From the NCBI GenBank assembly GCA_037349105.1, contig JAYJMM010000041.1, positions 9,670,501 through 9,734,500 of the forward strand: 64,000 nt of DNA. The letters are read 5' to 3'. Of this stretch, positions 1-64,000 are shown one piece after another. The first letter of the stretch is position 1; every line of letters starts with the position of its first letter. Source of the DNA: Limnomonas spitsbergensis (Eukaryota > Chlorophyta > Chlorophyceae > Chlamydomonadales). The notes under the pieces were generated by a model. That model saw nothing but the letters and a program-made list of their open reading frames with translations. It was not told the origin of the DNA and did not search any database. A program made the position numbers and the translations under genes.

Positions 1-148
1 TAGGGGCGTGAGAGTTGAGGGAGCTGTACCTCTCGACCTGTAAGCATGGCTTGCTGTTGATACAGTGAGAAATACAGTTGTCTGGCTACATGCACCACAA
101 CCTCACTCTGCCCAGCCCCTCCTTGCATCACATCCCCTGGCTGTTTTC

Positions 149-190
149 ATCAGACTTACCTGGACTGGCTCGCCCTTGATGCACCGTGTC
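149..190 (+). repeat. Echo of the exon at 229 (acceptor plus exon start)
   Basis: CATCAG followed by ACTTACCTGGACTGG and TTGATGCACCG mirrors the true acceptor and exon start (CATCAG, GCATACCTTGAGG, CTGATGCACCG) about 75 bp downstream. It reads as a degraded tandem copy of a 3' splice site plus exon edge. Used as an exon it would soon meet a TGA. Confidence 0.5.
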
Positions 191-228
191 TGACTAGAAG
201 GCAACATGCCCCTGGCTGCACGCATCAG

Positions 229-3200
229 GCATACCTTGAGGCAGAGCTTGCTGATGCACCGCTGGAGCGGTCGGTGTACGTGCTTGGGGAGGGTTTCGGA
301 GCTGTGGTGGCCCTGGCTGTTGCCCTGGACTGCAAGTAAGTGCGAGGAGTGGGTTGGTTAGGGTGGACCTGGAAAGGTTATGGAGCCGTCGTGGCTCCGG
401 CAGTTGCGCCCGACTGCCTAGCATTGTTAGAGTGACATGAAGTAGGTTGTAGATAACAGCATGGAAGTGAGTTGTGGTCACCAGTAGCGCCACTGGCATA
501 TTTGTGGGCCCTCGGGTCTAGGAGTGCATTGAATCATTATCGCGCCTCCCATGGATCTCCGCCGTCTCAAGGTGCTGTGCCGTGTGGTCCTGACAACGCA
601 CTTTCCTGACCTCTGTTTCCTTGCCTAGTGTGCACCTGGGGGGTCATGACACAGCCTCTGCCGATGGCTCTGGCACTTCCTTCATGCCTAGATGCGAGTA
701 GTGGACCTGGGGACCTTGGCATGCCTTTTCCTGGCCTCTATAGCCTTGCATACTCCCCCATCACTCCTTGGTGTTGTCTCTGCAATGATGGACTTTTCAC
801 CTTCTCCTCTTTGATCGCCTGGCTTGCCCCTCCAGTCACTATGTTTATCGCCTTCAGCTGCTTAACCGGAACACTGAACCCTGAACCCTCGTTCCCATTT
901 TAAGGCATCTGGTACACCGCCTGATTCTGGTCAACCCATCCACCTCGTACCCTGCCTCCCTGATGGCCCGCCTGGCCCCGCTGCTGGCCTCGATGCCGCC
1001 TCTGCTCTACGCGGCCATGCCGCTTGCCCTCGCGCCCGCGCTCATCGCGAACAGCGACCCCACCAAGCTGATTGCCGACATCTTCCTGAGAGGCGGCCGA
1101 GCCGGCGGCGGCCCCGCTGCGCCGCCCGAGGTGACGGCTTCGGACGCTGCTGAGGTATTATCGGCAACATTGAATCAGCTGCGTGAGATCCCGCGGCTGC
1201 TGCCAACCCCTGAGGCGCTGAGCCGCCGCTTGCAGCTGCTGGCCAGCGGGGCGGCTGCGGTGGAGCTGCAGCTGGCCAGTGTAGAGCAGAGGACCATGGT
1301 GCTTGTGGGTGGCCGGGATCTTGCACTGCCGTCCGAGGAGGAGGGGAAGAGGATAGCGGAGAAGATGCAACGCGCGTTCGTCAAGGTGGGTGTGTGCCGG
1401 GGCAGGGATTAGGGTTGCTGAGCTGGAGGCGGACATGATGGCGGAGAAGGTCCAGTGTGGATTCGTGAAGGCGCGTGTGCTGGAGCATAGTTAATGATGC
1501 TGAGTTGGAGCAGGGGGACGGCAGGTGCTGGTCCAGGGCTGGCAGAGAAGCAGAACTTCTAATTGGTCAAGGTGGGGCGCAGGGTCTGTCAAGCTCCATT
1601 GTTCAAGGATGGGGTCTCAGTATCCCATGAATTGTTTATTTCAGGGTTCTTCCGTCTAATTCAGCTGCATTCACTAGGCTGCGGAGGCATGGTGCAGGGA
1701 GTTTTGCTGCTCCGGCCACTAGCCATACGTCCTTCAAGGGTTTTGTCCCCGTCTGCTATGACTGGCTGCCCGCTTGTGGCAATTGAAGGATTGTCCGACA
1801 CCGGCCTACAGGAATACATTATATATCTGACTCATGGGTTGCACTGCTTCTACCAGCTTTTCATTGAAGTGTGCTTCACCCGCACACCTCCAATACTCCC
1901 TTCTCTGCAGGTCTTACCTGAGTCTGGCCATGCCCCTCTGGCTGAGCCCAACTTTGACCTGGTGGCCCTGCTGGAGTGTGAGGGTTTCCTCACACGTACG
2001 CGCACCTTTACCTCGCAACCCGGGAGCAGCGCCAGGGCCAGGCGGACGCTCAACAACTTTGGAACAGCTGTGCCTATCGAGATGCCCAGCAGAGAGGTGT
2101 GTGCCGGGAAAGGGGCTGAGGTCCTATGGAGAGCCGGCCTCAGTACTCAGTCTTCCAGGGCCAGGCGTATGCTTAAAATCTTGAGGTTGGCATTTGGCAG
2201 AGCCGGTTGAATGGCCTATCAGAGAGGTTTGGGTGCAGGTTCAACGGCCAGATGCCCAGAGAGGGCAGGATGTCGGGAGCTTAAAAGAACGAACTTGCCA
2301 CTTGCTCTCTCCCCTTCTTTCCATGAAACATGAGCCTTTGTCTTCATGTCCTTCAAAACAACAAACTCCCATTTCAACGAACTGCCCTGTTATCATCCCT
2401 CCTATGACTAGCAAAAAATCACCACCTAATTCCCCTCCCCCCCATTCCTTCTCCTTCTTGAGCTGTTCCTGATCAACCTGGAAGGGTGGATGTGTTGACG
2501 CTGTAACAAGGACGGAAGTGTTGGTTAAAATGCGCGCCAGGCCTTTTGACATGCAGGCCACCAGTAGGCCAATTAGGACCAAAGTACGTTTGGTCTACGG
2601 ACGGTGCCCCAAGCTTCAGGCCACACTGCTTCAAGTGCTACCTGTTACCAAGTCCTGAATGCCTGATGCAGCTGAATTGCATCTGAAGCATTATAAAAGT
2701 GACACTCATCATGTTCCGTCCCCAGGAAGTGATTCGAGCTGGTGCTGCCTGGACCTCTACACTGCGTACGTACTGCAGCCCGGTGTTCTTCTCCACACTC
2801 CCTGACGGGCGGGTGGTGGAGGGCCTTGAGGGCGTGCCGGATGCGGAGCGCCCGCTGCTGTTTGTGGGGAACCACCAGCTGTATGCCCAGGACATGAACA
2901 TCATGGTGAGGCGGGGAAGGAGGGGGGGACCTTCCTTTTTATTTACGTTCTGAGGGAGAGCACAGGGATATGCTGATTGTTGACAAGGGACAGGTATGAG
3001 CCTGCACTGCCACTAGGACGACATCTTGTGCAAGATTACCAGTGGCCGTTCTGCTGGCACCAATCCCTGGTCAACGGAGGGCATTATGTACAGTGTGACG
3101 TCTTTCAGTCTGAGGGACATTGATGGGGTGCACGTCATCACATCAATTTCGGCTGACAAACAAGTAGAACGGTTTGAATATTACAGAATGTGGAGGGGTG

Positions 3201-6200
3201 GGTGATACGGCACAAAGTAGTATAATCGGCTGAATTTGTGCCGTATGGAGGGGTGGGTGACACGGCACAAATTGGCTGGATTTTCTTATCAGGCTTGAGT
3301 TATCGATCCGGTCTATGCTCCGCGTGCATACCGTGTCTTTTGTTTGAATGCCAAGTACACTAGTTGTACAGGACCTACTGATAGCCTGCCTCCCTCTCTA
3401 CCGTTGCTTGCACAGGTTGAGGAAGTCTTCCTCCAGAAGGGGTTGTTGATGCGTGGCCTGGCCCACCCCACCCTTTTCGCACCGCCTGCACCGCCTCCAC
3501 AGCCCAGCAGTAGCAGCGGTGGAAGTGGCAGTGAGGACGCTGGCACCCCTAAGAAGGAGGATAGCCAGATGATGAACTCAAGCATGTCAAATTTGTTTCG
3601 CACGTTTGGGGCTGTGGAGGTCACGCCTCAGAGCTTCTACAGGTAGACAGGCATCATGTATTCAGATTGCTGGTTTATGTTTTCGATTTTAGTGCATGAG
3701 GTGCCAGGATGAATGCTTTATGCTTGTGATATATTTTGAAGATCTTCATTTTATTCATTCTATTGTTTTGCCGAGACCCTCGTGTTTTGTCCAATTTAAC
3801 GTGTACTGGCCAAGGCTCTAGGCAGTGGCTGGGCCTCTCACTTCTGTCAGTATTGAATTCCCTAAAGACAGCTCCAGTGCCTAGAGTGGCATGCCCCGAA
3901 AAGGATGTGAATGTACAGTTATCTTTCATGGCTTGTGACTAACGGATCATGCGTATTGCTTCTGCTTGCAGGCTTTTACAGCAGAAAGAGTCAGTGCTGC
4001 TCTACCCAGGGGGCATAAGAGAGGTGAGGTATCAGATCGTAGGGGAAATTCATGATGAAGATCGCAGGCCTGCAGACTGGGTTTTTTGCCGCTGCTGTTG
4101 CCTTGGATCAATTTATGTGTGTCCTGGATTTGTATGTTCACATGCTAGTTGTGGGCACATGCCCCATGTCCTTTTTAACGTTCGACCCATATAGAATGTT
4201 CAGATCTGCAGGATCTGCGCCAAGGACACGTTCAGACCTGCCACCTGCACATGACAATATGTGCCAGGTACACAAGAAATCCACTTACCCCCTGGCCCTC
4301 GACCCAATCACCTGAAGGGGTCTCCACCTGCTTTGCTCCTCTGTCCCCCTGACCACAGGGTTTCAAGCGCAAGAATGAGAAGTACGAGCTGTTCTGGCCG
4401 CAAAGACCCGAGTTTGTGCGCATGGCTGCGCGCTTCCAAGCAACGGTGGTTCCGGTACGTGACGGGAGAGGGGATCTAGAGCTGCTGGTAGGTGAGGTGA
4501 CAGATGGCGTGTGGCCCGGTCAAAACATATCTATCGTGCTATCACCCGATTTGTTGGCCCCTGTCCTTAGGGCTCATGACCAACTTGCAGTCTTTGCCTT
4601 TCTGCTGGCCACCGTTGCTCCTGAAGCATACCGTAATAGCAGAACTGGAAACCTTTGCCCGGATCTGCACGATGAGCAGTATCTGATCATGGGCAATTGC
4701 GGCCACTCATAACTCGAGAAGAACCTGTTGGGGGGACTGCCAAGATGCATGCGTTTGGTCTGTCATTGTTCCGCCTGTCGTCTGCCTGCAGTGACCTGCT
4801 GACTAGAAGGGTGCTTACTCATGGCCTGTTGCTGCTTGTTGACCACTGGGTTGCATACTTGGTGCTTGCAGCTGTCGGCAATCGGCTTTGAGGACTCCAT
4901 CACACTGCTGCTGGACAGTGATGAGATGCAGAAAAATGCTTGGCTGGGTGAGAGGGCAGTGGGCAAGAGAAATGCAGCCTCAAATGTTAGAAAGTCTGTA
5001 TTTGTTTGGTGACATTTGCATGATTGGATTGGTGATTGGTCATTGATGGTGCAGTTTCAGAGAGGAAAAAGCTTGCCAACCTGGGGCTTACCATCCTGGG
5101 CACCAGGGTGTTAACCAGAGGCTCGCCAAACCAAGTACCAGGGCGTGAACCTGCTCAACGCCTCCACTCCTGAAGGCCTGTCACTACAGGACGGTTCGCA
5201 GATGGGACATTGTCTCCAGATTGGGTAGGGCACCAGCAGCCACTCCCTGCCCATCCACTGCTTGCAGACGTGGACCCCCTACGCCTACCCCTACCTCTAC
5301 CCTACCCGGCCCATGATGTTAGTGTGCCTTTTGTGGACAGCTTTCACTGCCTGATGGTGTTTTATTCCTTCAGGACCCAGAGTGCAAATGATAAGGTGTG
5401 GCGTCTCGCTCTGCCATTTTGACTTAAAACCTTGCCTGCCGGCTGCGCTGTTCCTGCAGGCCCCAAGGTGCGGGAAATTGATGCGGCCTCCCGCTCCGCA
5501 AGGTCCGGCGTGTCCTTGGACCCGGACAACGACCAGTCTTTCATCCCACCCCTAATTGCGCCCCAGGTACGACCAGGCGCAAAGCCTGTGGCAGACTAGG
5601 CGCATATAATGAACCCTTAAAGCTGACTTAGAGCTGACTTGGAGCTGACTTAGATCTGACTTGGAGCTTAACCCTAACTATGCCCCAGATAAGACAGGAG
5701 TGTGTCAGATAAGACTGGGCTATGTCAGGGTGACACTGCCTGTGGATGGGATAAGGTCGCATCAGGGGCACACTGGATGTGTGGGGGCAAAAAGACACAC
5801 ATCAGTGTCCTTTCCACACCCCTGTCCACGGGCTGGGGTGGAAAGGATACACTGACTGTATGTGGCTGAGCTGTGGTGTAGGTTCCTCTGCCCTCACCCA
5901 CGCCTGGACGACCACGGTGAGGACACCGAGTGTTAGATGATGTATATGAAGGCCCCGGGAGTGGTATGCATGGATTTGTAGCTTGCATGTGGTGCGGTAT
6001 GTGTGAATGTGCTCCACTTGAAAAACTGGCTTGTTTGTCTTGTGTCCCCTCCTGCAGATCCCTGCCCGCATGTACTTCTTGTTTGGCAAGCCCATCCCCC
6101 TCACACCGGACCTGTATGAAGACCGAGCCAAGTGCCAAGAGGTGTGATGACAAGAAGCTATGGTCACCATGTATCGCCTGAGTACTGTGCTCGTATACTT

Positions 6201-7119
6201 TTTTTCTTTCAGTGTGTGTGCACAACTGCACTTACACGCTTCCTCTTTTGGACACTCTGTGGAGGTCTCGGACCTTTGCGTGTGAGGACCAGCGCTGGTG
6301 GCACACACTGAAGCTCTTAAGATTATGTTTACTTTCCCACATCCCGTCCTATCCAATCGACATGTCTGCATCCCATCCTTACGATGGACATGCCCAAATC
6401 CCACCGGACCACATCATCCCATCTGACGCCATGTGGATTTCAGCCCTGGGACATACCGTAGTCTATCATTTCATCTTTCAACACACTTGCATCATTATTG
6501 TGCTGATGTAGTGGCGAGGCATCCCCATGCTTGCCCATATGTTCCCGTCACACATCATTGGCATTGTCTTCATGCTTTATATTGCTTCCTCACTTGCTTG
6601 CGTTCCCAGGTTTACGGGGAGATTCGTGAACAGGTGGAAGGGGGCATTGGCCGCCTGCTGCGCAGCCGGGAGCAAGTGAGTGCAAATGGGTGACATAGAA
6701 ACTACCGTTAAATAATTACCAATTCTGGCAGCCTGACGGTACTGTCTGGCCCTTTTACAAAAAAAGATATGACTGGATGTCATAATGCTAGAATAGCAGC
6801 ATGACTGCCCTCAGCACTGTCTCGAGAGGTACGACAGGCATCAAGTACCAAGCCTGTTAAGTGATGCTATGCCCGAGCCGGCAACTATTTCCTGGCCACT
6901 GTTTCTGTGAATAAGATGACCTGTACTACATTTTGTCTGAAGACTGGTTGGGTGTCACGGACCTCTAACTGATGATCTCACCGGCTGCCCCTGATCTGCT
7001 CATCTGGTCATCAGGATCCGTACAAGGATTTCATTCCTCGTTATCTCTACGAAAATCCGCCCCTGGGTGGTGCCAAACGTAAGGCACCTACGTTCTCCAC
7101 TCCAACGTCGAGCAAATGA
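229..7119 (+). CDS. Phytyl ester synthase / diacylglycerol acyltransferase-like protein (5' end outside window)
   Basis: Exons: 229-335, 905-1385, 1911-2096, 2726-2905, 3416-3642, 3972-4023, 4359-4454, 4872-4947, 5460-5566, 6058-6141, 6610-6675, 7015-7119 (stop TGA). All borders are AG/GT and phases join to 588 codons. The N-terminal half is an alpha/beta-hydrolase: a nucleophile-elbow strand VYVLGEGFGA, an Asp region GGRDLALPSEEE and a His region PESGHAPLAEP. The C-terminal half is an LPLAT/DGAT-type acyltransferase with FVGNHQLYAQD, RGLAHPTLF, LLYPGGIRE, ELFWPQRPEFVRMAARF, FGKPI and a DPY..PRYLYE tail. This order is that of plant PES1/PES2, plastoglobule enzymes that esterify phytol and diacylglycerol with fatty acids. 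The elbow reads G-E-G-F-G instead of G-[DE]-S-x-G, so the hydrolase serine is missing. A possible extra exon near 5055-5150 was not used, because the exons at 4872 and 5460 join in phase without it. Earlier exons lie left of the window. Confidence 0.88.
2108..2275 (+). repeat. Echo of the 3' part of the exon 1911-2096
   Basis: CCAGGGCCAGGCGTATGCT and ATCAGAGAGGTTTG echo CCAGGGCCAGGCGGACGCT and AGCAGAGAGGTGTG at the end of the preceding exon, donor region included. A further AGATGCCCAGAGAGGG at about 2250 repeats the same exon end. The copies are degraded and not open in the exon frame. Confidence 0.5.
3188..3290 (+). repeat. Imperfect tandem duplication, about 57-bp period
   Basis: GGAGGGGTGGGTGA(T/C)ACGGCACAAA occurs twice inside an intron of the phytyl-ester-synthase-like gene, each time followed by an ATTGGCTG-like segment. 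No coding sense. Confidence 0.55.
5618..5670 (+). repeat. 12-bp tandem repeat
   Basis: About four to five copies of AGCTGACTT(A/G)G in the intron between the exons ending at 5566 and starting at 6058. Simple intronic repeat. Confidence 0.7.
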
Positions 7120-7388
7120 TTCCTCGAGTGACTGCCACGTAGCTAGATGATGGGATGATCAGTTGACAGATGTTGCAACAGCACCTCAAAGCTAAACATG
7201 TTTGTGGCCTGAAGTTGTTACTATCGTCTTCGCTGTTGGATATAATAGTGATAGGACAGCCGGTATATAGCATCATGAGGCAATTAGTGTCTCATTCCAT
7301 CATTTGTGACTTTGTGCCGGGGCTCCGTGTTTTCTTGTGTTTTTGCAGTCCAGTGCACTGCTTGGGCTCCTAGGAGGAGCATAAATTG

Positions 7389-7393
7389 TGTAA
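7389..7393 (+). terminator. Candidate TGTAA polyadenylation signal
   Basis: TGTAA, the usual poly(A) signal of chlorophycean algae, lies 270 bp after the stop codon of the phytyl-ester-synthase-like gene. Confidence 0.35.
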
Positions 7394-8222
7394 CCACGAA
7401 CTGCCTCCTGGACTACTGGCCCTGGTCACAAATATGGTAAATGTCATTGCACTTTATTTACAGACATTCCCCTCTTCTTCTGTGTGTTACTGACGTTCCA
7501 CTATCGGGATTTAGATCTACGTCTGTCATTCTACAGGCAATTAGCGAACCACACGGTCCTGCAAGCGTGCTGGCGACACCCCCTACAAGATCTGCTAACA
7601 CTAGGCTTCTGCCCCCTTGTTCCTACTGCAATCTGGTGAGGACTTTGCAAGTCAAGAACGGATGGCAGGTACGGCACTATGCAGGGGAGGCCTCGCCTTC
7701 CTGCTTTTCTGCTCACTAGTTTTAATCTGGCGGAATCCTCCTTCGCCTTCTCAATTCTTCCCACCTTGCTGGCCGGGCTGCTTCTAGATGTCTCACGTCC
7801 CGCGTGGATGTCACACGCCCTGCGTGGGTGTTGCCTTTTGCACAGTGTCCGCTCAGCTCCGCGTTCCTGCGGGGATCCTTTGGCACACCCACAAGATTTC
7901 AACCTTGGATGTTCTATTCACAAGTTCACTTCTGTCAATGATGACAAATTGGATCCACCTGATCTCAATCCGCAGTCACACAGGAAAGTATCTGCTGGGT
8001 GTATAAATCCACAGCCAGATCTTCAAGCCTCTTCTGGACTCAACACTAAGCTGCCACGCTCAGTGATTCTCAGAGTTTAACTTGGCAATCTCTCTCTGGA
8101 GATTACCACAGCAAAGTGCAGTTCAAATGCTGTCCAAGGTCGTTTGTATGCAAACAAATTTCCAATTCGCTGCACAAGCACCTTTAGCAGGAATTGGCAA
8201 ATTGAGCTAATCAGGCTAAATC
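7394..8222. other. Intergenic, no gene seen
   Basis: I see no splice-bounded coding segment with a recognisable motif. The frames at 7679-8080 (+) and 7531-7902 (-) overlap each other and show no family motif. Confidence 0.5.
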
Positions 8223-8224
8223 TA

Positions 8225-8672
8225 CTTCGTCCCTTTCTAAAGGACACGCGATGTGCGCTTCAGGTCCGTGGCGGACTTCTTTCCTCACGGCAGTGATGGA
8301 CGCCTACGGGCAGGCTCAGTGACTATTCACTGGCTGCGAGTGCTCTTCGAGTTAAGCAGCGGGCTGGTTATTTGTGTATATAGCAATTGACTTAGGGGCA
8401 TAGGCCTTCTGGCCGTCTGGTCGCGAACCAGCCGGGCTATGTTAAGGGCACTTACCGCGTATCACGCGGAGAGATGGACGGGACGTAGGCTGCGTACTTC
8501 TTCTTCTGCAGGGACTCGTTTCTCTTACTGGGGTACTTGTCTCCAGCTAGTTCAGTGGAGGCTGAGCTAGGCTTGACTCGAATTAAGGTACTGACTTATG
8601 TGTAAGCTGTAGGTCTCGAAGACGTCCGGTGCTTGTTACAAATAGAGGTCTGTCCTTTAGAAAGGGACGAAG
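8225..8672. mobile_element. Stowaway-like MITE (Tc1/mariner type), 448 bp
   Basis: A perfect 22-bp terminal inverted repeat starts CTTCGTCCCTTTCTAAAG at 8225-8246 and is mirrored at 8651-8672. TA lies immediately outside both ends (8223-8224 and 8673-8674), as expected for a TA target-site duplication. There is no transposase frame inside, so it is non-autonomous. Placement in the Tc1/mariner (Stowaway) class rests on the TA and on the GTCCC-containing inverted repeat. Confidence 0.75.
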
Positions 8673-8674
8673 TA

Positions 8675-9839
8675 ACTAGCCAAGGCAATTGCCGGGATAC
8701 AGGGACCCGGCAGGCCCAATACAGAGTACGGTACAATCTATCAAATCAACCTGCGTAAGCGGGTTTCTAGGTCTCAGCTTCAAATCCGAGGACTCCGCAG
8801 AGAAGCTGCGGAGGCCCCGAGGCCGCTAACTGCGGTCTGAACGGTTCTGTCACGTATACTGTAATATACTGTGACACCTTGCTTGCAAAGGGCTTGGTGG
8901 GTGCCCAACTGTTCATTGAAGAGGGGGGGCTGGGTGAGGGAAGAAGACAAAGGAGAATGATGACGGACAGAATACTGAAATATGGACCGGCAACGAAATC
9001 CTGAGGGTCCTCAGAAACGTCCACACCTAAATAAATGATGTCTACCACACCGGCTAGAGCATCCCACCCATGTCCGCCCTGGTACACAGTGTGAAAGTTC
9101 GTGCCACCGTCCTGGGCATGGCTTACAGGTGCAAGGCACGGCACGGTTGTGCACTGTTCTAAACATGTGCACGGCACAAATCACTGCATCCAGCAGGGCC
9201 CATAGGTGTAACAGCATTGACACATTACTGCACCAGACTTGATATTGGGTTCTTAACTTTTGTGACCTGGTGAATTCAGAAGTGTGGATGTTTTCAACAC
9301 TAACTGTCAACTGAAGAGCTGGTTGGCTCTCTTCAATGACTATTTTTCTCACTTGATAGCCTGACATCGATCTTTATAACGCAAACCGAGAGATGCATTT
9401 AACAAAGTGAGCAGCGCGCATCCTGAAAGAGTGCAGAGCTCTACCAGTTTTTAGGAAGCCAACACCAGATTGACTCTTTTCATGTGCCCTTATTCCTGTC
9501 ACCGATGTTAACAACAAAATCCAACTCCACCAACTCATTATCCAAAGCCATCCCAGAGGCTACAAGTCATTTATCTTACTAGCTATGGCATCAGAGGTAT
9601 CTTCCCATCTGAAGGTAGCCAGAACCGAAATCTCACACCCCGATGTCGGCCTTACTCAGCTTTGTAAATCCTTGACTGAGTGTATGCCATTCGACACGCC
9701 CACAAACATGCTGTCATCATTTTTGACACGTTTTTGAGTTTGTGAGCACAAGTCTGCTCTTTCTGTGCCCTTAAAATTAGAAAATAAAGGCTTCCACCTG
9801 CACACCATAATACCGGTAGGTGCGAAAATGCAGCCGGCG
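8675..9839. other. FRA10AC1 3' untranslated region and intergenic DNA
   Basis: This lies downstream of the minus-strand FRA10AC1 stop. A TGTAA signal on the minus strand at 9127-9123 would give a 3' UTR of about 715 bases. A 136-codon minus-strand frame at 9177-8767 has no recognisable motif and sits in this putative UTR/downstream DNA. Confidence 0.45.
9123..9127 (-). terminator. Candidate TGTAA polyadenylation signal (FRA10AC1)
   Basis: First minus-strand TGTAA clearly downstream of the FRA10AC1 stop codon. Position fits an algal 3' UTR of several hundred bases. Confidence 0.3.
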
Positions 9840-12708
9840 TTACATGAACAGCCCGTCAAAGTACTGTTCAAAGTCTTCCTCCGCCGTGGCTATCTCTTGG
9901 GCAGGCTTCTGCTCCCACAAGCTATCATCGCCAGGGAGCACACTGGCCTGCTGCTGCTGCCCTTGTGCCTGCCCAACAGCTGATCCACCAGGCCTTGAGA
10001 ACGGCGGAGCCATGGAATCTGGCTTCCCTGCGGCCAGGCAGGCAGGGAGGCAGGCAGGCAGGTCGGCACTGTATCACTCATCACTTCCTTTGTCTTTCTT
10101 TTCCAGCCTTTTGTCTGCCCCCCGTATCCCCCCTTTTCCTCTTTTTTTCCTGACCCCTGGTGTTTGTTTCGTTTTGTCCTCCCAACCCTTTAGTTAGGCC
10201 CAGACGGCCGAGCCTTTTGAGCAGGGCCCAGAGGTGTCACGTCATTGACTGAATCACTCATATCACTGATACCGTAATCTTCGCTTTCTCAGAGGAAACT
10301 GCGTCCTCCCTGGGGCACACATGCTTCAGGTTACCATTCAAAATGCTCTCCCACAGCATGAAAGTTCGCAACACCGCCGCCCCATCAATTGTGCTCGGTC
10401 CAGATTTACACACCCACGCCCTCACCCACATACCTGGCAGCTCCACCGGATCCAGCGTCTCCCCTGCCGCCACCCGTCTCAAAAGCTCCTCAGCCGCTCT
10501 CAGGTTGGCCCGTTTGGCATGTCGTTCTGGATCTCGATCCTCATCGGATCCAGATCCGTCTCTCCCTCTTCGACGTCCATGAGTGTCCTTGACCGGCTGC
10601 GCCTTTTGGTACTCCTTCTCCCGCTTGTAATTGAGCTTCACGGCGCATGTTGGGCAAATGCGCAGCTTCACCAGGGCCTGCGCGGATGTGACCATGAGCT
10701 TCAGCATTGCAATCATAAGCATGGGGAGCATGGACGCTGTGAGGGTGCATATCGGGTATTTCGAATTGAGTGCGCTAACCACAAAGTGCGAGATAAAGCA
10801 TGATGAAGCACTCCTCTCTCCCTTCAACAAAGTGCGAGATAAAGCATGATGAAGCACTCCTCTCTCCCTTCAACAAAGTGCGAGATAAAGCATGGTGCTC
10901 TTTTGCAGCACTCCTGTCTCCCTTAAACAAAAACGATTGAGCTTGAGAAACAATGTGAGCAATAGAGCACATGAGCTCATGCGTCCGCACCTGCTTCTTT
11001 TGCCCTGCTTCCATGTACGCAAAATTGACTTCGTAGCTGCACAGCCCTGCCTTCTCGTCACAGCCCTTGGTGCCACAAAGGAACTGGCCCTTGCCGGAGA
11101 CCACCTCCTTCTCTGTGCGCCACCTTAGACCTATTGGAAGGGGCGCGATATGTGGTTGAATGGATCCTTACCTTTCGGGAGGAATGGGAATCACAGAGCT
11201 CAAGCAGGCAGCCCAACACAATCAGACAACAGAAAATAAATATTCAGGAGGACACACTGAACCACGACATAAAACTACAGAGCCTGAGGGTCCGGAAAGA
11301 CATTGTGGTCATCTGCGCTCCCTCCTCCACCTGAATACGCGAATTGTGGGTACGAGACCTCAAGGCTACCGTTACATTCCCAGCACTGACCGAGCTTGGA
11401 CTCTTTGAACCTTGACAGGTCAGCGATGCAGTACTCTTTGAACAGGCGCTGGTAGTAACGCCGAGCTAGGCGCACCTGCAACAGAAAGAGCCAGATTTGC
11501 CAGTATTTCCTTTTAGGAATACCCACACCCACACCCACACCCACGCACAGTATCACTCAATCTCCGAAATGCGTTTTCAGTCCAAGAGGTCTCGTCAAGC
11601 TAAGGACCCCTATAAGCGTCCCATGCAGCGTAACAAGGACTGACAACATGAATGCCTCACGAGTGACCGAGGGACATCATTGCCTCACAAGCATGGCGGG
11701 CTACCGGTATGCTTCAAAACCCATGCTGCAACATGTGGAAATTAGAGAGGCTTTACAGAGACATCTAGAGAAATGTCTCAAAGGCCTCTCTAAGTGAAAG
11801 CTTGCTGCGCCCCTGCCTGGGTGGGAGGTGGCATGCTCACCTCCCAAGCGCCACCTGCAGCATCGTCTTGCTCAGTCCTGACAAAGCGGTGCGCACGCTG
11901 GAGCGCAGTCAGGTCCGTGTCCTGCAGCAGGATACAGGCTTTGGGCGTCAATATGCGAGGCATAAATCGGTGGGAACCTGTGAAGCGTTCAGAATTTATT
12001 TTGCCATGGTCCAAAGGTTGGGCTACACACTGATCGTTCAAAAGGCAAAGCATACCCTTGATGGATAATAGTCCCGGGGGCATGCTTGAGATTGGGCATT
12101 TAGGGCAGACCTGTAGAAACTGTTTTGTTAATACCCAAGTGGTTTGCAGAGATCTGTCCCATGCGCCTCCTAAGCACCCAACAAGCTGATACAATTATGA
12201 AATCTTACCCCCCTCTAGAGTATCGGTAGGGTACAATTTTAAGAGTGGAACCGCTCATTTGGATGTCCATGATATTTGAACCCATCATCTCAGCTTCATG
12301 TCCCACATAACGATGTTGGTCAATACCTGCAGCAACCCAGCTGGGTCAGAGCTCTGTGTAGCTGCCTGGCCTCCACCATAGAATGCGACGTAGTCCTGAA
12401 CGCAGCAGCAGAAGCATCAGTAGATGCAGCCAGGACAGGCATGGTCATTGAATAACGTCAGGCACCCTTATGCAACTTAGCTGAGAGCTTTATCACGCAT
12501 GCATGCTCCCTGCTGCTGAGCTCCTACCAAGAAGTAGCACATGTATATCAGCACATGTCAATATATGCATTGTCCTGTTAGACTCCTTCCAAGAGCGACG
12601 TACCTGCATGTAGGCCACATGCCGCTCATGTGCGGAGAGGCTCCTGTAGTATTGCTGCTTTCCCACACTGTCGTATGCGGCACTCTTGGCCTTGTTGAAG
12701 CCGGCCAT
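9840..12708 (-). CDS. FRA10AC1: FRA10AC1 homologue (spliceosome-associated nuclear protein)
   Basis: Minus-strand exons: 12708-12604, 12395-12327, 11921-11841, 11475-11391, 11130-10991, 10677-10434, 10027-9840. All borders are GT-AG and phases join to about 302 codons plus TAA. Landmarks in order: SAHERHVAYMQ-DYVAFYGG, TDLTALQRAHRF, RLARRYYQRLFKEYCIADLS, RFKESKLGLRWRTEKEVV, SGKGQFLCGTKGCDEK, YEVNFAYMEAGQKKQ, ALVKLRICPTCAVKLNYKR, then a charged and Gln-rich tail ending EEDFEQYFDGLFM. Each block aligns with animal and plant FRA10AC1, a protein found with C-complex spliceosomes. The Cx4C...CxxC pairs look like a zinc ribbon. The ATG sits just before the conserved start; an extra upstream exon cannot be excluded because AG precedes the ATG. 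The gene is divergent from NOT1. Confidence 0.9.
10072..10261 (+). mobile_element. 5'-truncated LINE tail with 9-bp target-site duplication
   Basis: ATCACTCAT flanks the insert at 10072-10080 and 10253-10261. The insert (10081-10252) is only a LINE 3' end: a pyrimidine-rich stretch, then CGGCCGAGCCTTTTGAGC, AGGGCCCAGAGGTGT and CACGTCATTGACTGA. The same 3' signature ends the longer LINE at 34795-36345. It sits in the last FRA10AC1 intron, antisense to the gene. Confidence 0.8.
10781..10927 (-). repeat. 46-bp tandem repeat in FRA10AC1 intron
   Basis: ACAAAGTGCGAGATAAAGCA starts at 10781, 10827 and 10873, a 46-bp period, with two near-identical units and a diverged third. It lies in the intron between the exons ending 10991 and starting 10677. 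The copies carry many short open frames that mean nothing. Confidence 0.85.
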
Positions 12709-14230
12709 GGCCTAGGTATGTTAGGGGGAATTAAACCTCGGTGGCTCCTGCCACTGTGAAGGGTGGAATACAGGGGGGAGATATGCAGAGTCATGTCGGG
12801 CAGCGGGCATTGTCGGGCAGCGGACACAACACCACAGGAGCAGTAAAGGTGAATAGGCAGCACCAGAAAGGGAGCTATACAATAATATTGATCGAATACC
12901 AACATATGGCAAGGGATATGGCCGTGAGGAAACGTGGCGGTTCACAAAATTAAGCAAAACGTTTCGCATGAGCTCATGCAACGCCCGTAAAGAACAGCCA
13001 AACTCATGTCCAAGAAGTAAGCTGGACTGGGAATTTGAATCAGGCACTAGGCTCCTAAGAATTCCGCCATGATGCATCACTATTCTTGCTGATGCACGCT
13101 TTTATCCAATCCCTTAGTAGTCTCATGCCCTTGCCTACGATTCCTCCTGCTTGCGAATTTGCAGTCGGGCAACTCAGGAAGGGAGCAAGTGACAACCGGA
13201 TAGGTCCTCACCTAGGTCACCGGCAAGAAGCAGGGAGTGTGGCCCGGTCAGTTGTGCATGTTTCTAGGTAGACATGGAGAGCACTAGAGCAGGGGAGGGC
13301 TCTCGATGTATAGGGGTCAGTTTATTTTTACGGTCTCGGTCCCTCATCGTAAGCCAGACCTAGGTCTTTGGTGTGACATTAGGTATCTATAATTTGGGTT
13401 AGAAGAGGATCCTCACGTCATTTGGCATGGCATGCCATGGAAGCAGTGAGGACGTGAAAATACCTCGGCTACAAATGAACGCGCTCAGCTACTGCCACGT
13501 CACACTTCTCCTTATTTGATCTGGTCTTCGCACGTCATTGACAATTAAAGCAATGCCATGAGAGAAGCTGCACGAACGCTGCGACATAGCGTTGTAACCA
13601 GTTAGTTCTTTCATATAGCTTTTCGGCGGAGGCCTTCTTGTTGTCCTAGAAGGCCTGGTCTGACGACGAGTACATTGGATTCGCTTAGTTTCGTAGAGGA
13701 CTAAGTACCAGGTGAGGAAGGTTAAATCCCTAGGTACTTTTGGGGGTAGGAAATGTGGTCCATGTTAGCGCGAAAAGCGCAATCCTGCATGGAGGACTTG
13801 CCATCTCTCCCGGAGCCCTGCCTCCACCACGTGCATCCCATCATTTGATCACAACGAATACCAGAATCGATGTGTCCACCAGTTGTCATGGCTGTTAAAC
13901 CAGGGGTGGATGACGGATTAAGGCGTCGACTCCCTGTCTCTGTGCCCCCCCTCCCCCCTCCCTCAAGTTCACCAGTCTGTCACACAGTCGAGACAGCCGA
14001 ATCATTCTTCATTTTGAAAGTTCATTGTTTACCTCCGGTCGATGGGTCTATCCTTGGACCGCAGCATGCTCCTGTTCCCCAAACATACTCCAGTCTTTCG
14101 GATGATGTCTCTGCTTGGCCCACTGCCCTAATCTGCTTGAGCCAGCACTGCTCCCTACTAAGCTCTTTCTACCTAATCTACTCAGCCACCCCATCGTCTG
14201 TGCCAACCCTATTCCAACGAATTTCCAGGT
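12709..14230. other. Divergent promoter region between FRA10AC1 and NOT1
   Basis: No splice-bounded exon with a family motif was found on either strand, in particular no segment resembling the animal NOT1 N-terminus. An AG immediately before the NOT1 ATG (14227-14228) leaves room for a 5' UTR intron. A dispersed repeat copy lies at 13153-13260. Confidence 0.5.
13153..13260 (+). repeat. Dispersed repeat, copy 1
   Basis: AACTCAGGAAGGGAGCAAGT, AACCGGATAGGTCCT and ACCGGCAAGAAGCAGGGAGT recur, diverged, at 17930-18035 in NOT1 intron 5 (AACTCAGGAATAGAGTGAGT, AACCGGACATGTCCT, ACCGGCAAGGAGTAGGGAGT). Family unknown. Confidence 0.6.
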
Positions 14231-17200
14231 ATGGCATCCCCAAGCCTCCCCACGGACAAGCTCGTGCTCTTCCTGCGAGAGCTGGGCCCCAGCTGCACCT
14301 CAGATGAAGACTCCTTCCGTGGTGTCGTTCGCCAATGCCCGCACGTCACGGAGCAAACCGTCGCGGAAATCCTCGGCCTGCTAGCCAAGTCACCCGCTCC
14401 TACCAGTAGCGATGCCCAGAAGCAGATCTCTGGTGGAGCTACTGCCGAGAATTTGTCCCGATGGAACATCCCCGTGATCGTCGACGTGCTGAAGCAGGCG
14501 AAGTCGGATCTCGACTGGGGCATAGTGGCCGAGCAGCTCGACCACGACGACTTCGGCGTGCTCGACCCGCAGGGCTTCGCGCTCATGATCGCAGCATACA
14601 AGCGCGGCTCAGGAGGCGAGCAGCCCCCGTTTCAATCTATCGCTGGGAGGCCTTGGCGGAACGTGCAGGTAACTTACAACCGGAGCAACCCATGTTATGT
14701 GCATATGCTTTGTTGTCTCAGGGAGGTGTGAACCCTAGTCTAGACTTCTGGGGCGAGTATCACAAGGGCTGGCAAGGCGCACGTGCTGTTTAGCCATGGA
14801 ACCTGAATGCACATGCAAGGCTTCAAAAGTGGCCATGGCATTGCGAGCATAGGCATGATTTTGCATGGTGCTGAAGGACCAGATTTGCATGGGATTGGAG
14901 ATGCATTGAACTTCATGCATCTGGCCCCAGGCATGGGTATATGGATGAGGCCTGGCATTTCTAGGCCCTGTCTTCATGGGTTGGAGCATGGTTGCATGGA
15001 AACAGCACTGCTGCAGCTTCTTCTGCACACTGACAGTTGGCTCTAACACCCAATGCTTCAATTCAAAGCCTTAAATTAAAATGGGCAGGTGCATGCAATC
15101 CTCCACATCCAGCATGGCAGAATCAAAACACTAACGAAATAGATAGGTCCAGCAGGCGCTTCCGCTGCGTCCACTCATGCCAAGCATTTGACTGTGCCCA
15201 TGCATGCCCAGGGACCAGAGTCCCCCATCTGTCCAGAAACCTAAGACAAATGTGTGAACAAAAGTCTGCAATTTTCTATCCTCACAGGGCCAGCTGTCGC
15301 TGCTACTGTATGCCACCGCCGCACCTCCGGACGTGTACACATTTGAGGGCGTGCAGAGGAAGAAGCTACCACCCGTCCAGGGCTTGCTGGATGGCCGGTC
15401 ACCGTACGGGACCCCCAACCAGGCGTGGCTTTGCCGGGATCTGCTGGAGGTGCTCTGCTGCCATACTGAGACTGGCCACTTCTCGTCCGTGAGGCAGATC
15501 CTGGAGCTGCCGGCAAAAACATGCCCGGAGGTGAGCATTCGCAGTGACTACAATACAAATGAGTGCATGACATACCGTATCGGGAACAAAAGTATTAAAC
15601 ATCTCCCCCCAAGACACAAGTTATTATTTTGTTTACGGGGGTAGAGACCTTGGCCGAGATCTTTGCAGATGGGCCTCTGGCTTGACCTGTGCAGAGTGCT
15701 TGGCTGGGATGGGAGGTTGTGATCTTGGTAGCGGTTTGGGGTGTTGGGGCCTAGAGCCCTGGCCCATAGGGCATTAGGTGCCTGAGCTGAGGGACCTAGG
15801 ACCTGAGCCTGGGAACCTTGGATATGCCTGAGACATGGAGACTGAAGGACAGTGGGTCCCAAGCATTGAAGCCTTGAGCTTTGCAGATGCCATACTTAGG
15901 ATAGGGCCAGTGCGCAGTGTTGGGACAAGCCCTCAAGCCCTGTTCAGGCGGAAGCAGGGAGGTAGATGTACGTTAAGTATGTGGGCCTGAGTGAAGGCTG
16001 ACCAAGGGCTGCACCTTACTCCTCTTACGGTGTTTGAAGGCCAAAGCTCAAACAAATGCCAGCGGGTTTCTCCCCTCTGCCTCCTCCAAGTCCTTTGGAC
16101 TGTTCCCCGCCGCTTGGTCCCCGCCTCCAAAAAAAAGCCACTATCATTTTGCGATTCGCCCCCCTCCCCCCACGCACAACACGATTTTGGTGAAATTGTC
16201 TTTTTCGTGTCTGCCTGCAGGTCCTGCTGCTTGGCTTTGCCTCTGTGCCTGCAGAGTGGGGCCTGCTGCCTCGTGAGGTGTTTGGCGCGCTATTCCCCAT
16301 GTTCCTCGACAACAGCAACCCCAACAGCAGCACGGTGATGCGCACCCTCTGGTCAATCAACCAGGTACTAGATCCGGGGGGGCAGGTGTGCTTGGGAGTG
16401 GGCAGTGCAGGGGTGGAGGGATCTGATGGTCAGGTTTGAGTTGAAGTGGCGAAGGACACTATGGGTGTCGGGGTGTTAAGGTATGGGTGTCAGGGTGTGG
16501 GTGTCAGGGTGTTAAGGTATGGGTGTCAGGGTGTGGGTGTCAGGGTGTTAAGGTATGGGTGTCAGGGTGTTAAGGTATGGGTGTCAGGGTGTTAAGGTAT
16601 GGGTGTCAGGGTGTGGGTGTGGACAGGGGCAGGGGGAGGTAGGGTGGCAGGGAGGATGCAGGTAAGGCGCATCAAAGAGCAGGCAAGCAGGACAAGGGAA
16701 GGGCTAAAGTTGGGCCAGAATGGTGAGGCCAAGGGAGGATGAGAGGGTCCCTGGAACAGATTTCCCAATTATGACCCAAAACCACCAGCCGGCATCAGAT
16801 GTGCCCAGTGTGGCCTTGAGTAACACCCTGACACCCACACCCTGACACCCATACCTTAACACCCTGACACCCATACCTCAACACCCTGACACCCACACCC
16901 TGACACCCATACCTTAACACCCTGACACCCATACCTTAACACCCTGACACCCATACCTTAACACCCTGACACCCATACCTTAACACCCTGACACCCATAC
17001 CTTAACACCCTGGCACCCATACCTTAACACCCTGACACCCATACCTTAACACCCTGACACCCACACCCTGACACCCATACCTTAACACCCTGACACCCAT
17101 ACCTTAACACCCTGAGACCCATACCTTAACACCCTGACACCCACACCCTGACACCCATACCTTAACACCCTGACACCCACACCCTGACACCCATACCTTA

Positions 17201-20200
17201 ACACCCTGACACCCACACCCTGACACCCATACCTTAACACCCTGACACCCATACCTTAGCACCCTGACACCCACACCCTGACACCCTGACACCCACACCC
17301 TGACACCCATACCTTAACACCCTGACACCCACACCTCCCACCCGTTTTGCAGGGCCTGGTGATTGAGATCCTGGTTGAGTACTACTCTCAGGACGCGGCT
17401 CACATCAGCCGGGTGCTGGCTCTGAGCCAGGAGCTGCAGGGGCTGGACGCGGTGCTGGGTTCCACACCGTACCCCTTTTCGCTGGAGCTGGCCTGCGCTG
17501 CCTCACGCCGCGAGCTGCTCAGCCTGGACAAGTGGCTCATGGACCACATGGCGCGCGATGCAGCGGCCTTCCTGCCGGCTTTGCTGAGGTTCTTGGACTC
17601 CAAAACGCAGGTGTGCTACATGCTCCTAGTTTAGGATCCGTGCACCCCACCCCTCCCTCCTCCTTGCTCATCCACCGCCTCCCTCCCATGCACCTCCCTC
17701 CCCCCTCCTTTGTCCAGATGCACCTGGATGGAGTAACACCCGTGCACAAGGTGACCCTGTCCAAAGAGGCGGTGTGCTCTATCCTGCGGGTGCTCCATCA
17801 GAGCCTCGTGGCAGGCGCAGTACCGAGTGAGGTGATGCAGGACCTGCAGAGGGTGCAGAAGCAGGCCGCCACGCTGCTCCCAGCAGCCACGCAGGTGTGT
17901 ATGTGTGTATGTCCATTATGCAAGCTTAGGGTTTGCAGGGTAACTCAGGAATAGAGTGAGTAATAACCGGACATGTCCTTAGTCCTTACTTATTTTACCG
18001 GCAAGGAGTAGGGAGTGTGTCCTGGCTGCTACACAAGTGTGTGTGTGTGTTGTGTCCAAGGTGCAAGCTTAGGGTTTGCAAAATGTGAGGGGCCTGAAGG
18101 AGTTATTAAGACGTATGGCCCACTGCGAGAGCACGAGGTAGGGAAGACATGGACCTGCTTGTGTAAGGCCGTGGACCTGCTTGTGTAAGGTCCTTGCATT
18201 GGACGTTCCCCATGCTGTTATGCACATTTCCCTTATCTAGCAATATGTCCCAGCAGCAGCATTGATCACCGCTGATGCCGCCATCAGGCTGTCAGATCTC
18301 CTATTCGTACCAGTGGTTGACCGCAATAGTTGAGCCCAGCCGCATTGCATTCTTGTAGCTGCTCCTGTGACATGCATTACGAAGGTTTACCTTCACGCCC
18401 AGACCGCAAATCCTGACACCTAGCCTTTCCTGTTCTCCCTCGTGGCAGGGCTCTGAAAAGTTTGCAAGCGACGTGGAGGCCGAAGCAAACACGTACTTCC
18501 AGGTGTGATGCCAGGTTGGGTACACTGTCATGTATTTGATGATCAGGGTTTGGCCTTAGGATAGAAGATTTGATGAGGTGGGGTGCCCCTATACAGTGCA
18601 TTCTGCCTTTGCGTTGTAACGAAACGAAACGGCTCAGGCAGCTTGTGCAAGCCAAAGACCAGGCATATATTGCTGCCTGAGACAATGAAGCTATCTATTA
18701 GGTTTTCCTAGTCTTCTTGATTCTGGTGTTCGACCTAAGATCTCACATACCCTTTGTTTACTGCCTAACAACCACCAACGCCTTTTCATTATCATTCTGC
18801 TGAATGCAAGATCTGAACATCTGCAGGCCATTTACAGCGGCCAGCGCTCTGTGGAGGACGTCATTGCGATGCTGCATCGGTTCCGTCACAGCGAGCTGCC
18901 TCGCGAGCAGGAGGTGTTTGCCCGCATGGTGCACAACCTGTTGAATGAGTTCAAGTTCTTCTCCAGGTACCCGGACAAGGTGAGTGAGGCTTGGGAGGGA
19001 GGGACAGCAGGGGATGGCTGCTTGGGAGGGAGGGACAGCAGGGGATGGCTGCTTGGGCAAAGTGTGTGGCTGGGAATTGAGGGGGGCGGAGGTGAGGAGG
19101 ACTAGTGGGACAGTTCGACGGACTCGCCACCGCGCCGAGCGACACCTTCGGAGTTATCGTTTTACTTCCATGCACTGTGGGTGCAGACAGATTTCAATGT
19201 TTTGGTAATTCTTGTGGCCGCGACACAATCCAGTGGGCAATTATTTTCATCGTAGGGCAGTAAATTAAACACATCAATTTGATAATTCAAGAACTAACGA
19301 GCTTTGATAATATTGGCATTGGTCTGCACCTATGGCACTGTGTCCTTCTTGTGTCCAGCAGCTGTGTTGAATCAGGATGATGTGGCCTTATTCAATATTT
19401 AAAATGTTTGTTATTACTTCCCTGGGCAATGTTACCTTGTCCCCCCCCATCCCCCTCAGGCGCTCCACCTGACGCTGTCCTTCTAGGTTCCTAGTTCAGC
19501 AGCAGCTGGTTTGTCCATCATTTCCAGCATTACGTCTCCGGGGAAATGTTACCCTGTCCCCTCCCCCTCCCCCCCCCTCCCTCCACAGGAGCTCCACCTG
19601 ACTGCCCAGCTGTTTGGGTCGCTGGTTCAGCAGCAGCTGGTGTCGTCCATCACGCTGGGCATTGCGCTGCGCCATGTGCTGGATGCGCTGCGCAAGCCGG
19701 CCGGCTCCAACATGTTCACGTTTGGGTTGGACGCGCTGCGCCAGTTTGGGACGAGCCTGGGCCAGCTCCAGGCCTTCTGCACACAGCTAGTGCAGGTGAG
19801 GGCATGACCCCTGATAGGCACGTCCATGCCGTGAATCATCTTGATGAGCAGTAGTTTTCGAAATCGAGCAAATACCGGTATTCGAATATTCCATTTGGAT
19901 TCTATTTCACGGGCGTGCATGCGTGCAAGGCGAGGCAAGGTGGGCTGAATCGGTGGTGACTTGTGAAGGTGGTACGGGCAGCCAAGGCCCTAGGCCCTTG
20001 GCCCAAGTGGCAGGCCCTAGGCCCAAGGCTGCCTACCAGGGCCTGCCTCCACTTTTGCACCACCCACTGAGACTGGATCTGTGCGTAGATTCAGAGTGTC
20101 GAGTGAGACTGGATCTTGGGCAAGGAGGGAGACCCTGAGCTGCTCAACTGTCGCACCTCACACTGTGCAGATTCCGAGCCTCAAGGAAGCGGACATCGAG

Positions 20201-23200
20201 CTATTCCAGCATGCACAGGGGGTGATCATTGAGGTGGCCGGTGGTGGTGGCGGCGTGGGGGGCGGCAGCGGTGTCAGTGGACCTCCTGGGGATCTTCAGG
20301 TGTGTTCTCACCCGACGAGAATAACGCTGAGCCCTTCTGTTATGTGCCTGTATGGCAGTATGGTATGTCCACTCTGTTCTGCATCCCGACATGCACCTGC
20401 ACCTGTCCCCTGAGGGTGCTCTAGCTTAAGTGTATGCTCACCCTGGCCAAAGGAAGCAACCTTGATTGGCCTTGACTGACAGTTCGGCCCCCATGCCGGC
20501 CCTGGCTCTCTGTTATGGCCAAATAGTAGCGAACGCCCCCCATGCTTCATTCAACATAGGCATTCAATTCCAAGCACCCACGGCGCATTCCCTTATCTTC
20601 TTGTGACGTGTCTCCCCCCCCTACTTAATCCTTCTGCTGCCCAGGTGAACGTGAAGCTGGACAGCATCCCCTTCCTGGGGACCCCCGTCAGCCCACATAG
20701 CGGTAACGCAGAGCCGCGGCAGCTGTTTGCTGCGCCCCTCGAGGTAGCTGCAGCTGGCGCCACAACCGTCCCCAAGGACGGCCTTGCAGGCATGACTGCA
20801 GCCAATGCAGCAGCAGCAGCTGGTGCCGCTAAGGCCGCGGCTTCGGTTGCCGCGCTGACCCTTGGGCAGCAGCTGCAGCAGCTGTCAGGCGTAGGGGCAC
20901 CGGGAGCGCTGCCGCCTCTCGGCCCCTCCGCAGCAGCAGGCGTCGCTGCCGTTGCAGGTCCCCCGAGGGGCACAGTGCCCCTGGGTCCTTCACACCGGAT
21001 CGACACAAGTGTGGACCTGGAGGATAAGGAGGACAATGACCTGGCGGCTGCAATGGCCGCTCAGGTGGCGAGCTCTTCGCTGCAGCCGGCCAATGCACGG
21101 GATGCACCTTCCCTGGCGGCGCAGGTCAATACGGAGTCGCTGGAGTCGGCGGCAGAGAAGTTCAAGGACTTTATAGTGCCGCCGCCATCAGCAATGGTAC
21201 GCCCTACAAATGTGCTCTGCCTTTTGGACGTGGTGATGTGCCTGTCCTTTAGGAAAATGAATTGTTGATGCAGTGGTTTTTTGAGAAAGTGTATCGGTAC
21301 AAATACAAATGTGAGTGGGGAAAAAGCTCTTGGTAAATAATTCGGCTAGATTTCCCATGGTGAGGGAACATACAATGTGTTTTGTCTCAGGTGCATGAGG
21401 ATGCTGTCCTGTCCTGCATGTACCCCAGCCTTTCATTATGACACCTGTACTTGCTGCACCCCTAGCTAAGCAATGACTACCGTACATTTTAGACACATTT
21501 ACATGGATTTGAAAACGAGCCTTTTGTCTTGAGGTCTTCGGTAGCAAATCAGCCTGCATGTTTGGATGGACCTGGGCCAGTCCGCCAGTCAGATGCCTCC
21601 ATGAATGTGGCCTGGCTTCCGACAATTGTTTGGGATGGATCGGGAGGAAGTGTAGGTGTACGGTACAAATGCAATGATATCGTTTGTTGGATTGCCGCTT
21701 TTTACGCGATCAGACGAATTTGATGACCTGAACCACCAAACCAACGTGTCAACAAATCATTGTTTGCTGCTACAGCAGTCTGATAACTTTTAATGGATCT
21801 TTACTGTTTGATGATCTTGACACGTTCCGCTGCCCCAAGCCCTATGATAGCTGGTTCACTTTGAACTGTCCTGCCTCTCCCTTCCTGCTTGCAACACGGC
21901 AGCAACCTGCGACAGAATCCTCCTCAGCAGAAATCCCATGGTCTTCTTCCCAGATCCACTCTCAGATGCCCAATAGCATATCCCGGTTCCGTTGCCGAAT
22001 TTGATATTCCCCCTCCTCCTGACAGGACCGCATTCACTTCCTGATCAACAATATGACACTTGCCAACGTGGACACCAAGGTTGGGGACCTTAAGGCCAAG
22101 GTGAGGGACAGGCTCAAGCAAATATCAGTGGCACGGGCATGCAGCAGTTTCGAATAGGATCTAGATCTTTATACTGCTAGATCTGTACCCGGTCTGTTTC
22201 CTCAGACCCAATGATACATTGCCATTATCTCAACAGCTGCCACCTCGTCAACTGCATTGTAGGCCATCGCGTCACCTCTTCGCCGGCCAGTTCCTTCGAT
22301 GCCATATCTTGATTTCCCTTGCCATGCACACCCTGCCTCACGGCTTAACAGGTCTTCCCGGACTACCTGGCTTGGTTCGCCAACTACCTCGTGGTCAAGC
22401 GCGCGGCACAGGAGGCAAACTACCACACGCTGTATGTGGCCCTCTGCGACAAGATGGCTGACAAGTATGTGATCAAGGGCCTACGGGGGCATACAACATT
22501 GCGATACATAGATCACGATAGTAAGGGATTTGACACGATGTTACTTCATATGCCTTATAATCCACTATTCAGGGTCCCTGGATTTGGTCACTTCAGGGCC
22601 CCTGTAATCAGGTCCGTGATCATCTAGGCATTGCCTGGATCACCCAAATGATCTATTCCAGGATCATCCAAATCATCCAGCGATCAACACACGGTGGCCT
22701 TAAAAGAACGGCGGCCCTAAGATGCCTGAACACATTGGCATACAAAATGCGACCTGTTCCCTGCAGTCATGGCAAAAGCACGGTCATTCAAATAGTGTTT
22801 CGAAATGTGGCCAAGCGAATCCAAACTCTGTTGGCTGCAACCCCCCTGACATCAATTGATTTCCCCCCTCGATTTCCCACCTGATTTATTTTCCCCCTCT
22901 CGTGGCAGGGAGTTGTACAGCCTGCTAATCAAGACGACCTTGTACTACGTCAAGATCCTGCTGTACAGGTAAGGCACATCTAGATCCCAATAGTGCTTGA
23001 CAGCAATTGTGTTCATGTTTGCTGCCATTGTTTCCCGTTGGCCAGAGAAAGCCGCAGACCAGAGCTTGCAATATGCACCAACCTGATGACCCTCTGATTT
23101 TTCTTTGATATTTCTTCGCAGCGAGCGCACGGTCAAGGAGTCTAATGACCGCGCCTTGCTCAAGAACCTGGGTGTGTGGCTGGGCCTGCTCACCTTCGCC

Positions 23201-26200
23201 AAGAACAAGCCAGTGCTCAGCCGGGAGCTGGAGCTAAAAAAGGTGATGCCTCACTCACCCTGAGTTCATTAAGGCGCTTGCGTGTACGCCAAGACATGCG
23301 TCTTGCATGCGCATGCCTGTTGCTGGCATGCCAGCCTTCAAGTTCCATGTCCTCATGCGTGCGCATGCAACTAGGCATGTGCCCACTACTGCCCAAGCTT
23401 GTGCATGCGGTTGCGCTCCCCGCATTTTGTTGACCATTTCCGCATGCTTCCCTGCAGGTTTTGATTGACGCGTACCAGCGAGGACGGCTCATTGCTGTAC
23501 TCCCCTTCATGCAGAAGCTCCTCGAGTGCTGCAAGGTAAGTCAAGCTAGGTTCTGCTCTGCTGCCGTCGTACCGGTTTCCATGAACCAGTGCCTTGCACC
23601 TTCCTAGTTCATCATAACTTGTGAGCCTGCCGGTGCTATCAAGAATGAAACCAGAGGGTGTTTTTCAGGATCCTTGTTTTCTTTTGTCATCCCACTGCTT
23701 CTCTCCCTTTTCCCGTATTGTTCATCCAGGACTCAAAGGTCTTCCGCCCGACCAACCCCATGATTGCCGGCGTCCTCAGCCACCTGGCCGAGCTTCACTC
23801 CCTCAAGGGCCTCAAGATCAACAACGTGTTCTGCATCGAGCTCGTGTTCAAGGCGTTCAGCATCATGGCGGATGACGTGAAGCCAACGGACGTGCTGCGC
23901 AAGCTGACCCGGGAGCGTCAGTGCAACCAGGACTGGGGCATGGAGAACCTTGTGGGCGAGGCGGAGAACACCACGCCGCTGCCCGACTCCAAGACCGCGG
24001 TGACGTTGTCATCTCAGCAGCAGCAGCTACAGCAGCAGCAGCAGGGGTCTATCACGGGGCAGTCCACGGCTTCAATGCAGGGGTCGCCAATGGCAGGCCG
24101 CGGAGGTGCGTCACGCTAGCCTGGAGCCTTAGTAGCCCTATGTCACCAATGGCCGTTAGCCAAGCGCTCTCAGATGTGTCTGGTTTAGGTCGAAGGGTCT
24201 GCTCCAATGTGTCCACAGCATGATCTGTTGAGCAATGCACTTAGCTGGTACTCGAACATGCAAAATCGTCCACTGCAGTAACCCAGGCCTCAAGGAAGAT
24301 AACTCCAAAACAAATTGCTAACACGCCCCTTCCCATTGTCACTGCAGGGTTGCAGTCCGTGCTGGGGGGATCAGCAGGCGCACAGCAGCAGATGCAGCAA
24401 AAGCAACAGCAGGACGGTGCGTCAGTGTTACAGGGTGTCCACGTTAGAGCTTGGTGTGCTGTGCGATATGGTCACTCTGTCGATCACTCTTTCTCACTTC
24501 ACCTCACTGGATTGCCACCAGCGAGTGTCCTTTCGCCGCATGAAATGCAACCAATCCAGATTTATACTTTCAGACATTGCTGAGACCTCTCCCCGTCCCT
24601 GTTGACCTTCGTCCTCCGCACAGGCAAGTCTGGGTCTGGCATGATGATGGGCTCCACTGACGGCGGCACTCCCGGGGGCCCGTCTGCGGGTGGCGGCAGC
24701 GCTGCTAGCTCCCCCGGCGTTGACCCTGCACTGCTGGCCAACCTGCACCAGCTCATCACCATCAACCCGCAGCTGGCAGCCTACGTGGCTCCGCTGCAGC
24801 TCAAGAGAGTGGTACCACCGGCTGTGGAGCGCGCTGTGCTGGAGATTTTGACGCCTGTGGTGGAGAGGTAGGCAGCAGTGTTGATTTCAGTGCGCGTCTC
24901 ACCCCCATATCAGGCAGGCTGATAGGCAGTTGTACCGTTGGGCCGATCGGAATATAACCTGGATGGGTCTATGACAGGTGGGCTAAGAAGCAGGGCTTGC
25001 TTCACATGCTCCCCAGGCCGTATGATGTCATATATCGGAATGACTGCTGAATTGCATTGAAAAAGGAAAGCTAGGCATAAGTGCCTTGACGGGTCAGGTG
25101 GTGATGCTGTGGCTCAGGTGTCAGGGCCGGGGTTATGACAGGAAGGGGGCTATGACGCTCAGACTGTTTCAACAAGACATGGGTGCACTCCTCTTGCCCC
25201 TCACCTTGGTGAGGAATGCCCTGGTTGTTTTCCCTAATCTTAGCTCCCCAAGCTCATCACTTATTCCAGTGAGCGAACAGTCTCCCTTCCCCTGTGACCC
25301 CTTTGTTCTCAAGGCGCCCCCTCCCCCTTCCATGTGACCCCCTCATTCTCATGTCTCACCCCACCCCTTTCCTTCGAACTCCTAATTCTCAAATCCCACC
25401 CACCCCTCCCCTGTGTCCCCCTAATTGTTGTGAACGTGTCTCACCCCACCCCTCACCTCAGGTCGGTGACCATTGCCTGCTACACCACTGTGGAGCTGCT
25501 GGTCAAGGACTTTGCCATGGACCCGGACGAAGGCCGCATGCGCAAGGCGGCACATCTCATGGTGTCCACGCTGGCGGGTAGCCTGGCGCTGGTCACCTGC
25601 AAGGAGCCGCTGAGGGCGCAGCTCAACGTCTCCATCAAAGCCCAGCTGCAGGTGGGTGGGTGTTGCATTGTTGCTGGAGGGTGGCTGAGACAGCTGTAGG
25701 TGGGTGGGTGTTGCTGGAGGGTGGCTGAGACAGCCTGGGGCGCCTAACATTGGCCATGCGCTAAAGCCACGGTGTATTCCTGTAGAGGTTAAAAAAGGAT
25801 TCCCTGGGCCCCACCTCCCCTCTTGCACTCACTCTGCTTGGACTCCCTCCCTGTCTGTGGCCCCATCTGACAGCATTGGTACTGATGTGCTGGAAGACAC
25901 CGGAGGTGGTTGAAGGATGATCTTTGCATTGCTCTGCCACACACACTTCTCAGCCCCGCCCCAAGCACTCCCTCCTTGGCCCCGCCTCACACTCTCCCTT
26001 TACTCCCTTCACCTGGACTCCCCCCTCCCTGTATGCAGGCCCAGGCTGCCAACATTGGCGCTGACGTGTTGGAGAACCTGGTGGGGTTCCTGGTCCAGGA
26101 CAACCTCGACCTAGGCTGCAGCTTCATTGAGCGAGCAGCCATGGACAAGGCCATCCGGGATGTGGACAAGCTGCTGCAGATGCCGTATGAGGAGCGCCAC

Positions 26201-29200
26201 AAGGCCAGGGCGCAGGGGAAGCCGTTTTCGGACACGTCTTCGTTTCACGGCAGATTCCCGCAGTCCCTGCCGGAGAGCCTGCGCCCGAGGCCCGGACAGG
26301 TAGGAGGCTGGCCAGCATGATCCCAAACCTAGGAAGCACTATCGCAAGGCCCTGACCAGCCAAACTGATTTTTGTTCCAGGTCAACGCCCAGATGCTGCG
26401 TGTGTACGAGGATTTCGCACGTATCCCGCGGTCAGTAGCGGCTGTGCCCGGTGGGAATAGCGGCGTCGGTGTTGGTGGCGGGCGGTTCACAGACGGAGAC
26501 GCCAAGCATGGATCGGCAGACCCTGCTGCGTACCTCGAGCGGTACGGATGGCATTCATATGTGTTGGCTGGGTTATGATGGAGAAATGATAAGGCCCCCC
26601 TCGGCTTACCGGGGCAGAGCTCGACCTATGCCTTTGTTATTGCATTTAGCCGGTCGACCTGTTGATGACGAATAAATAACGTCATGCTGCTGCTGCGTGA
26701 TAGTTGTGAAAAACGCTCAGTTGAACCTGCTTGGACCTTTCAAAGCTCTTTCATACTGAGTAGCCTCCACCCGAGCTACCAGGAGCTTAACCTAAATTGG
26801 AAGCGTGTATTTGACTGATGACCCCTTGTTTTATTTGTGTTCATTCAATTAGAATTGTTTATATGTTCGGTGATGCAAAGGTCGACATCACCCTTGACCC
26901 CGAAATTCCTTTTTAATCCTTGTCCCCGTCTTGCCCCTTGTCTGTGTTCCACAGGTACATGCAGTGGCAGGCCCGCTCTGACGCGGCGATCCAGTCCAAG
27001 GATGCCGAGGGCCCTGGCGCCGACCAGACCCACCTGCAGCAGCTGCTCCAGGAGGTCAGCTTGAGTGTCAGTGAGGCTGGGGCGCCTGCGGACGATGTCG
27101 CGGTGTTCCTGTCCCGCCGCCTGCTCAAGCACCTTAATGATGGCGGATCCAAGCTGCACACGACGTTCTACGTGGCCTGCCTGGAGGCGCTGGTGTTGGG
27201 CCCGGGGGGCAAGAAGCTGCCTGAGGAGCTGGCCAGGGTGAGTGACGAGGGAGGAGGTTAACGCGAATCCTGGGGGTGGTGTGCTTCTACTTCCCCAAAT
27301 ATTGTATCTGGTAGACGTCTGAGAGCTGCTGGGTATCAGGTTTTTGCCTTAGCTAGTAGGGGAATGGGAGCTGCTGAGACTTCTAAAATGGTATGTGCTG
27401 ATGAGAAATCAGAACTTTTATTCGGCCTGCGTGTCTAGAGAGCAAATGGTGGTGATACCTCCAGCTTCAACAGTGGGTAGCTTAAATTCAGAACGTCACA
27501 CCATTGTTTCACACCCTTGGGACGCATATGCCCTGCCTGCCAGCCTGTCGTTCCCCCCTCCCCTCCTTGGTGGTTCTTGAGGACCTATGCCCAACCCACC
27601 CCTCCCCAGTCCCCCCTGTTCCTAGTTAGTGGTTGAAGACCCTCCCCCTTTCCCTCGCGCCCTCCCCTTTCCAGTTAGTAGTTGACAAAACTTCCCCCCT
27701 TCCCCTCCCCTTCTCTCCCCTCCCCCTTCCCCTAGTTGGTGGTGGACGAAGTCAGCCGCGTGAGCAAGGAGGTGGTTGAGGTGCTTGCCCGCGGCCGCCT
27801 GCTGCTGCTGCCCGAGCTGGACAAGGAGGTGGCCAAGGTGCTGGTGGGCGGTGGCAAGGGCATGCAGGGCGCCTCAGAGCTGCTCATGCACCTCATCAAG
27901 ACATGCATGCTGCGTATGGACTCGCCGCTCAGCTACTTGGATATGCCCAAGAGCTTGGACATGCTAGCGCAGCTGGCGTCTCGCAACAGCGGCAACGAGA
28001 CCATCCTACAGGTTGGTGGTGTGAGAGGGACGGGTCTCCATGCGCGCCCTCCTGCTGGACTGGACCCACCTGCAGGCAAGTTCTTTGCTCTGGGCCCATA
28101 CCTGCCACCGCTTGACTGGAACCGCCAGGCACCATGCCTGCCTGGCGGTTCACATGACCTGCTTGCTGGATTCTTCTGCGTTAAATATCTAAGATGACAG
28201 GCAGCAGCCGCCGCCCCAAACCAGCTTACCTGGTTGTGTTGGAACTCTGCGTTTTTGCCCGAGGGGGGGAGTCACCCCCCTCATCTGCTTGAGTGGCCCT
28301 GCCCTAGCCGCCCGCTGTTCCTTTTCGGTAAGCGTTTGAAAACCTTCGCATGTTGTCCGCCTCTTTTGCAAACCAAGTGTAACCCTTGCCCGGAATATTG
28401 TCACGAACTTGAGAAAACGCCCGCTCATCCGTACCTGTGTCCTTAGGCACTGGACATGGCTCGCAAGGCCAGCATGCTCGCCTCTGATCCTCCCTACCTG
28501 TGTCCTTAGGCACTGGACATGGCTCGCAAGGCCAGCATGCTCGCCTCCGTGGCGGTGCGGCCTGCCTCTGAGATCCCCAACATCGTGCGTGACAAGGCCG
28601 ACCCTGAGGGGCTGCGGGACCGCGTCATCGTCCTGTTTGAGGAATGGCTGCGGCTGTTGCCCACGGGTCCGGATGAGAAGGTGCGGAGGGGGGCACTGCT
28701 GTGATTGGGGCGTTGATGGCTGCGGAATAGGGTATGTAACTTGTTGCTGGTCTCAAGCACGAGTGTGTCCAAGAGGAAACGGAAAGTACGTAAGTTCCAC
28801 CTCATCAGGAGAGGGTACAGTTGTACAGCAACATGTATCAGTACAGGTCATGCTGGCTTTAAGGTCTGGGGCAGCAGATGAGGGTTAAGTGTTCTGGAAG
28901 GCCCCGGGTACTCTTTATGCAGAAACCTCGCAGTGCCTGATTGCCTAGATCGGTCTGATGTCCCCACGAGTCCATCCTCCTTTCCATCGATATCTGAGGC
29001 ATATCGTTCTACCTGGTGCACACGGCTGGCATGCTTGAGCTTGATGACGCAACACACCGTTTCTCGACCCCTGTTTCTTAAGTTCTTACTTCCTTCTCTA
29101 ACCTCTTTTCCTACCTGCTGGACACAGCTGGCATTTGCTTGGTTGTTTCCCCTCATACGCCCATCTTCGACTGGCTTCCCTCTACAACTTCCCCTTCACC

Positions 29201-32200
29201 TACTGCTCACAGCTGGCATGCTTGATTGCATTCCCTCACACGCCTCTGTCCTCCACCTACTTCCTTCCAGAACCTGTCCTCCTACCTGCTGGGTCTGCGC
29301 ACGGCCGGCATGCTGGAGCTGGATGACACCACGGACCGTTTCCTGCGGCTGCTGATTGAGCTCAGCATCAATCATGCCTTGGTCAACATGGAGCCCATGC
29401 AGCAGCAGGTACGACAGTTGGTTTTGTAATGGAAGGGTCAATGTGTTTGAATTGGTCTCCTTGAAATTAAGTTGCTGTTTCATTTGATACGAGGAGGATC
29501 TTTCCCCCTCTAGGGTCCTTGCCTCCTAGAGTGTGATATGCAGAGTAGGTCCAATTGCTATGGCGATGGGCGCTACCGCGACTCGCTCCTGTTGGCTGCG
29601 ATAAGTGCCACCAAAACTCATGTGACTTAGACGCTTCTGTTGGTCGGCGAATGTTATTGGCACGGATCCAACTTTTGAAGCGTTGTATGTAAATGCCTTT
29701 GATTTTGGCTCTCTGACTGTTTGAGCCGGGTCTTCCCCTTTCCCCTCCTTCTCCTCCACATCCTATTGCCACAACAAGAGGCCTCATTCCTCCCTGCCCC
29801 TTCAGATCGCTGCTGGGCGCGAGCCTGCTGCCCTAGTTGCAGGGCCCATTGACAGCCTGATCCGGCTCGTGAGCGTCATTGTTGGCCACGGGGGCGGGGA
29901 GAGCTTCCTCACGCGCTTCCTTGGAGTGTTGGTGGGGGTCATCAAGCGGGACGCAGATGAGAGGTAGGTGGAGGGAGGGGGGGAGGAGGAGGGGGTGAAG
30001 GTTTAAGTGGGGAAGGAATGTAATTTCGGCGGCTAAACTTGACCTCGCAAAGCATCACCTTTTAGCGACGGGGAGGTGCAACCAGGGTCTCAGGGTATTC
30101 GTGCCATGGAGGTTACAATGGAAGTGTGAGGGGTGGGTCAGGGCACTTTGGGAGGCAGGTATTGAGGTGGGTGCAGGCTACATTACTTTTGATAGTTCAG
30201 GCAGATTCTGAGTACTTGATGACCTGCGGGGGGCAGATGGATGGTTTACCCAGAAGAAAGGTTACCCTGAACCCTGGATATGGACACCAGGGAGTGGTTC
30301 CAGGGATACTTTTCAGTCCCAGGCCACCAGGCCAACACAGAAGTCATGGAAAAATAAGGGTCTGATCAGTGTGTAGCTCGAATGCAGCCTTAAAAGCTGT
30401 TCACTCCTTGTTTATTTTATGTGTGTTTGTGTGTGTCTTTGAAAGTGAGAGAGATGCAGGAGGTATGGATGCCGTGGTGCCTCAAGCACGTGCAGATCAA
30501 GCATAGCACCCTCTCTACCCAGCACCCAACGCCTGTACCTACCAACCCTGTGCAGGGGCACCGCTTTCAACAGCCGGCCCTTCCTGCGAGTGCTGGCAGG
30601 CCTGGTCGCAGAGCTGAAATCTGCCGATGCAGGTGACACTTCCAGCAATCGGTACGTCAAGGCCATCGGCCTGGCCATGTACAAGCTGCAGCCAATCAGC
30701 GTGCCCAGCTTTGCGTTTGCGTGGCTGGAGCTTGTCGCACACCGGACCTTCATGCCATGGATGCTGGCGTCGCCGCAAGGGTTGGGCAGCGCAATCTATC
30801 AGGCACTCCTGTCTTCGCTGCTCAAGTTCCTAGAGCCGTACCTGCGAACCGCCGATCTCAGTGAGTGCCTCGTCAGCGTGTGGAAGCTGAACTCCTTTCA
30901 ACACTTTTATTGTACCGCAACTCCAGAGTTTTAAGTCCAAACTGGCTGGACATTCTTAAACCAGTGAAAATCCTATGCACCTGTTTGCGGCCATGGACCA
31001 AAACACTGCCCAAACAATAGAAAGTTGTGTGCACTACATCACTTCTGTACAGAAGTCACCTCCCTCTTGAATGGCAACAACCTGCTGTCGTCAGCAGGTT
31101 GTCGCCATTCAAGAGGCAGGGCATCCAGACAAGGGCCTGCTTGCCCGCTGTTGGTGCTGCTGCATGACTAGCTTTAATCGTCAGCCTTCCTCCTAATCAG
31201 TCCCCACTGTACCGGCAACAGGGTACGTGTCCTGTATTAGGGCACGCTGTGCCTGCTGCTGGTGCTGCTGCACAACTGGCCTTCAATCCATAACCTCCTT
31301 CCTTATTCTTAATCTGCTGTCTTCAGGCGAGAGCATACGCATCCTGTACAAGGGCACGCTGCGCCTGTTGCTGGTGCTCCTGCATGACTTCCCGGAGTTC
31401 CTCTGTGAGCACCACCACGAGCTGTGTGATGTCATTCCCACGTCGTGCATCCAGATGCGCAACCTCATCCTGTCGGCCTTCCCGCGCAACATGCGGCTAC
31501 CAGACCCCTTCACGCCCAACCTCAAGGTGGGGAGGGGCTGCCAGAATGGACCTTTGCGACCAAACAGTGTGTTTAGGTGTAAACTACTGAGCAAGACTCA
31601 ATGGTCACCTGTCTCTACTACAGAGTATAAAAGTCAAATCATGACAAAGAGTTCCCCTGAGAGTCTTCCCTTGCTTGCCGCACGTCCACTCTCTATAAAC
31701 ATTCATTAACAGGGTAATACCGAATGCAGGATTGCAAGTTTAAATATTGTTTATCAACATGTTCAGCGTATATCCATAAGCAACGACCCTGAACCTGTGG
31801 GTACCCTTCACTTGCAACGCAGACAAGATAGCCTGGCTGCTGTCCCCCCAATTAAATTGGTTTCTTATCCACCCAAGAAAACAATCAATTGCACGGAAAT
31901 TTGTTGTAGTACCTTCTTGCTGTGCCCGGAGTACTTTCTTGCAGTGCCCTGTCTCTCTCGCTCCGCCGCCTGCATGGGAATCCCCATTCCTCCGTCCTCC
32001 CTCTCAGGTGGACATGCTCATTGAGGTCAGCCAACCTCCGCGGCAGCAGCTGGATAAGGAGCGCCTGCTCCCAGAGGGCCTCAAAGCTCTGGTGGACCAA
32101 TATGTGCGCAACCGCACTCCTGCTACACTGCCCCAGGTGAGGGGGGTGGAGGTGATTTGTGCAGGGGGAGAGGGGAATGGAGGGGAAGATAGTGACCAGG

Positions 32201-33960
32201 GGGAGGTTGAGATTTCATTATATGGGGTGGGCCTGCCTGAAAGGTCCAGGGGGGGAATTCCAGACAAAAAGCCGTCCTGTCTTGCTTCAGGACGAAGCTG
32301 CATTCCTCCTCCTGGACTTTCTTTTGCCTCTAGAGGACCCTCTTGCCCCTGCAGGTTCTTTGTGGCTTTTAAACCTGATCCTTAACCCCACCTCCCTTCT
32401 TGATATGTTTGAACCCTGTCCAGGACTTGGTCAAGCGACTGATGCTGCCCATCTCCGAGGCCAAGATCTCAGGCGGCTCGTATAGCGTTGCTGGCATCAA
32501 CGCGTTGGTGATGTACATCGGGTGTACTGCCAAGCCTGGGTCCAGCCCCATGGACAAGTCTGCTGCGGGCCCGACGCCGGGGAATGCGATGGTGAGCAGG
32601 GGGCAGGGGGGCCTGGCTACTGGGGCGTGAGGGACTAGGGAACATAACGCCTCCTTGACCTCTCCACACCTGCAGCCATCCCAGGCTTTGGGCGTATGCG
32701 AGGCTTTTTCTATCCACCCTCAGACCATCTCCAATATTGCGTTAATTTGAAGTTTTTTCTGGCAGTCTTTTTTCTTGTTATCCATTGTATTCCCCACCTC
32801 CCCCCCATCAGGAGCTGTACCTCCGAGTGGCTGCTGAACTGGACAGTGAGGGGCGAAACCTCCTCTTCAATGCCGTTGCCAACCAGCTGCGCTACCCCAA
32901 CAGCCACACTTTTTACTTCTCGTGCGTGCTCCTGGGGCTGTTTTCGGACATGAAGAGCGAGCAGGTCAAAGAGCAGGTGAGCCCCAGGGGGGTGGAGACA
33001 AGCGTGGTAGCTGGCCATGGAAGTATGGAAGCTGGGAATGTGATGTGAAGGCTTCCATACTTCCATACATGTGAGATTTATACTGACAGGAGTGACAGCC
33101 AGGCTGATACTCATACTGATGCCATATTAGTACATTACCATTGCTGATTCCCAAGCAGATACAAAGGTTGACAGCAACAATACATGAAGGTGAACCAGCT
33201 GATACCAAGGTGATAATATGTTGCTGTTTTTGATCAGGTCACCCGTGTGCTGCTTGAGAGGCTGATAGTCAACCGACCTCACCCATGGGGCCTGCTCATC
33301 ACCTTCATCGAGCTCATCAAGAACCCGCGGTACAACTTCTGGAGCCACGAGTTCACGCGCTGCTCGCCTGACATCGAGCGCCTGTGAGTGCACTTCAGGC
33401 CTACACTATTTTGTTTGAATGTACATGTGTGACAGGTCGATTATGTTGTCGGGGGAGTGCAAATTGAGTTTATGGCTTGGAACCTTATGACTCTCATATT
33501 CTGTCGTTAAGCTGTTGTGAGTGCAATATTGTCCACAACCTGATCAGCACTCAGACGCAAAAGCAGTTTAACTCTGGACAGCGGTTTTGACTACCCTGGT
33601 TAGGTCTTGAGGATTGGTTTTGCCGACAGAAATGCAGACTTGAGGGGCCAGAGACTGGTGCGTTGGTAGAATCCGACTTCATTTTATTTGGGACTTGAAA
33701 CCCCGTGAAGGTGACTCGTATCATCGTTGGACAACCTAACCACAGTAGCCGCCTTAACCTGTTCTGAACCCACGCCTGACCCTCTGCCTGCCCGGTCCCT
33801 GCTTCTGCTTTCTTCTCTCAGATTCAAGAACGTGGCCAGCAGCTGCACGGGACCTGTCAAGCCAGACCAGGGAGCCGCTGCAGGACAAGGTGCAGAGGAG
33901 GGGCACATGGCTGCCTTGGCTGTGGCAATGAATGGCGGGGCCGTCGGATCCAAAGCCTGA
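14231..33960 (+). CDS. CNOT1: NOT1/CNOT1, scaffold subunit of the CCR4-NOT deadenylase complex
   Basis: 33 exons: 14231-14668, 15288-15530, 16221-16364, 17353-17610, 17718-17894, 18449-18502, 18827-18979, 19589-19795, 20171-20299, 20645-21196, 22026-22100, 22352-22464, 22909-22968, 23122-23242, 23458-23535, 23730-24105, 24348-24416, 24624-24867, 25462-25651, 26039-26299, 26381-26541, 26955-27237, 27736-28011, 28510-28680, 29271-29408, 29806-29963, 30556-30860, 31327-31526, 32008-32136, 32424-32591, 32812-32976, 33238-33383, 33822-33960. Phases join throughout to about 2126 residues. Domains: HEAT region (KLDKWL-type [13 protein letters not shown]); TTP/Roquin-type HEAT region, about 440-600 ([22 protein letters not shown]); A/G-rich linker; CAF1-binding MIF4G, about 770-985 ([19 protein letters not shown]); Q-rich segment about 1025-1080; CNOT9-binding DUF3819, about 1130-1310 ([18 protein letters not shown]); NOT1 C-terminal domain about 1660-2110 ([44 protein letters not shown]). 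It starts about where human residue 220-270 lies, so the N-terminal CNOT10/11-binding part is absent or unseen. Confidence 0.96.
16463..16620 (+). repeat. Minisatellite arm 1 in NOT1 intron 3
   Basis: Units of 22 bp (TATGGGTGTCAGGGTGTTAAG type), some extended by GTGGGTGTCAGG. The reverse complement of the same unit forms a second array at 16823-17335 in the same intron. Confidence 0.9.
16823..17335 (-). repeat. Minisatellite arm 2, inverted relative to arm 1
   Basis: More than 20 units of CACCCTGACACCCATACC type run right up to the polypyrimidine tract and acceptor of exon 4 at 17353. It is the reverse complement of arm 1, with about 200 bp of unique DNA between them. Confidence 0.9.
17905..18085 (+). 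repeat. Donor-side echo of NOT1 exon 5 plus dispersed repeat copy 2
   Basis: The exon end and donor (CAGCCACGCAG then GTGTGTATG, followed by CAAGCTTAGGGTTTGC) is echoed at 18022-18080 as GCTGCTACACAAG, a GTGTGTGTG run and CAAGCTTAGGGTTTGC. Between the two lies the second copy of the dispersed repeat seen at 13153. Confidence 0.5.
18987..19052 (+). repeat. 33-bp tandem duplication
   Basis: GCTTGGGAGGGAGGGACAGC with AGGGGATG occurs twice in a row directly after the exon 7 donor. Intronic. Confidence 0.85.
19424..19540 (+). repeat. Echo of NOT1 exon 8 start with in-frame stop
   Basis: A C-rich tract, CAG, then GCGCTCCACCTGACGCTGTC, GTTCAGCAGCAGCTGG and GTCCATCATTTCCAGCATT mirrors the true acceptor and exon 8 start at 19560-19665. 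Spliced at the echo acceptor, frame 0 reads ALHLTLSF then TAG. The copy has point changes and a short deletion. Confidence 0.75.
25652..25740 (+). repeat. Duplicated donor side of NOT1 exon 19
   Basis: The exon end CAGCTGCAG with donor GTGGGTGGGTGTTG and GGAGGGTGGCTGAGACAG is repeated about 48 bp later as CAGCTGTAG GTGGGTGGGTGTTG and GGAGGGTGGCTGAGACAG. The second exon-edge copy carries TAG in place of CAG. Confidence 0.8.
25800..25915 (+). repeat. Echo of NOT1 exon 20 start
   Basis: CTTGGACTCCCTCCCTGT, GACAGCATTGGTACTGATGT and GCTGGAAGACACC mirror the tract, acceptor and exon start at about 26012-26080 (ACATTGGCGCTGACGTGTTG). The copy is degraded. Confidence 0.65.
27555..27692 (+). repeat. 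Three echoes of NOT1 exon 23 acceptor
   Basis: CCTTGGTGGTTCTTGAGG, CCTAGTTAGTGGTTGAAG and CCAGTTAGTAGTTGAC, each preceded by a C-rich tract, repeat the true CCTAGTTGGTGGTGGACG at 27731-27748. Each carries changes that close or shift the frame. Confidence 0.55.
28119..28151. repeat. 13-bp stem hairpin in NOT1 intron 23
   Basis: GAACCGCCAGGCA and its exact reverse complement are separated by 7 nt. Intronic; function unknown. Confidence 0.8.
28432..28494 (+). repeat. 63-bp tandem duplication of the exon 24 acceptor and exon start
   Basis: TACCTGTGTCCTTAG plus GCACTGGACATGGCTCGC and the next about 30 nt are repeated exactly 63 bp later at 28495, where the true exon starts (28510). The first copy, if used, keeps frame for 20 codons and then reads the TAG of the second acceptor as a stop. 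Confidence 0.9.
29009..29232 (+). repeat. Three echoes of NOT1 exon 25 start
   Basis: GCACACGGCTGGCATGCTTG with AGCTTGATGACGCAACACAC at 29018-29060, CCTACCTGCTGGACACAG with CTGGCATTTGC at 29112-29140, and CACAGCTGGCATGCTTGA at 29208-29225 all resemble the true exon at 29271 (TCCTACCTGCTGGGTCTGCG, CACGGCCGGCATGCTGGAGC). Confidence 0.65.
31063..31116. repeat. 25-bp stem, 4-nt loop hairpin in NOT1 intron 27
   Basis: CCTCTTGAATGGCAACAACC continues to CTGCTG, then a TCGT loop, then its reverse complement with one mismatch. A recent foldback; size of a short hairpin RNA but no evidence of transcription. Confidence 0.85.
31138..31300 (+). repeat. Two echoes of NOT1 exon 28
   Basis: GTGTCCTGTATTAGGGCACG, CTGTGCCTGCTGCTGGTGCT and GCTGCACAACTGGCC at 31226-31280, and CCGCTGTTGGTGCTGCTGCA with TGACTAG at 31147-31173, copy the true exon (CATCCTGTACAAGGGCACG, GCTGGTGCTCCTGCATGAC). 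Both carry stops in the exon frame (TAG). Confidence 0.75.
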
Positions 33961-34785
33961 TCTCCAGGTCAATGGGATGTAATGGGGCCACTGAGCCGTT
34001 GGGGTCTAAAGCCTGGTCTTCAGGGCACTTGGACAAAGATGGGTGGCCACTAGGGTGCTCTTGTAGCCACTATCATGGAAATAGGGTCTTCAGATGACTC
34101 ATGACTCCTTGAATGCACTTTGTTCTCCTTTTCCTGGCCTGACGAGATTTTGTAACCGTTATTTTGCCGTTGGGCAACTAGTATGAACAGTGCTCGGGTC
34201 AATGACGTTTGTATGATGCACTTGAGACTGCTTCTGTTGAAGTGTGTACAATTACTGTACTGTGAATTTGTGTGAATTTGGTGCGGTTCTATTACGTGTA
34301 TGTTCAACGTATCGGTATGTATTAAGGGTTAATATCAATGTGCCATTTTGAATATAGCAGCTCGAGTTCATGACTGATCCGGTACCGGTGGTTGTAAATC
34401 AGATAGCACCCTAATGCGCTCAGGAACTTCTGCGGCTCTTAATGACTCACCCTGTTCCTCGCCCCCAAATGTAATTCTATAGAAGTCAAAATCGTTACAC
34501 CTCTGAGCCCGAAATGTAATTTTATACAAGTGCTTTGTTCAGCAGCCTGGATTGGTTTCCGTATTTGTTCAGGAATGGGGCACCATCTGGTGCAAGTATT
34601 TCTGTCAGCCACGGAGCTGGTTCTACCAGACCCAGGGACCCACTACATGACCTACCTCTGCTACCAGTTTTATGATCATATCGCTTCGCGGGGGAGACAT
34701 CTTCTAGAGGGCCAAGCCTTGACCTCTAAGCCATTTATCCATATTGGGGGGAATTTGACGGGTGTGGTCATAGTTTGATGACTGC
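33961..34785 (+). other. NOT1 3' untranslated region and intergenic DNA
   Basis: TGTAA motifs lie at 33978, 34151 and 34393. The one at 34151 would give a 3' UTR of about 200 bases. No further exon is seen before the LINE. Confidence 0.5.
34151..34155 (+). terminator. Candidate TGTAA polyadenylation signal (NOT1)
   Basis: TGTAA about 190 bp after the NOT1 stop; the one at 33978 is very close to the stop, and another lies at 34393. Confidence 0.35.
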
Positions 34786-36354
34786 ACTCATAAAGGTGTC
34801 AGAAAGACAGATCATGGAGTTTGGCAACCGCTTGGCAGCGCAGCGCCGACAGCCAGCCCATGTTTACACGTATGGCCCTGACCGTGCCGTTTTGAAATGT
34901 GTCCAAGAAGTCAAGTTCTTGGGCATCACTCAGCACGAAAGCGGCGGCCTGAAGAGGGCCATGGAGGGTAGAGAGGCGCCTTTGGCTGCCGCGCTGCACC
35001 GCGTTCGCCGCATGGCAGCAAAGGTGGGCCTACAGCGCGATCTTCCAACCCGCATCAGGTTGGCAGCTGTGTACGCAGCGCCTGCGGCCAACAACGGCGA
35101 CGTGATGTGGGCCACCAGCCACCTTCGGCCGCTGCAATGTCTCTCCAGCAAAATGCAGTCCAGCTTGCTTCAGCACCTACGCCAGGCTGCGGGGCTACCT
35201 GCATCAGCTGCCAGTTGGGAGTCCTGAGAGAGCTGCAGCTCCAGCCACTACAGCGAGACTGGTGGACCCATATCCTCCGCTTCTACAGTGCAGCGGTGGC
35301 ACCGGCGGCACAGCAATACAGCCCTCTCATGGCTCAAGCCAAGGCAGCAGATATGCAGCTTGCAGTCAGCCAGGGCACTGGCAGCCGCACCTGGTGCTCT
35401 GATCTGCTGGGTGCATTAGAGGAGCTGGAGCGGGGCCCGCGTGGCAGCAGCTGTCCTACAGCGCTACCCGTCACAGAGGTGTTGGCACTCGTTGACGCAT
35501 CCTACGAGCAGGCACAGCGGCGGTGGGGACCCCAGGGACCCTACCACCGAGCACAGATCTGCGGCGACCTACCGCGCCTGGTTCCAGACTTCCAGTCCAC
35601 GGCGGGTGCCGTGCTGGCGCAAGCCAGGAGCCGCACTAGCCAGAGGGAGTGTGCTTGTGTGCGCATAAATTTGCGACTGCGGCTCGGCGCGATCAGCACT
35701 GCTGATACCGGAGGACGGCGCAACGGTCAGCGGCGAGAGGCACGCTGCTGTCAGCGGTGTTGGGCAAGGGGGGATAGCGAGCAGGTGGAGGATGCGCTCC
35801 ATGTGTGCTTCCAGTGACCTCGTGTCAGGGTCTCAGGGAGCAGTTACGGGAGTGGGGGTGGGCAGGTCCTTCGGGCGCTGCCACTAACTTCCACCAGCTG
35901 TACCAGGCTGAGCAGGGATGGGATGCACTTGCATTTGTGGAGTGTGCTGTGGGCGTTGTTGAGGGTTAGTCACTCGGTATTCTGAAGCGCCGGTCTCATT
36001 TGCCTTTCCGGTCTTCCCTTTTGGTCCTTTTTATTTGCCCCCTTTTTAGTTTCTTCTCTTCTCCCTTCTGATCAGTGGGGCGCTCTTGCGGCCAAGCAGG
36101 GGTGGGATACTCTTGTTTTTGTTGACTTCCTTTTTGTAGGCTTTGTTGACTTCCTTTTTGTAGGCTTTGTTCAGGGCTAGTCTCTAGTGATACTCAGGTG
36201 TCAGACTTGGTCTTCTTTGCCTTCCCGGCCTTTCCTTTTTTTCCTTTCCCCCCCTCTTCCTTTTAGTTTCTTCTTTTATCCCTTCTGAACTGTTGGGCGC
36301 CCACGCGGCCGAGCTTTGAGCGGGCCCAGAGGTGTAACGTTAATGACTCATAAA
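34786..36354 (+). mobile_element. 5'-truncated LINE (non-LTR retrotransposon) with 9-bp target-site duplication
   Basis: ACTCATAAA flanks the insert at 34786-34794 and 36346-36354. The 1551-bp insert (34795-36345) starts inside the C-terminal part of an ORF2-like protein and ends with a T/C-rich 3' UTR and the family tail CCACGCGGCCGAGC, TTTGAGCGGGCCCAGAGGTG, TAACGTTAATG. The 3' UTR contains a 24-bp tandem duplication (TTGTTGACTTCCTTTTTGTA) at about 36118-36166. Five such 3' ends occur elsewhere or nearby in the window, four of which (this one included) have visible duplications. Confidence 0.88.
34799..35817 (+). pseudogene. LINE ORF2 post-RT region, frameshifted fragment
   Basis: Frame 1 (34799-35227) reads HVYTYGPDRAVLKCVQEVKF then LGITQHESGG, the post-reverse-transcriptase block of plant and algal LINEs (VYxxx..vxxFKYLGi). 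Near 35170-35225 the sense shifts to a second frame (to 35817): ELQLQPLQRDWWTHILRFYS and a C-terminal zinc-knuckle-like CCQRCWARG...DALHVC. The polymerase core is missing because of 5' truncation. Confidence 0.8.
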
Positions 36355-37259
36355 AGTAGCAGGCAGTAGCGGACACCCAAATAATGGTACTGCTAAGCAA
36401 TCCTCATTGAACATAGGCCATCAGCTGGAAAGCATGCACTGTTCTAACGGAATGCAGATGAAGTTTTTACAGTCCATCAGAGCATCACATTGATGCATAG
36501 GACATGATGCCACACAAACTAGTGAAGTACACATTAATGACTTAACACCTATAGGCATTGCTCAAAATGCTCGGCGCCCAACTAAACAAGACTGTCTCTG
36601 GGTTTCGGAGGATAGGCACAAGAAGGCATACTGCGGAAGCACCCGCCCTGCGGATGGGTTTCCTGGGCTGCTAGCCCCCATGAGCGAGCCTTCTAGGCTG
36701 AATGTTTTAGTCCATCCGTTTGCCTTAACTACCGAAGCGTCCTCTGCAGCTGTTCCCCACAACTAAGGAAAAAGGGGCTCTATGATTTTTTTAAAGATCC
36801 ACATCTGTTGACTCAGCCAGTGCGAGACCCATGCTAAGCGCTTGCCACTACCGCATGGTATGATTTGGTGCAAATGGCAGGAATCGGGTGATGGTCAGAC
36901 AGAAGGGTAAGGAGCGAGACCAGGGACTTGGTTTGTCAGAGATGGAGCAAGTGTGGGCAGGGGGAGGGGAAAGAAAGGCCTGGAAGGATGGAAGGATTTC
37001 GTGCCCAGCCTGTTGTGCTCAGTGCAGAGAAAGCCGAAAGTTGCTGGGCTTATCTGATCAAGAGCTGGTATAACATGTGTGCCCCCAGTAATTGCATGCA
37101 AAGATAAAACAGAGACAGATTCCAAAAGCCTGAAATCATTGAAACAACCAGCATATTGACGGCATATTGATCAGTGTTTATTTTAAGGATTTAGAGGAAC
37201 CTTCATTTTACCATGACTCAATTTTGGGGACTTTGTAGAAACTAACTTTTACCATGAAT
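36355..37259. other. Intergenic, no gene seen
   Basis: No recognisable coding segment. The minus frame 36762-36562 and the plus/minus frames at 36888-37125 lack motifs and splice context. Confidence 0.45.
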
Positions 37260-37378
37260 CCGAGGCGAAGCCTCGGTTGGGGGGTTGCGGGGGGGCGCCC
37301 CAGCCCCCCTGCCATGGGGGTCCGGGGGCCAGCCCCCGGTGGGGGTTCGGGGGCGAAGCCCCCAAAGTTCAGAAACAT
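37260..37378. repeat. GC-rich palindrome cluster, copy 1
   Basis: Nested small hairpins: CCGAGGCGAAGCCTCGG, GGGGCGCCCC and GGGGGCGAAGCCCCC, ending AAAGTTCAGA. A diverged copy with the same right end lies at 61356-61471. Such palindromes are common in chlorophycean organelle and nuclear DNA. Confidence 0.7.
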
Positions 37379-37615
37379 ACTCAGGTGAAACATCTAATTT
37401 CTTCATTGAAAATGCTTTGTTTTCAGAATTTAGTTCATCACAATGTTGAAACAGAGCATCAAATATTCAACTGCTCAGAGTCAAATTAAGCAGTCAACGT
37501 GCTTGCGATGTTTCATAAGTCAGGGCGGCAACGATGAATGCTGGGGCAGAGGCACAGAGCGTCAAACACACATAAATCTAACTGCCTAGCCTGGCCTTGA
37601 GCTGGTCGAGATTCC

Positions 37616-37816
37616 TCATTTCCTCCTATGGGGGGAACTTTGTTCATGCCTGACGATGACATCTTTCAAAGTCCCGCGAGTGACATCGCAGATCTTGCAT
37701 CTCCACGTATACTTGTTCATGCTGTCGTCGTAGCCGTCATCTATCAGCCACTCCCTCCGCATTTCGCCCTCTTCGAAGTACGACTCTTGACAGGCGTTCG
37801 TACCAGAGCCCCTCAT
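37616..37816 (-). CDS. Orphan 66-aa ORF with C2H2/BED-like zinc finger
   Basis: An ATG-started frame ends YTWRCKICDVTRGTLKDVIV-RHEQSSPHRRK, giving CxxC-x13-H-x5-H, the spacing of BED/C2H2-type fingers found in many transposases. There is no splice context or neighbour to make a full gene. It may be one exon or a remnant of a DNA-transposon protein. Confidence 0.3.
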   Translation of the reverse strand: MRGSGTNACQESYFEEGEMRREWLIDDGYDDSMNKYTWRCKICDVTRGTLKDVIVRHEQSSPHRRK

Positions 37817-38344
37817 GCATTTTCAAGCACCATCGCTACGGCCTTTTGAAACTCTACTCGCCATTTCATCCATGCTCTTTGTGTCGGAATGATTGTCTGA
37901 GGCCAGTTTGACCAGTCACCATTGCAGAATTCGAAAACCTAGTAGGTTTTACCGCGGTGATCAGGGCGGTATAAAAAAATGAAGGAGCTGCCAGCCAGCT
38001 GAGCCTATTACACAAAATGTGCAGGGTAAAATCGCGGTGCAAACACAGTGAGGCAAAAATTAGAAAGTAAATGTACAGCATGCCAAACGGCATTATTTTA
38101 GGAAAGCTAAAAAACAAACAAGCAGCAGGACCGGTACACAACAACACCCAGCAAAATTGTAAATAGATTTTTACCATCCCACCCTAGACAACTAGCCCAT
38201 CCAGCACTGCTGAGTTCATGCAAAACATATGTTAAAATTTTCACATTCAGGGTACATGATGTAAGGCCTCCCATGGGCAGTCTTTGGGAAGGAGAGGCAG
38301 TCGAGGCACTAATGCCTGCTCCACTGTTACTTTGAGCGCGCTGC

Positions 38345-38430
38345 ACCTAAATTACAACCAGACAGTCGGGCACCCACGCGGCCAATGCTTTTGAGCATGG
38401 CCCAGAGGTGTGACGTCATTGACCTAAATT
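38345..38430 (+). mobile_element. 68-bp LINE tail with 9-bp target-site duplication
   Basis: ACCTAAATT flanks at 38345-38353 and 38422-38430. The insert is only the family tail (CACCCACGCGGCC, TTTTGAGCATGGCCCAGAGG, TGTGACGTCATTG). It lies in the likely 3' region of the minus-strand acetate-transporter-like gene and overlaps that gene's candidate TGTAA. Confidence 0.85.
38352..38356 (-). terminator. Candidate TGTAA polyadenylation signal (minus-strand GPR1/FUN34/YaaH gene)
   Basis: First minus-strand TGTAA downstream of the stop at 38666, about 310 bp away, immediately beside the LINE tail. Confidence 0.3.
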
Positions 38431-38665
38431 TCAGCTACGTCACAGCCTATGAACGAGTGGGCCAGGTCCAGCAAGCCCTCCTGCTAGGCTCTTTGGCCGA
38501 TGGCTGGTGACGATTTGTCACTATGGGCCCAGTGGTGTCCCCCCAGCAGCCCCCCCAAAGGTTGTGTAGCGTGCACTATAATAAACCCTGGTCTACACTG
38601 TGGACAGCTGCCAACAGGCAGGGCTCATTTCATTCACAGCATGGGCCAAGATAACAAACTGCCTC

Positions 38666-40890
38666 TCAAATGCAGCATTCCGCCTTCTCAGCCTTCCGCC
38701 TGTTTGCCTTATTCGTAGGATGCATAGGGTCAAGAGGGTGCTTGAAGTAGAGGGTGGGCTGGATGCCTGAGGGGATGGAGGCGGGGGGGCGATAGTGTCA
38801 GCAGGGGGCGGAGGCGGGTTCAGGTGCCAAGCCTGGGCTGCAATACAGAAAGTCCAATAGTCCTTCACAAATATCCTACACCCTGTTTTTGAGGCAGGAA
38901 TCGGCGCACAGAGGGAGACCCACCTGGTAGATCGTAGCCCAACTCAAGCTTCACAAGGATAATGAAGGCAGCGTAGATTGCAGATCCGGCACAGAAGAGG
39001 CCGATATACCCTGTATCCAGGACAAAGGGCAGGAACAGCTTCGGAGCAATGTCACACATCCTGATACGACGAGGATAACTTAATATCGCGTGCAATATCT
39101 TCTTGATTATAATATTGAGTTGGTGTGCCAGACTGGTAGTATAAATGGTCTATCCACCTACCTGCTGCCTCCCTGCACTGCTTGTTCTTTACGCCAGCTG
39201 CCAGCAGAATGAAGGTAATCACAAGTGTTGAGAGCACAACCTGGATGGAGACGGTCTTGCGGAGCGAGGTGATGAAAAACACTGTCGGAGGAAGGAAGAC
39301 GACAGAGGTTACGAAAGAAAGGGAACAAGACAGCCGGCAGCACACCAATATACAGGTGTCCAATTCTACTGATTTTGAGTCGGTATCGGCAACCACATAA
39401 TGTCCTAAACCTCGCAGTTTCAAGGGGGCTTATCAAGAGGAGGGGTGCAACACACTTCATAGCTCACCAAGGGTGATCAACGCCCACAGTCCAAACCAAA
39501 GTGTCTGCCCGGTGATGCCTGCGGGTGCAAAGTGGCTGGCGTCGGCAGTCTCTTGCCAACTGAGGAAGCCCCTGCAGGGAGGAGGGCAGATGCGGATAAG
39601 AACTTCGCATCACACAAGTATCGATTTCATGACATCATCGTTGGTCTTGCCAAAGCGGTGGACACCAGAGTCGCATGAAGTTGACATTGCATGCCAGTGC
39701 TGCACTCACCACCCGAGCCAAAAGCAGCCATAGGTAGAAAACACAGTTCCACCGAAGGTGTTGCCCTTGATCAGCTGCCGAATGAGGTGGGTGGAGGAGG
39801 AAGCGGTAAGTGATGAGGAGGGAAGGTTGAGGGTGGGGATCTGACGTCATGGTCATTAGTGCAGACAAGAGGGGCTGAATCAAGGCCTGCTTTTAAGTAC
39901 TACCTCATGAAAGTAGGAGGAACAGTCCGGAAAGGGCCTGCCTTGCTGGAAGCTCATGACTAATTCTGGCCCAGCTCCTTATTAACAGTGTGGGGGCGGG
40001 ATGCATGTATTCAAAAGACTCACATCCAGGATGCCAGCAATAAGCTGTCCAGTACCACCTGGAGGGCAACAAGAGAACATATGAGGAGTGAGGGGGGGCT
40101 CCGTGCCTCCGTCCATACCATAACAGTAAACAACAAACCAGACATGAGAGGAGTGTGTGGGGGTGCTCCGTGCCTCTGTCAATACCATAACAGTGAATAA
40201 CAAATCAGGCATGAGACGATAGTGTGTGGTTGCTCCGTCCTCTCCATGGCATCACAGGATATAACTTACCAAACCAAACCGCGTAGAATACCACTGTCGG
40301 TAGCATGAGGGGACCTTCCGCCCAAGTTGTCTCAATAAACCTGGGACAGCGGGGCAGTGATAAGGAGGTTGAGGAAAGGCAACCTAGGAACTGTGGCAAA
40401 AAACGAGTGCTGAAAAGCTGCCGTGAAATGCTTGGCTTTTCACTTGAGAGGCGGCCAAACTCACATGAGCATGGCAGTGGTCATCCCGAAGCCGATGAGG
40501 CCGAGGGGGGCTACGGGTGAGGGAAACCATGGCAGGAGGGGACAGAAGGAAATCAGGTTGATTATGCCAGTATCCTGACGAGTGCAGACTGCAGAGCCCT
40601 CCTTGGCTGAGCTGGTACCAGAATACCGTACCGTATGCCGAAAGTGGCCATTCACACAAAATTCCACGGAGGTGCAGGCAGGGCAGTCATGCAGATATAG
40701 CGAAGGGAGGGGGCTGAAGTAAATGCTCCTGTTAAACTGTCAAATCTTATATATATTGCGTTGAGCTCGGGGTGGTGGACTCACAGGGATCTCCACGCAC
40801 CCACTCGCCCTCTTGTTGATAATCCCGCTCAGGACGGTAGCCCCCGAGAGGCGGGGGGGCCATGCCTGGTTTGGACTGAGCGTTTGCCAT
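38666..40890 (-). CDS. GPR1/FUN34/YaaH family membrane protein (acetate transporter-like), copy A
   Basis: Minus-strand exons: 40890-40785, 40510-40465, 40340-40270, 40058-40024, 39774-39710, 39571-39468, 39281-39162, 39010-38924, 38766-38666, all GT-AG, 244 residues. Family blocks: P-LGLIGFGMTTAML, ETTWAEGPL, YAVWFGGTGQLIAGILD, LIKGNTFGGTVFSTYGCFWL, TLWFGLWALITL, FFITSLRKTVSIQ, GLFCAGSAIYAAFIILVKLE. These fit the six-helix acetate/succinate transporters (bacterial SatP, yeast Ady2, algal GFY). The N-terminal GGYRPERDYQQEGEWVRGDP is shared with copy B, 3.4 kb away in the opposite direction. Exons 1-8 have the same lengths as in copy B. Only the last exon differs: the tail runs to RRKAEKAECCI. 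Substrate is inferred from the family. Confidence 0.92.
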
Positions 40891-41464
40891 GCTCCCGCAC
40901 GCAAGATAGGGGCAGTCGAGCAGAGACGAGGAATAGTTAATGGAACACGAGGGGCGTAAAATGCAGGAGATATGGGGCGTGATGTTGGACTCTATCTGTA
41001 GCAGGATCTTTAGGTCATCAGGTATTAGTTCAGAGTTCACACTGAAGCGCGTAAGGAGGAGGAACCGCGTCAGCAATGATAAGTGCGTAATGAGCAGAGA
41101 TAAGTCGCTCACTAGCCCCTGCTAGTAGTTATCGGTACTGAGGTCAGCGTCATTATACGAAGAGAGCAAGTCAACAAAAAGTGTCACCTCTGTTTTACGT
41201 GTCATGGCTGGGCCACTCGCGCAACACAAACACCCACGTCGCCAGCAGAACGTGGATACCTGTTAATAATAAGGTGTTACGCTGCACACCTGGTTGCACA
41301 CCGAAGCGGAGCCATCCCGCTGCTGCCCGTGACTCCGTGAGTGACGCGTGCCGATCTAGATCTGATCACTCATCAGTTTCCCAAGTAAATTTCAACCACT
41401 GCTTTTCCAGGACGGGGCCGGGAGCCCGGTATTGGCTCGGTTCGATGTGATCGACCAGTCGCAG
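40891..41464. other. Upstream region of copy A
   Basis: No exon or family motif recognised; it would contain the copy A promoter. No clear TATA box was identified. Confidence 0.4.
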
Positions 41465-42076
41465 TTTAGTCGGATTTGGTTTTATTCTGACTTTTTTTTC
41501 TAGCCCAGAATTTGCCATTGAAAGCGATTGGTTTTTGTGTTTGGTTTCCTTTTTTTTGTACCTGAAACCGAGCCTGAAACTATTGGTTTTTAAACGTTTG
41601 ATTTTGTTTAAAAATCATTTATGGGCTTAAATTTGGTTTCACCCTGAAAAGTACCTAGATAAGGCACTATTTTGGCTTGCTTCGCCCTCTTCTCATTGAT
41701 TGGAAGGAGAGGAAGGGGAAGAGGAAGAGGACGGGGCGGGGTGATTTCATCTGTAATCATCACTTGGTCGTCATCCGTGTCGGAAAGCTCTTGAACGTGG
41801 TCTGCAGCCCTCTCTGTAGCCTTTGCCTTCGTTCTATCGATTGCCTCAAACAATTGTAACTGCCTCCTCATTGTAAATGGAGATTGGTTCTTTCTGACAG
41901 AGAATAGGCGCAAAAAGGCGCGAAAATTCAACTGAGAACCCTCGTGTAACCCAAACCATTGGTTTTTATGGTCGGGTTTCTTGTTTTGAACCTGAAACCG
42001 AGAAGCCTCGCCTGGAACTACTGGTTTTTATGTTAGGTTAAATACAAAAACCATCATCAAACCAAATCCGACTAAA
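41465..42076. mobile_element. AT-rich element bounded by 18-bp inverted repeats
   Basis: TTTAGTCGGATTTGGTTT (41465-41482) is perfectly inverted at 42059-42076. Inside, a direct repeat of about 45-70 bp (GTACCTGAAACCGAG with ACTATTGGTTTTT at 41530-41596, and GAACCTGAAACCGAG with ACTACTGGTTTTT at 41963-42034) brackets a 107-codon minus-strand frame. No target-site duplication was found. Composition differs clearly from the surroundings. Class unknown. Confidence 0.55.
41608..41931 (-). CDS. Unknown 107-aa ORF inside the inverted-repeat element
   Basis: The frame holds a basic start, RRQLQLFEAIDRTKAKATER, an acidic patch QELSDTDDDQVMITDE, a Pro/Leu run and a basic NEKRAKQAK. No family recognised. 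It may be one exon of an element protein, or a chance frame in AT-rich DNA. Confidence 0.3.
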   Translation of the reverse strand: MNFRAFLRLFSVRKNQSPFTMRRQLQLFEAIDRTKAKATERAADHVQELSDTDDDQVMITDEITPPRPLPLPLPLLPINEKRAKQAKIVPYLGTFQGETKFKPINDF

Positions 42077-42451
42077 ACTACCGTACCAGTGGCATACTTC
42101 AGAGCGAAAATAGCATGGGGCATCAGTATGCCACTTGGATCTCTCAGGCGAGTAGCACGTCTTGACACTCGGGTGCATGGCATCGACTAACCGTTGAGTA
42201 AAAAGATAGTTCGTGTTCACCTACATCCGGAATTCTGGGTATTGAGGCACAGTCGGACCGTCCGTCACGACAACATCACCATGAGGATTTACGTTGCATC
42301 GCCTGATATAGTCCCCTGTTTAACGGCTCCACAATCCACAACAGCAATCCAAGAGGGAGTATGTAAGCCTTTGTTTTTCATAGAATTTGAAGCGTCTAGG
42401 TCAAGGAGAGGCTGAAGGAGCAGGGTTGGGCAGATCCATGGAGTGCGCCAC

Positions 42452-42812
42452 GCCGCCACCAACTATCACCTGTTGTAATGGGGCAGGCATGGGTGGGCTG
42501 CCCTCGCTCTTGTGAAGGTGTGGTAGACATTGTCTAGGGCTAGGTCTGTAGGGCTGAGGATCACGTTTGCCTTTCCTTTTTGGGGCAAGTATTTTTCTTC
42601 TTGTTCCCCTTTTGCTTTTTATCTTTTTTCATGGCTTTTTCTAAATAAAAGAGCTGGGGAATGTAAAGATTTCTTATCCTTTTTGGAGTGGTATTTTCCT
42701 CCGCCATTATTTTTCTTTGTCTCTTTCCTTCCCCTTGCCTTTACTTTATTTTCTCCCGACCGGTGTGGCCGAGCCTTATTGAGCATGGCCCATGAGTGTG
42801 ACGTCATTAAGA
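42452..42812 (+). mobile_element. LINE 3'-end fragment (same family)
   Basis: A T/C-rich 3' UTR segment (TTGCCTTTCC, TTTTCTAAATAAAAG) precedes the tail CGGTGTGGCCGAGCC, TTATTGAGCATGGCCCA, TGAGTGTGACGTCATTAAG. The left border is approximate and no target-site duplication was identified. Confidence 0.65.
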
Positions 42813-42820
42813 CATGGTGA

Positions 42821-44327
42821 GGCCTGTGTCGTTGATGTTTCTTTGTCCATGATAGGACAGCCATCATCGTTGGCTTTTATTTGCGCTTGTGTTGAAGCTG
42901 AGGTCCTCAAGCCCATTCAGGGCATGCCGCAATATCCAGGAGACACATAATCCTGCCATGCCATGACAAATTAACAAATGAAGGCATGTCCGGGTGGCAT
43001 GTTCTACTGGTCTGGATTCCAGAATCTCTTGCAAGGTTGAGTACCGTATAGGCGTACACCGTATGCAATTGTGTTGCCCTCTTTATCCAAGGCTGGGGGT
43101 TGGGCCCCGAGCAAGGTCCTGCATCAAGCCACGTTGTGCTTTAAGGTGACGTACTGGTATAGTGGCTGCAGTCACTGAACCATGCAGGTCAGATGTCACT
43201 GCGCACTACGCACAAGTCGGGACACACCCTCATGCTGTCAATGTCCACCATCCGCATAACGGCAAAGCACAGCATGGCATGCGCACAATGGCATGACATG
43301 CTTTTATGAAATCTTTGCGATATAGTTTAGACGCATGTCCTTAGGAGCTGGACCACATCTTCAACGCAGGCCAAGTGCGTATCTGGCCAGGGGTAGCCAC
43401 CGGACATGCCATCAGCCGAGCGCGGAGGCACAGCCAGCACAGTTTCACCGTTTGTCCAGGGAGCTTCATAACCACGAGGATAAATTAAGCGCTGTGTTGA
43501 TCTGCATTATGTCCGGTGATAACCGTGTGCACTAAGCTGACTCTCGTCATCTGGTCACAATTTTGAATCTTGCCACCTAGTATCATAATCAGCCGAGTTC
43601 TTCATTTCACAGCGTCAGCTTCAAGCTCAGACAGGTAGATCGTGTTTCAATCAAAGCCTTTATGATGTATGATGGCCTTACGTGCAAGAACTTCCCGCGC
43701 CCATTTCCCAGAATCTGCCTGTCTGATAGGCTCACAGCCAGAGCTCTCTGCTCACAGCTGAACCTTTACTGCAGCAGCGCAATACTTGAGATCCGACCAA
43801 TCATGTAACTGCTTCACAATATATGATGGAAGCTGGATGAAAGCGCCGCATTGCAGCGCGCAAATCATCCTTAGCCAGCGGGCCCAGCCAAAGGGGGAAG
43901 ACAGACAGATGGACGCCGGCGAACAGGCACGGGTGCCCCCGGTCGCCAGCGGTGGTCGCCAAGGGGGGGGGAGCGTGGCGGGGGGGGTCTCTGCCGACAA
44001 CATGGTGTCCACGTTACGAGCACGATGCATGTACGATCATTCTGGGTCAGTCATACATGCCCAGTCACCATTGTGGCTTACGCGCTTCCCCTGAAATTAT
44101 GCCGATATTGGTTACGCACCGCCCCATTCTTTCGTATTTCCCCACATGCTGCGTAAAGATGCACGCCAGCGTGGCATGCTGACGCGCATGTTTACGCAGT
44201 TCAATGTGAAAAACTCTACACCTGCCGGCCCCTCGATAAATACCCATCCTCACGTTCCCTTCATATTTCCCCGCGTGTCTCAGATCAGACACCCCGCCTC
44301 GCCTGTCCCCTACTCACGAGCTGAGCC
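42821..44327. other. Intergenic / promoter of copy B
   Basis: Nothing coding seen. GATAAATA at about 44236-44243, roughly 90 bp before the copy B ATG, is a possible TATA-like box. Confidence 0.4.
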
Positions 44328-47082
44328 ATGGCCAGCGCAAAACCCAGCCACATCACTGAGGCCCCGCCTCTCGGGGGCTACCGTCCCGAGCGGGATTATC
44401 AGCTGGAGGGCGAATGGGTGCGCGGAGATCCCTGTGAGTTCAACCTTGACGCACCGCACTAAATACTACAGCTATACTGATTTACGACATACAGCATTGT
44501 CTAGTATCTTCGGCAGTAATAGTAACTCGTACAACGACGGTATCGTTGATCTCAGGGGGCGGATTGGTCTAGGCTCGCTCCTCACTTATTCCTGAATGCC
44601 TGTCTGATGAATCCAAGCACTTACTTATATTGAATATGGCTTTCTCTACGTGTGCCTTTGCGAAGTTGACATTCAAGCCTTCCCATCTTCTCTCCCTTCC
44701 CTGCAGCCCCCCTCGGCCTCATCTGCTTCGGAATGACCACTAGTATGCTGATGTGAGTGTGCACTTCTGAGCCCCAAAGCTCAATCCATATTTTGGTGTA
44801 ATTAAAAAATCTCAGTTTAGTGTGCCATGGCACTGTTTTTCCGCCGCCTTTCCTCAGCCTCACCAATGCCCCGTTGCTTCTTGCTTCAGGTTTATTGAGA
44901 CAACTTGGGCGGAAGGTCCCCTCCTGCTGCCAACTGTGGTGTTCTATGCTATCTGGTTTGGTAAGTGATGTACCTAGTTTTTGCAATGCTGAGGCCAGGG
45001 CTCCCTGTTATGGCCGTTTCGTCCTTAATTCTGAACCGATCATGCGAAACAGTCTGGTCTAGCTTGCCAGAGTACTATGCATGCCAAAGCTGCAAGCCTA
45101 CATGGTGATTGGTGACTGTTGCTGGCAATTAGTGCCTGTAAGGGGATTGGTAGTTGTTTTTGTGTCCTTAAGCTCCGTGGGGAATGAAGGTGGCAGTGTA
45201 ATGAATCCCAAAATTCATAACACTGCCACCTTCTACGTTATTTGTTGTCCGAACCGTACCAGTATCATACTGTTAAACTGTATGCTGACCGGATAACTGG
45301 ACTGGTTTACCGAGCCGGTAAACACTCTGGCTGCAGTGTGCACCCCCCCTTACCTCCCTCACGCCTGGTCTGTCATTTCGTACTCATTGGTATGGACTTA
45401 GCACTCCCAACCACTCATGTCCTTTTGCCTCCCTTCAGGTGGGGCTGGACAGCTCATTGCTGGAATCCTGGATGTGAGTATTTGATTTGTCTTGGATTTT
45501 GAATGCACATATCCCCCTGTTTGCCACCAGCCCTGGTCATAATTTCATGGGTGCCTATCAAGGCCACCTGGTCTGGACCAGTGATTATTTTAGTGGGTGC
45601 CGGACCATTTTTGCTGGTTTGCCCCGCGGCCACCCCTGGGCCGATTCACACCAAACCTGGACCGGCCTCCTGCCGGTGGCCCATGCAGCAGGGCTGGCCG
45701 CACCAGGGGCTTGTGGCCGGGGGGCACAGTGTAGCTGAACTGTAGCTGATAGTGGTATTCCACTCACTAAAAGAAACAGTGTTCTGGACTGTCTGTTTCT
45801 GTCTATGTCACAGTTATTGGAAATGCCTGCCGTCATCCAGGCCTCCCTGCTTTGTCTACTCACACTGAGGAGGGTGATGTATGATCTTCCCCACCCTCAA
45901 CCTGCCCTCCTCATCACTTACCGCTTCCTCCTCCACCCACCTCATTCGGCAGCTGATCAAGGGCAACACCTTCGGTGGAACTGTGTTTTCTACCTATGGC
46001 TGCTTTTGGCTCGGGTGGTGAGTGCAAGTGCAATACCGGCATCCTTGAAATACTGGCATCTATTGACTTCATGCAACATCTGACTTCATGCAACATCCGT
46101 GCCCACCGCCTTCGCTGCTAGACCAGCAAATGACGTTACAAACTCAATTCTCGGGTGTGGAGAAGGACTCACCCACATTTGTTCTGCTGCTGGCAGGGGC
46201 TTCCTCATTTGGCAAGAGACTGCGGACGCCAGCCACTTTGCGCCTGCAGGCATCACCGGGCAGACACTTTGGTTTGGACTGTGGGCGTTGATTACCCTTG
46301 GTGAGCTATGAAGTGCGTTGCTGCACCCCTTACCTATATTTCTCCCTCTCACTTCGGCAAGCTTCAGGACCTAGTATGCGAGGGTGCTGAAATCGACCAT
46401 CTGCCAAAGTAATTGGACACCTGTATATTGGTTTGCTGCCGTCTGTCTTGTTCCCTTTCTTTTGTAACCTCTGTTGTCTTCCTTCCCCCAACAGTATTTT
46501 TCATCACCTCGCTCCGCAAGACCGTCTCCATCCAGGTGGTGCTCTCAACACTTGTGATTACCTTCATTCTGCTGGCAGCCGGCGTTAAGAACAAGCAGGC
46601 CAAGCAGGGGGCAGGCAAGTGATTAGGTGCTAGGCCACCATTCATCCTCAACTTGCAACCCTGCAAAAGCTTCCTCGATACTAGCCAATTCGTTATCTAG
46701 ACACTGTTGCTGGATCAGATGTGTGACATTGCTCTGAAGCTGCTCCTTCCCTTTGTCCTGAATGTAGGGTATACTGGTCTCTTCTGTGCCGGATCTGCAA
46801 TCTACGCTGCCTTCATTATCCTTGTGAAGCTGGAGTTGGGCTACGAGCTGCCAGGTGCGTCTCTCTCTACACTCTTATCATGCCTGTACGCTCCCATATC
46901 CACGCCTTAATCTTTTTGATTGCCGGCAGGGCGCCTTAGCACTGGAACTCACACCCATCCCTTTGCCCCCCCCCTGCTCCATCCTTTCAGGCATCCAGCC
47001 CACCCTCTACTTCAAGCACCCTCTTGACCCTATGCATCCTACGAATAAGGCAAAGGCCAGTAAGGGCGAAAATTATGCATGA
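44328..47082 (+). CDS. GPR1/FUN34/YaaH family membrane protein (acetate transporter-like), copy B
   Basis: Exons: 44328-44433, 44707-44752, 44890-44960, 45439-45473, 45953-46017, 46197-46300, 46495-46614, 46768-46854, 46991-47082; 241 residues. Starts MASAKPSHITEAPPLGGYRP, then PLGLICFGMTTSMLM, ETTWAEGPLLLPTVVFYA, GGAGQLIAGILD, IKGNTFGGTVFSTYGCFWLG, WFGLWALITL, FFITSLRKTVSIQVV, GLFCAGSAIYAAFII, LVKLELGYELPGIQPTLY and a tail ending KASKGENYA. Six hydrophobic segments match the SatP/Ady2/GFY acetate-transporter family. Intron 7 uses a GC donor (GCAAGT at 46615) where copy A has GT. Intron 4 carries a MITE (45579-45781). Same exon lengths as copy A except the last. Confidence 0.93.
45579..45781 (+). 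mobile_element. hAT-like MITE in intron 4 of copy B
   Basis: Ends are CAGTGATTATTTTAGTGGGT and, inverted, CACTGTTTCTTTTAGTGAGT. Flanks GTCTGGAC and TTCTGGAC are a 7/8 match, as for an 8-bp hAT target-site duplication. The GC-rich core (GCGGCCACC, CCAAACCTGGACCGGCC) is the reverse complement of the core of the element at 53715-53911. Confidence 0.65.
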
Positions 47083-48296
47083 GAGGTTCTTATCAGCACC
47101 GCCACACGCTGTGAATTAATGAAATTTGCCCTTCAGCAGCTGGCCACAGCGCAGCCTTGGCTGCTTCCATTTAAGATGGCTCGTTGGAGGAATTAAACAC
47201 AGAATCTTTATCTGACATTATTTATCGATCTGTCTGAACTAAGCGATCCTTGAAGGCTCCTGATGTGATTCATTGAAGAGTGTTCATAGTGGAATGGTTG
47301 GTACTTCTGCCCCGTTGTAGGGAACAGAATGAATGTACCAACTCATCTGGCATGCTTATGCCAACAATTTTCTAGGCTGATGTCATGATTTTGTTAGCTG
47401 TTTCTTGATTTGTTGTTTCCTGGATTAAGGGACTGGTTGTTCCCGGAAAGTCTTGATGTTGTCCATTATGATGACAACCCCACTTTGGGGATCTGATCGA
47501 TGTGTTGGCTGTAATATGCCTGTGCACATGGTCATTTCATCCGCATCATACATGCGATTTATGTTGCCTTCGCCACTTTTGCCCGGGTTGGTTTCTTGTT
47601 TTGTCTACTCCTGTCTTTTCTGTCCTCCTGTCTATGTGGTTTGCTCACATAGGCCCATTCAATATTAAAAAAGCAAGGCAAAGGGTGGTCATCATTTAGT
47701 TTGTGTCAAACCAATCTTCCAGCAAACAATTTTCAACCTGTACTCACAGATACGCACAACCTCGGCTCAAACTATCCACTGATTTGCTTCATACCAGAAA
47801 TCTCTGCTTTAGGCTCATGTCTTGTGTTGGGCGCTTACGCCACAAAGTACCATACCGGTGTAGGAAATTGTTCTGTCTGGGTACTACCAACAGAAGCCAC
47901 GAAACATGATCACACGTCCATCAGTTAAGTTATCGGTTTGCCAGGAAAGGGCACCTGGCTCAAGGTTAGGTACACATAACCCTGGCCTAAGCTGACCTTC
48001 AGATCAACAGGAGGGATAAGCTACCAACATAAGCAAAAAATAAGAGTCGGGCGCATGGCAAGTGCACCAGGGATTTCAGGACCTCTGGCAGGGACAGGTA
48101 CGGAGCTTGCCTTGCAACTGACAGAAAGGTGGAGTAATGGCCAACCAAGAGATCACCAAGGCAGAAGGTATGCTATTAACCGTTTACAGCCTTTTCGTTC
48201 TGCACATCGTCACAGAACGTGCAAGCTGGGGGGGCGATGGAAGATCAGTGGCCAGCAGCCCAGCACCCTACGGCTGGCACCACTGCCAGCCTTAGA
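47083..48296. other. Copy B 3' region and intergenic DNA
   Basis: A TGTAA at 47510-47514 would give a 3' UTR of about 430 bases. Frames at 47453-47699 lack motifs. Nothing else recognised. Confidence 0.4.
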
Positions 48297-48465
48297 AGTC
48301 AATGACATTACACCTCTGGGCCCTGCTCAAAAAGACTCGGCCGCGCGGGCGCCCAACTGTCCCGTTGAAAATAAAAAGAGGAACTAGGGAAGAGGGAAAG
48401 AAGGAGAAGAAAAGAAAGGAGAAAGAAATACCCTCCCCCAAAGGCAAAGGCAGCCCGAAGAAACC
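48297..48465 (-). mobile_element. LINE 3'-end fragment (same family)
   Basis: On the minus strand a T/C-rich tract is followed by CAGTTGGGCGCCCGCGCGGC, CGAGTCTTTTTGAGCAGGGC, CCAGAGGTGTAATGTCATTG. Right border approximate; no clear target-site duplication. Confidence 0.7.
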
Positions 48466-48862
48466 CTGCCCCTGTCAAGCATATTCCCCAAGAAGGCAAA
48501 ATGCAGCGAACTAGGCCTCAACAATGCCTACTACGTCTTGAACAAAAGTCATAGAAATGTCGTGCACTCTTAGCAGAGCACATTTAAGCCAGCTCTAAGC
48601 AGTCGTACAAGTTCCTTACAACAAAAGAGAATATAAGCGTTCCTTACATATCTATATCTTTAGACCAATCGTCTTAGCAGTCCTCTCAGATCTTTACTTC
48701 CAGATCTATCGTCTCAGTAATACAATTACTCCTTCCCGGTATATCAGTCACTCTTATTTACATCAAAGTACTTAGGTAGGGGCTGCACCGTTGCTGCACA
48801 GCTATTGAGTTCTCACGCAACACATCGAAGCAGGAAACGTAAGTAGCAGTGCGGGTAGCTCT

Positions 48863-48985
48863 AGGATCTCCAAATATGTCAATGACGCCCTGCTCAATAA
48901 GGCTAGGTCGCGTGGGCGCCTGACTAAAGGGTTGGGAGGAAACAAACACAAGGGGCAGGAAAAAGGAGGAAAAGGATCTCCAAAT
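48863..48985 (-). mobile_element. 97-bp LINE tail with 13-bp target-site duplication
   Basis: AGGATCTCCAAAT flanks at 48863-48875 and 48973-48985. The insert (48876-48972), read on the minus strand, is a pyrimidine tract, then CAGGCGCCCACGCGACC, TAGCCTTATTGAGCAGGGC and GTCATTGACAT. Confidence 0.88.
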
Positions 48986-50503
48986 TTAAGATGTTTCCCA
49001 ATCCAGTCAGCTTATGATGCGTGCCTTAAGTTGCGAGATCATAGGTTGTTGACGTCGGGCATCCTTGCCATGATGCATAGTTTGGAAAGGACAGTATGAA
49101 GAGGCTCCATACCAAGGGCCCTCCACAACAATATTGCTCACTTATCCATGAGTGATAAAGGTAGGAACAATAGCGTACAATGAGGGGCTCACGCAGATGT
49201 CCTTGCAGCCCCCTTCATACCTACCGTGCGGGCACGGCGTTGTAAATGTAAGTGTGCGCTGGCATGCAGCGGGGCGCTAATTTAAGCGGGTGGGATGCTG
49301 TCGTGCAGGCGGGGCGGTGATGCACTCATGCAACATTTACAGGCCGATATAAAGCCACTTGCGCTCCTCTGAGACGGCATGTAGAAGAACTTCGAAAGGA
49401 AGGCCGGTCAAGCTGGCTGTGCTGTCAAGCTGATGCATAATCAGCTAGTCACTCAGTCTCAGAGCATGGGCATAGGCTGACTTCTTGCCTAACACTGAGG
49501 AAGCAGCTGCCTGACTGATCCGCGCTGCCATCCCTCTACTTGTCCGTTGATCGGCGGTGTCGGTGCTGGCAATCTCCGCTGAAGATCAGACGTACAGGTT
49601 GCCTGGGGCGTCGTGAGTTTGCATGAGCATGCAAGCCCATGGGCACTTGTTTTGCATCTGTTGACAGCAGCTGAGGTGCTACACAGCTTCCTCGATTGGC
49701 TCCATCCTCATTATTGACAGCTGTAATCAAGGCCCTTGTACGGTACTGGTTTTTGCTTCATTTGGCCTGCGCTTGAGGACTGCACTACTTGAATGCTGTG
49801 GCAATCTTGTTGCCCCTGCTGTTCCCGCTGACCCTACTTTCCCCGCTGTCGTCTCGTCTATGATGATCCTTGTTCGCTACCAAGTCAGCCAGGGTGATAC
49901 TTCCGAATGCCCAGCCTCAGACCGCCGACCCCGATTTCGTGATTAAATTGTGTTGAAACGCCGTGAGACTCTGCGGACTGTATCTGGACTGAACCGTTAT
50001 TCCTGGCGAGTTCATGGTTCAGTCTGCTTGCTCTATCTCTTGACACGCCACGGGGCCTGCCATCCCATCCCGGCCGGACGTGATTTGAGGGACGGGCATC
50101 GGGCACCCGGGTACGGGAACGGGGCGCTGCGTTCATCATAGAATCCCAGCATAATGCACCGAAAATAAAGACCAAGCGAGGACCACGTCTGATATATATT
50201 CAGCTAACTCACTCAGTCTCAATGTATGTTTTAAAATCTGAATTCTGTCGGTGTTCATGAAAGTGCATGGCCATCTCCCCCCGAAGTGAACTCTATTTAC
50301 CTGAGTGATTCTAAATGGGCTGTGGGCAATCCGCCGAACATCAGGTGCGATTTGGCAGCAGATGAGCGTTCGGGTCCATACATACATACGCCAGCTGCCA
50401 ACCTGCTGGCTTTATATATGCATCTGGGTCCAGTCAGCTGCATCGGAACTCATATTGATTTGCCTCTCAGCAATTGACTTTACTACTGGTCGGATCCGCG
50501 CAG
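48986..50503. other. Intergenic, possible promoter of the repeat-array locus
   Basis: GATATAAAG at about 49343 and a TATATATT at about 50192 are TATA-like, but no first exon could be fixed. Frames here lack motifs. Confidence 0.35.
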
Positions 50504-50554
50504 GTTGGCCACACGCCAACGCGCCACCAACACGTGGACACTTCTGGGAACAAG
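50504..50554 (+). CDS. Candidate exon, diverged relative of the 63-nt exon
   Basis: CGCAG, then GTTGGCCACACGCCAACG, ending AACAAG with donor GTGAGC: 51 nt, open. The start (VGHTP) resembles VGHEP of the three 63-nt exons downstream. Confidence 0.35.
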
Positions 50555-51471
50555 GTGAGCTACATCATGAAGCATCCAGGTGATGACGCAGGCAGTGATG
50601 AACGCACGGCTGTGCATGTTAAGCTGAATCTTGCATGCGTCCTGCCGAAAATCTGCCAAAAAGCATCTTCGGATTACGCCGCGTTGTGGGAATAATACTT
50701 AGAAGAGGGAAGGAACCTGTTGCGGCCGCACGAGGGTAAGGTTGAACGGTCCTGTTAGTTCCAACACTGACAGCGTGACCACGGTTCTAAGGCAATTCGT
50801 ATGCATGGGCAGCGGCAACTATGGTAGCGGCCATGGCAGATAGCCGTGTTTCAAGCTCGGGCCTGATAAAGGAAGGGCGTTCGTGTCATGCGCCACACAA
50901 CCATGGCCATGTCGTCTGTGACTAATCTGTCGCCTTGAATGTCGCGAGGATACAATACTAGTATGCTCATTCAGAACGCACATTGTTGTTTGTGGGTGGA
51001 TGTCCACAGATACCTTGCATGGTGGCCTGCCCATGTCTCCTGCCCATGCCCTGTCAGCTGAATCCTGGACATCCAGGGCCTCAGCACTTGATGCACCCCT
51101 GCCTGGACTGAGGCTGTAACTGTAACTACAGAGCGTGATTGTTGCCCATGGGAGGATATGAGGGTTGAGGCTGAGCACGGGGGACAGCAAAGTCCTGCCC
51201 AACCTGTATCTCCAGGTTGATAAAGTATAATCTCCAACATGTTTGTTGAAGTTGGATTGCCGCCAACATGATTCATTTGGGTGGGCTGCATCGGAAATTC
51301 ATCGAAACGCCTACCCGCATTTGAATTTAGTTTATAATGCTGGCGCATACTTGGCTGTTTTCGTTTATGCATGCACTCAGCATGCTGGATGGAGCGACAG
51401 ATGGGCCATGTCACTGGTCCCATCACATTTCACTACTCAGCATGGTGCTCTGGTCTGATGCTTGCTTGTAG

Positions 51472-51534
51472 GTTGGCCACGAGCCAATTTGCCAACCTGT
51501 GGTGACTGAGAGCAGGGTGAAGAACATCATCCAG
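51472..51534 (+). CDS. Duplicated 63-nt candidate exon, copy 1
   Basis: Preceded by TTGCTTGTAG and followed by donor GTAGGC; 21 codons, phase 0-0, VGHEPICQPVVTESRVKNII Q. No known domain recognised. The frame also continues past the donor (VGCEHLAAHVMSIMNALVG), so it could be unspliced coding DNA. Confidence 0.45.
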
Positions 51535-52465
51535 GTAGGCTGTGAACACTTGGCTGCACATGTCATGTCCATTATGAATGCCTTGGTGGGAAGTGGGAAC
51601 GAGCCTGATGCTGAAATATGGTATGCATGGTCAAACGCTACGGCTCAGACAAGAGGGGACCACTCTAAGGTGTTACCATCGGCGCTGCTGGTAGCGAGTG
51701 AAACTAGTTCCAAGGACTTGGCTGGGCCCTACCCCATGGGCTCTCCTACACCTATTAACTATTGCATATCATGCCGCTACGAAAGGAAGGTTTAGGTGCC
51801 CAATCCCCAAGCGAAAGGCTGTAACCCTGTATTTAGTAGCCATATTCCTGTCCGCCTTGAGCCCTTGACAGCTCTGACTGCCTGGCACAACACGGGTCTG
51901 CCCCATTGTCATGCACCTCACAACCAGGGCCATGTCCACTGTGACTAATCTGTCGCCTTGATTGTCGCGAGCATACAATATGCACATTGCAACATTGTTT
52001 TATGGGTGGATGTCCACAGCAAATACCTTGCATGGTGGCCTGCTGCCCATGTCTCCTGCCCACGCCCTGTCAGCTGAATCCTGAAGATCCAGGGCTTAAG
52101 CATCTTGATGCACCCCTGTAACTGTAACTAAGCAGGCATGATTGTTGCCATGGGATGCTATGAGGGTTGAGACTGAGCATGGGGGCATCCTGCCTAACCT
52201 GTGTCTCCAGGTAGAGAAAGTGTAACCTCCAGCATGTTTTATGAAGTTGGATTGCCGCCAACATGATTCATTTGGGTGGGCGCGTCGTAATATTCGCCCA
52301 CTCGCCTATCTACCCGCATTTAAATTTAGTTTACAATGTTGGCGCATGCTTGGCTGTTTGTGCATGCACTCAGCATGCTGGGGGGGAGCAACAGATGGGC
52401 CATGTCACTGGTCCCATTACATTTCACTGCTAAGCATGGTACTCTGGTCGGATACATGCTTGTAG

Positions 52466-52528
52466 GTTGACCACGAGCCAGCACGCCAACCTGTGGTGAC
52501 TGAGAGCAAGGTGAAGAGCATAATCCAG
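52466..52528 (+). CDS. Duplicated 63-nt candidate exon, copy 2
   Basis: VDHEPARQPVVTESKVKSII Q between TGTAG and donor GTAAGC, 63 nt, phase 0-0. If left unspliced the frame ends after ATALTTGRPL. Confidence 0.45.
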
Positions 52529-53433
52529 GTAAGCTGTGAACGCACGGCTGAACATGTCATGTCCATTATGAAGGCCTTAGTCGGAAGTGGGAACGAACCT
52601 GATGCTGAAATATGGTATGCATGGTCAAACGCTACGGCTCTGACAACAGGGCGACCGCTCTAAGATTGTACCATCGGCGCTGCTGGTGGCGAGTAAAAAG
52701 ACTTGGCTGGGTTCCACCACACCTACTAAACCATTGCATATCATGCCGCTACAAAAGAAGGTTTAGGGGCCCAATCCCCAAGCAAAAGGCCGCAACCCTG
52801 TATTTTATATATTTATTCCTGTCCGCCTTGAGCCCTTGACAGCCTTGACTGCCTGGCACAACACGGGTCTGCCCCATTGTCATGCACCTCACAACCAGGG
52901 CCATGTCAACTGTGACTAATCTGTCGCCTTGATTGTCGTGAGGATACAATATGCACATTGTCACATTGTTGTTTGTGGGTGGATGTCCACAGATACCTTG
53001 CATGGTGGCCTGCATGTCACCTGCCCATGCCCCTTCAGCCGAATCCTGGACATTCAGGGTCTAAGCATCTTCATTGATGCACCCCTGGAAAGGCTGTTAG
53101 GAGGCGTGATTGTTGCCCATGGGATGATATGAGGGTTGAGGCATGGGGGACATCCTACCTAGCCTGTATGTCCAGGTCGAGAAAGTAGAACCTCCAACAT
53201 GTTTGTTGAAATTGGATTGCCGCCAACATAATGCATTTGGGTGGGCTACTGGGCTGCATAGCAATATTCATTGACTTGCTCACCCGCATTTGAATTTAGT
53301 TTATAATGCTGGCGCATACTTGGCTGTTTTCGTTTATGCATGCACTCAGCATGCTGGATGGAGCGGCAGATGGGCCATGTCACTGGTCCCATCACATTTC
53401 ACTTCCGAGCTCTGGTCTGATGCTTGCTTGTAG

Positions 53434-53496
53434 GTTGGCCACGAGCCAGCACGCCAACCAGTGGTGACTGAGAGCAAGGTGAGGAGCATAATCAAG
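53434..53496 (+). CDS. Duplicated 63-nt candidate exon, copy 3
   Basis: VGHEPARQPVVTESKVRSII K between TTGTAG and donor GTCAGC, 63 nt, phase 0-0. Confidence 0.45.
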
Positions 53497-53714
53497 GTCA
53501 GCTGTGAACGAACAGCTGAACATGTCATGTCCATTATGAAGGCCTTAGTGGGAAGTGGGAACGAGCCTGATGCTGAAATATGGTATGCATGGTCAAATGC
53601 TACGGCTCAGACAAGAGGGTGACCGCTCTAAGGTGTTACCATCGGCGTTGCTGGTGGCGAGTAAAAGGACTTGGCTGGGTTCCACCACACCTACTAAACC
53701 ATAGCGCAGATCAT

Positions 53715-53911
53715 CAGTGTTTCTTTTTTCGTGACCCGGCTACATGTCAGCTACACTCCGGCCGGAGGCCGGAGGCCTCATTAGTGGCCAGCACTGCTGT
53801 TTTGGCCGCCAGTCATAGGCTGGTCCAGGGTTGGTCCCAATCAGGCCTTTGGTGGCCGCAGGGTGGCCTGTGTAAGGTGGCCTCGTACATAGCCGGAAAA
53901 AATAAACACTG
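53715..53911 (-). mobile_element. hAT-like MITE inserted in repeat unit 3
   Basis: Ends CAGTGTTTCTTTTTTC and, inverted, CAGTGTTTATTTTTTC. It interrupts sequence that is continuous in units 1 and 2 (...CATATCATGCCGCTAC). Its core matches, inverted, the MITE at 45579-45781. The target-site duplication is not clear. Confidence 0.7.
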
Positions 53912-54097
53912 CCTTTCATGCCGCTACAAAAGGAAGGTTTAGGGGCCCCAAGCAAAAGGCAGCAACCCATTATTAAGTATAGTATGCTAATTTCATGAGC
54001 TCATTCTTGTCTGCCTTGAGCCCTTGACAGCCTTGACTTCCTGGCACCACATGGGTCAACCCCATTGCTGACCCTCCAAACGGCCGTATGCTCGCAG

Positions 54098-54196
54098 GTT
54101 TGCTGCACAACCCTTCTCAAGGCTGCTGAGAGCGGCCATGTGAAGTGTGTGGCCCTGCTGTTGGACCAAGGGGCTTCCATATCAGCCGTGGATGCA
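54098..54196 (+). CDS. Ankyrin-repeat exon 1 (33 residues)
   Basis: CTCGCAG acceptor, 99 nt, donor GTGAGT: TTLLKAAESGHVKCVALLLD then QGASISAVDA, one complete ankyrin repeat (TPLHxAAxxGHxxxVxxLLxxGA type), phase 0-0. Ankyrin repeats mediate protein-protein contacts; the host protein is unknown. Confidence 0.6.
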
Positions 54197-54326
54197 GTGA
54201 GTATTGCAAGGTGTTGCATGCCGTGGACTAAGGGGTTTCCGTACCCATCCCCATCCAATCTGGCCAGCTTAACAACCCAACGGGGCTGCGTAATTGCGCA
54301 CCCTCCATCCATTTGTTTGTTCGCGG

Positions 54327-54425
54327 GAAGGTCGCACGCCCTTGCACATGGCTGCTGAGAACGGTCGCGTTGAGTGCGTGGCCTTACTGTTGGAGCGAGG
54401 GGCGGCAATTGAGGCTGCCAACAAT
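54327..54425 (+). pseudogene. Ankyrin-repeat exon 2 with broken acceptor
   Basis: GRTPLHMAAENGRVECVALL then LERGAAIEAANN and donor GTGAGC form a textbook repeat. The expected AG just before the 99-nt exon reads GG (TTCGCGG, versus CTCGCAG or CCTGCAG in sister exons). The nearby AAG before GTCGC gives a length that does not keep frame. Confidence 0.5.
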
Positions 54426-54860
54426 GTGAGCAACACAGTCGTGCACTTCATGCACCCTGTCCATGTCAACACTGCATGCTATCATTAGTTAAGCGGTTGC
54501 GTCTGCTGCGTATGCTATTGATTGCTGGCTAGCTGCCACCTCCTGCATGCATAAGCCCAATCCTCCTCATCATTAGCTTCTGGTCCCTTAGTCCATCTTG
54601 GGGCTCTATTGGACAGATATCGCGTATATGGGCCTCATGTTCCCTGTTAACAATTGTGGGTGCAAGCCCAGACGTTGAAAATTGTGAAATCACATTGCAA
54701 CAGTGTGGATGTGCGGGTATGAAACAGTGTACCGCTGCCCATGTCCCATTAGTCCATGCGCCACATCCCCTGGCCCTGTCCACTGTGACTACCCTGGCTG
54801 CCCTTGCATGAGGTGAGGGATGCTTAGTCGCTTAACCTCCATGTGGTTGAATGCTTGCAG

Positions 54861-54910
54861 ACTGGCCAAACATCCCTGTTCATAGCCTCAATAAACGGCC
54901 ACAAGGAGCT
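54861..54910 (+). pseudogene. Truncated ankyrin-repeat exon
   Basis: TTGCAG then TGQTSLFIASINGHKEL, after which the sequence jumps into the TGGTGACGGCTGCC segment found elsewhere in the units. The second half of the repeat is deleted. Confidence 0.6.
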
Positions 54911-54919
54911 GGTGACGGC

Positions 54920-55285
54920 TGCCTACTCACCGGCATTGTGGCCCGTTCCCTTGACTGTCCCTGTTGAATGAGTTGAACGGTCCCGGCCTCTGACTTTGTC
55001 ACGGCATGTACCCCTACCTCTACCCTTACACCTACACCTGCCCCTACCTCTGTCACTGCCCCAAAGTGAAAGAAAGCTATGCCCTACTGGGGGGAAGGAA
55101 ATAGCGCAGCTTAGGGCCGTCGGTAGCGACTGCCCCACCTCCTACCTCTGTCTCATCTTATACCCCTGCCGCTACCCCGCTCTACCTCTGTCTCTGCCCC
55201 TGCCACGTCCCGTGCCATCCCACATTCCCACTGCTCTAACCCCTTGCCTCTGCCTCTACCCCCGGCAATATTGGGCAGTGTAAAT
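54920..55285 (+). repeat. C-rich CCCTAC-type low-complexity tract
   Basis: Interrupted CCCCTACCTCTACCC and CACTGCCCC repeats, similar to the TTAGGG-like tracts at 60.4-61.2 kb but more degraded. Confidence 0.6.
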
Positions 55286-55534
55286 ATGTGTTCCCTTCTT
55301 TGACATCCTGTTCCTCCTGGATTTCATCTTCCCATTAATTTAGCGGTTGCCTCTGCTGCATATACTGTTCATTACTAGCTGGCTGCCATCTCCTCCTTAA
55401 ATGAAGTTGTGAAATCCTCGTACGACTGTGTGGATGTGTGGTTTTTGACTTTGACAGCCCCTGTGGCGCTTGTGTGGTTGTGTGGATGTGTGCAATTATC
55501 ACCACCACTGTCTGGGCGATGTGGATGAAACCTA

Positions 55535-56215
55535 ATGTCTGTGTATGACGTCACTGTGGATTCCAAGAGGTAGCACCTCCACTGGGTGGCTGCTACATGG
55601 TACCAAGGCTGCATGGATTGCCTTTATAACCCGTCGTTGATGAAGTAAGCTTGAGTGCATCCATGTGGGTTGATAAGGCGGTCTATCCCCCGCTGGAGTG
55701 ACTGGATAGACTGAGGCTGAAGAGGGTTGTCTCATCCTCCATTGACCGACAACCTGACAAAATGCTGTGACAACATCAACACATGTACCTCTGGGTGGCA
55801 AACTCAATTAACACTGACAGTGCACGGAGGCCGCCACCATAGCAGCATTCCCTGAAGAGCACATTCACAATTCAAGTCCACAGCCATTCCCCCCTTGCCC
55901 CGAGGAGGCCTGCTGTCACTCACCACACTTTGTTCCATGATAGCCAGGTGTCAAGCATGTGCCAGATAAAGGAAGGACGTCCATGTAGTCCATGTTATGC
56001 GACACATGCCCCTGGCCATGCACACTGTGACTACCCTGACTGCCCTGGCATGAGGTGAGGGATGCTTAGTCGCTGAACCTCCATGTGGTTGATTGCCTGC
56101 AGACTGGCGATAACTCCCTAATCGTGGCCTCGTGGAGGGGCCACAAGGAGTGTGTGGCTCTTCTCCTGGAGCGAGGAGCTCAGGTGGACTTCGCCAACAA
56201 GGTAAACATTGCACA
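55535..56215 (+). repeat. Segment duplicated at 62627-63097
   Basis: TGACGTCACTGTGGATTCC, TGGTACCAAGGCTGCATGG, TTTATAACCCGTCG, the GATAAAGGAAGGACGTCC region and the ankyrin exon recur in the same order. The right copy has lost part of the segment. Confidence 0.8.
56103..56201 (+). CDS. Ankyrin-repeat exon (33 residues)
   Basis: GCCTGCAG acceptor, TGDNSLIVASWRGHKECVAL then LLERGAQVDFANK, donor GTAAAC; 99 nt, phase 0-0. Very similar to the exon at 62981. Confidence 0.6.
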
Positions 56216-56654
56216 GGGGCATCCATATTGTTCATGTGACTTAGGCAAGTCATATAAACCTGGCCCAGCCAAAGTCCACATGGTGCTAACTGTGTGCTGG
56301 TGCATGCTTTGTATTTGATGCCCTTCTGTTAATATGAAAGGTTCGCCTGGCGGCTCCTCCCGAGTGTCTTTGTATCATTGAGACGGCTAGGCATGCGCCC
56401 ATGCATTGCACATTAAGGGTGATATGATGAAGCAAGTATCAGGAGATTGCCAGTGAAAGGAGAGATTGCCAGTGATCCCATGCACTGGAAGCTTCTAAAT
56501 TATGCACACATAAAAGAATCGGTGAGTGTCCGGCACTCAGTATAGGCTATGCACTGGATTTGGTGCGAGGTTTCAGCTCAAATGGTGGCGAGCTAGAGGC
56601 CAATCATGTTTTCGTCTTCATAGGCCTAGTCATCTGTGTGGGGGGGACGGGGGG

Positions 56655-56775
56655 GAGGGGGCTGGTGGTGGAGGAGGTGAGAGTGTGATGGGGAAGTGGG
56701 GGCTGGTGGCGGAGGACGTCAGAGTGTGATGGGGAGGTGGGGGCTGGTGGCAGAGGACGTCAGAGTGATAGTGGG
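56655..56775 (+). repeat. 41-bp tandem repeat
   Basis: GCTGGTGG recurs at 56661, 56702 and 56743 in units that share GAGGACGTCAGAGTGTGATG. Confidence 0.8.
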
Positions 56776-56945
56776 GGAGGGGGGGGGAGGACCTGGTGGT
56801 CGAGTATTCAGCCCGAGCCCCGAGGAGGCCTGTTGTCACTCAAGACACTTGGTACCATGATCACCAGGTGTCCAAAGCCATTCACCCCGGGGGAGGGTAG
56901 ACGTCCCGGAGTACTGGGGTGTGTAGCTGAATATGTCCCGGAATG

Positions 56946-58722
56946 CTGCAAATCCTCAACTACATTCCCCACAATCCCTGCAAATCATCAGCTTCATTCC
57001 CCACCACCCTCTATAAATCCTCAGCTACATTCCCCACCATCCCTGCAAATCATCAGCTACATTGTCCACCACCACCTGCAAATCTTCAGCTACTTTCTCC
57101 AACACCCCCTGCAAATCATCAGCTACATTCCCCACCACCCCTGCAAATCCTCAGCTACATTTCCCACCATCCCTGCAAATCATCAGCTTCATTCCCCACC
57201 ACCCCCTGCAAATCCTCAGCTACATTCCCCACCATCCCTGCAAATTCTCAGCTACATTCCCCACCACCACCTGCAAATCCTCAGCTACTTTCTCCAACAC
57301 CCCCTGCAAATCATCAGCTACATTCCCCGTCACCCCTGCAAATCATCAGCTACATTCCCCACCACCCCTGCAAATTCTCAGCTACATTCCCCACCATCCC
57401 TGCAAATCCTCAGCTACATTCCCCACCATCCCTGCAAATCCTCAGCTACATTCCCCACCATCCCTGCAAATCATCAGCTACATTGTCCACCACCACCTGC
57501 AAATCCTCAGCTACTTTCCCCGTCACCCCTGTAAATCATCAGCTACATTCCCCACCAACACCTGCAAATCATCAGCTATATTCCCCACCATCCCCTGCAA
57601 ATCCTCAGCTACTTTCTCCACCACCCCCTGCAAATCATCAGCTCCATTCCCCGTCACCCCTGCAGATCCTCAGCTATATTCCCCACCATCCCTGCAACAT
57701 CAGCTACATTGTCCACCACCACCTGCAAATCCTCAGCTACTTTCTCTAACACCCCCTGCAAATCATCAGCTACATTCCCCGTCACCCCTGCAAATCCTCA
57801 GCTACATTTCCCACCATCCCTGCAAATCCTCAGCTACATTCCCCACCATCCCTGCAAATCATCAGCTACATTCCCCACCATCCCTGCAAATCATCAGCTA
57901 CATTGTCCACCACCACCTGCAAATCCTCAGCTACTTTCCCCGTCACCCCTGTAAATCATCAGCTACATTCCCCACCACCACCTGCAAATCATCAGCTACA
58001 TTCCCCACCACCACCGGCAAATCCTCAGCTACTTTCTTCACCACCACCTTCAAATCATCAGCTCCATTCCCCGTCACCCCTGCAAATCCTCAGCTATATT
58101 CCCCACCACCTTTGCAAATCCTCAGCTACATTCCCCATCACCCCGGCAAATCCTCAGCTACAGTCCCCACCCCCCCTGCAAATCCTCAGCTACATGCCCC
58201 ATCACCCCTTCAAATCCTCAGCTACATTCCCCATCACCCCTGCAATTTCTTAGCTACATTGCCCACCATCCCTGCAAATCCTCAGCTACATTCCCCATCA
58301 CCCTTGCAAATCCTTGGCTACATTCCCCACCCACCCCTGCAAATCCTCAGCTACATTCCATGCCATCCTTGCAAATGCTTAGCTACATTCCCCACACCGC
58401 ATTAAATCCTCAGCTACATTCCCCATCACCCGTTCATACATTTTGCGACATTCCCCACCATCCCTCAAAATCGTCAGCTTCACTCCCCACCATTCCTCAA
58501 AATAATCAGCTTCATTCACCATCACCCCTGCAAATCATCAGCTTCATTCCCCATCACCCCTTCAAATCCCCAGCTACATTCCCCACCACCTCCTGCAAAT
58601 CATCAGCTTCATTCCCCCTCTAAATCCTCAGCTACATTCCCTACCATCCCTTCAAATCCTCAGCTACATTCCCCACCATCCCTTCAAATCCTCAGCTACA
58701 TTCATTCCCCACCAGTCCTGCC
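56946..58722 (+). repeat. 32-bp minisatellite, about 55 units
   Basis: Consensus CAAATCCTCAGCTACATTCC plus CCACCATCCCTG. As 32 is not a multiple of 3, the array cycles through all frames and the unit has no stop in the plus direction, so long frames of 265, 268 and 447 codons arise that are unlikely to be genes. Units degrade towards the right end. It interrupts a repeat-array unit. Confidence 0.93.
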
Positions 58723-58889
58723 AATTCCCATGCAAACTTAGTCATGTGAATATGAAATGCTTCATTTGAATCATATCTGATGAGGGATTTGCATATAGCC
58801 CAGCAACTTAAATGTGGTGAGGTGAGGCTGTCCTTGTTAGCTGGCATCATACATGGTCTAAGAGCTGCCATGCCTTGGTGGGAGCATGG

Positions 58890-58950
58890 GGGATAACATG
58901 GCACAGGGGCATCCATGTCGTTCATGTGATTTAGGCAAGTCATATAAACC
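58890..58950 (+). repeat. Unit remnant without its ankyrin exon
   Basis: ACATGGCACAGGGGCATCC and TTAGGCAAGTCATATAAACC are the intron start that follows ankyrin exons elsewhere. The exon itself is missing. Confidence 0.55.
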
Positions 58951-59311
58951 CACTTGGCACACTTCAAAAACAGTCCATTTGGGTGCAGGTGCGTGCCTTG
59001 TTTATGACACCGTCATGTTGAATGTGTGTCAAGAACGATTAGATGGTCCTTGGCAAGGCACCCACTCCATGAACCGCTGACACCTTCATTGTCCCTCCGA
59101 TTCCCTCTTCATCTGCATTGTGGCCCATCGTCCCGACCTCCCCTGTTGCTTGAGTTGACCGACCTGGCTCGGCCTCTAGGCTGCCCTTGTCGCAACCTGT
59201 ACCCCTACTACCTCTAACCCTGTCTTTCCTATGTTGGACTCTGTCTCTGTCTCTGCTGTACCAACCCACTGCCCCTACCAAGGAATGCATGCACACTGCC
59301 ATTTGACCCAA

Positions 59312-59721
59312 TCCCACAATAAAGGAGGCATGTCAGGTGAGACATACTTTGTGCCATGGCAGCCGTGTCTCAAGCTTGGGCCGAGTTAACTGTGGCCTTG
59401 TGCGTCATGCCCTACCTGCCCCACATCACCGTCCTCTGTGAATACTGTGGCTGTCATGACTAAGTCAGGGATGCTTGTATTTCCAGATAGATCCCGTGTG
59501 ACCTCCCATATGCTAGTGAATGTAGGTGTGTCACCATCACCATACTGCGGATCTGAGTCACCGGGTGGATCCAAGGGTTGTTTGAAAAGGGCAAGTGTTA
59601 TTCCGCTGGTTGTGTCACTAGTGGAGTAGTGTATCAGTTCCCTTTATGCCATCCCTGGATCTCATCCTCCATTGACCTACGACCTGACCAGGGTTGGATC
59701 TCATCGATTGTAGATTGAGCT
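59312..59721 (+). repeat. Direct repeat, copy 1 (about 410 bp)
   Basis: Near-identical to 61523-61932, from TCCCACAATAAAGGAGGC to TTGTAGATTGAGCTG, with only a few substitutions. Neither copy has a recognisable gene. Confidence 0.9.
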
Positions 59722-60206
59722 GCTGTTGCTGCTGTACATGCCCTCCTAGTTGGCTGGCTGCTACCTCCTTTCCACAAGCGATGAACTCGTACCCCTTTGA
59801 GAATTTCTCCTCCTCTGTAAAGTTCTCCCCCTCCATGAACATGTACCCCTTACCGGTTGTTGACATAAGCCTCAGTGCAACAATATGATGTGGGTTGATA
59901 TGCCAGTTTATTTCCCACTGGAGTTGCTGGATGAGCTGAGGCTAGAGAGAGTCTTCTCATTTTCTTTGACCGACTACCTGACAAAGACTCCGACTGCCTC
60001 AGCACATCTACCTCTGGGTTGACAAACTCCATCAATGATGCTAGTGCATGGAGGCCGGCAGCATAGTACTAGCATGCCCTGCATCCACATTCACAATCTG
60101 CACCTTGACATGTATGTCCAGTGTGAGTACCCTGACTGCCAAGCCCATGCTAAATGCGGTTGTGGATGCTTAATCACCGATCCTCCATGTGGTTGGATGC
60201 TTGCAG

Positions 60207-60232
60207 GCTGGCCTCACATCTCTGTATATGAT
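60207..60232 (+). pseudogene. Ankyrin-repeat exon remnant
   Basis: TTGCAG then GLTSLYM followed directly by downstream intron sequence (ATGCCTTCTTCTAAATGG). An internal deletion removed most of the repeat. Confidence 0.5.
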
Positions 60233-60439
60233 GCCTTCTTCTAAATGGTTATCAAAGCTGATTGGGTGACCCTGAACCACATACACCTTGATTCATTCTC
60301 CGCATCCTCCTGGCTGGTGGAGCGGGTGACGGCTGCATCCATATCTACATTGTGGCCCATCCCCCCGACTGGCCCTGTTGCTTGAGTTAACCTGTCCTGG
60401 CCTCTGCCCGTGCCACGGCATGTACACTACCACCACCCC

Positions 60440-61225
60440 TGAGTGACTATACCCCCACCCCTACCCCTAAGTACCCCTACCCGTACCCCTAGTACGCCTA
60501 CCCCTAAGTAGCCGGACCCCTAACCCTACCCCTAATCTTAACCCTAGTACCCTTAATCCTAAGTACCCCTACCCCTAACCCTACCCTTAACCCTAGTACC
60601 CCTACCCCTACCCCTAGTGCCCCTATCCCATAACCCTAACCCTAGTAGCCCTACCCCTAGTACCCCTACCCCTAACCCTAACCCTACCCCTAGTGCCCCT
60701 ACCCTTAACCCTTACCCTAGTACCCATACCCCTAGTACCCCTACCCCTAACCCTACCCCTAGTGTCCCTACCCTTAACCCTAACCCTAGTACCCCTACCC
60801 CTAGTACCCCTACCCCTAGTACCCCTACCCCTACCCCTACCCCTACCCCTAACCATATCCCTACCTTTGTCTCTGCCCCTACTCTCACCCCTATCCCTAC
60901 CTCTGTCTCTGCCCCTGCCGCGTCCCATGCCATACCACTGCTTCAACCCCTACCCCTAGTACCCCTTCCCCTACCCCTACCCCTAGTGCCCCTACCCCTA
61001 ACCTTAACCCTAGTACTCCCACCCCTAACCCGAACCCTAACCCTAACCCCAAGTAACCCTACCCCTAACCCCACCCCTACCCCTACCTTTGTCTCTGCCC
61101 CTAACCCTATCCCTACCTTTGTCTCTGCCCCTACTCCCACCCCTATCCCTACCTCTGTCTCTGCCCCTGCCGCGTCCCATGCCATCCCACTGCTTCAACC
61201 CCTGCCTCTGCCACTCCCCCTGACT
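60440..61225 (+). repeat. TTAGGG-like degenerate repeat tract
   Basis: CCCTAA, CCCCTA and CCCTAGTACC units in long runs on the plus strand, that is TTAGGG-like on the minus strand. Two copies of a CCTCTGTCTCTGCCCCTGCC / GCGTCCCATGCCAT block interrupt it. The 256-codon frame across it is not a gene. Confidence 0.85.
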
Positions 61226-61355
61226 GTGTCAATATTGGTCAGCGTATATAAAGTATCCCTTTTAGGCAATGTTTTCCTTTTCAGATTTTGGACTTATTTT
61301 CAAGGTGCCATGGGGGTGGAAAGTGTGACTGTGTGGGAAAATAGTGGGCTTGAAA

Positions 61356-61471
61356 CCGAGGCCGCCAGGCCTGGTAGGGGGGGGTGAGGAGGGGCGCCCG
61401 AGCCCCCCCGCCTGGGGGTCTGGGGGTCATCCCCCTTTGGGTGTTCTGCGGCTAAGCCCCCGAAGTTCAGA
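61356..61471. repeat. GC-rich palindrome cluster, copy 2
   Basis: CCGAGGCCGCCAGGCCTGG, GGGCGCCCGAGCCC and a TAAGCCCCCGAAGTTCAGAG end match the layout of the cluster at 37260-37378. Confidence 0.65.
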
Positions 61472-61522
61472 GTTGTGGGATCATCCTTGAAATCTTCATT
61501 GAAATCTTCTGCAAATTGACAT

Positions 61523-61932
61523 TCCCACAATAAAGGAGGCCTGTCAGGTGAGACATACTTTGTGCCATGGCAGCCGTGTCTCAAGCTTGGGCCGAGTTAA
61601 CTGTGGCCTTGTGCGTCATGCCCTACCTGCCCCACATCACCGTCCTCTGTTAATACTGTGGCTGTCATGACTAAGTCAGGGATGCTTGTATTTCCAGATA
61701 GATCCCGTGTGACCTCCCATATGCTAGTGAATGTAGGTGTGTCACCATCACCATACTGCGGATCTGAGTCACCATGTGGATCCAAGGGTTGTTTGAAAAG
61801 GGCAAGTGTTATTCCGCTGGTTGTGTCACTAGTGGAGTAGTGTATCAGTTCCCATGTTGCCATCCCTGGATCTCATCCTCCATTGACCTACGACCTGACC
61901 AGGGCTGGATCTCATGGATTGTAGATTGAGCT
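61523..61932 (+). repeat. Direct repeat, copy 2
   Basis: Partner of 59312-59721. The copies flank the TTAGGG-like tract and the palindrome cluster. Confidence 0.9.
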
Positions 61933-62626
61933 GTTCTTCTGGCTGCTGCACCTCTGGTTCTACTTGCTGTTGTGCTCCTGCTGGATGTCCCACTGGTGTC
62001 CCTGCTTGCTGCTGTGGCTAGGTTTGAGGACATTGCGTCCCCCCTGGATTTCATTTGTTGTCATGAACTGGCTGGCTGCCACCTCCTCCATTAACCCCAT
62101 CCTTCTCATTGGCTTCTGGTCCCTGTGTCATCTTTTGGTTATAATGAACAGATAGCGCGTATATTGGAATCATGTTCCCCATAAAACAAGTGTGGATACA
62201 AGCCTAGAGATCCAAAAGTATGAAATCACATATGAACAGTGTGGATGTGTGGGTATAAAATAAAGTACTGCTGTCCTCTTGATTGCCCTCCTCGCCCTTC
62301 TGGCTGTTGAAGCTTACAAAGGCTGCCCCCTCGTCTGCGCTGTTGCCCATTTGACCGAGTGCCCCTGTCGTTGCCCCTACCTCTGCCCCTTCCTCTGCCC
62401 CTGCCTCTGCCCTTGCCCCTACCCCTGCCGCGGCCTGTTCCTCTGTCCTTATCCCAGCACCTCTACCTCTGCCCCTGATACTGAGGAGGTGGCAACAGGG
62501 GTAGAGATGTGACATTGTCTTTGGCACTTACAATGTGGTATCGAGATGGTGCATAGTTCTCTCACTTTGCAGCCCAACAGCTTGTCCAGAGGCATTTAGT
62601 GGATGAAACCTTGATTGCAAATGTTT

Positions 62627-63097
62627 GTGTATGACGTCACTGTGGATTCCAAGAGGTAGCGCCTCCACTGGGTGGCTGATACGTGGTACCAAGGCTGCAT
62701 GGATTGCCTTTATAACCCGTCGGTGAAGTAAGCATGAGGGCATTCACAATACATGTCCACAGCCATTCCCCCCTTGCCCCAAGGAGGCCTGCTGACACTC
62801 ATCACACTTTGTTCCATGATAGCCAGGTGTCAAGCATGGGCCAGATAAAGGAAGGACGTCCATGTAGTCCATGTTATGCGCCACATGCCCTGGTCATGCA
62901 CACTGTGACTACCCTGACTACCCTGGCATGAGGTGAGAGATACTTAGTCGCTGAACCTCCATGTGGTTGGATGCCTGCAGGAGAATGGCCAAACCTCCCT
63001 GTGGATGGCCTCGAGGATTGGCCACAAGGAGTGTGTGGCTCTTCTCCTGGAGGGCGGAGCTCAAGTGGACATCGCCAACAAGGTAAACATTGCACAG
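62627..63097 (+). repeat. Second copy of the 55535-56215 segment
   Basis: Same order of landmarks as the left copy, ending after an intact ankyrin exon and the GTAAACATTGCACAGGGGC intron start. Confidence 0.8.
62981..63082 (+). CDS. Ankyrin-repeat exon (34 residues)
   Basis: GCCTGCAG acceptor, ENGQTSLWMASRIGHKECVA then LLLEGGAQVDIANK, donor GTAAAC; 102 nt, phase 0-0, open. Confidence 0.6.
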
Positions 63098-63270
63098 GGG
63101 CATCCATATTGTCCATGTGATGAAACGAATTTATATGCCGTAAACCCTGCCCAGTTAACCCACTTCAGTCCTTATGTTACTATTTGGTGCAGGCGGTGCG
63201 GGCCTTGTATTTGATGCCCTTATGCTAAATGGTTGTGAAAGCTGATTGGGTGACCCTTGGCTATTCCCTG

Positions 63271-63590
63271 AACCACATACAGTAAGAAGTAAGAACTACG
63301 TATGGTTTCCAATCCTTCGTATGTTTGACGAATCCCCAGGTATAGGCGATCCCTAAGGACAACCTTCCCGTACGGGATACGTGCATTCTTCCCCGTGTCA
63401 TAGCAATTGTGGATCAATCGCTCGGCGGTACCTCAGTAATCTTTTGCGATTTCCCTCACGACCAGCTACGGCATTTCACGCCGAGAGGTTTTACCAATCG
63501 TTCAGGCGACTTCAGTGGGATTCGTACCCACATCCCCATTCTTCGCAGAATGATGCTCTACCAATTGAGCTACGGACCCAACCACATACA
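63271..63590 (-). mobile_element. tRNA-headed SINE with 11-bp target-site duplication
   Basis: AACCACATACA flanks at 63271-63281 and 63580-63590. A related unit at 60.27 kb has this site without the insert (CCTGAACCACATACACCTTG). The 298-bp insert on the minus strand begins with a tRNA-like head (63579 to about 63506): GGGTCCGTAGCTCAATTGG with box A, GAGC, a CATTC/GAATG arm, and GTGGGTACGAATCCCAC with a box B that has one change. The body is unique and the tail is TTCTTACTTCTTAC. The 5' GGGTCCG has no pairing 3' strand, so it is not a working tRNA gene. Confidence 0.85.
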
Positions 63591-63729
63591 CCTTGATCAT
63601 TTCAGCATCCTCCTGGCTGGTGGAGCGGGTGACGGCTGCCTCCTCATCGGCATTGTGGCCCGTACCCCTGACTGTCTATGATGCTTAACTTACTTGATTG
63701 GTCCCGGCCTCTGCCCTTGCCACGGCATG

Positions 63730-63930
63730 TACCCCTACCTTCACCCCTGAGGGACTCTACCCCCACCCATCCCCGACCGGGACCACGACCACGACCCCTA
63801 ACCCTAACCTTACCCCCACCCCTAAGCCCACCCCTAACCCTAGCCCCAACCCTAACCCAAACCCCACCCCTAACCCCAACCCTAACCCTAACTTCACCCC
63901 TAACCATAACCCCCGCCCCTACTCCCACCC
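63730..63930 (+). repeat. Second TTAGGG-like degenerate tract
   Basis: CCCTAACCCTAACC, CACCCCTAA and CCTACTCC units, C-rich on the plus strand as at 60.4 kb, followed by another CTCTGTCTCTGCCCCTGCC block. Confidence 0.8.
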
Positions 63931-64000
63931 CTACTCCTACCCCTACCTCTGTCTCTGCCCCTGCCGCGTCCCATGCCATCCCACTGCTTCAACCCCTGCC

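Follow-up and report, generated by a model that had tools for sequence, protein, structure and literature searches.

The stretch analyzed here (the window) comprises 64,000 nucleotides of Limnomonas spitsbergensis DNA and contains two genes of interest, both on the forward strand, as are the echoes located in them below. NOT1 (14231-33960), the gene for the scaffold subunit of the CCR4-NOT complex, has 33 exons and a spliced frame of 2126 aa; a homologue of its first 558 aa carries the name CCR4-NOT subunit 1. An esterase/acyltransferase-like gene (229-7119) contributes 12 exons with a spliced open frame of 588 aa, its 5′ part lying beyond the window; against Pfam, its product scored above the cut-off for DAGAT and below those for Hydrolase_4 and Acyltransferase. 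NOT1 has a complete homeolog (N57) on contig C57, with a dN of 0.041 and a dS of 0.337. All 33 exons have counterparts there, and no new intron position was found between the two copies. The homeologous introns are about 69% identical where aligned, and individual indel calls between them are therefore uncertain. Because the gene finder fused too many genes in the 164-kb neighbourhood, we counted only NOT1, the esterase gene and exons backed by Pfam.

The initial annotation had listed ten sites in these genes at which an intron carries a decayed copy, or echo, of the adjacent exon edge. The query at each site joined 60 nt of exon to 25 nt of intron, and 500-nt stretches of unrelated introns served for comparison. 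Nine of the ten sites exceeded the unrelated introns at p ≤ 0.01: seven (18022, 19424, 25690, 25800, 28432, 29009 and 31138) at p = 0.001, 2108 at p = 0.003 and 27555 at p = 0.009. The tenth, 149-190, reached p = 0.014. With exon letters alone as the query, 149, 18022, 25690 and 27555 were not significant, so these four depend on the splice site and the intron side.

In the esterase gene, the acceptor edge of exon 229-335 is echoed at 148-186 (31/42 matches with the splice side included) and its donor edge at 371-417 (35/47, p = 0.001). The donor edge of exon 905-1385 recurs at 1420-1479 (36/51 on 1420-1470, p = 0.001); this echo and the one at 371-417 are additions to the earlier list. Donor echoes were also found for exon 1911-2096 at 2160-2231 (46/72) and, weakly, for exon 5460-5566 at 5638-5688 (34/52, p = 0.001), where the echo overlaps an 11-bp tandem repeat. 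In NOT1, two mostly intronic copies are significant only with the splice side included: one of the donor site and intron start of exon 17718-17894 at 18020-18058 (30/39; none with the exon alone) and one of the donor site of exon 25462-25651 at 25691-25714 (23/24). Acceptor edges are echoed for exon 19589-19795 at 19440-19540 (64/81 on 19440-19516; the lag of 131 is identical in the homeolog), for exon 26039-26299 at 25839-25911 (56/77) and, by short echoes within 27552-27692, for exon 27736-28011 (best 20/23 at 27552-27574). Serial echoes precede two exons: three for exon 29271-29408, at 29017-29048, 29087-29121 and 29164-29225 (best p = 0.001; the cut-off for the series is uncalibrated), and two for exon 31327-31526, at 31100-31166 and 31214-31272 (best p = 0.001; lags of 112 and 111 in the two homeologs). 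The youngest echo in the window is a recent duplicate, at 28425-28484, of the acceptor and 38 nt of exon 28510-28680 (56/57 on 28428-28484; lag 63). This acceptor, that of exon 24, is single-copy in the homeolog; the 57-nt copy at 28428-28484 arose, with 6 nt of filler, at a single-copy site. Splicing at its outer acceptor, at 28446/28447, would introduce an in-frame stop.

We then took all 86 edges of the 43 introns in the window blindly, using exon letters only and both mismatched and shuffled introns as controls. Ten edges (4 donor, 6 acceptor) had echoes at p ≤ 0.01 against mismatched introns, and nine against shuffled ones. Besides listed sites, this test brought up the echoes at 371-417 and 1420-1470 and the weak one at 5638-5688. 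Another weak echo, at 22245-22271, appeared in this test and was lost in a wider one, which searched 600 nt at 238 exon edges (119 acceptor, 119 donor) of both NOT1 copies, the esterase-like gene and CCT genes. The CCT sample drew on 59 of 72 Pfam matches, 56 of them located in the analyzed sequence; omission of edges far from the match left 87 edges. At p ≤ 0.01, 36 of the 238 edges were positive (24/119 acceptor, 12/119 donor), compared with an expectation of about 2.4 when real introns are mismatched, 2/238 with reverse-complement queries and 6/145 in exon interiors; at two of the 36, the match falls in the neighbouring exon rather than the intron. Thus, among the sampled edges, shuffled or mismatched pairs yield far fewer echoes than true pairs. 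The density first noted in the window extends to CCT genes on other contigs, with echoes at 12/43 acceptor and 5/44 donor edges. The predominance of the acceptor side was borne out as a mild bias in the offset profile (24/114 versus 11/114 donor edges, Fisher p = 0.026), whereas the esterase gene showed the opposite (acceptor 0/12, donor 4/11).

The distance between the best echo and its source has a median of 131 nt and falls between 60 and 255 nt for 30 of the 36. Succession of echoes, another feature of the original description, recurred: at an uncalibrated score cut-off, 12 of the 36 positive edges have at least two echoes, with a maximum of five, and four have none. The duplicated block runs through the splice site in 28 of 36 cases, indicating that the source was unspliced sequence and disfavouring spliced RNA. 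Splice dinucleotides are retained in 29 of 51 echoes, approximately the share that neutral decay would leave at an identity of about 75% between copies, with no sign of selection either destroying or preserving the outer splice sites. All 15 NOT1 acceptor echoes with a mappable junction would cause a frameshift or stop if used, and the AG is kept in only four. Together with the 33 exons matched in the homeolog, these results lend no support to the proposal that the process moves splice sites.

Nor is the process aimed at exon edges. Nearby copies were found for 178/1414 60-mers in introns and 35/228 at exon edges, compared with 6/272 at 60-180 nt inside exons. Intron interiors hold local copies about as often as the edges, and the echoes look like the rim of an intron-wide local duplication. 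When the opposite, wrong flank of the exon was searched, an echo turned up in only 2/235 cases; direct orientation and proximity are in keeping with local tandem duplication. Comparison of NOT1 introns with the homeolog revealed that 20 of 51 length differences of at least 20 nt are local direct copies and 3 of 51 inverted ones, consistent with the suggestion that the process lengthens introns. At differences between the homeologous exons, the echo agrees with its own exon in 72 cases, with the other exon in 34 and with neither in 16, which indicates a mixture of old and young events. Both homeologs have an echo at six sites; at five of these, the echoes resemble each other less than their own exons, which argues against conservation of shared echoes, and at NOT1 exon 25 the two similarities are nearly the same for some pairs (0.64 versus 0.60-0.63). 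Direct duplication pervades the sampled introns of several gene families, visible as insertions relative to the homeolog and of mixed age. These data agree with the original idea that local duplication recurs and that the copy farther from the exon then decays.

Some duplications carry telomeric letters. A CCCTAAA array stands at the start of contig C1, among the matches listed. We found 18 TTTAGGG-type runs of at least 12 nt, compared with 0-2 for each of the other 19 heptamers of equal composition; genome-wide, there are 1060 isolated 13-nt telomeric runs and none of the control. Direct copies flank 11 of 14 runs of at least 12 nt (24% at random positions). The arrangement copy, tract, copy occurs at 9/23 (random 9.6%, p = 0.00016), or 8/20 when arrays are counted once (p = 0.0003), although it would also be expected if a unit already containing telomeric letters had been reiterated. 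A telomeric run of at least 9 nt lies within 300 nt of 6/36 echo-positive and 6/202 echo-negative edges (p = 0.004). At two sites, the exon 2 acceptor of N57 and the donor at 3248 in L055, reading of the sequences showed copy and filler to be both missing from the homeolog. The majority of echoes are free of telomeric filler, among them the youngest one in the window, and the C39/C99 gene pair accounts for 6 of the 14 long tracts, five of these being in L055. With 9-nt seeds the telomeric excess is modest (34 clusters versus 25 for the best decoy), the variant TTCAGGG is unremarkable (46 versus decoys up to 69), and the excess of flank copies over random positions is confined to the low cut-off (25/73 versus 20% at score 15; 15% versus 13% at score 25). 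A few echoes, missing in the homeolog, have the order copy, telomeric filler, copy, from which we infer that staggered breaks were repaired there with end processing of the telomeric type.

We consider it probable that introns here gather short local direct duplications, of which those crossing an exon edge survive as decaying outer copies, and that the duplications originate from fill-in at breaks. Short direct duplications would form in or beside introns; inside exons they are rare, presumably purged by selection. A duplication across a splice site would survive if the copy beside the intact exon remains the one used, and splicing probably uses this inner site. The mRNA would then stay unchanged and the outer copy be free to decay into an echo, leaving a longer intron; repeated rounds would give serial echoes. 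The duplication itself could arise if a break leaves staggered ends and both are filled in before they are joined. In a subset, the telomeric filler that separates the copies hints that these ends may sometimes be acted on before joining by telomerase and/or by the machinery of telomeric fill-in (CST with polymerase alpha).

Alternatively, an intron break may be filled with a copy of nearby DNA by synthesis-dependent strand annealing or theta-type joining, in which case the copies need not touch. Weighing against our preferred reading, Tandem Repeats Finder placed a head-to-tail array over the junction at only 7 of 36 echo-positive edges. In 6 of 36 blocks the copies come within 20 nt of touching and in 18 within 60 nt; the other 18 show either a gap or an overlap exceeding 60 nt. 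Wide spacing partly reflects choice of a farther copy of a series, as at L018, but not wholly, and some echoes may therefore be spaced, templated insertions, a kind described in human, where some donors are partly exon and partly intron (PMC2671141). Such insertions could also be inverted or distant, unlike the echoes (reverse complement and wrong side near zero, as above), and copies abut in several young cases; as a general account this is possible but rather unlikely. Somewhat less credible is replication slippage with unequal exchange, in which intron tandem repeats expand as minisatellites and break repair is uninvolved. Clear arrays do exist (22/58-bp units in NOT1 intron 3, a 59-bp unit at N57 exon 19 and a 137-bp spacing in N57 intron 23), but first duplications such as 28428-28484 arose at sites unduplicated in the homeolog, and telomeric filler between copies would be unexpected. 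An origin of the echoes from a single dispersed repeat family or introner is very improbable: nothing in its favour was found, echoes match their own exon, and when three of the 43 introns were searched against the 260-Mb assembly (counts being lower bounds, since the tool passes over simple repeats and highly frequent words), introns 28681-29270 and 30861-31326 matched only themselves and the homeologous gene, and intron 336-904 only itself. Chance or low-complexity pyrimidine tracts, which would suit the four sites lacking significance on exon letters, are just as improbable and are rejected for the set by the 36 positive edges, although the weak sites 149 and 27555 may individually still be chance.

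These duplications have partial counterparts in the literature, as far as the parts of each report consulted show. CST-guided polymerase alpha-primase fill-in at 3′ overhangs produces small tandem duplications (PMC8355091), a route defined by dependence on CST, Ku and 3′ overhangs; like ours these are short, direct and local, made there at breaks with complementary overhangs with a telomere complex involved, but in experiments on mouse and human cells, and the consulted parts mention no intron-wide accumulation or telomeric filler. In mammals, interstitial telomeric sequences are inserted during break repair (PMC2246262), similarly as short runs at non-terminal sites, some with duplicated flanks, missing from the related locus; duplication was a minority there (6/130 rodent and 4/25 primate loci), whereas our cases were ascertained from the duplication side and in introns. 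Repair-mediated proximal duplications in human (PMC2671141) likewise place local copies, splice-site sequence included, near their source, but copies within 50 bp were excluded as tandem, and partial exon/intron donors numbered 4/824. The potato RdRp gene (PMC4974935) has one tandem duplication crossing an intron-exon boundary, also at the acceptor; it made a new intron, whereas here outer copies decay within an existing one. In Drosophila, introns have been gained by tandem duplication of coding sequence (PMC2891723); duplication near splice sites alters gene structure there as well, but with novel intron positions, unlike the NOT1 pair. Chlamydomonas reinhardtii, also a green alga, has internal telomeric repeats (PMC6549138), for which fusions of chromosome ends were suggested as the source; the consulted parts mention neither duplications nor introns. 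Among the matches listed in our literature search (titles and abstract openings, subscription journals mostly outside it), none described intron-wide exon echoes or telomeric filler at exon-edge duplications.

Taken together, the sampled introns are full of decayed copies of DNA close by. Some reproduce exon ends and others contain fragments of telomeric sequence, a picture suggesting that introns lengthen by way of scars left after DNA break repair. Transposons and small indels are the usual explanation for intron growth; here, a measurable share of intron sequence consists of scars from local duplication. Since the exon copy is held by selection, edge-crossing echoes can be dated against it, and telomeric filler connects intron duplications to a testable repair route. 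A bolder reading, which we offer as speculation that may well be wrong, is that telomere-maintenance machinery extends and fills staggered breaks along genes, so that every repair leaves its flank duplicated, whether telomeric filler is added or not, and that this route, rather than transposons, chiefly drives intron growth, with the echoes as its dated record. The outer splice sites in these introns would also have to be ignored, providing a natural test of splice-site choice.

All of the echoes in the initial annotation, decayed partial copies of an exon edge in the adjoining intron, fall in two plus-strand genes: an esterase/acyltransferase-like gene (229-7119), in which Pfam DAGAT scored above its cut-off and Hydrolase_4 and Acyltransferase below theirs, and NOT1 (14231-33960), whose 33 exons give a spliced frame of 2126 aa. 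The first 558 residues of NOT1 have their top match in the green alga Haematococcus lacustris (46% identity). Together with the CCCTAAA repeats of contig C1 (below), this makes a green algal source probable. The window lies on contig C41 of the 260 Mb assembly; a second NOT1 on contig C57, with counterparts for 33/33 exons and no internal stop, was used as an outgroup for the window copy. The two homeologs are identical at 1946 of 2110 aligned residues, and their intact frames and divergence (dN 0.041, dS 0.337) fit purifying selection on both. Several CCT chaperonin genes also occur in matched pairs across separate contigs, so the genome seems to be widely duplicated. The NOT1 and CCT pairs lie on C41/C57, C39/C99, C36/C119, C37/C62 and C84/C114 (C41/C57 and C39/C99 compared at the sequence level), and these contigs seem to reflect an old whole-genome duplication or a hybrid origin.

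The degraded exon-edge copies reported in the initial annotation were borne out. In a blind test against unrelated introns, 10/86 window exon edges had a copy in their own intron (p<=0.01), and all 10 listed sites reached p<=0.014 once the splice side was included in the query, on which four of them depend. We extended this comparison with mismatched introns, which the annotation had suggested, from 86 to 238 edges of both NOT1 copies, the esterase-like gene and the CCT genes; for the CCT genes, exon boundaries came from Pfam matches together with a small gene finder, for which the other three genes served as the training set. At p<=0.01, 36/238 edges were positive (24/119 acceptors and 12/119 donors), two of which, the NOT1 exon 17 acceptor and exon 22 donor, match by coordinates the neighbouring exon rather than an intron. 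Reverse-complement queries were positive at 2/238 edges and exon-interior queries in 6/145.

A process aimed at exon edges did not survive a profile in which each 60-mer was searched for in the 600 nt next to it. Copies were found for 178/1414 intron 60-mers and 35/228 from the terminal 60 nt at either end of an exon (Fisher p=0.24), for 6/272 lying 60-180 nt inside exons, and for 2/235 when exon edges were compared with the region past the opposite exon end. An earlier, whole-intron version gave 97/428 interior intron windows with a copy. Because edges and introns have similar rates, the phenomenon is intron-wide local duplication, extending some tens of nucleotides into exons. Tandem duplications outside both genes, at 36118-36171 (24 bp x2.2) and 10781-10894 (46 bp x2.5), suggest that the process may not be limited to them; since their copies are perfect, they are probably young.

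The proposal that splice sites are moved found no support either. The splice dinucleotide is retained in 29/51 echoes. In NOT1, all 15 acceptor echoes with a mappable junction would give a frameshift or stop if used, and AG is still present in 4 of them; presumably the inner site, beside the intact exon, is used and nothing moves.

Among the 36 blocks, 28 cross the splice site, and the median distance from copy to original (lag) is 131 nt. Clear near head-to-tail copies include an acceptor duplicate of 57 nt at 28428-28484 (+), which has 6 nt of filler and is unduplicated in the homeolog, an 86-nt series in L018, and a 59-nt series at exon 19 of the C57 NOT1. TRF arrays span the junction in just 7/36 positives (10/238 edges overall; 0-3 per 238 in a grafted null) and spacers between copies are frequent, so some of these blocks may consist of copies set apart from one another. 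Other repeats were also seen. NOT1 intron 3 (988 nt; 377 nt in the homeolog) holds a minisatellite of 22/58-bp units at 16460-17337, its halves (16460-16620 and 16821-17337) in opposite strand sense. Intron 23 of the C57 copy (1838 nt; 498 nt in the window) holds an array of 137-bp spacing (C57:156111-157353). At 56946-58703 a 32-bp unit is repeated about 55 times, and a near-perfect inverted repeat in NOT1 intron 27 (31059-31120) matches its own reverse strand at 90% in a genome search.

That duplications lengthen introns was confirmed: between the NOT1 copies, 20/51 intron length differences of at least 20 nt are local direct copies and 3/51 are inverted. Inserts containing local copies, partly non-copy sequence, make up 3777/7593 nt; the C57 copy carries the majority of the inserted letters (6404). 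At differences between the homeologous exons, the echo sides with its own exon 72 times, with the other exon 34 times and with neither 16 times, so the ages are mixed, some older and some younger than the homeolog split. At three sites lags are equal or nearly so between homeologs (131/131, 112/111 and 108/108), which is what old events common to both would produce. At the 108/108 site, however, the count favours each echo's own exon (3 to 0, 2 to 1), so repeated events or gene conversion may have acted there.

Some scars contain telomeric filler, a TTTAGGG-type run between two direct copies. In the sequence sampled, telomere-heptamer runs of at least 12 nt numbered 18, against 0-2 for each of 19 same-composition heptamers. 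With 9-nt seeds the telomere excess was small (34 against 25 for the best decoy), association with flank copies was weak, and the variant TTCAGGG had no special excess. Isolated 13-nt telomeric runs number 1060 genome-wide (control 0), some clustered in arrays. Direct copies flank 11/14 clusters of runs of at least 12 nt (random 24%), five of the 14 coming from one gene, L055 in the C39/C99 pair; a strict copy-tract-copy arrangement holds for 9/23 tracts (random 9.6%, p=0.00016). Runs of at least 9 nt lie within 300 nt of 6/36 echo-positive and 6/202 negative edges. Reading the sequences revealed three filler cases absent from the homeolog. At the exon 2 acceptor of the C57 NOT1, a 21-nt copy surrounds 25 nt of telomeric letters (outside the 9/23, these flanks not having been picked by the automatic test). 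At the L055 donor at 3248, the tract lies between copies identical at 42/43 positions; this exon end is defined by the gene finder alone, with a similar one in the homeolog. The exon 22 acceptor of the C57 NOT1 is weaker (13/14 pyrimidine-rich letters). The tract at L055:3291-3319 has units of both strands face to face (TTAGGGTTT then CCCTAAA) between near-identical donor-site copies. CCCTAAA repeats also stand at the start of contig C1, and degenerate CCCTAA-like arrays at 60450-61203 and 63794-63947, with roughly 1 Mb between them and the end of the contig.

Known break-repair work accounts for each element of the pattern. Small tandem duplications arise when CST and polymerase alpha fill in 3' overhangs (PMC8355091); in mammals, telomeric repeats are inserted at breaks, with flank duplication in some cases (PMC2246262); and in human, proximal repair duplications include splice-site copies (PMC2671141). 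That such enzymes act here is inferred from the duplication anatomy. New, it seems, are how densely introns carry scars of this kind, that these show up as serial exon echoes which can be dated, and that some of them hold telomeric filler.
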